From Enchytraeus crypticus (Eukaryota > Annelida > Clitellata > Enchytraeida > Enchytraeidae), in NCBI GenBank assembly GCA_905160935.1, contig CAJHZI010000841.1:61001-125000 (forward strand): 64,000 nt of DNA, in the 5' to 3' direction. Shown in pieces: positions 1 to 64,000 of the stretch; within the stretch, counting starts at the first letter, position 1, and every line of letters starts with the position of its first letter. The notes beneath the pieces were generated by a model, which was not told the DNA's origin, made no database searches, and saw nothing but the letters and a program-made list of their open reading frames with translations. The position numbers and the translations under genes were made by a program.

Positions 1-504
1 ACAGTGTCCATCCATCTTCTAGTTTTATAGCTCTTCCTCGTTGCTATATCCTTCTGCGTTTATCTCCCTCCACCGACTCATGTGGAACTCCCTTTTTCCT
101 ACTTCCTACTTTCATATCTAAACAATTTTTTCATCTACCCCAGCAACTGAAACTCCTACGATATACCTTTTTCTAGCTATTTTAACTCATTCAATCGTAA
201 CATATTTCAATCGTAATTCCTTTTTTATATGAAAAATAGCTCCGTTAATGATTCCGCGACAATGAGAGAAAACGACAACACAACCAAGCGACGGTTCAGT
301 CAAACTCCCAGATTTCATGTTGACAAAACTAGCGAGCTTGTATGAAGTTGCTTGCCCATAAACTTATTAAACTTATAATTTATAGTGATTAAAACAATTG
401 CTATATGTATCTTAAGAAAGTAATATATAAAACATCAATGTATCTTAAGAAAGTAATGTATAGTGATTCAAAAAAATTGCTATATGGATCTTAAGAAAGT
501 AATA
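1..504. other. AT-rich intergenic sequence, nothing recognised
   Basis: No coding exon, RNA gene or known repeat is recognised. There is a short local direct repeat around 400-500 (two copies of a segment containing ATCTTAAGAAAGTAATATA). Confidence 0.5.
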
Positions 505-853
505 TAAGATGTCAAGAAACTAGGAGCGTTAGAAATGTGGATATGGAGAAGAATGGAAATGACTAGCTGGACTCAAAAAGTTAAAAATGATGAAGTTCTG
601 GAAAGGGTTTATACGGATAGACATAAATACATAAAGAAATAGGAAAAAGTGCTGAGTAGGACATACTCTAAGGTGGGAAGTTTACTAAAAGAAGGCGTAG
701 GAGGTAGAACATAAGAAAAAAGAAGCAAAGTCAGCCTGAGATTTGGAATATTAGATGATTTAAAGATCTACTCATATGAGGACACGAAGAGGAAAGCAGA
801 AGACAGAGGAGAGTGGAGGCGCGATATGATGGACCTGACAGTAGGCAGTGCAC

Positions 854-858
<5 letters not shown>
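505..858 (+). mobile_element. RTE-like LINE, decayed 3' fragment
   Basis: The fragment starts inside the C-terminal part of the retrotransposon ORF (LEMWIWRRMEMTSWTQKV, the same block as LEMWIWRRMERISWTQKV in the better copy near 24.2 kb) and runs to the family's 3' end, GGCAGTGCACTAAG. It is 5' truncated, has frame breaks and is followed directly by a (GA)n tract, as other copies here are. It is a dead fragment of the most frequent LINE in the window. Confidence 0.8.
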
Positions 859-899
<41 letters not shown>

Positions 900-925
900 T
901 GAGAGCGGAGAGAGAGAGAGAGTAT
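856..925. repeat. (GA)n microsatellite at LINE 3' end
   Basis: A GA dinucleotide tract with a few interruptions directly abuts the 3' terminus of the RTE-like fragment, so it may be the expanded tail of that insertion. Confidence 0.9.
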
Positions 926-1444
926 TGCTGTTGTTTTTATTTACTTTATTAGAATTACTATTACTGACTCGTACAAAGTATAAAGATGTAGTTCTTTAAA
1001 GTATTCCTTAAATAAGCTTGCTGCGCTTACGAATATGCTGCTTAAATGCATTAAACAAATAGGCCTAACTATGCTTTCAGATTGATCCAACGTTAGGTTC
1101 ACAGAAGTAAATTGCTAAATGAGAAAAGCCATGTTTAAAATTGATTCGAGCCCTTCGATTCTAAACCCGAAACAGCCCCAAGATTTTGTATTTACAAGAA
1201 CTTCATGCAAAATGATACACACACTCTCACAAACATACAAGCAGCACGACATCTAGGCACATGATAGCTGTGCGTTTAGTTAGATTAGTCTTGCTCGTTT
1301 ACTCAGTCGATCTATCCGTCTAGCAGTATGTGTGCATGTGCGCCTGTGCGCGTGTTTATCTATCGCTTCGCTACCGGCACCAGCCCCTACCGGTCGATCG
1401 TAATACACAACGATACAAACACAGATACACGACGTAACCAGCAG
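926..1444. other. Intergenic, nothing recognised
   Basis: I see no repeat family or gene. Frames open across 1280-1471 and 1328-1648 lack supporting family similarity apart from the GC-rich patch described next. Confidence 0.4.
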
Positions 1445-1613
1445 GCGTACAATCACACATCTCACTCCCACAGTCTTCTCGCTACCCCTCCTCCTCTACA
1501 TAACAACGGAGTACCTCCCTATAGCCTCTCCCCCAGTCTATCCCGCCTGTACCCCTTCCCTCCCATCAGCCTCTCCCAGATCTTCCTGCACCGCATCAGA
1601 AAAATACCAGCAC
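1445..1613 (+). CDS. Possible coding exon, Pro/Ser-rich, unidentified
   Basis: This is a GC-rich island in AT-rich surroundings. It is bounded by an AG acceptor (CAGCAG) and a GTACGT donor, and is open in the frame reading AYNHTSHSHSLLATPPPLH, NNGVPPYSLSPSLSRLYPFP and onward. Other frames are also partly open, so the frame is uncertain. Real exons elsewhere in the window have similar composition, but no domain is recognisable. A minisatellite starts just downstream, as at proven exons here. It could be a non-coding GC-rich patch. Confidence 0.25.
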
Positions 1614-1642
1614 GTACGTACACGTACATTCCTGCATGTGCA

Positions 1643-2040
1643 CCATAGTAGTACATACATTATTGCACGTACAAGTGTGCAATGTGTACATACATTATTG
1701 CACGTACAAGTGTGCAATGTGTACATACATTATTGCACGTACAAGTGTGAAATGTGTACATACATTATTGCACTACAAGTGTGCAATGTCACTGTGTACA
1801 GACATTACTGCACGTACAAGTGTACAATGTATATTATTGCACGTACAAGTCTGCAATGTGTACATACATTATTGCACGTACAAGCGTGCAATGTCACTGT
1901 GTGCAAACATTACTGCATGTACAAGTGTGCAATGTGCACATACATGACTGCACATATAAGTGTGCAATATACATTACTGCAAATACAAATGAGCAATATA
2001 CATTATTGCACGTATAATATGCAATGTACATTACTGCACG
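1643..2040. repeat. Minisatellite, about 33-bp units
   Basis: About eleven degenerate tandem units carry the core CATTATTGCACGTACAAGTG followed by TGCAATGTGTACATA; some units have an insert (CACTGTGT). Frames across it stay open only because of the repeat. A related short copy lies at about 2380-2445, beyond an L2-like LINE end. Confidence 0.9.
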
Positions 2041-2300
2041 TAACAACAAGAACAACAACAATTAGAGTGCTACAGTCATCAATGACAACATCGAGCACGG
2101 TTGAGACAAAATCAAACCTGCGAGCAAAAAGAAGGTCCAAACACGGAGCAAATTCCAAAGGTAAAGGGAATTAAAGAAAAGGAGGTTTAGGCGCTGGTCG
2201 CAACTCATGGACACTGGATAGAAAAGAGAGATAGAAAAGATAGGTTTCAGCTGCCTACGGAACAGCTCATAGGAAAGCAAAGCAGTTCCATGGGCAGTTG
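2041..2300 (-). mobile_element. L2/CR1-like LINE, 3' end
   Basis: This matches the 3' end of the larger element at 32341-36127, read on the minus strand. It covers the end of the reverse transcriptase ORF (SYELFRRQLKP) and the 3' UTR down to the terminus (TGATGACTGTAGCACTCTAA followed by TTGTTGTT). It lacks the insertion found in the other copy and so shows the uninterrupted sequence. A 19-bp direct repeat beginning AGTTGAAGACC occurs at about 2295 and again at about 2366. Confidence 0.8.
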
Positions 2301-2464
2301 AAGACCTATAATACATTGCAATATGTATTAGGTATTTTCTAATATTTTATTATGTCTTTTCTAATAGTTGAAGACCTATAATACACGTACAATATGCAAC
2401 GTCCAATACTGCACTTACGGAAGTGCAATGTACACATATATTCCAGCTAATCTCTCTGTACTGC

Positions 2465-2635
2465 GCTGGAAGTGGCAGGTGAAAGGCACTAGTTCTTACT
2501 CAGAGTCTGCTTTCTCACTCCATGAAGAGCACTCCATAGATCAACTAGTGAATTCCTCCACAAAAGGCTGTGCCTTATTTGTACTTTTATGTAACCAATT
2601 GCTCGAAAAAACACTTGGTCTCTGAGGTGAATTAT
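2465..2635 (+). repeat. Dispersed repeat, second copy near 53.2 kb
   Basis: Shared blocks with 53160-53340 include CAGAGTCTGCTTTCTC, GAGCACTCCATAGATCAAC and TCTGTGCCTTAT in the same order. The family is not identified; no ORF is present. Confidence 0.6.
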
Positions 2636-2960
2636 AAACAATTTTCTTACACTGAAATTTCACTGGCTACAATGTCACGTGCTCTTACCTAGAAGTTACC
2701 ACCATGTACCGATGATAGCAAAAGCTTTTGTGAACGAATGGAAACTGAAACTCTAAATAAAATAGAATATCTGTGTCGATTTAGCGACAGTTAAAAGCAG
2801 TGAGGGATCTATAAAATTTTTCTGAGGAGAATCGTTCCCAAGAGTTCGAAATCTTTTTGCTGAAGGACCAAGAATGGAAGACAACTTTGAAAGACGATGT
2901 GCAAAGTAAGGAAAAGAGAACAAGTCAAGTCGACATGCGCACAGATATAAACTTATATAC
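2636..2960. other. Intergenic, nothing recognised
   Basis: No gene or repeat family is seen. Confidence 0.4.
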
Positions 2961-2961
2961 T

Positions 2962-3016
<55 letters not shown>

Positions 3017-3075
3017 ACATATATATAATATATATATATATATATATAATATACAATATATTATATATATACACA
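2962..3075. repeat. (TA)n microsatellite
   Basis: TA dinucleotide tract with short AACAT-type interruptions. Confidence 0.95.
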
Positions 3076-3280
3076 TGTATATAAATATATATCTGTACAC
3101 AGATACACTCAAACACAGACAGATATACACAGATATACAAATGCACACAGATATACAAATTCATAGAGATATAGTCAAGGTTCACAATCGCATCTTCCAT
3201 TACACACACTTTACAGATCTTTGAGAGATAGACAGATCGAGACGGAGATTGATAGAGATAGATAGATATCGATAAGGTGA

Positions 3281-3284
3281 GAGT

Positions 3285-3358
<74 letters not shown>

Positions 3359-3535
3359 AGAAAGAAAGAAAGAGTTGATAGAGAGAGGTGATAGTGAGAG
3401 AGAGAGGTGAGAAAGAGAGAGAGAGAGAGAGAGAGAGATTGCGAGAGAGAAAGAGAGAGATGTGAGTGAAAGAGAGAAGGAGAGAGAATTGACAGAAAGA
3501 GAGAAAGAGAGCCAGAAAGAAGAGATTGAAGAAGA
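3281..3535. repeat. (GA)n and (GAAA)n purine tract
   Basis: About 250 bases of almost pure purine on the + strand: GA, then GAAA units, then degenerate GA. The Ser/Leu-only or Arg/Glu-only frames across it are artefacts. A run of C follows at about 3618. Confidence 0.95.
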
Positions 3536-3639
3536 GGGAGGGTAGTCATAGTTTGTACTGAAACTCAATGACTATGGAGGGGTTCAAGACGCACCACACT
3601 CAGCGGGGAGCCGAACCCCCCCCCCCCCCCCCTTCTGGC

Positions 3640-4295
3640 AGCATTTTCTGTCTCCCCCTCTCTAAACTTCTCCCTCCTCTCTAAACTTTCTATATATAGT
3701 CTATACTAGTTCAAGGCAGAAAATTTCTGATATTAATGTTCAAATTATATTTTAAAAAATTCAAAGAGACAGAATAGAATCGTGTTTCACGTTCTCCGTG
3801 TCTTACATATCTCAACAAATTCACACAAAAAGGGAATGAGGAAATGCAATTCTACCACTACAACAGAGAGATAGTATATAGAACACAACTGCGTGAAGAA
3901 ATGAACTTGAATTTGCCAGGGTAGAATTCATTTTGTGACAATCCTGAGTTCCAGCGCCGAAAGATTTTCTAGAAGAACAGATGTCTGTCAGAGAAATAAG
4001 ATTAACTGTATCAGCGTCATCTGTGTCTTGACTCTAGACCAACCGAAAACTGCACATGTCGTGCAGTTAAGAGGCGACTTGTGTTAAGCGGCGACTATTC
4101 AAGAACTGAGGAACGCACTAGAAAACCACCTTAGATGCAGTTATTCTAAAGCTACAAACTACATAGCTTTTAGCGAAGTGACTACATTGTTGATTGGATC
4201 GGTGGATTGCATCTTATGGAGCATGACAGAATAGTGAATAGAAATAGAAATAACAGTGAGTAAAAATATGTACCTTGGATCGGTCACTTTAAAAA
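3640..4295. other. Intergenic, nothing recognised
   Basis: No exon-like GC-rich patch, RNA gene or repeat family was found. Confidence 0.4.
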
Positions 4296-4299
4296 ACAC

Positions 4300-4347
<48 letters not shown>

Positions 4348-4399
4348 CAGAGAGAGAAAGAAAGAGACAGAAAGAAAGAGACAGCGTGAAAAAGAGAGA

Positions 4400-4431
<32 letters not shown>

Positions 4432-4441
4432 AAGAGAGAGA
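4300..4441. repeat. (GA)n purine tract
   Basis: GA dinucleotides with GACA and GAAA variants. Confidence 0.95.
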
Positions 4442-4562
4442 ACATCCGGGGTTGATGCAGGAGAGTTTTACAGTCGTCTTATCATGTTAGCTCACCTACA
4501 TTAGTTTGGTAAAACTGCTGGAATTCTAGAAGACACAGAGAAATGCTTCAAAAGTCATATAG

Positions 4563-4712
4563 ATAGAGCGAGGGTTAGAGAGAGAGACAGACAGACAGCG
4601 AGAGAGACAGAGACACAGATAGAGAGAAAGCTGAAGAGAGACAGACAGAGAGAGAGAGAGAGAGACAGATAGAGACTGAGACACCGAGAGAGATAAAGCG
4701 GGAGAAAGAGAC

Positions 4713-4753
<41 letters not shown>

Positions 4754-4790
4754 ATGAGACTGAGAGAGAGAAATATCCACAATAGAAGAA
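4563..4790. repeat. (GA)n/(GACA)n purine-rich tract
   Basis: A second long GA-rich tract about 120 bases after the previous one, with GACA variants. All frames through it are low-complexity artefacts. Confidence 0.95.
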
Positions 4791-4982
4791 AGACAATCGA
4801 TAAGTAATTCTTGTGCAAGTTCTGAAATCAATATTTAAAAAATTGTGGGTATTTTATAGTTAACGACGAGCAAATGAGAAAATTGATGTGGACGTAACAA
4901 TTTAAGCACATTGGGGAGATGTTAAGATATTTTAAATCTTACATGAAGGAAGTCGTAGCATTTATCCCACACGTCTCGTCGG

Positions 4983-5052
4983 ATGCTTGGCCCTGTCGGT
5001 TACAATAGTCTGCTAAGCAGGAGACCACGTATTCAAATCTAGCTTATCAGTG
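4983..5052 (+). repeat. tRNA-like relic, probable SINE head
   Basis: It shows a degenerate A-box-like stretch (TGGCCCTGTCGGTTA), a CTGCTAA loop and a B-box-like ATTCAAATC, reminiscent of a serine-type tRNA, but stems do not close well. It is more likely a decayed SINE head than a functional tRNA gene. Confidence 0.3.
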
Positions 5053-5261
5053 TCTGTCTGAATCCTTGAAGCATTGAACGTCTGCAAAACTTTACCCTAT
5101 TCCATGATTTCTTTATTTTACAGGATTTTATTCTATAGACTTTTATAATGCTGTAAGCAATGCTGCACGTCAAGGGTTCTATCAGCGTTAAGTTACAGTG
5201 CAAAGATTTTCATGCACAGGGATGAACATTAATACGCAATCTCCGAAAGAGGAGCACACCA

Positions 5262-5378
5262 TCGATCAGACAAATACAATCGATCAGATCAATACAATCG
5301 ATAGGTCAACACAATCGATCAGGTCAATACAATCGATCAAGTCAATACAATCGATCAGGTCAATACAATCGATTATGA
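5262..5378. repeat. Minisatellite with CAATCGATC core, 16-18 bp
   Basis: About seven units of AATACAATCGATCAGGTC with small changes; degraded units continue to about 5660. Confidence 0.85.
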
Positions 5379-5389
5379 TAATAAAGGTT

Positions 5390-5575
5390 TAACGTCCGTT
5401 TCCCCATCCAAGGATGATGTCAGGGACGTGAGGATGATGTCAGGGACGTGAGGATGATGTCAGGGACGTGAGAATGATGTCAGGGACGTGAGGATGCCAG
5501 GGACGTGAGGATGATGTCAGAGACGTGAGGATATGTCAGGGACGTGAGGATGATGTCAGGGACGATAGGAGTACA
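5390..5575 (-). repeat. 20-bp minisatellite expanded from a SINE 3' end
   Basis: About eight units of GAGGATGATGTCAGGGACGT. Its first part, ACGTCCGTTTCC followed by CCATCCAAGGATGATGTC, is the reverse complement of the 3' end of the SINE seen complete near 28.85-28.92 kb, so the array appears to be an expansion of SINE sequence. Confidence 0.75.
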
Positions 5576-5659
5576 CCACTGATGAGATCAGACGAACACA
5601 CGATCGATCAACTAGACGAGCATAGATGAGATCAACATAATCGATCAGACTAATTCAAT

Positions 5660-6600
5660 TCATCTCCACATAGTCTACACGTAGAAATGTTACGAGTGAA
5701 TTGTAACGAGATATTTCATTAACTTGTTAATAATAAAAGTCAATCAAGCAATCAATTGAATGCTGTCAAATCTCGTCTATCTAATTTTCAGGGTTAAACA
5801 ATTTCGGTAAGGCCCTTAAATAGCATTGTTGAGCAAATAGTGTTTGGCATCAGAGACAGAGCGAAAATAGCCGAAATAATTATTTAACATCATAATTTGC
5901 ATATCGTATATAATTTTCTTTTTTATTATTAATTACTAAATAGATCCCTGGCTGGAAAATGACAAACGTTTCATTTCTAGTTCAGAAGCGGTAACAGGGT
6001 AAAAGATCAGCCAATTAAAAAATTTCGGCCTCTACTTATTGGATGCAGGCAACAATTCAAAGTAGGGGCTTCCATTCACCCTTCTCCAGTTTCATCAATA
6101 ACTCTCAAGCTAAACATAAATAGACTTTAACGTTAAGTAAATACTTCTACTAAAAAGTTCAAATGTTACCAGTAATACTATGGATACATACTTTTTCTTG
6201 CAGTTTATCAATAGAACACCTTGAAAAAAGACAAAGAAATATTTAGACGCAATTTAGCACCATAGAAACAAAGACACGCGTAGAGGTGTAGAGACACAAA
6301 GAGGCACACAGGCAGAGGTGTAGAGTCACAAAGAGACACACAGGTAGTGAGATCGATATAAGGGATGGAGTATAATACTTTCGATCGACACTGGCACGTA
6401 GTTCTGTAAGATTGAGAGATAGTAAGAATATAAACACTGAGTCACAGGTACATGAACGTATATGAAAGCTGTATCACAGACACACACGCGTACAAGCAAC
6501 GAATCAACTAGAACGAGAGCGTAAACTATATATCGACCACCTCTCCCTTTAAGTACCACCCCTCCCCCCACCCATTCACCCACACCCGGTCTCTCTCTAG
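5660..6600. other. Intergenic, mostly AT-rich
   Basis: No gene is recognised; GC content rises after about 6530 towards the possible exon at 6601. Confidence 0.4.
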
Positions 6601-6762
6601 GGGCAACGGCTACGGATTGAAAGAGGAGGGGCGGTTGAGGCGTCAATACTACGAGGGAAGGGGCACCAGGTCCCCCCCAGCTCTACCGACTTTCACCTTC
6701 CTGCGACCCCTTCTCTTTCGAAATATAGGTTCAGCACCCTCCCCCTAGTCTGCACCTCACAC
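6601..6762 (+). CDS. Possible coding exon, unidentified
   Basis: A pyrimidine-rich acceptor (GGTCTCTCTCTAG) is followed by 54 open codons (GQRLRIERGGAVEASILRGK, GHQVPPSSTDFHLPATPSLS and so on) ending at a good GTAAGA donor. The frame also stays open past the donor to about 6950. It lies in a GC-rich island (about 6540-6860). No domain is recognised, and the three other patches of this type may belong to the same gene or may be non-coding. Confidence 0.25.
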
Positions 6763-7029
6763 GTAAGAAGAGGGAGACCCCCCCACAGTATGACGGCCTG
6801 TACGACAGCTATACATCAGAGCTCTGACTCAGCTGCACTGCTGTGCTGCAGACCGAGAGAGCTTTTCTTAACTCCAGTTCAAATAAAAACAAGTTTAAAT
6901 AATAAACAACAAATATATACAACTCCACTAGGTATTGTTTTCAACACATAATAGAATCGCGCTTCTACATTTGAATAAATGTTATGAATTATTAGTGATT
7001 TATACTGAATTAATTATAAGCCGAATCAA

Positions 7030-7092
7030 TTTTTAAGGCGACTGGCGAAGCCAAGGGACGTCCATTACATCACTGTTTGATGAAGAAACTGA
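7030..7092 (+). repeat. SINE-1 remnant (tail only)
   Basis: It contains GGCGACTGGCGAAGCC and ends with GAAACTGACGTTA, the terminal motif of the tRNA-derived SINE-1 family. Confidence 0.5.
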
Positions 7093-7340
7093 CGTTATAC
7101 TTTATTATAATTATAATATTTACTATAAATTATTATGTTTACTAGAATTATTATTAATATTATATTGTTATATACTTATAATTACTATAATAACAGATAA
7201 TAATAATAATTATTATTATTGTTGTTTTCTTATTATTATTAATTTTTATTATCATTATTATTATCAATATGATTAATTCTTTTTCATTAATTTCGTTATC
7301 ATTACTATCATTAACTTTAAACAAATTAATAAATTTTAGG
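7093..7340. repeat. (ATT)n-rich low-complexity DNA
   Basis: Degenerate TAATAATTATTATT sequence; the Ile/Asn-rich frames through it are artefacts. Confidence 0.85.
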
Positions 7341-8090
7341 TTCATTTTCTTGGAAACTGTTCTTGTCTACACAAGCAGCTGGACTGACACCAGCAAAATA
7401 TCAACGTGGTTCGCTGTCATCTATTGATCAACTGCTGCTCTTTGTATGGCTATATGTATGCTCTAAAGTATGGCTCGCTATCTCTATATATCAGTGTTTG
7501 TAACTGTAGAGTGACCACTCATGAGCCTAAGATCATAATATCTCTGCCTCACATAAAAAATCCCGTATCAACCAAGTCACAGTGTTACCATGCTCAGCAA
7601 CCATTTAACGTAAGGAAAGGCAACCAAAACAATGTAATTTAAAGTTCATAGTAATATAACGACGACAGGAATCATCAGAAGCTTCTTGAATATATAACTA
7701 GGCCTGTACGAAAAGCAAGTTACACCATGGATAACATACATGAACGTCTACCTATGAATGTAGTTATTTTTCTCTAGAAACGTTCAGAAACTTAAGCATG
7801 GAATATTTATGGTTTATTTACTATTTGGAGCGTTACTTAACGAAAAGGTACCTCAATGCAAATGCTAAAAGGAACTGCGACAATCAACATTTTGCAAAAA
7901 AATAAATTAATGAAACTGGGAATCATTTTATGAAATATATAAGGTGCGCTATGAAATATGAAAAGTAAGCTCACTCTACTCGACTCTAATCTTTAAATAT
8001 CTGTCAATGGAAAACCAAAACCATGTAATGTAATTTAAAGTTCATTAGTAATATAACGAACACAACAAGGAATTATGGTTGACTCATAGA
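7341..8090. other. Intergenic, nothing recognised
   Basis: It contains two copies of a short segment with GTAATTTAAAGTTCAT near 7635 and 8028, but no gene. Confidence 0.4.
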
Positions 8091-8472
8091 TTGCTGTTAA
8101 GACTGGTGCTGCTCTCGTGCAATCCAAGTTAGACTACTGTAATTCCTTTTTTTTAATCTATCTGGATTCGAGACTGATCGGTTGAAGTGTGCTCAGAAGT
8201 TCTGAACGCATAGAGTTTCGTAGTTCCACATGCACTACTAATCTACAAGCCTGTACTGGATAGTGACTTGCTTCTCCAGGAGACAGCAGAGTCTATCATC
8301 TCTCTTTCCAACATGCTTCACTATATATCTGGAATCCTCTTCCGTCAACTCTTCCTAAGTTTTCCTTTCAATTACATACCTTCCTACCAACTTCTCAACA
8401 TATTTTCTCTATCTCCATCTCGACTCGTAAAACACTATCTTTCAGTACTTCATCGTTGGACTGGTTTCTAGA
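8091..8472 (+). mobile_element. L2/CR1-like LINE fragment
   Basis: It matches the C-terminal half of the L2-like ORF at 33.1-33.8 kb. The read-through gives the equivalents of [14 protein letters not shown], then FQHASLYIWNPLPSTL corresponding to [16 protein letters not shown]. It is broken by frameshifts and is opposite in orientation to the large copy. Confidence 0.75.
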
Positions 8473-9473
8473 TACTGAATAATCATCGTTAATTGGATTT
8501 TTTGAGTATCAGTTTGACTTAGATTCCACAGTGCGAAATGTTGTGAACAATCGCAGTACAGACAGACCACAAGAAACAACGAAAAATAACACCAGTACTA
8601 GTTAAACAAAGCATTACTGTCAGGCAATAAGAGTTCATTATAACAAGAAACCCGTTTCACAAATTAATTTATACCGAACAAAGAAACCCATACATTTGTG
8701 AACTAGAATTGTAAGTTGCCTTGACTAGTGTTTAATTATGAACTTAATTGTTAATTTTTTGCTCATTGACCTTTTCTATATTTATTGAATAAACGACTCC
8801 AGGGCTTCGCAGTAATTAACAGTGTAAGATTCTACGAAATAAAAAACAAAAAAGCGTAACTTCAACAACAAAAAAATAGCTGGGAAACTACTTCTTGTAA
8901 GATTCTAAGATTTATTAATCACAAATAACAAATAGCAATAAGTTAAGGAGAAAGACTAGAAGATGGAAACTGAGCAGTTCCAAAATTAGTTTTACGATAA
9001 AGACAACCTTTATATGAAAAACCCATACGAGGTATCTGTAGAAAATTTAAAAGAACAACCTTATGACTAAAGTTGATAACAATGTTCAACAAGCGCAGTT
9101 CATCTAGCCACTATGTTGCATAAACTTGTGTGCATGTAAGCCTAGGTAAATGTAGAAAAGTTTAGTTTAACGTCTGTTTCCTTGTTAACAAGTTCACCGT
9201 CAGAAAAAACCCCAGCAGGGCTGCGAATTCGTGGTATCTTCTTGATCTGGCAAGCTTGTTACTGACTCGGCAATAAGTCTGTAAGCAACACAGTCCTTCA
9301 GGTTTATAAGTGCGCTTCTTGTTGTAGATACCGATGTTGTGCTAGAGATACGGATACTGCTGAGAGGTGGCAGTATTTTTAACAACAGTACATTTTAAGT
9401 CATACGCATAGACGACGCCAGAAAACACACAACGACTGTAGTACAATAATAACTAGTACTACATGTACAGTAA
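8473..9473. other. Intergenic, nothing firm
   Basis: A short GTTTAACGTCTGTTTCC at about 9169 resembles a SINE tail. Otherwise there are no supported features. Confidence 0.4.
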
Positions 9474-9680
9474 ACACGCATTATAGTGAAATGATCAACT
9501 GTGTTGATATCTATCACTTTTAATACCACATGTTTAAACCGTTAGGCAATTTAGACCATTTTCCATATAGCCGGTCCAGTGAATGTCCGGGAATTTACTC
9601 TCAGATCAGCGCGGCTGGGATTCGAACCCACGAGGGTTCAATTCACCTCTGGATCTGTCATTTATAACTTCACAGTACAG
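9474..9680 (-). repeat. SINE-2 copy (tRNA-derived)
   Basis: Reverse orientation. Reading the minus strand there is a B box GGTTCGAATCC, then CAGCCGCGCTGATC and the family tail ending at ATCATTTCACTATAATGCGT. The A-box end is lost. Six copies of this family occur in the window. Confidence 0.85.
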
Positions 9681-10017
9681 CATTACTGTGCTTATTTGTG
9701 CTTGTAGCGGTTATAAACGTGCTTTCAAACAGTTGCCAAATTCATCAGAACTATACTATATACACATAGTATGCACATAGATGTATCTAGGTTGTGTATA
9801 TAAAGCCGTCCACTCAGTACCTCAGCCTTTAACTTGAGTATTCTGTGTACAATTACTACAATACACAAGAACAGTACCTGTATCTGTTTATAAGTTAGAA
9901 GAGCATAGTCCCTGTGCGTACACTTCAGTTCGCTTATTACACCTTGTAAATGTATGCGGGCGTGTCCGTGTGTACAGACAAATAACACAGCTCGGCCCAT
10001 AGTTGATAAATTTACAG
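9681..10017. other. Intergenic, nothing recognised
   Basis: AT-rich, with GC rising towards 10018. Confidence 0.35.
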
Positions 10018-10266
10018 CTGCTGCCACCCCCACCAAACTATAACTTACACTCCTCCCGCTGTTCGCGCCACAACCCGCACTTAGCAGCTCTCACAGCTGT
10101 GAGCACACAACAGCAGCTGCAGCAGCTGTACTCCGCATGGAATCAATACACAACGGTACCCCTCTCCCCATTCCTAACCTCCAGCATATACCCGAATAGT
10201 GCGGGGAGCGATGTCACCCCAAATTTTAAGTCATTCAGAAATCTAAATCTTTTGCGTCCAACATAG
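10018..10266 (+). CDS. Possible coding exon, Pro/Gln-rich, unidentified
   Basis: After the acceptor ATAAATTTACAG the frame reads LLPPPPNYNLHSSRCSRHNP, HLAALTAVSTQQQLQQLYSA and WNQYTTVPLSPFLTSS with no stop until 10266. GC is high until about 10215 and then drops to background, so the true end may be earlier. The composition resembles a disordered region of a regulatory protein, but no family is recognised. Confidence 0.3.
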   Translation: MLPPPPNYNLHSSRCSRHNPHLAALTAVSTQQQLQQLYSAWNQYTTVPLSPFLTSSIYPNSAGSDVTPNFKSFRNLNLLRPT

Positions 10267-10952
10267 TTATATTCTATGTTTAATGACATTATCATCAACC
10301 ATGAAACACAAAATTACACATATAACAAACTGGTCATCAAAGAGGATAATTAAATCCTATCTAGTTGACAGCCCACAATCATAAGCAAAAATACGCAGAC
10401 TGCGTCTTACAATACTACGCGAATTAATGCAAATAACAACACTGCAGATTCACACAAAGTTGGTTCACACAAGAAGATTCACACAAAATATTCATAACTA
10501 CAGTTTCGGACTGGTATTTAACATTGGACTGATTTTTAACATCTCCATCTCGCACCGTTTAAAGTAAAGTTCTTGCTAAGTTTACGTGTCTCGTATTTCC
10601 CAGTGTGATCACCAATATCAACAGCAGTAGTTGCCGATTACTGCTATGTGCAATTAGAATTTTATTGATATGCGAAATCGAAAAAATAGAGTGGGATGCA
10701 TGTTTATTTAGTGGATATATAAGGCGAACGACCATATAAGTTTACTTTAATTTAATAAGGAATTTCTATCAGATGCAAGGTGATTTAATTAAGACTCAGT
10801 ACAAAATATCATCCGAAATAAGGACTATACTCAATATCAAATTTCAACGTCTAGTTCATAGACGATCTGCCAATTATGAATGAATTGCATACATATTCTA
10901 TGTTATCATTACTATTATTTTCTCAGTCCTTATGTAAACTTTGCGGTCAAAT
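10267..10952. other. Intergenic, nothing recognised
   Basis: AT-rich; no gene or repeat family found. Confidence 0.4.
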
Positions 10953-11087
10953 AAAAAGCTGGTAAAGCCAAGGTTAACATCAGTTTCCACAGTTTAAAGC
11001 GAAGTCAGAGACGGGGGAGCCCAGGATTTGAACCCCGCACATATTGATCCGCGGTCGAGTGTCTTACCGACTTCGCCACTGGCTCCT
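10953..11087 (-). repeat. SINE-1 copy (tRNA-derived)
   Basis: Nearly full length in reverse. On the minus strand it starts AGGAGCCAGTGGCGAAGTCG (A box TGGCGAAGTCGG), has a B-box-like GGGGTTCAAATCCTGGGCT and ends TTACCAGCTTTTT after GAAACTGATGTTAACC. Confidence 0.9.
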
Positions 11088-11215
11088 ATAATAAAGTTAG
11101 TATTTTTCATACAGGAGACTATAAGGGTAACTGTAATCAAAAGTTAAGACTTTATAGCAAATATTAATACACAGCTACCCCATATTTCTAAATATCTTGC
11201 GTACCGCCCTTACAG

Positions 11216-11474
11216 AAGATTTCCAGCTCCTAACGTCCCCGCCCCTCTCCTCCCTATCTCCAGCAGTTTCTCAATATCCCACCCCTTCATTGTTCGACCC
11301 GACCCCATCTCACCCCCCCCCTTCCTGCTAGCCCTCACCCCTGGTCCATACGAACAACATCCCCACCCAATGGGATCCCACTTCACCCCTCCGAACAGCG
11401 CAGTCATAACTCTATCACCCCTCCCTAGTTTTATTCTCCTATACCACCTACAGCTGCTTTATTTACAAGGCTGA
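11216..11474 (+). CDS. Possible coding exon, Pro-rich, unidentified
   Basis: The acceptor CCGCCCTTACAG is followed by two competing open readings. One runs 85 codons (RFPAPNVPAPLLPISSSFSI) to a TGA at 11472. The other begins DFQLLTSPPLSSLSPAVSQY and meets a stop just after a run of nine C, where an indel would join the two. GC-rich island; function unknown. Confidence 0.25.
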
Positions 11475-13145
11475 CCAGTAAGTGGTTTTCGATATTGATT
11501 TAAATAAGGGGAAGAGGTATATTGAACATCACAGCACAAAATTCAAAATATTAAAATTATTTTATTATTCTACTAAAATGATTTCATACAGAAAATTCAC
11601 GTCCATTCACGCCTTATATTTAGAATTATACAAAAATTTGTAAACCCCCTTAGTTCTCTCCCCTTTCGTTAACTCTCAAGCAGCCTGCAGCTGAGATCTG
11701 ATACACAGCAGCTGGATTAATATCTTGCAACACATTTGCATCCTAAAACCCAAAGATCAAGTCCTATGGCTCCAATATTCATACTGAATAATTTATTATC
11801 CAATACACATCTCGAATCAATACCGCTATCTGGACACTACAGCTTGTTCACGTACTTCACGGTACAAATCAATTACTGCTGTAATTAAAGGGCCTACACT
11901 TTCCTAAAGTTAAAGGATGAATAACAATAAGACCGAGAGCTCTAATCCTACAAGTAAACATCAATAACAATGTTGTGCAATAGAGGATGGTCAAAATAAT
12001 ATAAAACGCACTAAAATGCTGCAACTATAGATTATATCCAGAACATTGCTGCCAAATTAAAAAGAATAATTTGTGTTTTGGATAATCGTCTAAATAATAT
12101 TATATAAATGGGGCTAAACCTTTGGACTAGTTGACCAGCATAATGAATAGTTAGGTAAACTTAATATAACTACTTCTTAAAATGTATCAGTCTATGCAAT
12201 ACAATGTTCAGTCCATTTAGAAAATATTACTTTAGTAGTAGCAGACATATATGCCATACAACAAATGACAAGCTTAACCAATCTCACAAACTATAGGCAA
12301 AGCCGATAATCAAAATGATTAAATATATATATGGAAGAAAAGATAATATCTCCTTATAAAAGCCCTCTAAACAGAACTTTATCTAAAGTATACTTTCAAC
12401 ATTCATTAGTTGAAGGATTACTATATTTAGATATTATAAACTTAAAGATTAAACCCCTGGAATGCTATAGCGGCATGCAGTCAATAAGCATTGTGAAACC
12501 AGTATAACAAGCAGTAATATAAGTTATAGGAATGTTCCCTACATCAAAGTCTAACTTCAAATCTCATTTTATGGATGTCAGAAACATTCAACTAGCCTAT
12601 TTCATTTCTGAATTTAAGCGTTTATAGAAAGTGTCCAAACTAGTGGGACATATTGCCTCGGACCAGTCCGTATTATTTTATTTTTAAAATTCAAACTTTT
12701 AAAAATAATGTTCACCTGTACTTGTACATTTGAAAGGCAGACATATGTCTCAGCATTATATATGCAGCAATTAACTGCTGCATATCCACAAATCCGCCAA
12801 TAGGTACAAGTAATTAATCTAGCTGGTAATACCCTGAGCGTATGTCCCATTCCGTAGATACCTTTATTTTAGGTTAAACGATAACTGAAAGTCTCAACGC
12901 ACAACAACAATATATTCAATTCCTTGCATCTGATGACGGCAGGGATGCTTAGAATAGAATCATTTGACAAATTTAGTGCCGCTGCTATCAGTGATAAAAT
13001 AGAACTCTATATGAGCTCAATGTTAAATATATATTTACACAGTGTTGAATTTGGGGAACGCACAAGAACTCAGTTTCACTATCTCTGCTTTTTCCTGAGG
13101 TGCGTTTCTCTGCAAGGGGCCATATTAGATACAAGGAGATCTGTA
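11475..13145. other. AT-rich intergenic sequence
   Basis: No gene is recognised. The frame open at 12924-13226 has no family similarity. Confidence 0.4.
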
Positions 13146-13232
13146 AAAACATTACAGAGGGGTCCAGAAATTTATACCATCGCCCTAGCTCTCAATTCTC
13201 ACTTTAATCACTGTATTTACTTGTAGTCTTAA
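13146..13232 (-). repeat. Remnant of hAT-type MITE interior
   Basis: The stretch with CTAGCTCTCAATTCTCACTTTAA resembles the interior of the 25195-25934 element (CTAGCTCTCAATTTTCACTT). No termini remain. Confidence 0.4.
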
Positions 13233-13328
13233 TATAAAAATTAAGTATTGACTATTTAGTGAAAATCAAAAACCTATTATAACAATACCAGGATGTAACG
13301 TAAAAGGGAATATATATATATATATATC

Positions 13329-13870
13329 TTAGTGCACTGCCTACTGGCAGGTCCATGGTATATAACGTCTCTACTCTTCCGCTTTTCTCTTCATATCCAC
13401 ATAGGAGTGGGTCTTTAAATCATCTAACATGCCTAAACTCGGCCTGCCTCTACCATTATTTCCTTCCATTCCACCTTCTATGACCTCTTTTAATAGACTT
13501 TCCCCCTTGGAATGGGTTCTATCCATCTCTTCTTCCTATTTCTTAATACATTTATCAACTGTCTATCAGTAAGTACCAACTCTCTCCAGAACTTACTCAT
13601 TTGTAACCTTTTGAGTCCAGCTAATCCTTTCCATTCTTCTCCATATTCACATTTCCAATGCCTCTGGTTTCCTGATATCTTCTTTCATAAGGTCCATGTT
13701 TCACATCCATATAATAGCATGGTCCATACCAAGGTTTTCACTATCTATATATCATTATGTCTTTCGATAGACTTTTTGTTAAAAGTTTCTTTCAATTATC
13801 GAAGGCCTCTATTGCTTGGGCAATCCTACTGCATTTTGCAGGTTCACATATCACAATAAAAGAATATAAC
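13329..13870 (-). mobile_element. RTE-like LINE fragment, minus strand
   Basis: The 3' terminus CTTAGTGCACTGCCTACTGG is on the left next to a TA tract. Reading the minus strand upstream recovers the endmost ORF region (equivalents of WKCEYGEEWKGLAGLKRLQM). Frames are broken; about 540 bases are retained. Confidence 0.8.
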
Positions 13871-14254
13871 ACATGGTAGTTTAATAACTACATGATTGAA
13901 TCTTTGTAACAGTCTCTGATGGCATGAAACAGTCGATGATGGATCAATCAATAGATAAGTAAACTTCTAAGGCAACCCTCCTTTCAACATTACAACAGTA
14001 AGAATAGGTAAATAGAGAAAGTTTTAGTAGCATATACTTCAAATGTAAGAAAGTAAACAAATTCTGCTGCAACCATGCAGATGTCTTTATCTTTTAGATT
14101 ACTGCTTGCAACAATAACACTGCTTGCTGTAGTGCAACTATCTGTCCTTGTCAGATTGTGATGAAGTAAAAAAAATAGAAATAGATACAAGTCTTGAATA
14201 TGAGAGAGTAGTGTGGGTGAAAAATGTTAAAGTGGTAAAGGACGTTAAATTTAG
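13871..14254. other. Intergenic, nothing recognised
   Basis: No gene or repeat family seen. Confidence 0.4.
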
Positions 14255-14281
14255 TATATATATATATATATATATATATAG

Positions 14282-14369
<88 letters not shown>

Positions 14370-14370
14370 C
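14255..14370. repeat. (TA)n microsatellite
   Basis: About 115 bases of TA repeats with short interruptions; the Tyr/Ile frames are artefacts. Confidence 0.95.
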
Positions 14371-15107
14371 ATACACACACATAACCTTGCTTTAACTTGG
14401 GTATACGGCAAACCGTATCGGTAGATCAAAACCAAACAAAATACTGATTTAATTTAAAACACTATAAATTATCTAGTAAACTGTTCAACTCATGAAATCT
14501 AGAAGTGATTATTATCAGCAACCAAATTAATTAAATTCAACTAACCTGGAAATATAACGCTAAAAGTCGTTAAGGTAATCCAGTTTAGAAGTTCAGTTTA
14601 CAAGTACACAAAGTAATTAATAATAAAACGCGCACCCAGACAACTACACTAGCACTAAGACTTTTGTATTTTAATGGTTATTTTAAAAACCGGAGAATAT
14701 TGCACTTGCTTATTTATTCACTATTACATTGCACTTAAATGCACTCACAGACTTTCGATAGCTTTACCTCACACAACAAAACGCCAAGATACATTTATAC
14801 ACGCTTGCCGGTAGCAGGTGCGCTCACGTGGTACAAATCCGCTCTTCTCATTGGTCAGTGCATAGAATGAGCCGTGACGGTGGAGTAGGGGAGATAGCAC
14901 CCCTTACTAATGAATTAATTATCTGTGGATTATCGCCTACTGTGTGCTTAACGTCAAGTTCAGAAGCGTACATGAATTTCTTGAAGGCGATAGAGTTCAG
15001 TCTAAGTTCATGATTAGTGAAATCTGCTTATTAAATGGACAGTTTTTTTTAAATTTTAAGAAATTCTCTGATAGAATTTTATTTATCTCAAGAATAGAAT
15101 TTCATTC
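14371..15107. other. Intergenic, nothing recognised
   Basis: No gene or repeat family seen. Confidence 0.4.
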
Positions 15108-15280
15108 TCTCATAGTGTACTGCCTACTGGCAGGTCCATGGTACATAACGCCTCCACTGTCTTCCGCCTTCCTCTTCATTTCCACATATGAGTGGGTCTT
15201 TAAATCATCTAACATACCTAATCTCGGCCTGCCCCTGCCTCTTTTTCCTTCCATTCTACCTTCTATGACCTCTTTTTTTA
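15108..15280 (-). mobile_element. RTE-like LINE, short 3' stub
   Basis: It starts (in reverse) with TAGTGTACTGCCTACTGGCA and continues through the family's terminal 170 bases (AGTGGGTCTTTAAATCATCT), then stops: a strongly 5'-truncated insertion. Confidence 0.85.
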
Positions 15281-15974
15281 GAATTAATTATCTAAAGTTA
15301 TTTCTGAAAATCAATTGTATAATAATGATGGATGAGGATCGGATTATAAATTTTTAAGAAGATTGTAAAGCCTTTCTAATTTAAGAACCACAGTTATCTT
15401 TTAAAGAACTAAAATATCTTTTCTACAGATACAATGAAGAGTCATGCGTCTTGTTGAAGGACTAATGAAGTAGAAGTTAGCAGAGACGCCGTTAGGCAAG
15501 ACTATTAAATAGTACGAATTGCTAAAGAACCTATGACAGTTCTCGTTTTCATTTGAATCGTTTCACTACCGTTTCATTACGCTTTACGAATGTATAAACT
15601 GTGATGTGAGTTAGAAAGACCACACGCATATGCAGTCATTCCGATATGACAGAAAATATCTCATTAGTAGAAAGTTCTTCCATGATGATATGCGTCAATT
15701 TTAGTACCAATTGTTTAAATAGCTATAGGTCACTTGTGGACGATATACAGGAAAGGATCCAGGAAAATTTGTGAGGGTGAAGGCCAAGCTTTCGAGACAT
15801 AGTTCAATTTTTACATTCTTCCTCTTTACTCATATATTTTTACATACAAATAGCCATGAACGCAACGAAAATAAGCATAACTGAAATTAAGTAAGTTAGA
15901 ATTTTGATTTTGAAAAGAATACAGTAACAGAGAAACCATTGGAGTAACGCAGCTAACGCTAGTCATATGTAAAC
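15281..15974. other. Intergenic, nothing recognised
   Basis: No gene or repeat family seen. Confidence 0.4.
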
Positions 15975-17430
15975 GCAGATTAGAGCAGGGAAATGAGGTT
16001 TTTTATATGGTTTGTGGATTTCGAGAAAGCTTTTGACAGGATAATCTGATTGAAGATGTAAGAAATTTTGAAAGAAATTGTAAGAAATTTTGAAGGAAAT
16101 TGGAGTGGACTGGAGAGATACTCAAATATGAATCTCTACACGAACTTAGAGGCAATTTTCAAAGTTCAACTGGAGTTGTCGAAAGAAGGAAGAATAGATC
16201 TAGGAGTAAGACAACAAGCATCTGTGCTTCTGGCGCAGTATGATATTATGATATTAAGACAATGCTGTTGTATCTCATCATTTCCAATTAGCATTTACGT
16301 AAACGAAATGATGGCAAAGGCAATGGATAACACTGAATAAGGAATAATAAATAAAAGTTAGAGGTAAACTTATGAAAGATGTAAGTTTTGCCTATGATCA
16401 AGGTATAATTGTTAGAAGCGAAGTGGATTTACAGAATATTGTGAATGGCATGAACAAATATAACTTCATTAAACTATGGAATGAGAATTAATATCTATAA
16501 AACCAAAGTGATGAGAGTGACTAAAAAGAAGGAAGAGTCAATATAGAAAAGTACGGTTAGGAGTTGGAACAGGTATAAAGTTTAAAATATTTAGGTCACA
16601 CGACAAGATGAAAAATGTGGAATATGGAATTGCTCAAGCAAAAGAGGCCTTCAGTAGGGGGAAAGAACTACTAACAAAAGGTTCGAGGCAATCTACGAAG
16701 ATAAAGATTGTAACGACATTATTGTGTACCACGCTCCTGTACGGTTAGAAAGGATGAAATCAAGAAACCAGAAGCATTCGAAATGTGGCTGGGGAGTAGA
16801 ATGGAGAAGATTCAATGGACAGAAAATTTATGAACTTAACTTACTTATACTGGTTCAGGAAGTCGTTAGGACTAGTAACATAAATCTGTAAAGGGGGAAA
16901 ATGCTAAAATTTCATACCTTGTTGAATCAACTTAATTTCAACAGAGACATACATACCAGTACAAACACATCATCTCCATACATACCTTCCTAGTCTGATC
17001 TTCCTAAAAATATACTTACCCAAACATATATAGCGCCTTCGCATACGTAGACGGACTAGAGATATACTGTACACTTGCATACATTATCATGGACTCATAC
17101 ATACACATACACACACTTATAACGAAGAAATAACGCAGAAGTGCTAAATAAGATTGCCATAATACACTAAAGAAAATATCATATGAAATAGAAGAAGAAC
17201 CGGATGGATCATGTTCTGAGAGGGAATGGTTTAACAAAAGAGGTAATTAAAGGTAGAATGAAAGGAAAAAGGTTCGAGGAAGACCGAGACTTGGTATGCT
17301 GGATGAATTGATAACTATAATTTGTATGTTGATATGAAGAGAGAAGCATAGGAGAGAAAAATCTATGTGTCAGGAACCTGATTCTACAATTTTTAATCTG
17401 AGGCAAAATGAGGACCTGATATCAAATGGT
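15975..17430 (+). mobile_element. RTE-like LINE, long decayed copy
   Basis: Reverse transcriptase blocks can be followed with many frame breaks: FVDFEKAFDR near 16010, a decayed RRIDLGVRQ... (for GEIGRGVRQG) near 16190, SIYVNEMMAKAMDN near 16290, and the C-terminal HVLRGN.LTKEVIKGRMKGK block near 17210-17290. The FADD catalytic region is decayed. It is an old copy of the family better kept at 23382-24407. Confidence 0.7.
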
Positions 17431-17972
17431 TCAGGATTTAAATTCCTAATAAACTGCCTCTAATAATTATTTTGGAATCTTTACCTGTCTTCGATTTGAC
17501 TGAATCTAGATATCTTACTAAGTGATTGATAACTTCAACGACTGTGTTAAATTAAATATTAATTTAATACGAAAAGGAATAAAATAACACACGAATATTA
17601 AATAGAACGAAAATTGAACGATTTCAAATAGCACGTGTACGCAAAATTCGAATAACTTAAAATTATACTTTTATTTCTAATTTCTCTAATTTCTATTTCC
17701 CTCTTCGATCTTCTACAAAATAACTCCCTTCTCATCGACTGCTCGATGGACTACAAATTAGTTCGAATACCCGAACCCTTCGAATTGCTCTCAATTCGTC
17801 TACTGTTGAGATTCTTAAAATCTCCTAAATCTCTTTTCAACTTGGCAAGCTTTACGTCCGTTTTGTCACTCTTCCATCTTGGATCTCTCCTCCCTTCCTG
17901 TTTAGGCCTGCCCTTATTGGTCACTTGCCCTAGCTTAGCTACCGCCTAGGATCTCACTTTAATAAAACTGGC
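17431..17972. other. Intergenic, nothing recognised
   Basis: The frame open at 17746-17949 has no family support. Confidence 0.35.
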
Positions 17973-18107
17973 TGGAGCCAGTGGCGAAGTCGGTAAGATA
18001 CTCGACCGCGGATCAGTTGATGCGGGTTCAAAGCCTGTGCTCGCCCGTCACTGACATCACTTTCGAGTGAGGAAACTGACGTTAACCTTAGCTTTACCAG
18101 CTTTTAA
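17973..18107 (+). repeat. SINE-1, full-length copy
   Basis: A good reference copy: head GGAGCCAGTGGCGAAGTCGG (RNA polymerase III A-box match TGGCGAAGTCGG), B-box-like GGGTTCAAAGCC, body GCTCGCCCGTCACTGACATC, end GAGGAAACTGACGTTAACC then TTTACCAGCTTTT. Confidence 0.9.
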
Positions 18108-18235
18108 CTCAATACTTTAAGTCTTAACTTTACTTATCCAGTGGTATCCTTAAATACTTTACTAGAAATACAATTACAAATACAAATACATACTAATGTA
18201 TATCGCATCAACCTTTGACAGTATGGATGACTTAA

Positions 18236-18276
18236 TTATGTGCCACGGACCTGCCAATTGACAGGGCATTAAGATG
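18236..18276 (+). mobile_element. RTE-like LINE 3' stub
   Basis: About 40 bases matching only the terminus (CACGGACCTGCCAATTGACA); too short to be certain. Confidence 0.4.
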
Positions 18277-19020
18277 AAATAATACTGTTGGAAAATCGAG
18301 TTTTGGTAATCCTTTAAAATAATGATTTAAGAAAAATCTCAGGTAAAGTAAGGACTTGGGAAGCTCTTGAATTCAAGAGTCAGGACATTAACTGTGCATT
18401 GACTAACCAAATTCGCACGATGTATTACAAATATTCACAGTGTATTACAAAAGAGTAATCTCATGAAATAAGTTGCCACTGTAATTAAACCTTAACAGCT
18501 ATTGACATCTGGTGAGTGAAATTACTGCAAGAAACTTTATTGACTAGCTATCGATCGCTGCGGCATCTCAGGTTCCTGTGACATTTTCAGCGGAGGCGAC
18601 TTCAGCTCATTATCATTTTCAAGCAGCAACAGCGTCGCATACTGAAAATATTCCCGGATCATTTAATATTCCTGTGTAGTTTACTAGCCATACGATAGTT
18701 TTGCTCATTTATCATTATATTCCCTCTTCATCTAAGTTCTTGATGAATATTAATTTATTCCTTCTGTAAATGAATAAATTTATTCTTTTATAGAAGGAAT
18801 AAATTTATTTATTCCTCTTATATAAAATCTTCTATACTTATAGAAGATCTTCTAATTCTTCTTATATAAAATCTTCTATACTTATAAGATTCTTATGTTC
18901 ACTTATATAAACCTATATTATGGAAGCGAAATGACTATCAGTCAATTAATCAGCGAAATTAATTAACCAATCGGTTAGTTAATCAGTCAAATCGATCTAT
19001 CACCCGATAAATCGATCGAT
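18277..19020. other. Intergenic with small inverted and direct repeats
   Basis: At 18745-18815 AATTTATTCCTTCT and AGAAGGAATAAATT form a small hairpin. At 18825-18895 a 35-bp segment with TATAAAATCTTCTATACTTA is directly repeated. No gene. Confidence 0.5.
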
Positions 19021-19078
19021 TGGTAGATTGGTCAGTCAGTCAGTCGGTCGGTCGGTCGGTCGGTCGGTCGGTCAGAGA
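19021..19078. repeat. (GGTC)n/(AGTC)n tetranucleotide tract
   Basis: GTCAGTCAGTCGGTCGGTC pattern, related in phase to the long array 350 bases downstream. Confidence 0.9.
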
Positions 19079-19424
19079 GATATATGTTTATTATTATAGT
19101 CAAAATCAAAAACACCAAATGCACTGATATCAAACAAAAAATTGAGAAACATAAAAAAATAAGATAAAAATAAAACAAAGCATCAGATTATTCGTACAAA
19201 CATTAAGCAACAGCCGTCAGGGAAGATGATATTCATCTTTTCTAGCTGACCACTGTCAAAATTGGATTCATTGAATAAGATGTTTTATTTTGACTGGAGA
19301 TTTAAATGTCTAATGTATCTATTTATTTGTTCATGGATTTGATGGTTGCATTATATGCCTGTGTGCTGTGATTTGTCTTACATTTTTTACTTTTTTACTT
19401 TGGTTCTAATAAACTTCAAAAGAC

Positions 19425-19772
19425 ACTATCAGTTAGTCAATCAATTAGTCGGTCAGTCAATTAGTCTGGCAGTCAGTCAACTAAGTCGGTCAGTCAGGCA
19501 TTCAGTCATTCAGTCAGTGAGTCAGTGAGTCAGATAGCCAGTCATTCATTCATTCATTCATTCATTCATTCATTCATTCATTCATTCATTCATTCATTCA
19601 TTCATTCATTCATTCATTCATTCATTCATTCATTCATTCATTCATTCATTCATTCATTCATTCATTCATTCATTCATTCATTCAGTCAGTCAGTCAGTCA
19701 GTCAGTCAGTCAGTCAGTCAGTCAGTCAGTCAGTCAGTCAGTCAGTCAGTCAGTCAGTCAGCCAGCCAGTCA

Positions 19773-19815
<43 letters not shown>

Positions 19816-19830
19816 AGTCTGTCAAACAAA
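19425..19830. repeat. Compound tetranucleotide array
   Basis: In order: degenerate (GTCA)n, about 36 units of (ATTC)n at 19540-19682, about 20 units of (AGTC)n, a short (AGCC), then (TGTC)n to 19820. Each block differs by one base from the next with phase kept, consistent with stepwise mutation and expansion of one array. The Ser/Phe/Ile/His frames are artefacts. Confidence 0.95.
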
Positions 19831-19954
19831 CAACAAAAGGAAGCAAAAACAAACAAACCTACCGCATTTTTTGGTTTGTTCTGATTTTATTTCAATTTGA
19901 AGCTGATCAATTCAGTCTATCCCACTGAAGAAGAGTCAGGGAAATTATAGAGAG

Positions 19955-20440
19955 CTATGTTGATTAATGAAAGGTGTGTAGATTAATGAAAGCTATGTAG
20001 ATTAATGAGAGTTATGTAGGTGAATGAGAGTTATGGAGATTAAGGAGTGCTATGTAGATTAGTGAAAGCTATGTTGATTAATGAACGCCATGCAGATTAA
20101 TGAAAGCTATGGAGATTAATGAAAGCTATGGAGATTAGAGAAAGCTATGGAGATTAATGAATGCTATGGAGATTAATGAGAACTATGGAGATTAATGAAA
20201 GCTATAGAGAGTGAAGAAAGCTATGGAGATTAATAAAAGCTGTAGGGATTTATGAGAACTATGGAGATTAATGAAAGCTATGGAGATTAAAGAAAGCTAT
20301 GGAAATTAATGAGAACTGTGGAGATTATCAGATTAATGAAAGCTATAGAGATTAATGAAAGCTATGGAGATTAATGAAAGCTATGGAGATTAATGAGAAC
20401 CATGGATATTAATGAAAGCTAGTCAGATTAATGAGAGCTA
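19955..20440. repeat. 19-20-bp minisatellite
   Basis: About 24 units of GGAGATTAATGAAAGCTAT with single-base changes; no coding sense. Confidence 0.95.
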
Positions 20441-21540
20441 TGTACATATAGAACAACGAGGAGTGTCCGCAGAGTTGTGAGGGTAGAGAGATTACTGAAA
20501 TGAGTTTAAATCCGACTATCTGGCTAAACTGTACCGGAGTTGTATCACAATATGGAGAAGACCTGTTTTGATTTGATCCATCTTTAACCTGGGCTTTTAA
20601 TTGAGGCTAAAGAAATTTTCTAATATATGATCATCCTTTTCTCTCGTTCCTCTCTCCTCTCTCTCTCTTGCTATCTCTCTCTCTTACTATGTATCTATCT
20701 ATCTATCTCTCTCTTCTCCCTCTCTCTCCCTCTCTCTCTCTCGCTGGCTTGCTCTCTCTCACTCTCTTAGTATTCATAATTATTATTAAAATTTTAGAAA
20801 ATTATTCTTATCCAATTATTCTTCCCGTTTCATATATTGTGACTGATCAGGCTAACATCTTTTGATGTTTTCCTTACTTTTTTTATTCTTCAATCTCCTC
20901 TAACGTCTTTTTCAGAATTGCTCCGGAGGCACTTGTTGGAGGATATAGGTCACAAGTCTCAAGCTTGTCCGACTTTCTACAGCATTTCAAATCATTTTCA
21001 TAAACTTTTGATAAACTTTTAAAGTAGTTAGTTTAAAATTCAAATTAACAAGAAAAGCTCCAAATAAAGTCAAAGATTCTGATTTAAATGTTTTTGAAGT
21101 AAGGCCTTGGAATTACTGACAGTTCAACGGTCGTCATATCGGAACTCTCTTTAGATAAAATCTCCGTGCTCATTTCGATTCGACTTTCATACAACACCCA
21201 ATAAGCGCAATGCAGTATAAGGACGAGTAATGAATTTGAATCCTGTATCTACTGATCACACTAGCTCACTTAATCGTTCTATCTATTAAAGTAGCCCTTA
21301 TTGTATAATTAGCCCTTAATTCGCTACACTTAATGAATATGTTTTATCCCAAATCAGTTGTCACATTTTCAAGATTTTAACAGATGTAGAATCCATAGTA
21401 TTGAAAGCTTAAATTCCTTTAAAATTTTTCATTCTAGAAACCTTCAGTTTGACGCATCTAAATGTTGTTTATACACTGTCGTCGTAGTATCGTATTGCAG
21501 CTTTATTCAGTAATGACGTGATCGATATCGTTTTAGTTAT
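20441..21540. other. Intergenic; CT-rich tract at 20640-20770
   Basis: Apart from a (CT)n-rich stretch no feature is recognised. Confidence 0.4.
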
Positions 21541-21877
21541 CTATATGAGACTCTCCATAGTGTTTGCGATAGATTAGATCTGACTGTAAGACAAACATTG
21601 CAGGCCATGCACTGACCCTGCCGCCCACTAGGAAAATATTGACAGATTATTCCAGGCTTCTATATCACATCTATATCACTTTTAGATAGGAATATTTCTC
21701 TATAACGGGCAAACAATTTAAAGACACCGGAATGCCGTCAGTGTTGTCATTACACTGAAAGCCTGGAATAATCTGTCAATATTTTCCTAGTGGACGGCAG
21801 GGTCAGTGCATGGCCTGCAATGTTTGTCTTACAGTCAGATCTAATCTATCGCAAACACTATGGAGAGCCTCATATAG
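21541..21877. repeat. Long near-perfect inverted repeat (hairpin)
   Basis: Left arm 21541-21660 and right arm 21757-21877 are reverse complements with only a few mismatches (for example CTCTCCATAGTGTTTGCGAT against its complement at about 21847-21866). The spacer is about 97 bases. No clear target-site duplication or coding capacity. It may be a foldback/MITE-type element or a locus for a long hairpin RNA. Confidence 0.85.
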
Positions 21878-22944
21878 AATGATGACCACTGGGGCTGTAC
21901 GAGTGTTAGTGCAGGTATAAGCACGTAGAGATAAGGAGGCCTCTATCTATTGGCCCTATACTTGACTAGTAGTGAGCCGACTAGCCGAGAATTACTACAG
22001 GTAGGATTATGTGAACTTAACGGCATTATTATGATGTCTATAGAAATTTAGTTTATAGTAATTTATCTACTAACGTCTAATTAGTTTTTAATCCTTGTTA
22101 TTTAAAGACGTAATGGCAAAGTAGTATGCATAGAAGTCAATCTGTCAACAGACGTTCATATACATGTATAATTAGCTGGGCTCATGTCTTAAGATACTAA
22201 ATATACGAACTACACGCTATTATTGGAAATAGTTTACGTAACAGGTATATTGTGTATTATTGTGATATGTTTGGTTCTATTGTTTGTTCATCAGATTTAA
22301 AGTCACCACTAAACTGCAGGCCTAGATTTTAAATTAACTATACACGTAGGCCATAGTATCAATAAAATATTGTAAATATTATTAGTATAATAACTTCCAT
22401 TAGGAGTGATACGTACTACAGCGAGTCATACTTTCCACTTCGTATAATCACGAAATCTTTTGACTGTTCATCGAAGTGGTTTACTTTGGAGAAAGTGGAT
22501 GGTATTGAAAGGAGGCCTTTCTATTGGTATTACCGTAATAAGGCTTCACACATTGTCACATCTCACTAGCTTCATTGAAAAGGTGAGATTTTTCACTAAC
22601 CGGATTGGTCGTGTATTACAGATATGTAGGCCTATGCTGTACTCAACTTTAATTTAGACTTTTATTTCAGTATCACAAGATTTACTGCAGCAGATTCCCA
22701 ATTTATGACGTCATCAGCGGCAGCTTATTCACTCCAGATTCTTAACTATAGGAATCACTCCTGAGGTTGAGTCATTGATTTGACGCAAAGTTCTTAATTG
22801 AAAATAAAGGTTAAAGTCTGTTTTTGTAACATAACTGCATTGCCACAGACGGTTTCACTAGGTTGTCGAACCTGTGGTCTCTTGCTTTTCAGGCAGATTT
22901 GTCGTGGAATAAATCGATATCTAATATCTATGTTAAGCCTATTT
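21878..22944. other. Intergenic, nothing recognised
   Basis: The open frame at 22460-22657 has no family support. Confidence 0.4.
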
Positions 22945-23078
22945 AATATCTTAATTATTCTCTTAAGTTACATCTTATTTAAAAAGCTGGTAAAGCTAAG
23001 GTTAACGTCAGTTTCCTCACTCGAAAGCGATGTCAGTGACGGGCGAGCCCAGGATTTATTAATTATCTATTTATTCTC

Positions 23079-23136
<58 letters not shown>

Positions 23137-23192
23137 GAGAATAAATAGATAATTAATAAATAAGATATAAATTAAGAGAATAATTAAGATAT
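22945..23192. repeat. Palindrome around a (TA)n core, one arm holding a SINE
   Basis: The right arm (23131-23192, TATTAAGAGAATAAATAGAT and onward) is the reverse complement of the left arm, which is split into 22945-22980 and 23057-23084. The split is exactly filled by a reversed SINE-1 piece (22981-23056), so the right arm shows the empty site. A (TA)n tract forms the centre. Confidence 0.85.
22981..23056 (-). repeat. SINE-1, 5'-truncated, reversed
   Basis: From AAAAAGCTGGTAAAGCTAAG to GGGCGAGCCCAGGATTT; the A- and B-box part is missing. Flanked by ATTT on both sides. Confidence 0.85.
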
Positions 23193-23259
23193 ATATATAT
23201 ATATAACAACAATTAGAGTGCTACAGTCATCAATGACAACATCGAGCACATATATATAT

Positions 23260-23319
<60 letters not shown>

Positions 23320-23325
23320 TAATAT
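23084..23325. repeat. (TA)n microsatellite with embedded LINE stub
   Basis: Two TA tracts separated by the right palindrome arm and by 23203-23250, which is the 3' terminus of the L2-like LINE (ACAACAATTAGAGTGCTACA, reverse orientation). Confidence 0.9.
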
Positions 23326-23366
23326 ATCTATCGAAGATCTTATTAAAGAGAGTAAATAATCGCAAT

Positions 23367-24405
23367 CAGTCGAAAGCAGAGATGATACTGAGCAAGACAC
23401 AGTTTGGTTTTAGGAAAGGATGCGGCACAAGACAAGCAATAGGAGTAATGCGGGTTCTTTGCGAAAGAAGCTTAGAATATGGAAATGACGTTTTTGTATG
23501 CTTTGTAGACTTCGAGAAGGCCATTGACAGAATTGATTGGATAACGATGATGAATATCTTAAAAAGAATAGGAATTGACTGGAGAGATAGAAGACTAATT
23601 TTGAACTTGTACATGAATCAAAGAGCAGTAATCAAAATCCAACAAGAATACTCAGAAGAAGGTGAAATAGGACGTGGAGTAAGACAAGGTTGTAGCATTT
23701 CGCCGCTGCTGTTTAACATTTACTCTGAGGCAATGATGGAGGAAGCCATGGAAGACTTGGAAGAAGGAATAAAAGTAGGAGGGAATTTGTTACAAGATGT
23801 ACGATTTGCAGATGACCAAGGAATGGTAGCGGGCAGCGAGATTGGATTGCAGAAGATAATGGATAGGCTGAATGATACGGCCCTAAGATATGGCATGAAG
23901 AATAATATAAAAAAGACCAAGGTTATGAGAGTGTCCAATAATAAAGGTGAAGTTAATATCACAATAAATGGTACGAAATTGGAACAGGTAAGGAGTTTAA
24001 AATATTTGGGTCATACTATAACCGATAATGGGAAATGTGAGACGGAAATATTTTAGGATTGCACAAGCAAGAGCGGCCTTTGGTAGTAGAAAAACACTAT
24101 TAACAAAAAGTCTAAAGAAAGACACAAAGATAAAGATAGTGAAAACTTTGGTTTGGACCACGCTATTGCATGGGTGTGAAACATGGACCTTAAGGAAGGA
24201 AGATATTAGGAAACTGGAGGCATTGGAAATGTGGATTTGGAGAAGAATGGAGAGGATTAGCTGGACTCAAAAGGTTACAAAGGCAGACCGAGATTAGGTA
24301 TGTTAGATATTTAAAGACCCACTCATATGGAAATGAAGAGGAAATGGAAGACAGAGACGAGTGGAGGCGTTATGTACCATGGACCTGCCAGTAGGCAGTG
24401 CACTA

Positions 24406-24408
<3 letters not shown>
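23367..24408 (+). mobile_element. RTE-like LINE with recognisable reverse transcriptase
   Basis: This is the best copy of the family. Retained blocks in order: FGFRKGCGTRQAIGVM, CFVDFEKAIDRIDW (first catalytic Asp), GVRQGCSISPLLFNIYSEAM, VRFADDQGMVAG (FADD active site), LKYLGHTITDNG, then after a frameshift near 24050 RIAQARAAFGSRKTLL, LVWTTLLHGCETWTLR and LEMWIWRRMERISWTQKV. It ends with CCATGGACCTGCCAGTAGGC AGTGCACTAAG followed by (TA)n. The element is 5' truncated (no endonuclease domain) and cannot be autonomous. The clade is inferred from motif style; CR1 or another clade is possible. Confidence 0.85.

Positions 24409-24454
<46 letters not shown>
24409..24454. repeat. (TA)n tract between LINE end and SINE
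   Basis: It directly follows the LINE terminus; a second tract lies at 24566-24590 after the SINE. Confidence 0.9.
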
Positions 24455-24458
<4 letters not shown>

Positions 24459-24559
24459 TCGGTAAGATACTCGACCGCGGATCAGTTGATGCAGGTTCAA
24501 ATCCTGGGCTCGCCCGTCACTGACATCGCTTTCGAGTGAGGAAACTGACGTTAACCTTA

Positions 24560-24567
<8 letters not shown>
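24455..24567 (+). repeat. SINE-1 copy lacking both ends
   Basis: Begins AAGTCGGTAAGATACTCGAC inside the A box, keeps B box GGTTCAAATCC, ends GTTAACCTTAGCTTTA; TA tracts lie on both sides. Confidence 0.9.
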
Positions 24568-24594
<27 letters not shown>

Positions 24595-24672
24595 TTATTT
24601 ACATTTTATTTACATTCTCTGACATATTTATCTTAATCTGTATTTATATTTTTAATTTTAGATTTGACTAGA

Positions 24673-24936
24673 ATGGCCTCAGAGGACTACAAGCACCCCC
24701 TGCCGGCAGATGATTATCGGAGAGGGGCAGATGAGAGGGACTGGGAGGGGGCAGACCCCCCAGAGGTAGGGGAGGCAGGGGTGGGGATGGGTGAAATGGG
24801 TAGTCCTACCTCTCCCATGCTGTTAGAGAGCGGCGGTACACAAAATAAAAATAAGAAAACCCCGCCAACGACGAATTTGAGCAGCTGTAACATGTGCATC
24901 AGATATGTGCTTGTGATTGGGAACTGCCTGTTCTTT
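24673..24936 (+). CDS. Tetraspanin exon 1 (coding part)
   Basis: 88 codons, phase 0 at the end, donor GTAAGT. Encodes the acidic, Pro/Gly-rich cytosolic extension and the first half of TM1 ([14 protein letters not shown]). The transcribed exon probably begins at 24662 after the acceptor TTTTTAATTTTAG. Its last 13 bases and donor are tandemly repeated downstream. Confidence 0.88.
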
Positions 24937-26368
24937 GTAAGTGCATCATAAGTGCATCATTGTACACTACCTGTTCTTTGTAAGTGCATCATTGTACACT
25001 GCCTGTTCATTGTAAGTGCATCATTGTACAATGCTTGTTCTTTGTAAGTGCATCATTGTACAGTGCCTGTTCTTTGTGAGTGCATCATTGTACACTGTTA
25101 TTTTTAAGTGCATCATTGTACACTGTTCTTTGTAAGGGCATCATTGTACACTGTTCTTTGTAAGGGCATCATTACACTGTTTTTTCACTCTGCCCAGTGG
25201 CGGATCCAGGGGGCCCAGGGGGCCCGGGCTCCCCTCTTAGGCCCGACGAAAAAAAAGTTAAACAATATTTTCATTGTTTCTATGGCAATTTCTAGGTGTA
25301 AATATGATTTAAGGGCGTTAGGGAGGTTGGGGGGGGGGGGGGGTTGGGGGTAAGAGAGAGAACTCAACAGTCCGACTACCTGGAATTTTTAAAATATGAG
25401 TCCCACTAGGGACCCGTATAACGGAAGAGGGCCCGAAAAATGTTGACCGTTTCACTAGCTCTCAATTTTCACTTTAACCACTATATAAGAGTAACAAAGT
25501 TTGTAAGGCAAAAAAGTGAACTCTGTCCCGGAGCAGTGATGCAAACAGCCTCGGCTGGGAGGGGCTTAAGCCCCCCACACCTTCCGCCAAAATAAGGTCA
25601 CTTTTGCAATTGGTCCAGATACGCTGAATTTCTTCAGAGGTGAAAAAATAAATCTACTTTTTTCCTAAACAAATACGGGGTTTTAGGTATTTTAAGTGTT
25701 CCTCTCACTTTAGTACGGGTATGAGTGTGGGGGGGGGGGGGTAATTTACAGGGATACACTCGCTTTATGAGTCGAGCGCAGTATGCTGAAAAATTTTGAG
25801 TCCCCACTCCTCCACATAGCATATTTTCTGGTTCGTTACATGTCCTGAAGAAGGCGGGGCTTAAGCAAAAAATATGTACACTCTGCAAAAAAAATTTCGG
25901 GCCCCCCCTTAAAAAATTCCTGGATCCGCCCCTGACGCTGCCTGCTCTTTTTAAGTGCATTATTGTACACTGCCTGTTCTTTGTGAATACATTGTTGGAA
26001 ACTGCTATTTCTCTGTAAGCATAGGCCTACTTTGCCCTGTTGCGTTGTTTGTGTAGATTGAATGTATAATGTGCAATAGTTGTCGCATACATATAACCAT
26101 GCATTAGTTCCCTGGTTCGTATTGGTTTCTAGAGCATACGCTAGAGCATTAGTGAAGCCTAACAAATCACACTTGAGTTTATTTTTGTAAAGGTTGTTAA
26201 AATTCAACATTTTATCTACCATCAGCAACATCAAATATATGCAAATAAATGCAGAGGCGAAGTGTTAAAAAAGGACTTAGCTTAAGATTACGATCAGGTC
26301 CCAAGTGTTTTCTCTCTCTCTCTCTCTTAGTGCACTGCCTACCGGCAGGTCCATGGTATATATACATG

Positions 26369-26403
<35 letters not shown>

Positions 26404-26430
26404 GCCTATATAGGCCTATACATTTGAATA

Positions 26431-26472
<42 letters not shown>

Positions 26473-26485
26473 TCAAATGTATAGG

Positions 26486-26551
<66 letters not shown>

Positions 26552-27637
26552 ATATATACCATGGACATATACCATATACCATATTATATCTATATATACA
26601 CATTTATATATAATTTACGCAGTTAATGGGCTGTACAGTGATTGGACTGGGAATCAACCTGGTGGTGGACAAGGTGAACCTCATCACCCACGTGTTTGGG
26701 ATTCATCTTATCGCTCCAGCCTCCTACCTCATCCTCACTGCTGGCTGCATCGTCTTCGTTATCTCCTTCATCGGCTGCTTCGGAGCCCTGTTCGAGAGCA
26801 AGACCGTCCTCATACTGGTATGATAGGGCTAGTAAACAGCCTTGAGCTGGTCTTATTAGAGTAGGGGTAACGTCATGAAGTTTTAAATGACAGTTCCTGA
26901 AGTGATTTGAACCTTCGTGGGTTCGAATCCCAGCCGCGCAGATTTGAGAGTAAAATCTCGGACATTCACTTAACCTGGTTATACGGAAAATGGTCTAAAT
27001 TGTCTAACGGTTTAAATATGTGGTTTTAAAAAGTGATAGATATCAACATAGTTTATCATTTCACTCCAATGCGTGTTAACTTTTTATACAGTGGTCTTTC
27101 TTGCTTTGAATTTCGTCGTTCAATGCACCATAGATATTTGCTAATCGTCTTTGCTTTGGCTTTGGCTCCGTAGTGCTAAATGTTGACGTGGACTGGAGTA
27201 GTGCTTTAATAATGTTGTCTTTATTGTTATTGTTGTTGTCCGTATATTATATGTGTCCCTTAATAGAAGTTTACTGTATCTGAGGCAGACACAATAGTTA
27301 GAATTTGAAGAAACTAATTAGGTTTTGTAATACGCTATGCATTTGTGGTTAAATATGCCTAATTACTAGTTTATGCATGTTAGTGACGAATGAAATTAGT
27401 TCTGGATGATGAATATCAATGATGAATGAATGTAGTACTGGATGAAGAATGTAATCGATGAGTGAATTTATTAGTTCTGGATGATGAATGTTAGTGATGA
27501 ATGAATGTAGTGAGTGAGCAAGCTGGTAGTGAATATGGTCATGTTCATTGAACCTGTGTTTTAATAGAACGTTAGAGAGCTAGAGATAATGAGAGAGAGA
27601 GAGAGGGAGAGAGAGAGAGAGAAAGTAAGAGAGAAAG

Positions 27638-27669
<32 letters not shown>

Positions 27670-30600
27670 TAAGAGAAAGAGTGAGACCTCACGAACTCTT
27701 AGCAACTACAACCAGTCTTATTTCTATGTATACATGTACATGTATATTGATCGAAAGTCATGCTTTGACGTCGCTTTCTTCTCGTTTCTGCCGATACATT
27801 CCAGCGTTACTTGCCTTCCAAAAACTGAACCTCGATGGAACCGAGCACTCTCTTTCTCACTCTCACTCGCTCTCTATTAGTGTACTACCTATTGGCAGGT
27901 CCGTGGAATATAACTCCTCATAGGGGCATCATCTTCCCCTTTAATCTATGACGCAAAATGCCATTTAATGGGGTACCAACGGTTCTGGCTAAGTTTGATT
28001 TTCAGAACTTCTGGAGAATTGCTTGACGAAAACTACATCATCGCTGATATGGCGAAAACGCCCCTGACCCTTAACATATTTCTATCCTTTGCTGTTCTCT
28101 ACATATCAACATTTGAAATAGTATTCGGTTCATCCAGCATCCCCAGTCTCTGTCTTTATGTAACTTTCGTTCCTGCCATTCGTTCTTAAATTACCACTTT
28201 TAGTAAACATCCCCTCTCATAACAAGACCCATCCAGTTCTTCTTTCTATTCCGTATGATATTTACCAAATATCTATTTGTACAAACCCTATTTGCACGTC
28301 TTAATTGGTAATTTTGTCAGTCCATTTGATCTTCATCTTTCTCCATTGCCACATCTCCAACGCTTCCATATTCAGAACGTCTTTCTTTCTTAACGTCCAT
28401 GTTTCACAATCGTTCAGGAGCGTGGTTCATACTAAAATATTTGCAAACTTTATCATCGTGGATTTCTTCAGACTTGTAGATATAGTGATGTTAAATTAGG
28501 CTTTTGGTGCTTAAGTGACGGTCTTGATAGCTGAGATCTTTTAATGATGCAGTTATTTCAGAAACATCAAATATCTTCACTGCAAATATTATAATTTATT
28601 ATAATTTTAAATTATAAAGTTAGATGATTGCACTTTAGATGAAGATTGGCACAAGAATTATTGACGGTTTTCTGATTGTTTTCAGTATTCAACTGCTCTC
28701 GGTCTTGTTCTAATACTATCAACTCTTGGCTTCATCTTAGCTATCGTCTTCGAAACTAAGGTGTGTAATTAAACTGTACTGAGCCTATTGTTTAATTCTG
28801 TTTTTGTTATAATAATTGCCCGAGTTTTGTCGGGGTTGCAGAAGAATATATAGTATAGTGACGTCCCTGACATCATCCCTGGATGAGGAAACGGACGTTA
28901 AACATTTATTATTATCATTATTATTATTATAGGCCAATCGTGGACTGCACGACGTGCACGTACCATAAAAGGCGACCAAGTACTGAGATTCAAACCAAAA
29001 TTCAGATAGATCATTCGATTTATGAGCGCCTAGGCTCCAGAAATTGCTACAAATTTTTTAATCCCGATAGAAGTTAGACTCAGATTCAAGGGAAGATGAA
29101 GATGATGATGAGATTATTATAAAACTTCTAAGTGATTATTGATATTTAATTTAAAATTACTTTACAACCAAGCAATTTTCATTGTCTTAGTAGAAGTCGT
29201 AAGTGACATATAGGCCTATTGCATCGTTTGCATTCAATGTATTGTATTGCTTTGCAGTGAATTGTATTTTATTGGCTGGAATATCTGTTGCTTTTTATCT
29301 TATGACTTATAATAAAAAAATAAAGATTTGCAGGCTTATCTTCCACTCCACCGCAGCTAAAACTCTTCAATATTTCAACACTGAGAAAATTATGCAAATG
29401 CATTACAACAAAGGCTAAATAACATAGTAGCAACGTTAATCGATATTTGTATGATTATCTGGGCCTATGCTGAGGGGCGGATCAAGGAATTTTTTAAGGA
29501 GGGGGGCCCAATTTTATTTTTGAGAGTGTACATTTTTTTGCTTACGCCCCACCTTCTTCGGGACATGTGACACAACCAGACAAATTTCTGTGGGGGAGGG
29601 CTCAAAATTTGTTCACTACAACGTTCGGCTCATAGAGTGAGTGTATCCCCGTACCTTAGCCCCCCCCCGCTTATACCCGTACTAAAGTCAGGGGAAAACT
29701 GTTTTCCTCCTATGCATTGGTAATATGCATTGGTTCAAGTGAAAATTGAAAGCTAGTGAAACGGTCAACATTTTTCGCACCCCTTCCATTATACAGGGCT
29801 CCCAGTATATCCTAGAACAAATCGAGCTATTGGAACTGGGTCCCCCCCGGGCCCCCCTAACCACTGCCATTGCTAACATCTTTACACATTGAAATTTGCA
29901 TAGAAACCCTAACTGACCCTAAATGTCTAACCCTCCCCCCGGGCCCTCCCCCTAACCACTGTCATTACTAACATGTTTAAACATCGAAATTGCCATAGAA
30001 ACAATGAAAATATACCCTGTCTTACCCTCCCCCGGTCCCCCCTAACCACTGTCATTACTAACATATTTACACATCGAAATTGCAATAGAAACAATGAAAA
30101 TATACCCTGTCCTATCCTCCCCCCGGGCCCCCCATCAACAATTGTCATTACTAACATATTTAAACATCGAAATTGCCATAGAAATAATGAAAATATAGTT
30201 TACAATTTTTTATCATCGGACCTAAGGGGGGAGGGGCCGGGCCCCCTGGGCCTCCCTGGATCCGCCACTGCCTATGCTCAATCAATTGTTGGCCTCCAAG
30301 ATTTACTATGCTGTATAGCAGCAATATTGTGTTAATATTCTTACTGTTTATTTGTATCTACACGATAAGGAAGCGATGGGAGTAAGTTTATCCTAAGACA
30401 AATATCTTTCAGCAGGAAGACTGAATTAATGAATCTATGACTGATTGATTGCGCCTGTATTGATAGGTAAACGATCAGATAGTGAACTCTATGACAAATA
30501 CGCTACGGTACGAATACGGAGTTAATCTGGAGAACTCCTGGAATAGGGACGTCACGGACGCATGGAATGGGGCCCAGCATAAGGTCAGCATCATCCTGCT

Positions 30601-33600
30601 AATTCTGTTTAAATTGATAGATTTTTACCGATACCGTTGAGTAGTTAAATTGCTCAATAAGGCCTTGTTTTATATATTGTGAACATAAGGGAAGTGGTAA
30701 AGTTTAGTCACCTTATTTTAAATGGTCACCATATTGTAAATCTGACATTGATCTTATTGAATCTCTTCAAAAGTAAGCTTGTGTAGTGAATTTATTTTAT
30801 CCATATCTGTGGTTACCTTCACTTTTGTACTGTAATTCTATTAATTAAGCTTTTTATTATAATTTTCTACTTTTATGAACAACATTGTTGTTGTTGACTC
30901 ACAGTGGCACTGTTGTGGAGTACTTCAGGAGGGGTACAGTGCCTACAAATCATCCGAGTGGCAGAAGGCACAATCAGCGCCGGCAGGTATGTTGTAAGCC
31001 TCAAATAGTATTTTAATGATGCAGTAAATTGGAACAATTGGGCAAGGCTCATTCATGATGATGACGCTTATATTCACATTCAACTTTATCGGTTTCACTA
31101 AAAAATATAATTGCAATATAACACCGCCCGAAATAATTTGCTTAGTAGTTTGGATAAGTCGCTCACCTTAAACAGCGTTCACGATAAGACCCTCAGTATA
31201 ACTTTGATAGATGCCACCTGTAATGTCGGCCATGACTAGTATAAGGATAAAAGGATGTTTTGCGCTATGTTATCAGAAAAGAAAAATATTGACGATACTT
31301 GACAAAGTGTCTGATGAACATATAGCTATTGAAACTCTACTACAGGTCTCCTTTTTGTACAGTACAAGTATAACTTTTATATTTGATGTGTACAGACTTG
31401 TTGAAGCCATTGATACCATTGTCGTGTACAGTACCAGTACAATGTTTGTATCTGTTGGGTACAAAGTTGTTGAAACAATTGGTACCGATGTCGTGTTGTG
31501 CACAGTACCAGTATAATGTTTATATCTGTTGTGTACAGAGTTGTTGAAGCCATTAGTACCGCTGTCGCGTTGTGCACAGTACCAGTATATTGTTTGTATC
31601 TGATGTGTACAGAGTTGTTGAAGCCATTGGTACCGCTGTCGTGTTGTGTACGTGATCAGTACAACAGATACATAGACGAGCAGAAATGCCAGACATGGCC
31701 GATTGGACCTCCTACGGTAGCGAGCAATGAAAAGAACGAAGCCCTGTATTACACAGTTTGTACAGATCCCTCTATGGTTCTCTGAAATTGCAGATTGAAA
31801 GTATAATTATCTATTCAAAACCGGTTCTCAGGTTTTATCATAAGTACCCTAAGGATAGCAACGTAGGCTCAGTCACAAAGGCTGTAGCTGCATCATTATG
31901 TAACCATCTTTAGCGCGTGGAAACAGGTGACTTAGATTCAGTATTTTTGCCTGAGAGAGAGAGACAGACAGACAGACAGAAAGACAGACAGACAGATAGA
32001 TAGAAGGTAGCTATATAAAGCACGGTTAGTACATCGTTGGGTGACCACCTTGGAGGGCCGAGTGTTGACAGCTTTAACTGAAAAATTCTCTAGGTCCCCA
32101 GAGCACAGGTTCAACCTACAAACTCGGGATGTGCTCAGTCAAAATATCACATGAATATTGTCGGCAGAATAGAACCTAACAGTGGGTCCAAATTCCATTC
32201 AAAATAATCTCTGTCATCGTTTCAACAGCCACGATAGATAAACGATTGCGACATATGCAAAGAAACTGACACGATTTCTAGCCAGGAAAACGAAGTTAAC
32301 TTATTCTTTAGCTTGTCGTTTTTATTCATTAATTCAAAGAGTCTTGTATAATAATAATAATAACAACAATTAGAATGCTACAGTCATCAATGACAACATC
32401 GAGCACTATTGAGACAAAATCAAGCCGGCGAGCAAAAAAAGAAGGTCCAAAAACGGTGAAAATTCCAAAATCCAGAAATTCAGTCCAAAGAAAAGGGAGT
32501 TAAAGAAAAGGTGGTTTAGGCGCAGGTCGCTGCTCATGGACACTAGATGGAAGAGAGATGGAAAAGATAGGTCTTCAACTGCTTATGGAACTGCTCATTT
32601 TATTATTATTATTTTTTATTTTAAATATTTAAAGAATTAAAACTGGTCTGCTAAGACCAATCATTAATTTTGTCCTGACAGTCTAAGAGTATTTTTAACT
32701 AAAGATAATCCAATGATTACGTGTAGGTTGCAAAAGTAAATTTCAACTTCTTATGAAGTAGTTTTAAAGTATATTACTTATAGAAGGCTTCTTATCTAGT
32801 CTAGTGACTAAATTATTAAACTAGTTCGGAGGGCTTAGTCCTCTTCAGCCTGCGGAAGCGGCGTTGTTGATTCAGTAAAGTTCAACAAGTGTAAACAGTA
32901 ATGCGTTAGAATTTAATTTATGATTTTTCCTACTGAAAGTGATGAAATTTAGCAAAATTCCGAATGATATGGTGAAACTAGATATATACCATAATCGGGC
33001 AATCTAGTGAGACGAGAATAACACTATAACTCGATTAATTAACTACTAATTAGTAGAGCTATTTAACAAGCAACCTCGTTGTTTTTGTTTACCATATGGA
33101 ACTGCTCATAGGAAAGCAAAGGCTGATGTGATTCAAATGAAGATTTCCGAAGATTGGATGGAAGAGAATTCCATATCTGCGGTGCAGCATGCTGGAAAGA
33201 ACGATTAGATAACATAGAGCGTGAAGGTAAGCTAGGTCTCACAAGAGTAATTAACTTAGAAGACCGAGTAATAGCAGGCTGCATCACTTTAATCAAGTGA
33301 GACATACAAGTTTGTCTAGGGATGGTGATGGACTTTTACTTTAACGAAGCTGTTTTGTAAATGATACGCTCTTTAATCTTTAGCAGTGCAAAGACTTCAA
33401 AATAGGCGTAACATGTGAGTACTTGGAACTACAAAAAATGGCTCGCGCAAGAGAATTCTGAACAAACTGTAACCGATCGATCTCACAGCCAGGGAGATTT
33501 AAAAACAGGGAATTGCAGTAGTCCAACTTCGATTGCACAAGAGCAGCACCAATTGTAGCAGCTGTGTCACGTGACAAATATGGACGTATTCGACGAAGAT

Positions 33601-36600
33601 CACGGATATGGAAGAAACATGCTTGTGAAGTTTTAGTTATGTGTTCGTGGAAGGTTAGGTGTTTATCAAGTATAACACCGAGATTTCTCACAGAAGAAAC
33701 TGGTGATATTTTAATACCCGAAGATAACGAAAGAGTTTTCCCATTCAGCTTCAGAAGCTGTTGAGGTGTCCCGACCAACAAAAATTCAGTCTTAGATGGA
33801 TTAAGTGCCAAGAAATTAGCAGACATCCAAGGGGATATAGACTAAAACTTTGTTGCAGGAGGGTTTCAGCATTAGAATTGGAGTTAGGGGTGAAATAAGT
33901 GTATATTTGATTGTCATCAGCATATAGTTCATGATCAAGAGAATGAGAAGAGATGAGAGTGCTTAGGGGTGTTGTATAGAGGTTAAAGAGGATAGTACCA
34001 CGAACGTAACCTTGAGACACATCATACTTAAGTGAGAAGAGATCAGTGAGCTTAAGGGTGTTGTATATAGGTTGAAGAGGATAGGACCAAGAACGGAGCC
34101 TTGAGGTACACCATACTTTAAGTGGGAAGGCGAAGAGATGTACTGCATCACTTTCACACTAAAAGAACGATCCGTCAGATAGGAGGAAAACCAATCAAGA
34201 ACAATTCCACGAACACCAAACCAGGAAGAAAGACGTTCCACAAGAATATTGTGATCAATGGTATCAAAAGCGGCCGAAAGATCAAGCATACATAACCCAG
34301 TTAAGCGTTGTGTGCACATGGCATTAACAATAGAATTGCACACAGATAGAAGCACCGTTTCAGTTGAACGATGCTTAGTATAAGCAGCTTGGTGCTTATT
34401 AAATAGATCATTGTAAGAGAGATGAGCAGAAAGGCTCTGAAGAACAATTCTTTCAGTGAGCTTAGATATGTATGACAGATTAGATATAGGCCCGTAATTC
34501 GACAATAATTCCTTATCCAGTGTGGGCTTTTTAAGCAATGGCGTAATAACTGCACGCTTAAAAGCGCGAGGAAATTTGCCAGTAGAGAGAGAGAGGTTAA
34601 CAATCAATGTTAATACTAGAGCAAGTATGTGAATACACTTCTTTAAAAGAGAGGTTGGGATAGAATCCAAGTCACAATGTTTAGCTGGAGAGTCTAAAAC
34701 TAATTTAATAATCTCATCAATTGTAACTGGAGTGAAATTAGAAAGCTCATCTTTGGAATGATTCTCTACTGGAGTATGAGGAGTAGAGTTAGGAGCTGGA
34801 GTGATAGATTCTCTAAGATTGCTTATCTTATCTGTAAAGTATTTGGAAAATTGTTCAGGCAGTGACTCCACAGGAGTAGAAGGAAGAGAAGGAGAAATAG
34901 ATCTATGTAAAAGATCATTAACGGTTTTCCATAAACTCTTGACATTCACAGCCTTACTGACCAAAGAAGAGTAGTACTCTTTCTTAGCATTAGCAATAGC
35001 AGTACGATAAATCTTGTGTTGCAAATTAGAAACAGTTTTCCAAAAGTCTGAATGGGTATGACGCCACTTTCTTTCAGCTCTACAGCATGCAGCCTTTAGC
35101 TTTCTCAGACCAGAAGTATACCAAGGGTTAGATTTCTTAAGCTTCTTGGTAGTTAGAGGTGCATGCTTATCAAGTAGAGATGAAAGAGTAGTGTTATACT
35201 GTTTTACTAATTCATCAAGATTATTAGCAGGAGATCAAAGTCTGATTTAGAAGTAGTAAGGAAGAAGAGTAGGGTAGAGAACTCCGATAACTTGATCAAA
35301 GTCGAATTTTCAAGATCAGAACAAAAGAGATCAAGATTAACGTTATTTACACACCTAAATGAAACAGTAGGTGAATTTTTAATAGTATCTGGCTTAGCAT
35401 GATTTTAAGTGAATACAACGGGAAAATGGTCTGACGGCCAGTGAGATAAAATAGTAACACTTAAAGGATCAATAGCAGAGAGACTTGGTGTAATAACAGC
35501 ATCAAGTGTATGATTGTCAATATGAGTAGCAACATTCACATATTGAACAGCATTACAAGAGGACAGCAAAGTATTAAACTGCTGAGTTAAGGGATCAAGA
35601 GGATTATCAAGGTGAATGTTGAGGTCACCTGTAATCACAAAGTCTGATTTAGAAGTAGTGAGAAAGGAGAGTAGGGTAGAGAACTCCGATAAAAAGAGAG
35701 AGAAAGGTTTGGCATAGGGAGAAGAAGATGGTGGTCGATACACTGCAACAACATGCAGAGTACATGTGCTAAATTTACCAGTGACTGAAATTGCTTCAAA
35801 TGAAGAAAATTTATGACAGTCATTGCTAAGAAGGATAAAGGGCTTCCTTAGTAGGAGAGCAACTCCACCACCCTTAGCACCAGATATCCTAGAGTCACGA
35901 TTTGCAATAAACATATCATAACCTGGAGGAAGAATAGACATCAATTCAGAAGGAGTGGTTATAGAGGATAGCCAAGTTTCACTGATAGCAAAACAGTCAA
36001 ACTTGTGAGTCTCAGCCAAATCATGCAAAGCAATGATATGGTCTGAGTTAGAGAGAGATCGGATGTTAAGAGAGCAAAGAGAAATATTGCTTCGAAGAGA
36101 ATTAACCGGAATTCTCGATCGAAACATGCTTACAAAACTGGCAAATCAGTAATTGTAAACAATGCAGAAAGTGCAATATAAATTACGATATAGTTATACA
36201 CAAATTACATAAAAATACAAATATGCAATAATTCACTAACGATCAAAACGTAAACACTATAATTTTAACAATTTAAAAACTAAAAGCAATATAAAATAAC
36301 GTGTAACGGATCAACTATAACGGTAAAATAACGGTCAAAACTGCAAATTGATTTTTCAACAAAATAACTATGTAACAGATTAACAATATAACATAGAACT
36401 ATGAACTAAGTTAAAAGTACGCCAATGAACTTAATCAAGTCTAAAACTATTCACTAAAGGCGCTAAATTTCATTAAAATTCTATTTATTTATTATAAATC
36501 AATAAATAAACAGTCCTGTTAACACATGACGTCACGCAGAAGGAGTCTATTGTATTGCTTTAGGGCTGCTATGAAGCCGGTAAATTAGTTCTGCAGGAGG

Positions 36601-37289
36601 TGGCGGGATATCTGATAGGCATTGGTGTAGCTCTGGCCATACTTGTCGTAAGTATCTAAATCCAATTCTATCTCTAATTCAATCTTACCTTTAATCAAAT
36701 CATATCTGTAATGCAATATTACGTCTAATCCAATCTTACTTCTAACCTAATCATACATCTAATCAAATCTTATTTTTAGTCCAATCTTATCTCTGATCCA
36801 ATCTTATATCTAATCCAGTTATATCTCTAATCTAATCCTATCTCTAATCAAATCCTATCTATAATTCATTCCTATCTCTAATCAAATCTATATCTCTAAT
36901 CTACTCTCACCTCTAATCCGTTCTACCTGTAATCTAATCTTATATTTAATGTAATCATATCTCTATGTAATAAAATATAAACCAATGTGCATCCTATGTG
37001 CATTTAGAAAACTCGCATCTTTCAATCCTTTACTGATGGTCAAATTGATATTACATAATAGGAACAATTACATTATAATAATAGGCCTATTATTATGATT
37101 ATAGCTATAATTATAACTATTATAATTCTCTGTCTTTTTCTGTTGTTTCTGTCATTGCATCGTGCAATGTCTTATGGACTGTTGTCTGAAATAAACGAGT
37201 GATGATGACGATGATGATGATAACAAAATTATATCATAGTATATAAAATATTTATAATTAGTTTTTCATCACATTATAATTATATATAT

Positions 37290-37352
<63 letters not shown>

Positions 37353-37371
37353 TATATTTTAAATCACATTA

Positions 37372-37423
<52 letters not shown>

Positions 37424-38083
37424 TAATGTGATTTTAAATTGGAAGGGCTGGCCGTCTAACTGACGGATTGATGACTAATTTATCATATTTTACTTAAACT
37501 TATATTATATATTAAATGAATATATTGAATGTCTTAATAGCGCAATGGTTAGAGGTGTAGATAACGTCATGAAGTTTTAAATGACAGATCCTGAGGTGAA
37601 TTGAACCCTCGTGGGTTCGAATCCCAGCCGCGCTGATCTGAGAGTAAAATCTCGGGCAATCACTGGACTGGATACACGGAAAATGGACAAAATTGCCTAA
37701 CGGATTTAACATGTGGTATTAAAAGTGATAGATATCAACGTAGTTGATCATTTCACTATAATGTGGGTTATTATTATTATAAACAACTCCACGAAATAAA
37801 ATAATAAAGATTTAAAAGACACATTGGTGACGCTTAAATTTGGAAAATTTCTACGGTTTATTACGTAAAGAATAGTTGTGCGATTAATACTATATCAATG
37901 ATCCCCTTTAATATATAATTTTTATGAATTAAATATTAAACATGTAAATGGATATCAAAAACATATGCATTATGCTTATTACTTATTGTATTATGTAAAT
38001 AAATATCAAATATTTTATAACGAGATGGTATATTTCAGATTGGTGGAATGATTCTAGCCATCATACTGGCAAGGAACGTGTAA
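24673..38083 (+). CDS. Tetraspanin, complete, eight coding exons
   Basis: A four-span membrane scaffold protein that organises tetraspanin-enriched domains in plasma or endosomal membranes; 334 residues when exons 24673-24936, 26623-26817, 28686-28760, 30467-30583, 30905-30986, 31613-31755, 36564-36647 and 38039-38083 are joined with consistent phases. Seen: cytosolic N-terminus of about 74 residues, TM1 about 75-98, TM2 about 119-140 followed by the family motif [11 protein letters not shown]3 about 149-173, a large extracellular loop with all six hallmark cysteines (CCG at 220-222, VPLSCC at 251-256, C270, GC at 293-294), TM4 about 306-330 and a very short tail. The usual family length is 220-280; the excess is the acidic, proline-rich N-terminal extension. 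The start chosen is the first ATG after the acceptor ending 24661; a 5' UTR exon probably lies upstream. Which subfamily it belongs to is not clear. Introns hold MITEs, LINEs and two arrays that repeat its own splice sites. Confidence 0.93.
24924..26000 (+). repeat. Tandem array of the exon 1 donor site
   Basis: Units of about 28-32 bp, CCTGTTCTTTGTAAGTGCAT followed by CATTGTACACTG, start in exon 1 itself and continue for about seven more units to 25186. After the MITE at 25195-25934 the same units resume (25943-26000). Most units keep the exon-like CCTGTTCTTT and a GTAAGT, GTGAGT or GTAAGG donor. Confidence 0.9.
25195..25934. mobile_element. hAT-type non-autonomous element (MITE)
   Basis: Inverted termini CAGTGGCGGATCCAGG and CCTGGATCCGCCCCTG. 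Flanked by an 8-bp duplication with one change (ACTCTGCC at 25187-25194, ACGCTGCC at 25935-25942), the size typical of hAT insertions. No transposase frame. It interrupts the donor array, so the array is older. A relative in opposite orientation is at 29472-30270. Confidence 0.85.
26306..26356 (-). mobile_element. RTE-like LINE 3' stub with (CT)n
   Basis: (CT)n followed by CTTAGTGCACTGCCTACCGG CAGGTCCATGG, the reversed terminus of the family and nothing more. Confidence 0.75.
26366..26565. repeat. (TA)n tracts with a palindrome
   Basis: ATAGGCCTATACATTTGAAT at about 26409 and its complement ATTCAAATGTATAGGCCTAT at about 26468 flank a TA tract; more TA follows to 26557. The array ends about 60 bases before exon 2. 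Confidence 0.9.
26623..26817 (+). CDS. Tetraspanin exon 2
   Basis: 65 codons, phase 0 to 0, acceptor TTTACGCAG, donor GTATGA. Encodes the rest of TM1, the small extracellular loop and TM2 with the conserved [18 protein letters not shown] segment, the most diagnostic stretch of the gene. Confidence 0.95.
26861..27080 (+). repeat. SINE-2 copy in tetraspanin intron 2
   Basis: Starts in the middle (GGGGTAACGTCATGAAGTTT), has the B box GGTTCGAATCC and runs to ATCATTTCACTCCAATGCGT. The A-box end is missing. Confidence 0.85.
27365..27520. repeat. Degenerate GATGAATG repeats
   Basis: Several units of TAGTGATGAATGAATGTAGT type; low order. A (GA)n tract lies at 27586-27690. Confidence 0.7.
27878..28500 (-). 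mobile_element. RTE-like LINE fragment in intron 2, antisense
   Basis: Reversed terminus TATTAGTGTACTACCTATTG, then about 600 bases of the family's 3' region with the (decayed) equivalents of the WRRM and HGSETWTLR regions on the minus strand. Preceded by a CT-rich tract that matches the usual (GA)n tail. Confidence 0.75.
28686..28760 (+). CDS. Tetraspanin exon 3
   Basis: 25 codons, phase 0 to 0, acceptor TTGTTTTCAG, donor GTGTGT. Encodes TM3 ([20 protein letters not shown] and the following VFETK). Confidence 0.92.
28800..28925 (+). repeat. SINE-3, 3' portion with (ATT)n tail
   Basis: GACGTCCCTGACATCATCCC followed by GAGGAAACGGACGTTAAAC and an ATT-rich tail. The 3' motif is shared with SINE-1. 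The 20-bp array at 5.4-5.6 kb is made of this sequence. Confidence 0.7.
28935..29115 (+). mobile_element. Unclassified retroelement 3' end with (GAT)n tail
   Basis: GCGCCTAGGCTCCAGAAATT and TTCAAGGGAAGATGAAGATG also occur, in the same order, at 56440-56550, with a GAT tail in each case. Probably the end of another LINE family. Confidence 0.5.
29472..30270. mobile_element. hAT-type MITE with exact 8-bp duplication
   Basis: Ends GAGGGGCGGATCAAGGAATT and CCTGGATCCGCCACTG; flanked by CCTATGCT at 29464-29471 and 30271-30278. It aligns in reverse with 25195-25934 (shared TTTTTTGCTTA, CTTCTTC.GGACATGT). Its right half has been expanded into about four tandem units of about 88 bp (29860-30200). Confidence 0.88.
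29860..30200. repeat. 88-bp tandem units inside a MITE
   Basis: About four units carrying CCCTAACCACTGTCATTACT and CATAGAAACAATGAAAATAT. The expansion is confined to this copy of the MITE. Confidence 0.85.
30467..30583 (+). CDS. Tetraspanin exon 4
   Basis: 39 codons, phase 0 to 0, acceptor TGTATTGATAG, donor GTCAGC (weak, but the same hexamer is used at hnRNP exon 3). Encodes the first helix of the large extracellular loop, ending [11 protein letters not shown] just before the CCG motif. Confidence 0.85.
30905..30986 (+). CDS. Tetraspanin exon 5
   Basis: 82 bases, ends in phase 1, acceptor GACTCACAG, donor GTATGT. Encodes [27 protein letters not shown] with the hallmark CCG. Confidence 0.93.
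31388..31650 (+). repeat. Tandem array of the exon 6 acceptor site
   Basis: Four units, spaced 69, 74 and 74 bases by the marker TTGTTGAA (31398, 31467, 31541, 31615). Each unit carries GTGTACAG-type intron end plus the exon start that encodes [12 protein letters not shown]. The last unit is the real exon edge. Unit 3 keeps the acceptor but has Cys to Arg in the motif and an in-frame TGA; unit 2 has lost its AG. Confidence 0.88.
31613..31755 (+). CDS. Tetraspanin exon 6
   Basis: 143 bases, entered in phase 1 and left in phase 0, acceptor GATGTGTACAG, donor GTTTGT. Encodes [20 protein letters not shown] and onward to ALYYT, with cysteines 255, 256 and 270. The donor was chosen because it alone gives an in-phase join to GCYEAGK in exon 7. 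Confidence 0.88.
31955..32010. repeat. (GACA)n tract
   Basis: GAGAGACAGACAGACAGA pattern in intron 6. Confidence 0.9.
32341..36127 (-). mobile_element. L2/CR1-like LINE, near full ORF2, antisense in intron 6
   Basis: On the minus strand: an apurinic endonuclease domain (36127-35405; [14 protein letters not shown]), a linker, and reverse transcriptase (35024-33751; [41 protein letters not shown]), then the C-terminal region (33826-33380 and 33305-33095) and a 3' UTR ending in an (ATT)n/(GTT)n tail at 32341. It is dead: a stop ends the endonuclease ORF, a 90-bp duplication plus a 1-base loss breaks the RT, and a 496-bp insertion cuts the ORF end. The 5' limit is uncertain and may extend to about 36480. 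No ORF1 is recognised. Confidence 0.88.
32599..33094 (-). mobile_element. Insertion nested inside the LINE, 15-bp target duplication
   Basis: TATGGAACTGCTCAT occurs at 32584-32598 and 33095-33109, and the copy at 2041-2300 shows the uninterrupted sequence. The insert ends (left side) in a T-rich TTTATTATTATT stretch, so it reads as a retroposon on the minus strand with an A-rich tail. No ORF or tRNA-like head is recognised. Confidence 0.85.
36128..36563. other. AT-rich intron sequence
   Basis: Possibly the LINE 5' UTR, but no second copy is available to prove it. Confidence 0.3.
36564..36647 (+). CDS. Tetraspanin exon 7
   Basis: 28 codons, phase 0 to 0, acceptor GTATTGCTTTAG, donor GTAAGT. 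Encodes [28 protein letters not shown]: the last loop cysteine and most of TM4. Confidence 0.95.
36655..36965. repeat. 16-17-bp minisatellite next to exon 7 donor
   Basis: About 18 degenerate units of TCTAATCCAATCTTATC start eight bases after the donor GT. Exon sequence is not included. Confidence 0.85.
37270..37437. repeat. (TA)n tracts in a palindrome
   Basis: AATCACATTATAATTATATA occurs twice on the left and as its complement TATATAATTATAATGTGATT at the right end, around TA tracts. Confidence 0.9.
37529..37785 (+). repeat. SINE-2, full-length copy in intron 7
   Basis: A-box-like TAGCGCAATGGTTAGAGG, B box GGTTCGAATCC about 70 bases further on (longer than in a plain tRNA), body CAGCCGCGCTGATCTGAGAG, end ATCATTTCACTATAATGTGG with an ATT-rich tail. 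Confidence 0.9.
38039..38083 (+). CDS. Tetraspanin exon 8 (C-terminus and stop)
   Basis: 15 codons including TAA, acceptor GGTATATTTCAG. Encodes [14 protein letters not shown]: the end of TM4 and a three-residue tail. Confidence 0.92.
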   Translation: MGGMILAIILARNV

Positions 38084-38126
38084 ACAACCAGACTGAGTTC
38101 TCAAAACTTCTCGACTAGTTTGACTG

Positions 38127-38254
38127 GAGCCAGTGGCGATGTCGCTGAGATATCTGACTGCGGATCAGTATTTGCGTGGTTCAAATTCAGGGCTTACCCA
38201 TTACTGATATCGAGAGACGAAACTGACGTTAACATCGACTCTACTGCTTTATAA
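38127..38254 (+). repeat. SINE-1 copy just after the tetraspanin stop
   Basis: GGAGCCAGTGGCGATGTCGC head, diverged B box GGTTCAAATTC and GAAACTGACGTTAACATCGA tail. It probably lies in the 3' UTR. Confidence 0.85.
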
Positions 38255-38351
38255 AGACTATGGCCTATCTCTACTCGACTTAACTTGCTTCCCTCAAATA
38301 TTGTGAAGTTAATACTAACTTGTAGTTCTAATGATTCAGAAGTGTGCGTTA

Positions 38352-38605
38352 GCGTCTCAATAGCGCAATGGTTAAGGGTGTAGATAACGTCATGAAGTTT
38401 TAAATGACAGACCCTGAGGTGAATTGAACTCTCGTGGGTTCGAATCCCAGCCGCGCTGATCTGAGAGTAAAATCTCGGACATTCACTGGACAGGCAACAC
38501 GGAAAATGGACTAAATTGCCTAATGGATATAACATGTGGTATTAAAAGTGATAGATATCAACATAGTTCATCATTTCACTATAATATGTGTTATTATTGT
38601 TAAGT
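38352..38605 (+). repeat. SINE-2, full-length copy
   Basis: AATAGCGCAATGGTTAAGGG to ATCATTTCACTATAATATGT with ATT-rich tail; close to the copy 820 bases upstream. Confidence 0.9.
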
Positions 38606-38884
38606 ACGATGCGCTCTTGTCTTAATTAAACGTAACGTTACGTAAGATTTCAATTAAGTGGCATGTTTGTGTGCTGGTTGGCACATGGTGAGTAATGATT
38701 ATAATAGTAGCCTAGTAGTAATAATAATAATAAATGTTATTATTTAAAAATATAATAAAATAATAACACCAATTATGATAATGATTAACATCCGTTTTTT
38801 CATGTGACGATATTTTAAGCTTTAAACTATCTAATGGTTCTACCATTGTGAAAGATGTTGACGTCGTTGCCGGTTGACGAAGTT

Positions 38885-38975
38885 GAAGCTACATTAACAA
38901 CACTGATCTAGTGTTGTTAATGTAGCTACATTAACAACACTAGATCAGTGTTGTTTAAGTCGTGCCTGACAATGC
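38885..38975. repeat. Compound palindrome
   Basis: AGCTACATTAACAACACT occurs direct, then inverted, then direct again followed by an inverted half, around GATCTAG / CTAGATC. Can form alternative hairpins. Confidence 0.85.
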
Positions 38976-39104
38976 TTACCGGTGGGTCATTATTTTTAAC
39001 CTTAAAATAGATAAATTGTATAATTGAACATAAAATTATTATTTCTGGTATACCGGATATTGGTCAAACTTTATCCTAGCTTACTTTTAGAATATTTTTT
39101 ATTA

Positions 39105-39258
39105 GTGAGAATCTAGATCCATTAGTGAGGATCTAGATACATAAGTGGGGATCTAGATAAATTAGTGAGGATCTAGGTACATTAGTGAGGATCTAGGTAC
39201 ATTAGTGAGGATCTAGGTACATTAGGGAGGATCTAGGTACATTAGTGAGAATCAATGT
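39105..39258. repeat. 20-bp minisatellite
   Basis: About eight units of GAGGATCTAGGTACATTAGT. Confidence 0.9.
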
Positions 39259-39689
39259 AAAATTTAGGAATTATATCTATACTCAAGGAATTTTGCAATG
39301 ATATGTAAATGTGTTAACTCCTAGACCGTCTAACTTCAAGTTTCAAGCTTTTAGATCAAAATGGAAAAAATTCTAAACGAGGATAGTCTAATTATTGAGT
39401 CATGGACAGTGAAACATCACAAATATAAAAATACGCCCATCGTAATGGTGCCCTAGAGAATATTTTATATTCCTGCTAATCTGGAATTTTCTTTTCAAGT
39501 CTATCTATGAATAGAGATTAGTTCAGTATCAGTAGATTAGCTCAGGATCAGTAGATTAGTACAGCTACTTATATCAAAATTTCGACAGATGAGCTTTCAG
39601 AATACAATGGAAGCCCAACAACAGACATTCACTTGCGGATGTGGTGTCAATGATAGGAGGATTTAGTGATATTTAGCTTCGCCTGTATC

Positions 39690-39776
39690 AGCCGATCAGC
39701 AGTTGCAGGGTTCAAATTCACTGCTCTCCTCGTCAATCAATCGAACAGGAAACTGACGTTAAACTTGGCTTTAGCC
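39690..39776 (+). repeat. SINE-1 remnant
   Basis: GATCAGCAGTTGCAGGGTTC AAATTC and GAAACTGACGTTAAACTTGG in the family order, diverged. Confidence 0.6.
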
Positions 39777-42213
39777 ATTCGAGTGTTACACACTATAATT
39801 GCGAACTCGCTGAGATAATTAAGGATGCTGCGTTTTGTTACAGCAATGTTCAGGTCTTTTGTAGGCTAATATTTTAACGAAGTTTTGGCTGAAATTGTTT
39901 ATATAGTTTGTTATTTCTGTATACTCGTTCACGTTTCGCTTTAGCTATATGATACATCTGAACTTTATTCGAGATGCGCATCAATGAAAGGAAAGTATTT
40001 TCACTAACGGATGATGATGAACTGATCTACGCCAAACTTCGTATTAGTACTTCGTTTTTAACTGACGAGCGAGTCTGCTTTATTCTGTGTAAATCTTCTA
40101 CTGCTATTTAATAACAATAAATGTTCAAATGACAAAAATTTCCAGTCATTAAATTTCTAGAGAAGACATTCAGATTAATCAATACTACAACTATTTACCG
40201 TTTGATACCATAGAATGACGACGGTGAAGTAAGTCACTTCTACTTCGGTTCTACTGGTACACTGATAGAAAATTCTGACCTCACTCATTTCTGATGTAGC
40301 CTTCGGGACATGAAACTGGCGTTAAATTCAGTTTTGAGGTACTACAGAGTTTTACTTGGGACAAGCTATATCAAGAAATACATTGTCTATCTGTCTATGC
40401 ATTAATTAGATAATTCTTTGTTAAATCAGGCTAGAAACGAGAATGACGATAAACGAGAAAAGATTTGAATTGCTAGATCATCGTTGGTTCACACCAGTCA
40501 TATAATCATAGCAGTTGAGATTATAACGATTAATTACCATTCAGTCGTTGAATCAGTCCAATGCATGGTTCACTATTTCCATATTTAACAACTCCAATAG
40601 TCACTCGAATAAAAAATCACGCAAATGATACGAGAACTCTTCTTAAGAACCCACTGTAGATATATATAAGCTACAATACTTCGATTAACAACTCGGCATA
40701 TTCTCATTAGATTCCCTGAATGTATTAATTAACAACGAGACTGTATAGTCCTTACTTAACCTTTCAACTTTCAGCAGACACTTGTAGTAAAGAAAAAATA
40801 ATTGAAAAACACTTCCAAATATACAATGTTACTTTTAAACACTAGATATTTCTCCCAGTGATAACATTAACGCATGAGCTTCAGCAAATGCTTCTAAATC
40901 AATGGAAAAAGCTTCATCACGAAAGTGTTCACAAAGGAATTACTATATCTAGTCTTACTTAGCATACAGCACTCGTTACCTAACTAAGTTTAACCAACAG
41001 TCCAAAACATAAATCTTGCAGCGAGCATAAACTATTCATATTTAATACAGTCCAGTCTTCACTTCACTATAGCTGCATATAATCCTTCAACGTAGAAAAG
41101 ACAACAACTGTTGCTACACAGTCATAGTCTCGCGTCCACGACAACACAAATACACATGCAATTTAAACATTAAAAGGTTATCGCTAACAAACACCATCTA
41201 TATACATAGGCCAATTACACACGTCATCTCCTAGTCCACAGAGTAATTATTTACTACCACACACACAAGCACACCAGTAACTTCTAGACATCCAGAGTTC
41301 AGCTCAGTATTAATAGTTGCTACTAATTTCCAGTCTCCTCAGTTCAACAACCATTAATTAGTTTTATCAAAGACTTCGGCTCCTGACAATGCTTTATAAT
41401 AGATATACTCAATAGGTTAAAACTTATCTCACTAAATGTCTTAACCAAAACCGCGCAACAATTGGAGTCAGAAAAGTCAGCTCAACATGACAACACCAGG
41501 TCTCTATTAGATTTATTACACACTACAGCGCGAACAGAAACACAAATACTGAGACGCAGCATACAGACAAATACACAAACAGATAACTGGACAAAGAGGA
41601 GAAGACAGTGGCACATAGACGAGCAAGCACACGCATACACACATACACATAAGTGCATGAACAGGTGAACAGGTGAGCTGATCCCACCAAATACTCCTGA
41701 ACTTATAGCAGCGGCTCAATCTCCTCTTTATGCCCTCCGTCTCTTACCATCACACCTAAAATAAACAAAAGATGCATTAATACACATTTCCTCAGAATAT
41801 GAATTAAATTTACATCCACAATAAATAAAACAATCAAATTTAAACCAGCATGTCTTTAGTAGTTAACAACATAACCTGTCCTTTCGGAAATTTTTTTTTT
41901 GCAAAGCGTATGAATAACATGAATAAGTCAGCCAGAAGAAAAAGATAGATTGAGACGAAAAATTAAAAAAGAATGCTACAGCAACTACACAGGTTCTGAG
42001 AAGGAAATTCACCACAACACGTTCAAAGGCTGTAGATATAAAATTCAAATTGTGCTACCACTAATCAAAGCTCTCTTGCCTAAAGGTACCATTGTTAGTA
42101 AGAAAATAAATATGTAATGACATCGGTGAAAAAATAATTACATTACACAAGTGTAAAATTAAAACCCAAGATACATATTGAAGAGAAAGAATTAGAGAAG
42201 GATAGCACACCTA
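39777..42213. other. Intergenic/3' flank between convergent genes
   Basis: AT-rich. A diverged SINE-like GAAACTGGCGTTAAATTCAG sits at 40310. No further coding exon was found; the end of the hnRNP 3' UTR is not visible. Confidence 0.4.
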
Positions 42214-42293
42214 TCAGCGACTGTATGGATGATATCCACCCCCTGCCTGTGCTGCCTGAGCTGCCCCACCTCCCCTCTTCACTTTACCATATC
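42214..42293 (-). CDS. hnRNP exon 9 (C-terminus and stop)
   Basis: 80 bases: [26 protein letters not shown] then TGA; acceptor CTGATGCGTAG. A further splice-like site at about 41755 (TTATTTTAG) may belong to the 3' UTR. Confidence 0.88.
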
Positions 42294-45200
42294 CTACGCA
42301 TCAGCACACAAATCACGCTTAATATACATGTACAATATGTCACACAAGTATAAAATAACATGCCAAAGATAAAATAATATGTACCAATGTATTAAACATC
42401 AACCTAACCATGTTCTGAAGCCTAGAAGTATTTGTAAACATAATTCAAGAGTAGAGAAATAAATTACAGAATTCATGTTTACCCGAATATAATATTTAAA
42501 ACCAAAAATAGTGTGCTTCAGAAGAAGTTGTCTTCATCATATTTACGAAAGACTAATCTATGGCATCATTAGCACACTGAGAGGACACTGCTGAGTCCAA
42601 TACTCTAGATAGAGCTTATAATATTTATGACATTTTATAGAGAAAAAGTAGTGAGTATAAGAGTACAGAAATGATCAGAAGTACAGTTCTCTTCAAGTTT
42701 AGGTTTGACATCTCACTGATTTCTGTCTTCAGATAGCAGAAAAATCTGCTGCAGGACAATATCTTTTGAATGAACCTACTGTTTTATAGGGTCAGCAGAC
42801 TATCAGATTTTATCAGACAGCAGATTTTGTAAGTTATTGAAAATCAGTGTTCAATACAAGAGTTAGACCAGGAAATGGATCAAATGTCAGATTTTATATC
42901 TATTGTGGCATATGGAAAGCAAGGCTATAAACTCTTCATTGCATGAAGACCATCTGAGTTCTTCATGAGTATAAAATAGGCCTTTATTATGCCCTTTTGG
43001 TTGACTGAAATGGGGATGTCACAGTACATACAGTATACTGACAACTTTCATTGATACTTCTACTGGTTCTAGCGAGTGTATTAATATAGAGATGTCCATT
43101 ATATTATTAGTGTTGGTTTAATACTTATTAAACCAACACTAAAGTAAATCCATGACTGATCTCTAAAAATACAATTAGCAAGGAAAAATATACAAATTGT
43201 GAGAGTTAAAGAATTAATATAATACTAGATTATAATCTATTCAACCAGTTAGAGCATGCTTCAGTAGAAAGATGTCTTCACCATATTTCAGAAAGACTAA
43301 TCATTGGCATCATTAGCACACTGAGCAGACTATAGTGAATATAACACAAAACTTTAAAGCAACTGAATTAACTTGCAAGAGGAAACCAGCAGAATTCTAT
43401 TACAGTGAGATAAGTTGACTTAATTTGGCTGAATACCTCACTGATAATAAATTTTTCTGCAAATATCATGTAAAACATGGCACGTGCAGTGCCGATTTTG
43501 ACGCAGACAAAAATACAGGGTGACCACTCTCCAGACCACAACAAATTCTCTGACTTTTCCAGTGTGCCTCGACATTTCGATACCATCGCAGCATCGATTT
43601 CTATGTTGGTAAACAATGCCAGAAATGATTTCTAAACAATATGCACTTTGCTATTTCATTTTACACTGATAGATCTACAGTGTATAAAATGAGGCAAGTA
43701 TCAGAATACACGAGATTGTATGGTAACACCATTTTCTTTGTGATAAGCACTGAAGTCTTGCAAATACTTCGCAAATATTTATAAAAGTGACGCCTATAAC
43801 TTATTTAAACCATCAAATAAATAAATAATTAAATAGGCTAACCAATTAGAATACAGGGCGTACTACTTAAAGTCTTGTTTAAAGAGATGCAATTTCGCGG
43901 TCAATTGTTGCAGCTTCGGCATTCATTTATGACAGTTTTTATTTCTTCTGCTGCTTGAGACTATCTATCATTAGTTTACGCTTCCTCTCTTCACTGGCAT
44001 GCTTTTCTTCTTCAGATTGTTGCTCTTTCTTCAATCTGAGTGCATTCTGGTAAGTGGCATGAGACTGCCTAACACAGGCTATCATCTTGCTAGATATGTC
44101 TATTTCAGTTACATCCATACCTGCTAGACGAATTTCATCAAAAACTATTCTTTGTGCCACAACAGAGCTTTCCTCCATGTTGTCATTTAGGAGCTCCTTA
44201 TTTATTGAGAAGCCAGATTCTACGGACACATTGCCATGAGAGAGAGCCAAAATCATTTTAATAACTGTCCATAATGGTGATTTCTTAAGATGCTATCTGG
44301 TACAAAAATCTTGGAATAAAATTCATCAAGGTTTTCATCCCTATTATAATTGTTGAACCTTTCCTTATGTTTGGTTTTTACCAATGAACAGAGTTCAGTA
44401 AAAGAAGACTTGGCTTCATCAGCCTCACCTGCTGTTATTTGGCCCAACTCGTGTAAAATCTGCAGTAAATCTCTCATTCTAGTCTCTGTTGTGGTTTGAC
44501 TGTACAGAATCGCAATAGGATTAATGCATGATATGGCTCGAGTTGCCTTATACTTCAATGGACTTCTTTCTATTATTTTCTTAATCATGGCTACTACGAA
44601 TTTTCTACAAACTGTCCTAGACATTTGAGACACAGCACCAAAACCAATGTCAATCTTTTCTCTGCCTAGCAGATTTTTATCATCATTTAGATCAATTGCT
44701 ATCAATTTTCTGGCATTGTCAGCACTGTCAACAACACTTGTTTTAACTACACGCTACATCAATTTCCTAACTATAGCAGACACATCATCATATAAGAAAG
44801 CAGCCAAAGGAGCTGAAGATTGAAATTCCTTCAGAAATCCTTCAGTAACTTTGCAAATTGAAATAAAACAGGCCAGTTTGGCTTTAAACAGAGGATCACC
44901 TGCAGCCTCTTTAATAACCGTTACACTTGTCAAACCCTTTGCTAGTTTGGCCTCTTTAACAAATTTACATACATTGTCGAATAATGACAGGGCAGTCTCA
45001 GCAACTGATGTATTAGCTGTCCAATGAATCTGGCAAAATTTCTTTGGGAAAGTTTTACATCCAGTCACAGCGGTAAATGAAGCACGTCGTGCAAGCACAT
45101 CTTTAAATAAGCGATGCATTGCTCAGAGAACACTATTGATCTTCCATCCACTTTCTTGATGACCAGTTTGAAAGGCTCCATTTATTACATGTAGACCACA

Positions 45201-45352
45201 TGACCCAATACTCAAAAGCTTTACAGAAATATCTTCATTCATCGAGTCCTCCTCATATTTGTCCAGAATCAACCCACTGACGGATGGTCCATCCATGCTT
45301 ACTTGGAGAATCTTTTCTCTAGGTAAATTGGCGATGCCTTCCTTAAATTTGG

Positions 45353-45406
<54 letters not shown>

Positions 45407-48400
45407 ATATATACTTATAATATATGACGAGAGAGCTAACTTTTCCACTCATCGTGATAGAGCCAATCAGAATTGACAACAGTTTTTTTACTAGCCATTA
45501 AAATTCTTTATCAGAATAATCTAAAAAATTACAAATCAAGAAAATGTTAATTATTATTAATCTAAGGTTATCGGGTTAGATTAGGGTCATTCATTTCAAG
45601 ATATTGCTAAAATTTCAGTCGAAAATTGCACGGCTATTGCAAAAAATGCAAGTCATGCTAGCTAGCAAATGATGATGAATATCATGTAACTAAAAAACCT
45701 AAAATATTGAAAATAAACATATGTTAACATTAATCCAGTTAAAAACTAACCAAAGGCTATTGCTTGATGTGCACAACTTGCCAACTTTGACAACTATTGC
45801 TTAATAATTCGAAATTTCATGTGACAAAACTTAGCACATGCTATTCATTTAAATTAATAATTAAGTCTATAAAAGATGTCCACACAGTGAGACAAAAACA
45901 AAACTTGTTTACATGTTTTGAAGTGTTGCCATTACTTTCTGATTACTTCAGAAAGTAATTTCCCATTACAAACACAAAGCCTAAAATAAAGGTTTAATGA
46001 CTGCTTCCTATGCAATTTTGCCAACAATTGGCGTCTTAGCGTTTAAACTTCTCATACTAAAAATGTTAAGAATGCCAAAATTATATTTTCCCTGACTTCC
46101 CCCTGACTTTTTCCACTTTCCCTGACTTTTCCTTGACCACTTTCGAATTCCCTGACTTTTCCAGGTTTTCCCTGTTTTCCAGAAGAGTGGTCACCCTGAA
46201 AATAGACAGAAGACGAGATAAGATAGCCTACCTGGTGCATCACCACCTTGCTGCCATCCACCGGTGTAGTCATACCCTGCTCACAAACATCAATTACATC
46301 ATATTACAATGAATTACAACTTTATGTAATTTACAACACATTACAACAACACTTGTGAGCTATAAATATTGAGCCGCTTAGGAAAATACTATGGTATCCA
46401 TTTTAATAATTTTTCTTCATTTCTTACATTTAGATTCTTAAGAACAAAGAAATTTTTGACAGGCGCCATTGGAGGTAGTGATTTTAATCTATACCTATGA
46501 CATTCATTACAACTCAATCACATAAATATCAATATGCAGTCTTTATTATCCTAATAAAAAGCAAAGAGTTACTTGACAATTTCAACATTCTATTTAAATA
46601 ATAGATAACTTACACGACAAAATATAGCTGAAGACTCATCTCGTGCAATAAATTATTGCAGATTACTGCCGCTAGCAAGCAAAATTTTAAAAAATCAACA
46701 GCAGAGTGTCAGTGAGAAACTGTCAACACTCTATTTAAGAGAGTTCATCGTTAGCATCAAGGGCACTTCATACAGACAATAACTACGATCATCTTATAGT
46801 AAACAAGTCTCAACGGATACCTTAAAATATTGTATAGAATCATAGTCGTTGGCAAATATACCACACAATCTCAAGTAAATGTTTATAATTTATTCAAGCA
46901 ATACACAAGTATCTATCACTCGATCTAGCGATATGTCAAGCAAACTCTACATCATGTGCACACATTCCTGCTCACATTCTGTATCAGCTCTCACATCAAC
47001 TGCTTGCTGCCATTTGCTTAATGCTTAACAGCAAGACCGGCAGTAAATACACATACTCACGATCAGTCATAACCAATTATGATGTCGCATTTAAACTGAA
47101 TAGAAAAATCACAAACATGCTCATGCACCAAGTATTGTAGGTAAACAATGATCGTACACACAGTAACACATTACACATAATTACTTACACATACAGTAAT
47201 ATATTACTCACAATTATGTGCACATACTGTAACAATTACACATAATTACATGCACATACAGTAACACATCACACACAGTTACGTGCACATACAGTAACAC
47301 ATCACACACAGTCACGTGCACATACAGTAACACTTCACACACAATTATGTGCACATACAGTAACACATCACTAACAATTACATGCACATACAGTAACACA
47401 TCACACACAATTACATTCACATACAGTAACAGATCACACACAGTTACATTCACATACACTAACAGATCACACACAGTTACATTCACATGCTGATGAGAGA
47501 TAGGAGCACGCACAGTTACGAGCACACTAGAGATAGGAGCACACACAGCTACATGCACACCAGAGATAGGAACACACACCTCCTCCATATGGAGCTGCAG
47601 CAGGAGCTGCAGCAGCAGGAGCGGGCTGTCCATAGGCTGGTTGTCCACTCTGATCATATCCATATCCTGGGTAACCATATCCAGGATAGCCTCCAGGTGC
47701 TCCGTATCCACCCGGCTGACCCCCTGCCGCCGGCTGTCCATAGTAATCATAGCCGGGGTAAGCCACTGGAGCGCCAGGGTATGAACCGTTGTAGTCATAA
47801 CCTCCTGCCGGTGGTCCATAGGGATTGGACATGGCTGGAGCACCTACAATACATTCACACATAGAACAGGTGACTCATAGGGATTGGACATCGCTAGAGC
47901 ACCTACAAATACATTCACACATAGAACAGGTGATTCATAGGGATTGGACATTGCTGGAGCACCTACAAATACATTCACACATAGAACAGGTGAGCCATAG
48001 CGGGTTGGGCAAAAATAAACTCTGAGTCTAAAATACTTCTAGAACTATAAATAAATGTTCGAATATACTGTATGCAGAATAACACCAATCACACATAAAA
48101 GTCAATGCTACAGGGTACAATTTTAAATGCAATACATTAAAATGCCAAAAAATGATGTTTTGAAATTATAAATCTATATTCTAGACCTAGTTACAATTAC
48201 TTAATTAGCCAATTTCTACCAACTGAACTTCAACGTGACATTGCTTAATATGCATTAGTTTTTCTAATTTTCAGTTGAAACAAGAATATAGCTACACTAT
48301 TCCATATACCTGCCACCTGTTGAAAGACCAGATGATTAGAAATGAGACAAAAAAGAGTGCACACTACAAACCCCTCCCCCTGCCGGCTCCTCCACCTCTT

Positions 48401-51400
48401 CCACCCCTACCACCTCCATTCAGTTGATCCTTGGACACCACCTTCCTTATATCAACCTACACATATCAGGCAATTTAATATTATTAACGGCTCATTTTAT
48501 TTTCTAATGAAAGTCACCTTTTAGCTTCCTTAATGTACACGCCATTTGATTTTCACCTTACTTATATAAACTTACACATATTTTTATTTAATTATTAGTT
48601 ACAGTCTCATATTACCTTCCTTATATCAACCTTAATTTAACACCACAATTATTTTATCATAGTTCCTATAATAACACGCACATATGTTTGACCTTGCAGA
48701 AATATCAAGCTTACCATTTTGTCTCCAAAGGGAATTTTCTCGTTGGCACAGATCTCCTGGACCGAAGACTCTGATTCAAATGTAACAAAGCCAAATGCTC
48801 GTCTCTGGTTCTTTACTTTGTCAAATGGAAGCTCCACCTGCTCCACCTAAAACAAGAAAAACCACAAACATTATATATCAATATTATATATCGATCAAAA
48901 TTTATATTAATACCAAAAATAATGTGAATAATGTGAATGTAATAGCTTAATAGTTAACTAAAACTTTAAACTTACTGTACTATGTAAATGCGTTTCAAAT
49001 ATCATATTAAACTTTATGAATCGTACTGAACTAAACAAACCAGTGCGCCACTGGCCTGGATTACACAGATATTTCCATTAGCAGGAAATTTTAAATGCAA
49101 ACATCTAGTCGGTCACAACCTAAGTCCTTACAACTAATGCTGTCTTACTGATATTAAGACGGCTTAGCCTAAAGTACACACACACATACAGCAGTAATTT
49201 TAGAACTCTTACCTTTCCATACTGACTGAAATGATTCATGACGTCTTGCTCTGTGAGACTAGGGTCAAGGCCCCCCACAAATATTTTCCTACCAGCCCCG
49301 CCCGTCGTACCACCCGGGACCACCCTCTTGGGGTCGATCTGTTTACCATGTAACACATGATTTCTGTCTGCTACCACCTACACAAAAAACATCAATTACG
49401 AATTGAATCAAATGTAACTTATTTCGAAAGGTAATATCAAATGAAACTTAACTTAGTTACAAATGTAACTTGTTTGGAATACAAATAAATTCCTTCAACA
49501 TTTCAGAACTTAACAGTTGTGTATAGAAAAAGCTTAAAACATAAATTTTTTTTTTTTTTTTGTCAACAATTAGCATTTGAAGTATTCCAAGTAATTTATC
49601 AAGTATTTTTTACTGAGTAAATTTTGTACAAGCTTAAATTCTTTTGCAAAAAAAATTAATTTCAAATCATTTAAATAAAACAATCCTTAGCTCTTTAAAA
49701 CCCCTATAGTAGCATAAAGAAGAGGGAAGAGAGAGAAGAGTGGAGGCATTATATACCATGGACCTGCCAGTAGTCAGTGTACTAAGAGAGAGAGAGAGAG
49801 AGAGTAGAATAAAATGATAGTGCTAGCCACTTAAGACACATATGCACAAAGCTTTGCTGACCCTATCGACTGTAGATTCATCAGCAAATAGAACGAAACC
49901 AAAACCACGGGACCGTCCCGTATTAAGGTCTGTCTTAAGATTAACTTCCAATACTCCGCCAAATCTCTCAAAGTATCGCTGTAAATCATCTGCAAATAGC
50001 AATAAGTTTGTCACTTCTTTGTTACTTCAATAATAAATATCGTAATTTTAAATCTAGGCTAAAGCATATTCATGAACGCACGTTCTATGCATTATGTGCA
50101 TTTTAAGTTTTGTGAAATTCACTGTATAAACAGATCTAAATTAAACTTAATTATCAACGTTAGTTTTGATTAAATCAAACCTTAACACAGACTTAGATAG
50201 TGAATTAGTCCACGGTGTCAGATACATACCTCCAGTGGTTTCCCAGCTTAATCCTCCAACAAATATTTTCCTATGCACAAAAACAGTGAAGTAGGATTAG
50301 CAAATCATGAATGCGTGCATTAGATGTATTAGTCAGAATGTGCTAACCGCCAAGAGACAGTTTTCAATTTTGCTGCAAGGACAAACGGCGCTCCATTTAC
50401 AGAGTAAAATATTAAACCCTAAAAAAGCAGCAAGCTGATTTTCATCACACTCCAATAATCGTGTTTAAGATACAGAAGGTCGGCTGAAAATGAATAATTT
50501 AGCACTCATTAAATTCAAGAAATATGCAGAAATGTTTAGCAAAACTACAATGACAAAGTTAGAAAGCCTGAGATGCACCTGTATCCAATTCTTAAATGCA
50601 TATTTCATTCATAATTAACAATATGACAAAAAGACTATTTTTGCAAAGTCTTGTGCAAAGACTTTTCATCTAATTGAAAGGTTGCTAGCACCCACCCAAT
50701 CAGTTAATAAGTGACTTATCATTGACGGCAGTGTTAAAAGACTATAATTAAAACCATACCAGTTGCAATCGATGCGCCATCAGAGGCAACGATTAATTAT
50801 AACCATGGAGAAGGAAGAAATAAAAAAAAGTACAAAAACAGAAATTAAACAAGGAAACTCTGAAACATATGCGGTATGTCATGTGTGTAACTATACAAAA
50901 CAAAAAATTGCTGTTATTCAGTTGCCACTAGAGAACTACAAAGTAATACAAATTTTTATATTTGACAGTTACAAAATAAAAGAAATTTACAATATAAAAT
51001 ATTTAAAAATAAAAATAATCTAAAATAAAAATATATAAAAATATAAAATGTTAATGCAATAATACTGATACAATTTATTTATTGCATTATTTGGCAAATG
51101 TCACACCACATTATCAAAAGAATATTTATTAAGCAAATGAGCAGCAAATGTTATAACAGTACTGACATAATATTGTAATATGACTCGCAATTAACACGAT
51201 ATTACACAAATGTAAGGATTCCGAATCACCTGCCAAATCTGTCTATACATAGCAGATTATATTAAATCCTACCAAACAATCTAGCACAGCCCTTTCCAAT
51301 TTTTATGCATCTCTTGGCATCACTGGCTATAAACTGTGCATTAAGTATTAGAAAGGCACTGGTTCAATATTTAATATCTTCCTGTTTAATATCAGTAAAC

Positions 51401-51784
51401 AGGGAGAGAAAATAATCTACACACCATTGTTTAAATAGCGGAAATGTTCCATTAAAACTTTATCAAAAACTGATACGGATACTTTGTTATTGGTTTACAT
51501 GATTTTTTCAAAACGCGCAAGGCATCTAGCCATTAAGCCATCTACATGTTTAAAAAGTTCGCATGAAGACTACAACAAAACGTATTTCTAAAATATAAGT
51601 TCAACTGCAACCCTATCAGATAATCAAAATATCTTATACAATGTTCTAACAATTTTCAATGTAACAATAGTGCTAAACAATGTTCTAACAATGTTCTAAC
51701 AAAAAACAGGAGTATTTAACGCCGGCAAAATGGCGGCATATGCATGACTTACCGTGCATCGTTTTCATTTTTATTCGCATTCAT
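42214..51784 (-). CDS. hnRNP AB/D-like RNA-binding protein, nine coding exons
   Basis: A nuclear/shuttling RNA-binding protein of the 2xRRM hnRNP group, acting in splicing, mRNA stability or localisation. Exons (minus strand order) 51784-51753, 50270-50230, 49989-49862, 49377-49213, 48846-48715, 48456-48372, 47843-47580, 46276-46232 and 42293-42214 join in phase to 323 residues. RRM1: RNP2 KIFVGGL at 12-18, RNP1 [10 protein letters not shown] at 50-59. RRM2: KIFVGGL at 98-104, RRAFGFVTF at 137-145. Then an RGG-type stretch at about 179-195, a long Tyr/Gly/Pro-rich low-complexity tail and a C-terminus [10 protein letters not shown]...YHPYSR that recalls the GYGKVSRRGG...YKPY end of hnRNP D and AB. 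The N-terminus is much shorter than in vertebrate relatives; the start is the first ATG before RRM1 and an upstream exon cannot be excluded. Exon 7 is flanked on both sides by tandem arrays, and the last intron holds a broken hAT transposon. DAZAP1 or Musashi-like assignment is less likely. Confidence 0.93.
42508..42600. repeat. Dispersed duplicate of 43257-43345
   Basis: GGCATCATTAGCACACTGAG and flanking bases are shared in the same order and orientation, about 80% alike. No coding sense; inside hnRNP intron 8. Confidence 0.75.
43105..43141. repeat. 16-bp-arm palindrome
   Basis: TAGTGTTGGTTTAATA and its complement are separated by two bases. Confidence 0.9.
43939..45354 (-). pseudogene. hAT-like transposase pseudogene
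   Basis: Minus-strand segments follow one another: [55 protein letters not shown] and finally [19 protein letters not shown], features I associate with an uncharacterised hAT-like transposase family common in aquatic animals. Two in-frame stops (TGA near 45123, TAG near 44754) and a frameshift near 44253 break it, and a (TA)n tract at 45357-45400 cuts its upstream end. It is in the same orientation as the hnRNP gene but is not part of it. Confidence 0.78.
45355..45402. repeat. (TA)n microsatellite
   Basis: Lies at the upstream edge of the recognisable transposase sequence. Confidence 0.95.
46232..46276 (-). CDS. hnRNP exon 8
   Basis: 45 bases: [15 protein letters not shown], acceptor TTTGTGAGCAG, donor GTAGGC; phases agree on both sides. 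Confidence 0.88.
46277..47150. other. hnRNP intron 7, AT-rich part
   Basis: No feature recognised before the donor-side array. Confidence 0.4.
47160..47579 (-). repeat. 33-bp array starting at the exon 7 donor
   Basis: About 13 units on the minus strand, beginning exactly at the donor GT: first GTGTGTGTTCCTATCTCTGG, later GTGTGTGATGTGTTACTGTA followed by TGTGCATGTAATT. Units of 33 bases keep one frame (repeating [11 protein letters not shown]) open, but it is not the hnRNP frame. Exon bases are not included. Confidence 0.9.
47580..47843 (-). CDS. hnRNP exon 7, GY-rich low-complexity domain
   Basis: 264 bases encoding the prion-like part ([20 protein letters not shown], then repeats of [20 protein letters not shown] and Ala/Pro). 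Acceptor ATGTATTGTAG, donor GTGTGT. Both edges are the first units of tandem arrays. Confidence 0.9.
47844..48000 (-). repeat. Array of the hnRNP exon 7 acceptor
   Basis: Upstream of the exon the 60-bp segment GTGCTCCAGCAATGTCCAAT CCCTATG plus CACCTGTTCTATGTGTGAAT GTATTTGTAG recurs, as one 60-base unit, one 59-base unit and a partial one. Each complete unit ends in an AG acceptor and restarts with exon-like sequence. Confidence 0.9.
48372..48456 (-). CDS. hnRNP exon 6
   Basis: 85 bases: [28 protein letters not shown] plus one base. The donor GTTTGT is weak, but reading on would hit TAG within two codons; use of that stop would give a protein lacking the GY-rich tail. Confidence 0.88.
48715..48846 (-). 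CDS. hnRNP exon 5
   Basis: 44 codons, phase 0 to 0: [47 protein letters not shown]2 core with RNP1. Donor GTAAGC. Confidence 0.94.
49213..49377 (-). CDS. hnRNP exon 4
   Basis: 55 codons, phase 0 to 0: end of RRM1 (GKQIDPKRV), a Gly/Thr linker and the RNP2 strand of RRM2 ([20 protein letters not shown]). Donor GTAAGA. Confidence 0.94.
49700..49806 (+). mobile_element. RTE-like LINE 3' stub with (GA)n tail
   Basis: GAGTGGAGGCATTATATACC ATGGACCTGCCAGTAG then CAGTGTACTAAGAGAGAG; only the last 70-80 bases of the family, antisense in hnRNP intron 3. Confidence 0.85.
49862..49989 (-). CDS. hnRNP exon 3
   Basis: 128 bases: [20 protein letters not shown], then [22 protein letters not shown] with RNP1. 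The donor GTCAGC (AGG|GTCAGC) is required, since it alone joins in phase to [17 protein letters not shown]. Confidence 0.9.
50230..50270 (-). CDS. hnRNP exon 2
   Basis: 41 bases encoding [13 protein letters not shown], the RNP2 strand of RRM1; acceptor TTTTTGTGCATAG, donor GTATGT. Confidence 0.92.
50271..51752. other. hnRNP intron 1, AT-rich
   Basis: No repeat family or additional exon was found; the frame open at 50763-51023 is Lys/Ile-rich and unsupported. Confidence 0.45.
51753..51784 (-). CDS. hnRNP exon 1 (coding part)
   Basis: [10 protein letters not shown] plus two bases of the next codon, donor GTAAGT. The short leader before RRM1 is unusual for the family. Confidence 0.75.
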
Positions 51785-52555
51785 CTTAGTACCTGTAGTA
51801 TCAGCCGCTTCGCCTCTATATGACCGGCCGTTGATCGGCTAATAGAATGTATATCTATGATAATAGAACGAGTTAACAATTAGGCAGCAAGGATATAAAC
51901 AAAACACACGCTACTGCCGCTACCAAACAATAACATCTACCATACTACATCCGGTCCCAACACCACAGCAGCACTGCCACATACAAATTAATACAAAATT
52001 GCAACAGCAGCAACAACAACCACAAAATTAGTTGCCGTCGTCAAAGACAGCATCTGGTATTACTGGTTCAACTCTAAAACGATGAGAAATATCATATAAT
52101 ACAAAATACTTTTTAATGTTTTAAAAATAGTCCAGTGATATCATGCTTAAAATCATGATAAGTAAATACTTATCATGCCTTTGTCATGGCCAATGCCTTC
52201 TTTGATTTCGACATATTTTCACAATTGTACAGTTGCTTCTAAGATTTCCTTTCTTTCTGGTCATCACATTTTCTTGTTAGTTTCTGTTTTTTCTGTTATA
52301 TGGACATTGAACCTGTGTACGTGTGCAATAAAATGAGTTAATTAAGTATAATATATAGAGATAGAACAATTAGAGAGGCATTAATATTGCCAACGACATC
52401 ACAGAGCACAACGGCATTCAAGACACACCGACCAGCAGAAGAAATAGAGTTTAAACAATCTGAACAAATACATGTACACGTAGATCATCTGATAAGCCAG
52501 TCTATTTAAATAAACACTGATAAGATTACATCAACACTAATAAATATATTACTAT
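51785..52555. other. 5' flank of the hnRNP gene
   Basis: Contains the 5' UTR and probably the promoter, but no TATA-like or other site can be assigned with confidence. Confidence 0.35.
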
Positions 52556-52561
52556 TATTAT

Positions 52562-52795
52562 GTTAGAATGCCGTAATAGTGTAGAGATAAGGTCATGAAG
52601 TTTTAAATGACAGATCCTAAGGTGAATTGAACCCTCGTAGGTTCGAATCCCAGCCGCGCTGATCTGAGAGTAAAATCTCAGACATTCACTGGACTGGCTA
52701 TACGGAAAATTGTCTAAATTGCCTAACGGTTTAAACATGCGGAATTAAAAGTGATAGAAATAAACATAGTTGGTCATTTCACTATAATGCGTGAT
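52562..52795 (+). repeat. SINE-2 copy
   Basis: Head diverged (GCCGTAATAGTGTAGAGATA), B box GGTTCGAATCC, tail GGTCATTTCACTATAATGCG. Confidence 0.88.
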
Positions 52796-53107
52796 TACTT
52801 TTATTGTTTTATTTGAGATTCAAACAAGAGTATCAATACATAACGCCAAATATATAAAGTACACGGCCTATAACGCCGTGTCTAAAATTATTTCAATGTG
52901 TAGGCCTATGCTATGGATTAGTCAGAGAAATAATTATATTGGCCTTTATAGTCGAACCCACAGAACTTCAAATGCAGTACCAATTAATTTTAATGAAATA
53001 CTTTTGCAAGGTTATCGTTTAGAGTTTAACACCAATTAAACCTTTAAACATAAACAGTATGTAGTCTACATATGTAATTGGTTTCTGATGTACAGGCTAA
53101 CGTACGT

Positions 53108-53155
53108 ACAGTAACGTGCCACCTGGCAGTACGTACGTAACGTACTGCCAGGTGG
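53108..53155. repeat. 17-bp-arm palindrome
   Basis: GCCACCTGGCAGTACGT and ACGTACTGCCAGGTGGC are separated by a few bases rich in ACGT. Confidence 0.9.
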
Positions 53156-53156
53156 C

Positions 53157-53500
53157 AGCTTCAAGGTACATATTCATACTCAAAGTCTGCTTTCTCGCTC
53201 CATGAGAGCACTCCATAGATCAACACAACAAGTTAATCCCTTCACAAAGTCTGTGCCTTATCCATACCTTATATAGCCTATAGCTTGGAAAAAGTATTGC
53301 TTCTGAGGTGGTTTCCCGTTGCCTTCCTCAGTTAGATGCATTAATTATCATATGATCCTGGAGGAAACTATTTCATGGTGAGGTAGGTCCCCTCTTGCCA
53401 TCCTCAGCTCCTGCCTTAGTCGCCTTTTAAGTACACGAAGCAGATTGTTTGCGGTTGCCCTATTCTGCAGTGGTCCAACCACACCTGAGCACAACACGGG
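53157..53500 (+). repeat. Dispersed repeat, longer relative of 2465-2635
   Basis: Shares AAAGTCTGCTTTCTCGCTCC and CACTCCATAGATCAAC with that copy and continues with GAGGTGGTTTCCCGTTGCCT. Class unknown. Confidence 0.6.

Positions 53501-53502
<2 letters not shown>

Positions 53503-53582
<80 letters not shown>
53503..53582. repeat. (TA)n then (CA)n microsatellite
   Basis: TA repeats pass directly into CA repeats at the left end of the next element. Confidence 0.95.
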
Positions 53583-53583
<1 letters not shown>

Positions 53584-54338
53584 GACTGGGGCAAAAAAGA
53601 TTCCCTAGCGAAATCTCAATAACTTTAAGAAAACTCAAAATTTCTCTACGAAATTTGCGGAGCGTCTAGGAGAGGAATTTCTGCGTATATCCTGAAAATT
53701 TGATGAAAATCTATTGAGCAGGAAAAATATTACAGCGTTTCTACGAAAAAATTGCAAAATCAGTTTTAACAAGGCTTTTTTTGCCAAAAGTCTTAATAAC
53801 TTGGACAAAACTCAAAATAGTTTTACAAAATTTTCAGAGCCTCCAGAGGAGGAATTTCTACACTTATCGTGCAAATTTGGTGAAAATATATTCAGAAGTA
53901 ACAAAAATACAGCGTTTCTTCTAAAAAATGTTAAAATCAATTTTAACAAGGCTTTTTTAAACAAAAGTACAGGACATTTTCTTCAAAATTTAGGAATAAT
54001 TTTAACATAAGAACGAATTTTAAGCATCATTTACTGGAGTAGCTAACAAGGTAGTGTAGGCTTAAACTCCACCACTTAAGTAAACGGCCCTTTTCAGGCT
54101 CGTTATTTTCTTTAAAAGGAACGACTGACATTTTGAAAAGCCTTGTTAAAATTGATTTTAGCACTTTTCTCGTAGAAATGCTGTAATTTCGTAACTAATG
54201 AAAATAGTTTCATCAAATTTGCAGGATATACGCAGAAATTCCTCCCCTAGAAGCTCCAAAAATTTCGTAGAGATATTTTGAGTTTTCTTAAAGTTATTGA
54301 GATTTCGCTAGGGGATTATTTTTTTTGCCCAGTCTGTA
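53582..54338. mobile_element. Non-autonomous DNA element with long inverted termini
   Basis: The left end CAGACTGGGGCAAAAAAGAT and about 200 further bases are mirrored at the right end (ATTTTTTTTGCCCAGTCTG). The interior has three copies of a block ending AATTTTAACAAGGCTTTTTT. No transposase. TA sequence adjoins the right end, but a clean target duplication cannot be shown. Confidence 0.8.
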
Positions 54339-54386
54339 TATATATATATATATGTACAGTATATATAATAATATAATTGCATCTGG

Positions 54387-54465
<79 letters not shown>
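54330..54465. repeat. (TA)n microsatellite
   Basis: TA tracts separated by a 35-base unique stretch (TAATTGCATCTGGCTGA). Confidence 0.95.
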
Positions 54466-54466
<1 letters not shown>

Positions 54467-55129
54467 TTGTGTGTGCGTGTATTGTAACATTAGAAAAATA
54501 AAATTAACTAGGCTTACTTAAACTAGCAAGTTAAAATCTTAAAGCAGTATGAATTGTTTTTGAGGTACAATGAAAAAAATTATTTCATATTATTATTTAT
54601 AAAAATATATTTTTGAAGGTTCTGAAATGAAATGAATGACTTTTAAATTATTCTAATACATTTCTTAGTTTATTATTAGCATCTCCATGAAGATTTTAAA
54701 GCGCTGCATGTTTTCCCACAAAGGCTTAAGGCTAATGTTAGAAGCCTAAAAGAGAGTTTATGCGCTAATTCGTTTCATGTCTTGCCAAGGCACTAAGTGC
54801 ATCAAATTCAAGACGTGCAGTTCATTAGCCACCCGTGGGGGTAAAGAAGATCTTAAAAATTATATCAAGCACTGCATCTGGCTGATACGAAAACAAATGC
54901 ATATTATAAAAAATTGTTTTTGTTCAGTCAAATAAAATACAGACTACGCACAAGGAAGTTAGTTACACTATAATCCATAATCCATCATGCCAGAACCATA
55001 CACTATAATCCTTAAATACATATATGTACATGTTTAAGCTATTGAAACCCTCGTGTCGAAATAGCGTGCAATTAAAATATTCCTGTAGAAGATAGATGTC
55101 AAAAAATTTCAAGTTACTGCTTCTAACGG

Positions 55130-55335
55130 CAGGGAGTAAAGAGGCATCATCGAGCTAAGCCTATACTCAGTGGTTAAATTAAGTGAAAATTGAGAGATTG
55201 GGCAACGGTCAGAATTTTTTGGGCCCCCTAGTATCTAATATGGGCCCCTAGCAAGGGAATGCACCTCAGAAAAAGATCAAAGCTAGGGGAACTGAGTCTT
55301 CCCCCACTTTATCCACTGCTTAAACTTCTAACTCA
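55130..55335 (-). repeat. Remnant of the hAT-type MITE family
   Basis: AAATTGAGAGATTGGGCAAC GGTCA and GGGCCCCCTAGTATCTAATA resemble the interior of 25195-25934. Termini are not found. Confidence 0.4.
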
Positions 55336-55378
55336 CTATTGCATGAATAGAAAAGGTCTCATTTCGCTTAAGCGTTCA

Positions 55379-55384
55379 TTTATT
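55379..55384 (-). promoter_or_regulatory. Possible polyadenylation signal of the nucleolin-like gene
   Basis: AATAAA on the minus strand about 215 bases after the stop codon. Other signals further on cannot be excluded. Confidence 0.3.
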
Positions 55385-55597
55385 CACGAAATACTCTTCT
55401 CATCTCTGCGCAACTACTTCTTACAATATATGCTTAAGTATCAGTCTTAACAGGCTCTAACAGTTACGAGATACATGATCCAATTAATTAAATAAAATGA
55501 ATTCTATTCATTATCAGTCATCATCATAATCTGCATAAACAGCAGGACGCAGTCATTACAATGCTGAATTATGGTCCTATTAATTTACATTATGTAG

Positions 55598-55731
55598 TTA
55601 ATCATCATCATCATCATCATCATCTTCGTCATCATCATCGTCCTCGTCGCCATCCTCATCATCATCATCTTCATCCTCATCCGACTCGTCAGCACGGCGG
55701 CGCTTCTGAACTTGAACTTTTCTTGGCCGAC
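55598..55731 (-). CDS. Nucleolin-like exon 7, acidic C-terminus
   Basis: 134 bases with [23 protein letters not shown] followed by an almost pure Asp/Glu tail. The last eight codons are GAT repeats, a site prone to length change. Acceptor TGTTACAG. Confidence 0.88.
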
Positions 55732-58700
55732 CTGTAACATGGCAGATATAAAACAACTTTTAATATTTCCTGTTAAGTGTCTATCAAATGTTTAACCATT
55801 TATCAATAAAGATGTCAATAAGCTATTGGAGGTTATAGATTCAAACTCAAGCCAGATCATCTCAGACACTATTATCCCCAGTCCAAGATTTGTCAAATTC
55901 CAAGTGGTAAGTCAGATGGTGGGTTTTAGCTGAAAAGCGGATTGATCTCATCAATGGGGGGGGGGGGGGGGGGGATCAGTTAAATAATTTGGGAGATCAA
56001 AGGGGTCGAAATATAGCAATGTTTCATAAGTAACAATTTCAGAAGCACAGTTTTACATATAAAATGAGAAATAACTCATAAAATGTATCATTTATGTAGT
56101 CTGTGATTAACAGCAGTCAACTAATACACGTTCGGACTAGACAATATATTCAGTAACATTCTCGTGCAACTCATGTAGCCTGTAGGTTCTACATTTGATA
56201 GAATTGCGTCTCTCTCGGAGGTCAATCATATCCTATATCAGTTTCCTGGGAAAAGTTGTCAATAACTCAGTATAGATACCCACCCAAATCTCGATGATAT
56301 TCACAAAATATTTAACAATTTGGTATTTCATATTTCTGATTCATATTTCTTTCCCATTTCTCGAAAGCTTTGAACATTCGAGCGTCCAAGGTTGACTGGA
56401 ATAATTTTAGGCTTTGATGTAGAAGTGTTCGAAAGGATTCTACGTCAGAAAGGGCATTCGGTTGGTGAGGGTTTAGGCTCCAGAAATTTCTACAGAATAA
56501 AAACATCTCGACACCAGTTAAACTGGGCTTCAAGGGAAGATGATGATGATGAATGTAGAAATACTTCTATTATATTACTAAAGAGGCAGGCTTCTACCAT
56601 ATATCAGTAATTACAAGACAGATAGGGACAGAAGACAGATAGGGACAGAAGACAGATAGGGACAGAAGACAGATAGGGACAGAAGACATATAGGGACAGA
56701 AGACAGATACGGACAGAAGAGAGATACGGACAGAAGAGAGATACGGACAGAAGACAGATATGGACAGAAGACAGATACGGACAGAAGACAGATACGAACA
56801 AAAGACAGATAAGGACAGAAGACAGACCTCTCTTAGGCATGGGATACTTTCTCTTCAGCTCTTCAACAGCTCTCTGACTCTCAGGCGTCGTCTTCTTGCC
56901 ATACATCACAACCAACGTTCTCGAGTGATACACGTAGTCCTGCATTGAGTCGTGTGCCGCCTTACACGTCGTCTCATCAGCATAGTGTATGAATGCATAC
57001 CTGTAGACATGCAGTACAGTGTAGTGTATGAATGCATACCTGTAGACATACAGTACAGTACAGTGTATGAATGCATACCTGTAGACATACAGTACATTAC
57101 AGTGTATGAATGCATACCTGTAGACATACAGTAGAGTACAGTGTGTGAATGCATACATGTAGACATACAGTACAGCGTAGTGTATGAATGCATACCTGTA
57201 GACATACAGTACAGTGTAGTATATGAATGCATACCTGTAGACATGCAGTACAGTACAACGGCTTATTATGGACCGAAGATGTTACAAATAGTAATTAATA
57301 ATTATTTCAGTAAGTATGGATGTTAATGTGCGTTTATGGGTGGTTGCCAGTTAACTTCAATAAAATAATCAAAAATACATTTCCTTCCTCATTTCCTTCC
57401 AAAAATGTATATAGAGAATTAACTATCATCAGGTAAAATTAATTCACTTCTATTTTAGGCGAGCTACATAGATAATAAAAACGTCTAATGCACGTGGCAG
57501 AAAGGTCTCCATATTTACCCAAGAATTGAAACTGCACACCCAAATTGTCTGTTCACAAAGAATGATTACTGAATTGCTATTAAAGCATCTGCACGATCAG
57601 ATGAAGATAGGATTACATAGTTCATAAATTACATACAACTCATCCCTTATAACTGAAGGACTTAACCCAATGAACCCTCCATTAGACCGTACATGGAGAT
57701 AATTCTGACAGCATAAAACAATCATTTCCTACCCTATCGGCCTGTTTCCATCCTGCGCATTAAGAGGAAGGGTGACATCAGATGCAGTGGGGAACATTTC
57801 CTTCAGCTGTTCCATCGAGATCTCTTTGCCAAAGCCAGTCACGTACAGCTTAAGCAGATCACTCGCTAGGTTCACAGCAGGGGGGGCGTAAGTGCGGGCT
57901 GATTTGCCTCCTATAAAGTCTGCCACAATGTCGACCCCGTTCACCTGTCGACCTTTTAGCTCCTTCAGTGTTTTATCTGCCAGCTCACCGTTAGCAAAGT
58001 CGAGAATGGCATATCTACAATGTTATACAATACAGACAACACTAACGTGCTCTAGATAGGAACGAGAAATAAGGGCTTTGGGATTAAAGAGTGTTGTACA
58101 GCTATAATCATCTTGAAAATGTGTCATACAAATTATAAATTCTTGATGTAGAGAATTTGGCTACTGAAGGACTTTTAGAGATAAAGTAAAAAGTTTGCGC
58201 TAGAGAGATAATGGCTTCGAGTCAAAAGCTATATTGTTGGTAGACCATATTGATACATTAATCATCAATAAAATATATTTATTATTCAGGCAACTCTCAG
58301 CAAATAAATGTTGAAACGTTTACGCTACAGAGGAAGCTGCACATCAGGAAACGTGAGAAATACTTCTAAAATATCGTATTTAAAGAGAAAATGACTAAAC
58401 ATTTTCACAGTGCACAGCAATTTTTATACCAAAAAATAATGTGTACATTTATATATATCTCAATATAATTACGTTACAAAAGCATGTACTGACTTCGCAA
58501 CTCGTTGAATCAAAAAACAATTTATTGAATGCATCATTGAATAAATAAATTAATCAACAGGTCAGTCAATCAATCACTCAATGAATAATTCCTCTTAGGA
58601 TGTGATGGATCAGTGATATCTGATTGGACCACTCAATCTAATAGTAACCAATCAGATTACTCTGTTGATCCAGTGACACAATCTCGCACAGATATTTCCA

Positions 58701-61133
58701 TGAACAGTAAATCTGAGAGTATTCATGGCTCAATAAGGCTGTGCTCTACAGTCTGGCTGCCATTTCTGTCATAAGAAATTTGTCACAAAATCACCTTTGA
58801 AAACCTTCAGAAATAAATAAAAACGCTCAAAAAAAACCAAACAGCTGCACCAACTATGTAGCGCCCCGGCTGTATTTTGTCCTTAAAACAACAAATATTA
58901 TAACTCCAATACAGTTGAAAATAAACTGAATATCATTGTAATTAAGAATGCATTGGCAAAATAATATAATTAATGGAACCACACTAATCATAATGTTAGA
59001 TATTGTTAGAACGTATAATAAGGCATTTAAATTAATATCTATGTTCAAAGCTAATAATAATAATTGAAGTATTTTATATAAACTCTATGATACTATCAAA
59101 AAGCAAATCAACTCTGATTCAATTCATACATTAAATCAATTTCAACTATCAATTGATCCTCACAATGTTACACCAGTAGAGAGCCTATAATATCCACTAC
59201 ACAATGATACAAGCATTATACTTAGGATTCTTTTCATTCTTCAGGTGACTGATATCAATCCTGACTTCAAGAATGTTAGGACTGAGAGCCTTGATGTCTG
59301 CCTCTGTCGTGCTCATTGGCAAGTTCTTTATGAACAGAGTCTTTCTAGTGTTCTGATCTGCCGTCAAGCATCAATTATTATGATAACAAATAATTTTAGT
59401 ATACTATAATAATTAATCTGAGTATGAGTAGATTAAAAATAAAGCTCACGACATACTCTTACTGCTAGAGCCAGTGGTGTAGTCGGTAAGCTATTCGACC
59501 GCGAAGCAGTATGTGCGGGGTTCAAATCCTGGGCTCGCCCGTCAATGACATCGATTTTGAGTGAGGAAACTGACGTTAACATTAGCCTTACCAGCTTTTT
59601 TACACAAATCAATTAATCAGTGTTGTAATCATATATAAACCAAACTTCACATCATTCGTAGCTTTAATTTTAATAGCATAAATTTTTGGTTTTTCACAAT
59701 AATATAATAACAATATTCATGCTGCAGGGTGCAGTTGTTTTTTAAGAATACGCAAGATTAATTTGTAATAAATTACAGCAATCAAGCACTAAGAATAAAG
59801 ATACTGCACTGCTACATTACCTGATTTGGCTGGCTTTCCTCCCTTACCTGCAATGACACAAAAACGATTCAATTAAGTTCTTAACACTCTATTAGCTAAA
59901 AGTCACAGCTTTCCACAGTTAGGTCAGGTAATTAAGTAAACTCTGTACTGATCATTTCTTCCAGTACGCTATTCTCTAACATAAATTTAACCAAATAGTA
60001 TTGCAACAACGCACCCAAACTACACTTAACCACACTTTACAATATAAAGCCTATCCTTTAAAATCTAATTCATTAAAATTATTACATATCAATTAGCGTG
60101 AGGTTTAAAAAGCAAAAAAAATTACCATTATGCTAAAATTAGTGAAAATATCATTTCATGGAGAAGTTAAGATTAGCAGAGCCAGTTGCATTCAGTAAGG
60201 TGACTGACTACAGATCAGTAGGGGCAGGGTTCAGATACAGAGATCAACATGGAATAGCTTCCAAGACAGGCAATTGGCATCAAACTTGGCTAATAGAACA
60301 TGAAAAACACAAAATTTATGTCAGTTTCTCAGGTAGATAGATGGGAGTTGTGGCGTGCTCCTGTAATCCAGCTATGTTTCAGTATTTACTGCACCCTCAG
60401 CCATGGGCCAAGCTGATGGTATAGCTTGTTCTCATATAGCCAATCAGAGTAATAACAATAACTAATCCATTGAATAACTTCAAAAGTATAGTAAAGTCAA
60501 TTTTTTGATTTCATATAAAAACTAAAAATTAAAACAAAGTTAATCATTAAACAAGAATATCGCTGAACTGCACTAAATTAAAACTGTACAGCACAAAATT
60601 AGCACTTATAAATCATACTATTGTCTTCTTCTTCATCCTCAAAATCTTCATCTTCTCCAAACTCCTCATCTTCCTCTTCTAAATCTTCCTCATCTTCATT
60701 GTCTTCGTTATCGTCTTCTACCACATCCTTAGATAAGTTATACATAAACTAGTCACTAGCAAACAAAGGGAGCCTTAGAAATTCATAAACTTAAAGTACT
60801 GGTACTTTTAGTGTATATTTCTCCTGAGCCACTTCATTTAAATAGCTAAATAAGCATTGATATTTCAAATTATATGTTTTAAAGTATTATGTACAATACT
60901 TTAAGCTTGAGAATACAATTTTAAATTGAAAGCCAAACATAATTTCAAAATCCCTAGCATACTAATTAATGCAGATACTCTACAAGGCATGAGCATTGGA
61001 CTCTTCAAAAACTATAAATAATATCTCAAGCCAAAGGCTACTTTCCAAATTTAAATAGTGAAGTCATTATAATGTGATTCTTTTGTAGGACCACAGTTTC
61101 CTGACTCGTAAATGACTCGTAAGAGAGACAGAC

Positions 61134-61214
<81 letters not shown>

Positions 61215-61524
61215 GAGGGATGGAGAAAGAGAGATCTAGTGAAATTTCACTAAATGTTTCTCTCAAGGAAACCAGCATTTACAGTCCTAATTTACACACA
61301 GATAAATGCAAGAAATAAAAAATAATGTAAAGCTAAGTAGAGTTCAGAAAAATTAGAAAAAATAAATGTTAGGGCCCATATAAAATTGAGAAATTTGAAT
61401 AAATCAAATTCCATCAGCATTTAATTTTTCAGTAACTCAATGTATAAAATACTAATTCTAGTCACAATTAACTGTTATCTACCTTAGAAAATTTCTTTGT
61501 TTGATCTGCGGCTGCTGAACTCAT
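55598..61524 (-). CDS. Nucleolin-like two-RRM protein with acidic ends, seven coding exons
   Basis: Probably a nuclear or nucleolar RNA-binding protein. Exons (minus order) 61524-61483, 60727-60619, 59847-59821, 59357-59222, 58014-57733, 57000-56828 and 55731-55598 join in phase to 300 residues. Seen: a short leader, an Asp/Glu tract at about 15-50, RRM1 at about 65-140 ([25 protein letters not shown]), RRM2 at about 158-235 ([29 protein letters not shown]), a basic stretch KRRR and an acidic tail to the stop. Vertebrate nucleolin has four RRMs and an RGG tail; here there are two RRMs and the tail is acidic, so the name is by resemblance only. The start is the first ATG after an acceptor (TTTGTACAG), so a 5' UTR exon is expected upstream. 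Exon 6 lies between two tandem arrays. Confidence 0.88.
56360..56555 (+). mobile_element. Unclassified retroelement 3' end, second copy
   Basis: GGTTTAGGCTCCAGAAATTT and TTCAAGGGAAGATGATGATG match 28990-29112 in order; GAT tail. In intron 6. Confidence 0.5.
56605..56827 (-). repeat. 17-bp array next to the exon 6 donor
   Basis: About 13 minus-strand units of GTCTTCTGTCCGTATCT begin four bases into the intron. Exon bases are not included. Confidence 0.9.
56828..57000 (-). CDS. Nucleolin-like exon 6
   Basis: 173 bases: [36 protein letters not shown], the RNP1 half of RRM2, then a helix rich in Glu/Lys/Arg ([17 protein letters not shown]). Donor GTCTGT is weak. The acceptor given is the one nearest the conserved sequence; upstream copies could also serve. 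Confidence 0.88.
57001..57263 (-). repeat. 39-bp array of the exon 6 acceptor, in-frame
   Basis: Markers GAATGCATAC (+ strand) occur at 56991, 57030, 57069, 57108, 57147, 57186 and 57225, exactly 39 apart. Each minus-strand unit is GTATGCATTCATACACTACA CTGTACTGTATGTCTACAG, that is exon start plus a new acceptor. All have TCTACAG except the unit at 57147-57158 (CTACAT). Being 13 codons long, units read [13 protein letters not shown] in the exon's frame. Confidence 0.93.
57733..58014 (-). CDS. Nucleolin-like exon 5
   Basis: 282 bases: [20 protein letters not shown] (end of RRM1), linker with [14 protein letters not shown], and RRM2 up to NAQDGNRPI. Acceptor ACATTGTAG, donor GTAGGA after a split Gly codon. 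Confidence 0.92.
58015..59221. other. Nucleolin-like intron 4
   Basis: AT-rich, no feature recognised. Confidence 0.4.
59222..59357 (-). CDS. Nucleolin-like exon 4
   Basis: 136 bases: [44 protein letters not shown], first half of RRM1; acceptor CTTGACGGCAG, donor GTATAA. Confidence 0.9.
59466..59602 (+). repeat. SINE-1, full-length, antisense in intron 3
   Basis: TAGAGCCAGTGGTGTAGTCG head, B box GGTTCAAATCC, GAAACTGACGTTAACATTAG and ACCAGCTTTTTT end. Confidence 0.9.
59821..59847 (-). CDS. Nucleolin-like exon 3 (27-base microexon)
   Basis: Encodes KGGKPAKS with split codons on both sides; acceptor GTCATTGCAG, donor GTAATG. Phase agreement on both sides supports this tiny exon. It keeps the frame if skipped. 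Confidence 0.78.
60168..60345 (+). repeat. Diverged SINE-1-like remnant in intron 2
   Basis: AGAGCCAGTTGCATTCAGTA and GATCAGTAGGGGCAGGGTTC follow the SINE-1 order; the 60-codon open frame here is derived from it. Confidence 0.45.
60619..60727 (-). CDS. Nucleolin-like exon 2, acidic tract
   Basis: 109 bases: [36 protein letters not shown]; acceptor ACTTATCTAAG, donor GTATGA. Confidence 0.85.
61130..61210. repeat. (GA)n microsatellite in intron 1
   Basis: Pure GA for about 55 bases with GAAA variants after. Confidence 0.95.
61483..61524 (-). CDS. Nucleolin-like exon 1 (coding part)
   Basis: [14 protein letters not shown], phase 0 at the end, donor GTAGAT. Confidence 0.82.
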
Positions 61525-63785
61525 TGTTTTCTAATAGTAGAACCTGTACAAAATACAAAACATTACAAATAACCACATTTACAATTAAACTACTTTTTAG
61601 CCCAAATTAAATTCAGGTTTAGACTACATTAAACTTTGGTCAAAATGCAATACAAAATAAATTGCTCTATAAAATTAAGCTATTAAGATGTCACAATTGC
61701 CTCAAAGGGCACAAGAGTAAAGGTTACTTTGCTGAAATTGAAGTACTTATAAAACCAACACAAATCATGCTTGTGGAATCTAAATTTTTACATAGGAAAT
61801 CAATACATGCTAACAGTCCTTTTATTTACAATCAGCATTGCTATGTCACCAACAACTGCTTTGATTTACATCAAAGATCTCGAAATGTTAGCAAGATCTG
61901 ACTCAAATTTGGCAAGATATATCAAGATCTAGCTCGATGTGATAAGATTAAGCAAGATTTTGGAAGATCTAGCAAGATTTAGCAACTTCTGTATCAAAGA
62001 TCTCACAATTTTGGCTACATTTGTATCACAATTAGAAGATCTAACAGGATCTGTATCAAAGATGTCACAATATTAGGGTAATTCCACAAAAACAGAGCCA
62101 TCTTATGAAATTATAGAAAGCATATTATTATCAATGAAAAATGTTTTTTCTGGCTCAAAATTTCATGCAGATTCCAAATATGTAATGTATTGTATTATAT
62201 GTATAATAAGTAATGTATTGAAGTGGCCAGAGAAAGAAGATGTATAGTCTGCTGCCAAGGAGGATATAATTCTACGTATAACGGAGCCTCAGACAGATCA
62301 TCAGAACTGCTGCTGTTTTCAGATCACAGTGTTGCAAGATATAACATTGAATAATTAAATCCTCATCAGAAAGGATCTAAGACTGCATATATTGCATTGA
62401 ACATTAGATTTAGTTTCAAGCTTTGCCTCAGTTAAGTGTTAAATCGCTCAGTTTTCACAGAGTGTAATTTCGTTACTACTTTTGTAATTACATTACCATT
62501 CTAAGAATCAATTTTTCAGAAAATTAAATGATGTAATTTAAAAATAAAATGCCTTAAGTGATTAATGATTATATGCCCAGCAATATGTATTTAGGACACA
62601 TTTATGGGATTTAACAATTCAAAGAGTTTGGATAGTGAAAACTGTGACCATCAATATGAAGGACTTTCTAACATAATTCCGTTACCACAATGTGGCGGCC
62701 CCTAGTGAACACAGATGTTGTAATATTAAAAATCTATATTGGTACAGTTATCCAAGAAATAAAAATTGTAAACAAATCTTTAAATTTAGTTGTTTTTTGT
62801 CAGTAGTAATTTTAAAAACTGTACAAATTGTAATTCCGTTACCGTGGAATTGCCCATTAGCGAGAATTGGCTACATCTTAAGCAACTACATAATTTATCA
62901 CTGGAAGTGTAATTTAACTAAAAATCACTCTTGTTGTTATTGCAGTGCTCAAAAAGCAATTAAAAGTGGTTTATGATTGTTCAGCAACTTCTATAAGTTA
63001 GTATTCAGATATATTCCCTTATACATTTTCAAAGTGGACAAAACAATGTGCTCTACCAGATTATTATATACATAATATGATGGACTACTTTGCAATTAAA
63101 ATGATACTATCATCCATCAGATCATAGAGCACCATTAAGGCAATGTTATATTCTGAAGCATCATCCGACCGGCTAAGCCAACAAGGCATTCACCAGTTTC
63201 TGCAGTGTTTAGTATAGATCATAACATTACATATTTCATCACCAAGTTACACTACGTGAAATCAACATTATTCCGCAGTCAGAACATTGGAACATTCAAG
63301 TTAGGAAGAAAACCTAAATATATTAATTGCAAATCCTCCAATTACCCTAATATCACTCACAACTATAGATTTTCTTTGTTTACCTTTTGTTTAGATTGTT
63401 TTTCATTTGTTCTTTTTAAGGTAAGCAAATATTATAGGTCAACCACAAATTATAATTTTCAGTGTTGTAAGAAGTAGTCGTCAAACAACTAAAGTATAAG
63501 TAGAAGCAAATAGCAAATAAAGTAAAAGTACAAATAAAAAGTACTTGATCAGAATTTTACTTAATCATAAAGTACAAAGTACTCGACAATAAAGTTTAGT
63601 ACTTTTGAGTAAAAATTAAAAATATTCATAACTTCTTAAAGAAACAAATTGTACATGTTGCTAGAAACGATTTAAACGATTTTAAGTTGGTTACAAGGAA
63701 CTTGATTTAATTCTAAATAGAAATGAAAATTTTAAATTTAGGCTACCGGCGTACTAAAAGAAGTACGTTAGTCGAAAAAAGAACG
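61525..63785. other. 5' flank of the nucleolin-like gene, AT-rich
   Basis: No promoter can be assigned. Degenerate AAGATCTAGCAAGATTTAGC repeats occur at 61885-62060. The open frames at 62692-62976 and 63205-63477 have no family support. Confidence 0.4.
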
Positions 63786-63788
63786 TTG

Positions 63789-64000
63789 AATGTCTCAATA
63801 GCGCAATGGTTAAGGGTGTAGATAACGTGATGAAGTTTTAAGTGACAGATCCTGAGGTGAATTGAACTCTCGAGGGTTCGAATCCCAGCCGCGCTGATCT
63901 GAGAGTAGAATCTCGGACATTCACTAGACTGGCTACACGGTCATGGAATAAATTGCCTAACGGATATAACATGTGGTATTAAAAGTGATAGATATCAACA
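63789..64000 (+). repeat. SINE-2 copy cut by the window end
   Basis: TCTCAATAGCGCAATGGTTA AGGG head, B box GGTTCGAATCC, body to AAAAGTGATAGATATCAACA at the last base. Confidence 0.9.

Follow-up and report, generated by a model that had tools for sequence, protein, structure and literature searches.

Within a window of 64,000 nucleotides of the genome of the annelid Enchytraeus crypticus (contig CAJHZI010000841.1, positions 61,001 to 125,000), three unrelated genes carry minisatellites at the edges of their exons, and the question raised is why tandem arrays should be built from, or begin at, the splice sites of the genes that hold them. A first-pass annotation had listed seven such arrays and proposed either a process favouring tandem duplication at exon-intron borders or selection keeping several splice sites. 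Arrays were located with TRF and compared with gene models, and a junction was scored as copied if at least 20 of 26 bases matched locally. All seven arrays were found where they had been claimed. Against the 24 coding exons first counted in the three genes, 22 could be modelled here, giving 40 splice edges. The modelled tetraspanin (330 aa) and nucleolin-like (307 aa) proteins are open over the modelled junctions, as is the hnRNP model (286 aa), an internal part whose 5' and 3' ends lie outside the model. Pfam confirmed the Tetraspanin and RRM_1 domains.

Arrays that copy a donor or an acceptor together with exon bases are called 5' and 3' mirages below, after the amphioxus structures to which we return. 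On the forward strand, tetraspanin exon 1 (24673..24936) ends CTGTTCTTT, followed by the donor GTAAGT, and joins exon 2 in phase 0 with the frame open. A 5' mirage of 28-32 bp units (24924..25173) copies the last exon bases with this donor; four copies were detected, at +43, +75, +107 and +139, and GT is kept in all four. A second cluster related to this array lies in intron 1 at 25935-26019. Exon 6 (31613..31776) was placed by frame search in an open spliced frame, its donor being uncertain. Its acceptor falls at 31612, upstream of the position assigned at first sight, so that units of the 74-bp x 4 array at 31359..31648 (TRF and alignment), a 3' mirage, hold the acceptor and about 36 exon bases; three acceptor copies were scored, two of them retaining AG. 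The 17-bp array at 36653..36965 starts 5 bp past the donor of exon 7 (36597..36647, TM4) and leaves the exon bases uncopied.

The other two genes lie on the reverse strand. In the hnRNP gene, which we take to be of A/B- or D-like type, the exon at 47580..47843 (exon 7 of the first-pass annotation; gene model and Pfam) is preceded by a 60-bp array (47810..48008; TRF and alignment), a 3' mirage whose units read TGTAG and then GTGCTCCAGCCATGTCCAATCCCTATG with 1-2 changes, that is, the acceptor with 27-34 exon bases; AG is kept in both acceptor copies. From the donor of the same exon run two 33-bp arrays of intronic bases only (47496-47579 and 47156-47488, together 47156..47579). One exon upstream, the acceptor of exon 48372-48456 has two degraded copies (48556..48640; 23/26 and 21/26 bases matched), the copied exon beginning at 48571 in one and at 48630 in the other, and AG kept in one of the two; it is a fifth copied splice site, missing from the first list. 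Nucleolin-like exon 6 (56828..57000; gene model and Pfam), which encodes the RRM RNP1 motif YAFIHY, has at its acceptor a 39-bp x 7 array (56978..57255), a 3' mirage with units of TCTACAG followed by GTATGCATTCATACACT; six copies were scored, five with AG. A 17-bp array of intronic bases only (56615..56826) begins at the second base of the following intron. Four of the seven listed arrays thus copy a splice site with exon bases, and the other three begin 0-5 bp from a donor and contain no exon bases.

The crowding of arrays at splice edges in the window exceeds chance. With five tetraspanin coordinates 1-3 bases off in the test input and the uncertain exon 6 donor included, 6 of the 40 edges lay within 10 bp of an array scoring at least 100 (n=19), and 7 within 12 bp, against a random mean of 0.82; none of 2000 shuffled placements reached 6. 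For arrays scoring at least 60 (n=33), the 10-bp test on the same edges gave a random mean of 1.29 (P = 0.004).

The arrays were also held not to be one repeat spreading, and this stood for the two of the seven searched genome-wide: the tetraspanin 74-bp and hnRNP 60-bp arrays each matched only themselves in a DNA search that skips simple repeats. Among the sampled loci, the only matches were those of two donor-side arrays (73-81%, to L013 and L009) and the second cluster of intron 1. A dispersed repeat or introner-like element, which would place the same unit at many loci, was rejected on the two genome-wide searches.

Genes outside the window were picked by protein family (chaperonins, myosins and RRM genes). 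The chaperonin sample comprised 43 exons from 57 rows, 5 rows with long uninterrupted frames and 9 outside the sampled loci being omitted; one ambiguous acceptor and one donor (of the last exon) were dropped, leaving 42 of each. For seven chaperonin edges a manual placement overrode the automatic one, partly on human CCT sequences, and two edges were dropped; at C368:1150187, where two AGs lie 7 bases apart, the repeat itself influenced which was taken. Twelve of 81 myosin rows were used, selected for profile ends within the domain, and 25 of 150 RRM rows, those within the sampled loci, one edge each (9 acceptors and 16 donors); myosin and RRM edges were picked manually from ranked candidates. 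The tetraspanin exon 6 donor was omitted from the copy test.

The pattern recurs in these unrelated genes elsewhere in the genome, and it is a feature of intron 3' ends rather than of all exon borders, the target first suggested. Outside the window a local copy spanning the junction was found at 15 of 63 acceptors and 2 of 70 donors (P = 0.0004), and in the total sample at 19 of 83 acceptors, spread over 11 genes. Chaperonins alone had copies at 13/42 acceptors and 1/42 donors; with none at the 9 RRM acceptors outside the window and 2 at the 12 of myosins, the overall acceptor rate is driven mainly by chaperonins. Arrays starting at donors do not hold up as a border effect: the window has more of them than expected (3 of 19 donors), with no excess outside it (2/70 donors against 18/1111 intron control positions, P = 0.33).

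The number of copied acceptors (19, in 11 genes) also bears on whether repeats were collapsed or expanded in assembly. This seems barely credible, given as well contigs of at least 4.75 Mb, which suggest long reads, acceptor-crossing arrays 128 to 402 bp long, and nearest copies about 8% different.

A more serious alternative is that introns are rich in repeats placed uniformly and removed only where they disrupt coding sequence, the crossing of acceptors being incidental. Chaperonin control probes carried copies at 9/352 positions in exon interiors, 105/624 (16.8%) in the intron 60-500 bp upstream and 52/591 in the intron downstream; block-shuffled controls had copies in 0/172. Chaperonin acceptors exceeded exon interiors (P = 9e-9) and upstream intron (P = 0.03), an intron baseline that itself contains mirages and in which probes from neighbouring exons overlap. 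The excess over adjacent intron is modest, and when the outside sets are taken together and compared with the chaperonin introns it is non-significant (P = 0.17), as incidental crossing would have it. That explanation nevertheless leaves two observations unaccounted for, the gradient towards the 3' end (upstream against downstream probes, P = 4e-5) and the scarcity of copied donors, and we regard it as unlikely. By position relative to the acceptor, the copied fraction was 0.06-0.11 from -300 to -250, 0.13-0.25 from -60 to 0, 0.19 at +10 and 0 at +70; at donors it was 0.04.

At crossed acceptors the arrays have periods of 30-109 bp and about 2-9 units (TRF), and each of the 46 acceptor copies carries 8-79 exon bases (median 21.5). 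AG is kept in 42 of the 46, which would suit selection maintaining several splice sites, with upstream acceptors serving as alternatives or reserves that add protein segments or aid weak acceptors. Retention of the AG (0.98 and 0.91 for its two bases) is nevertheless no higher than that of neighbouring bases (0.78-1.0). The spacing of the nearest copy is blind to frame, with 6, 7 and 6 cases in modulo 3 classes 0, 1 and 2 (n=19), and selection for in-frame copies was rejected on this evenness. If splicing moved to the closest acceptor upstream, the frame would shift in 13 of 19 cases and a stop would be added in 5; an open in-frame piece would be gained in one, the nucleolin-like array, a single case in favour of selection set against 18 that would break the protein. 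Nor are copied acceptors pyrimidine-poorer than uncopied ones (P = 0.17), which removed the idea that copies aid weak sites. Selection, the second of the processes first proposed, thus receives little support, and we consider it improbable. A (TTGA)n seed was also dropped: TTGATTG occurs within 120 nt of 4/15 mirage and 11/48 other acceptors, with no association.

Nearest copies have diverged similarly in their intron part (41/532) and exon part (48/619); a constrained exon should make the exon part the less diverged, and such lower divergence was not observed. Differences between the exon and its nearest copy ran 23 synonymous to 16. This lean, which would fit selection on the copies, departs from a model of neutral copies and a constrained exon at P = 0.008, or at P = 0.075 if a transition factor of 4 is allowed for, and its meaning is uncertain. 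It is not predicted by the mirage reading set out next; gene conversion, or some use of upstream copies, may contribute as well.

The arrays are best explained, and in our judgement quite probably, as mirages, products of tandem duplication that acts locally, is concentrated at the 3' ends of introns and is tolerated since the exon-proximal site is used. A duplicated segment would reach from the intron to a point just within the exon, and would grow into a minisatellite; duplication would favour intron 3' ends and continue some 50 bases into the exon, the acceptor being no barrier. After each event the last, exon-proximal copy would still present an intact acceptor and exon, the copy from which the protein models continue, and the upstream copies would become intronic, free to be gained, lost and diverged as in any minisatellite. 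Mirages would survive because the exon-proximal acceptor is the one normally spliced. We infer a mutational cause, with slippage or unequal exchange as the route and a spliceosome that disregards the upstream copies.

Canestro et al. 2002 is said to be the original paper on mirages. In the available parts of two reports (PMC3087553, PMC3902484), amphioxus mirages are tandem duplications at exon/intron boundaries of lancelet genes (Adh, globins BflGb6 and BflGb9, PGBD5 and troponin C), with units of 10-72 bp in Adh3, 60 and 108 bp in PGBD5 and 150-160 bp in the globins; haplotypes are reported to differ in length, the repeats to be somatically unstable and the mRNA to be normal. The pattern therefore already has a name, contrary to the initial impression that none existed. 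As far as those parts go, mirages and worm arrays share minisatellite-like tandem units across the boundary, many with AG or GT, a gene-specific unit, and the involvement of either boundary. The worm arrays are tandem and minisatellite-like, retain AG in many copies though not all, and span the boundary in the four exon-copying arrays, the three donor-start arrays falling outside this description. They differ in their annelid host, in the 11 sampled genes and in the measured acceptor bias. The mitochondrial code and gene order point to an annelid, and an amphioxus origin of the genome, suggested by its size and its mirages, was rejected on the mitochondrial gene order and the COX1 sequence. 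The kind is thus known from lancelets, and the lineage is new. In the accessible portion of a report on earthworm metallothionein (PMC12783039), minisatellites occupy intron 1 and exon 4 duplications are missing from transcripts; both annelid cases involve intronic minisatellites, with the metallothionein exon copies unseen in transcripts, and that portion does not describe the minisatellites as splice-junction copies.

Tandem duplication can also create introns. Rogers 1989, Zhuo 2007 and Gao and Lynch 2009 reportedly treat intron creation through tandem or internal gene duplications, with potato RdRp said to be a case. Duplication-born introns and worm arrays have in common the tandem duplication of a segment bearing a splice signal, and under the Rogers model, in which an AG-GT proto-splice site is duplicated and the unit supplies both donor and acceptor, the arrays would be remnants of young introns. 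Exons begin with GT at 5 of 19 mirage acceptors, and mirage-based intron gain has been proposed for amphioxus globin genes, in the part of PMC3087553 available. In the worm, however, the intron is already present, GT starts show no clear excess over those of other acceptors (12/64), and 14 of 19 mirage exon starts lack the required GT. We give this origin very little credence.

A wider proposition, offered tentatively and at somewhat less than even odds, is that in this lineage tandem duplication has a hotspot, genome-wide, at the 3' ends of introns, being linked to the 3' splice site through DNA sequence, co-transcriptional splicing or R-loops, crossing acceptors and not donors, and leaving about a quarter of acceptors with decoys that the spliceosome would have to disregard. 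Mutation would then be directed by gene structure, independently in lancelets and in a protostome. Mirages have been described in few lancelet genes, as far as the available parts of those reports extend, and the present sample of 83 acceptors has them at 19, spread over 11 genes. Gene finders may call upstream copies as exon starts, a risk for annotation. Provided that the sample is representative, natural tandem 3' splice sites, each preceded by decoy acceptors, would be very numerous in this genome, which opens the questions of how one of several near-identical acceptors is selected by the spliceosome and what causes the asymmetry of duplication between the two ends of an intron.

Gene models for the tetraspanin (+ strand, 330 aa), the hnRNP (- strand, two RRMs followed by a glycine/tyrosine-rich tail) and the nucleolin-like protein (- strand, RRMs and an acidic C-terminus) of the window were assembled by reading the sequence, and all three were open throughout when spliced. 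Pfam assigned Tetraspanin to the first (2.8e-31) and RRM_1 to the hnRNP and nucleolin-like models (4e-32 and 6.1e-14, respectively); solved tetraspanins such as CD53, Tspan15 and Tspan7 could be aligned to the window tetraspanin. All seven minisatellites placed at exon edges of these genes in the first-pass annotation were recovered using TRF. The true acceptor (intron 3' end) of tetraspanin exon 6 lies at 31612 and is followed by AGTTGTTGAAGCC, an exon start that encodes VPLSCC in the phase set by exon 5; the 74-bp unit therefore contains this acceptor together with some 36 exon bases, as was also seen in the alignment. The hnRNP 60-bp unit includes TGTAG and GTGCTCCAGCCATGTCCAATCCCTATG with one or two changes. 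The copy test described below detected two degraded acceptor copies of the hnRNP exon 48372-48456 at 48556-48640, which are a further old mirage (the amphioxus name for minisatellite-like tandem units spanning an exon/intron boundary) in the same gene. In the nucleolin-like 39-bp array (56978-57255) the frame of its own exon stays open, with 13 residues per unit. That no single repeat is spreading was supported for the tetraspanin exon 6 and hnRNP arrays, each of which found itself only in a genome-wide search that skips simple repeats.

Sequence resembling CAGTGGCGGATCC was observed around 25197, flanked by two clusters of the tetraspanin 32-bp repeat, and at 29843-30275, where it includes a 90-bp tandem array (TRF); both stretches have the appearance of copies of a single small transposon family. 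The tetraspanin intron that separates exons 6 and 7 contains long open frames at 33966-36145 (- strand) which, judged by eye, resemble a non-LTR retrotransposon with endonuclease and reverse transcriptase.

Within the window, array-to-edge distances were compared with shuffled positions, a comparison that the first-pass annotation had proposed for the whole genome. With 19 arrays (TRF score at least 100), 6/40 splice edges in the window were within 10 bp of an array and 7/40 within 12 bp. When these arrays were placed at random, with at most 40 bases over exons, a mean of 0.82 edges fell within 10 bp, and 6 was reached in 0/2000 trials; with 33 arrays (score at least 60) P was 0.004. This excess is weak evidence taken alone, since the window was chosen for showing the pattern.

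Gene families for the test outside the window, in the genome of 524 Mb and 802 contigs, were picked before their DNA was seen: chaperonins (PF00118), myosin heads (12/81 exons) and RRM (25/150 exons). All edges were based on profile matches and splice consensus with phase-consistent donor/acceptor pairs, seven chaperonin cases being set by hand and myosin and RRM edges chosen from ranked candidates. For each junction a 26-mer across it was used, and a second copy with at least 20 matches was sought up to 900 bp away (some 350 bp in the myosins); low-complexity probes were excluded from counts. In all, 83 acceptors and 89 donors were sampled from the window and a small number of families, and the shuffled control gave 0/172.

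The best COX1 match, on a contig of 15,205 bp (C802), contains 12 in-frame TGA. In this gene AGA and AGG occupy presumed serine-type positions of COX1, ATA methionine-type and AAA lysine-type ones, which points to code table 5. Downstream of cox1, with unchanged strand, come tRNA-Asn(GTT) and a further frame, which we take to be COX2. Annelids usually carry cox1, trnN and cox2 in this order on one strand, and the COX1 sequence itself is presumably annelid-like; the genome is therefore probably that of an annelid, not of a lancelet.

Junction copies were found at 13/42 acceptors and 1/42 donors in chaperonins, 2/12 and 1/12 in myosins, and 4/20 and 1/19 in the window; RRM exons had none by the 26-mer test (0/9 acceptors, 0/16 donors). 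Pooled outside the window, 15/63 acceptors were copied vs 2/70 donors (Fisher P = 0.0004), and TRF arrays crossed 10/63 acceptors and 2/70 donors (P = 0.013). In this sample the suggested tendency of arrays to form at exon-intron borders is thus supported for acceptors and not for donors, and arrays merely beginning at donors showed no excess outside the window (2/70 vs 18/1111 control positions). Chaperonin control probes had copies in 9/352 exon-interior, 105/624 upstream intron and 52/591 downstream intron positions. The copied fraction was 0.06-0.11 between -300 and -250 and climbed to 0.13-0.25 between -60 and 0; inside the exon it was 0.19 at +10 and zero at +70. Copying thus crosses the acceptor about as if it were absent. 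At donors the fraction was 0.04, with none further into the exon. The acceptor excess over adjacent intron was modest, with P = 0.03 in chaperonins and P = 0.17 when all outside sets were compared with chaperonin introns.

In 49 gene regions (176 kb, outside loci and window genes), (TTGA)n tracts of at least 12 nt were nearly always sense (95 vs 5 antisense, tracts within one array being non-independent; by gene, 17 mostly sense and 3 mostly antisense), for example in introns of a chaperonin gene on contig C345. TTGATTG was present within 60 nt upstream of 14/63 acceptors and within 60 nt after 0/70 donors outside the window. The branch-point consensus is yUnAy, which TTGAT matches, so judging from the motif these tracts could be tandem branch points; no paper on this idea was recognised among the literature matches listed.

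The pattern had been thought to lack a named description; its kind is already known from amphioxus mirages (PMC3087553), and PMC3902484 gives PGBD5 and troponin C as additional mirage genes. Annelid metallothionein genes carry intronic minisatellites and exon duplications missing from transcripts (PMC12783039), but the available part of that source describes no copied junctions, unlike the arrays here. In titles and abstract starts of openly licensed PMC papers, nothing else was recognised in other animals among the matches listed; the annelid occurrence, frequency and acceptor bias were likewise not found there.

The first-pass annotation had also raised selection keeping several splice sites. 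Nearest-copy spacing modulo 3 was frame-blind (6, 7, 6; n = 19 acceptors), and the nearest upstream acceptor, if used, would cause a frameshift in 13/19 and an added stop in 5/19, with 1/19 open, so that 18/19 would be disruptive. AG was retained in 42/46 acceptor copies, the bases next to it being kept equally well, and pyrimidine content was not lower at acceptors with copies than at those without (P = 0.17). Nearest copies had diverged almost equally in their two parts, by 7.7% (intron) and 7.8% (exon). The spacing, frame, AG and divergence data speak against upkeep for alternative splicing and fit local duplication, which would make copies that are then free to change; from the conserved protein, we infer that the exon-proximal copy is the one used in splicing. 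Two observations sit awkwardly with free copies. Between exon and nearest copy, 23/39 single-change codons differed synonymously, more than expected for neutral copies and a constrained exon (P = 0.008 if transition bias is ignored, 0.05 to 0.075 if transitions are weighted by a factor of 3 to 4); over all copies the count was 47/89. Constraint on the exon would also be expected to hold the divergence of the exon part below that of the intron part, and the two are nearly equal. Exon and copy may have exchanged sequence by conversion, or the copies may see some use.
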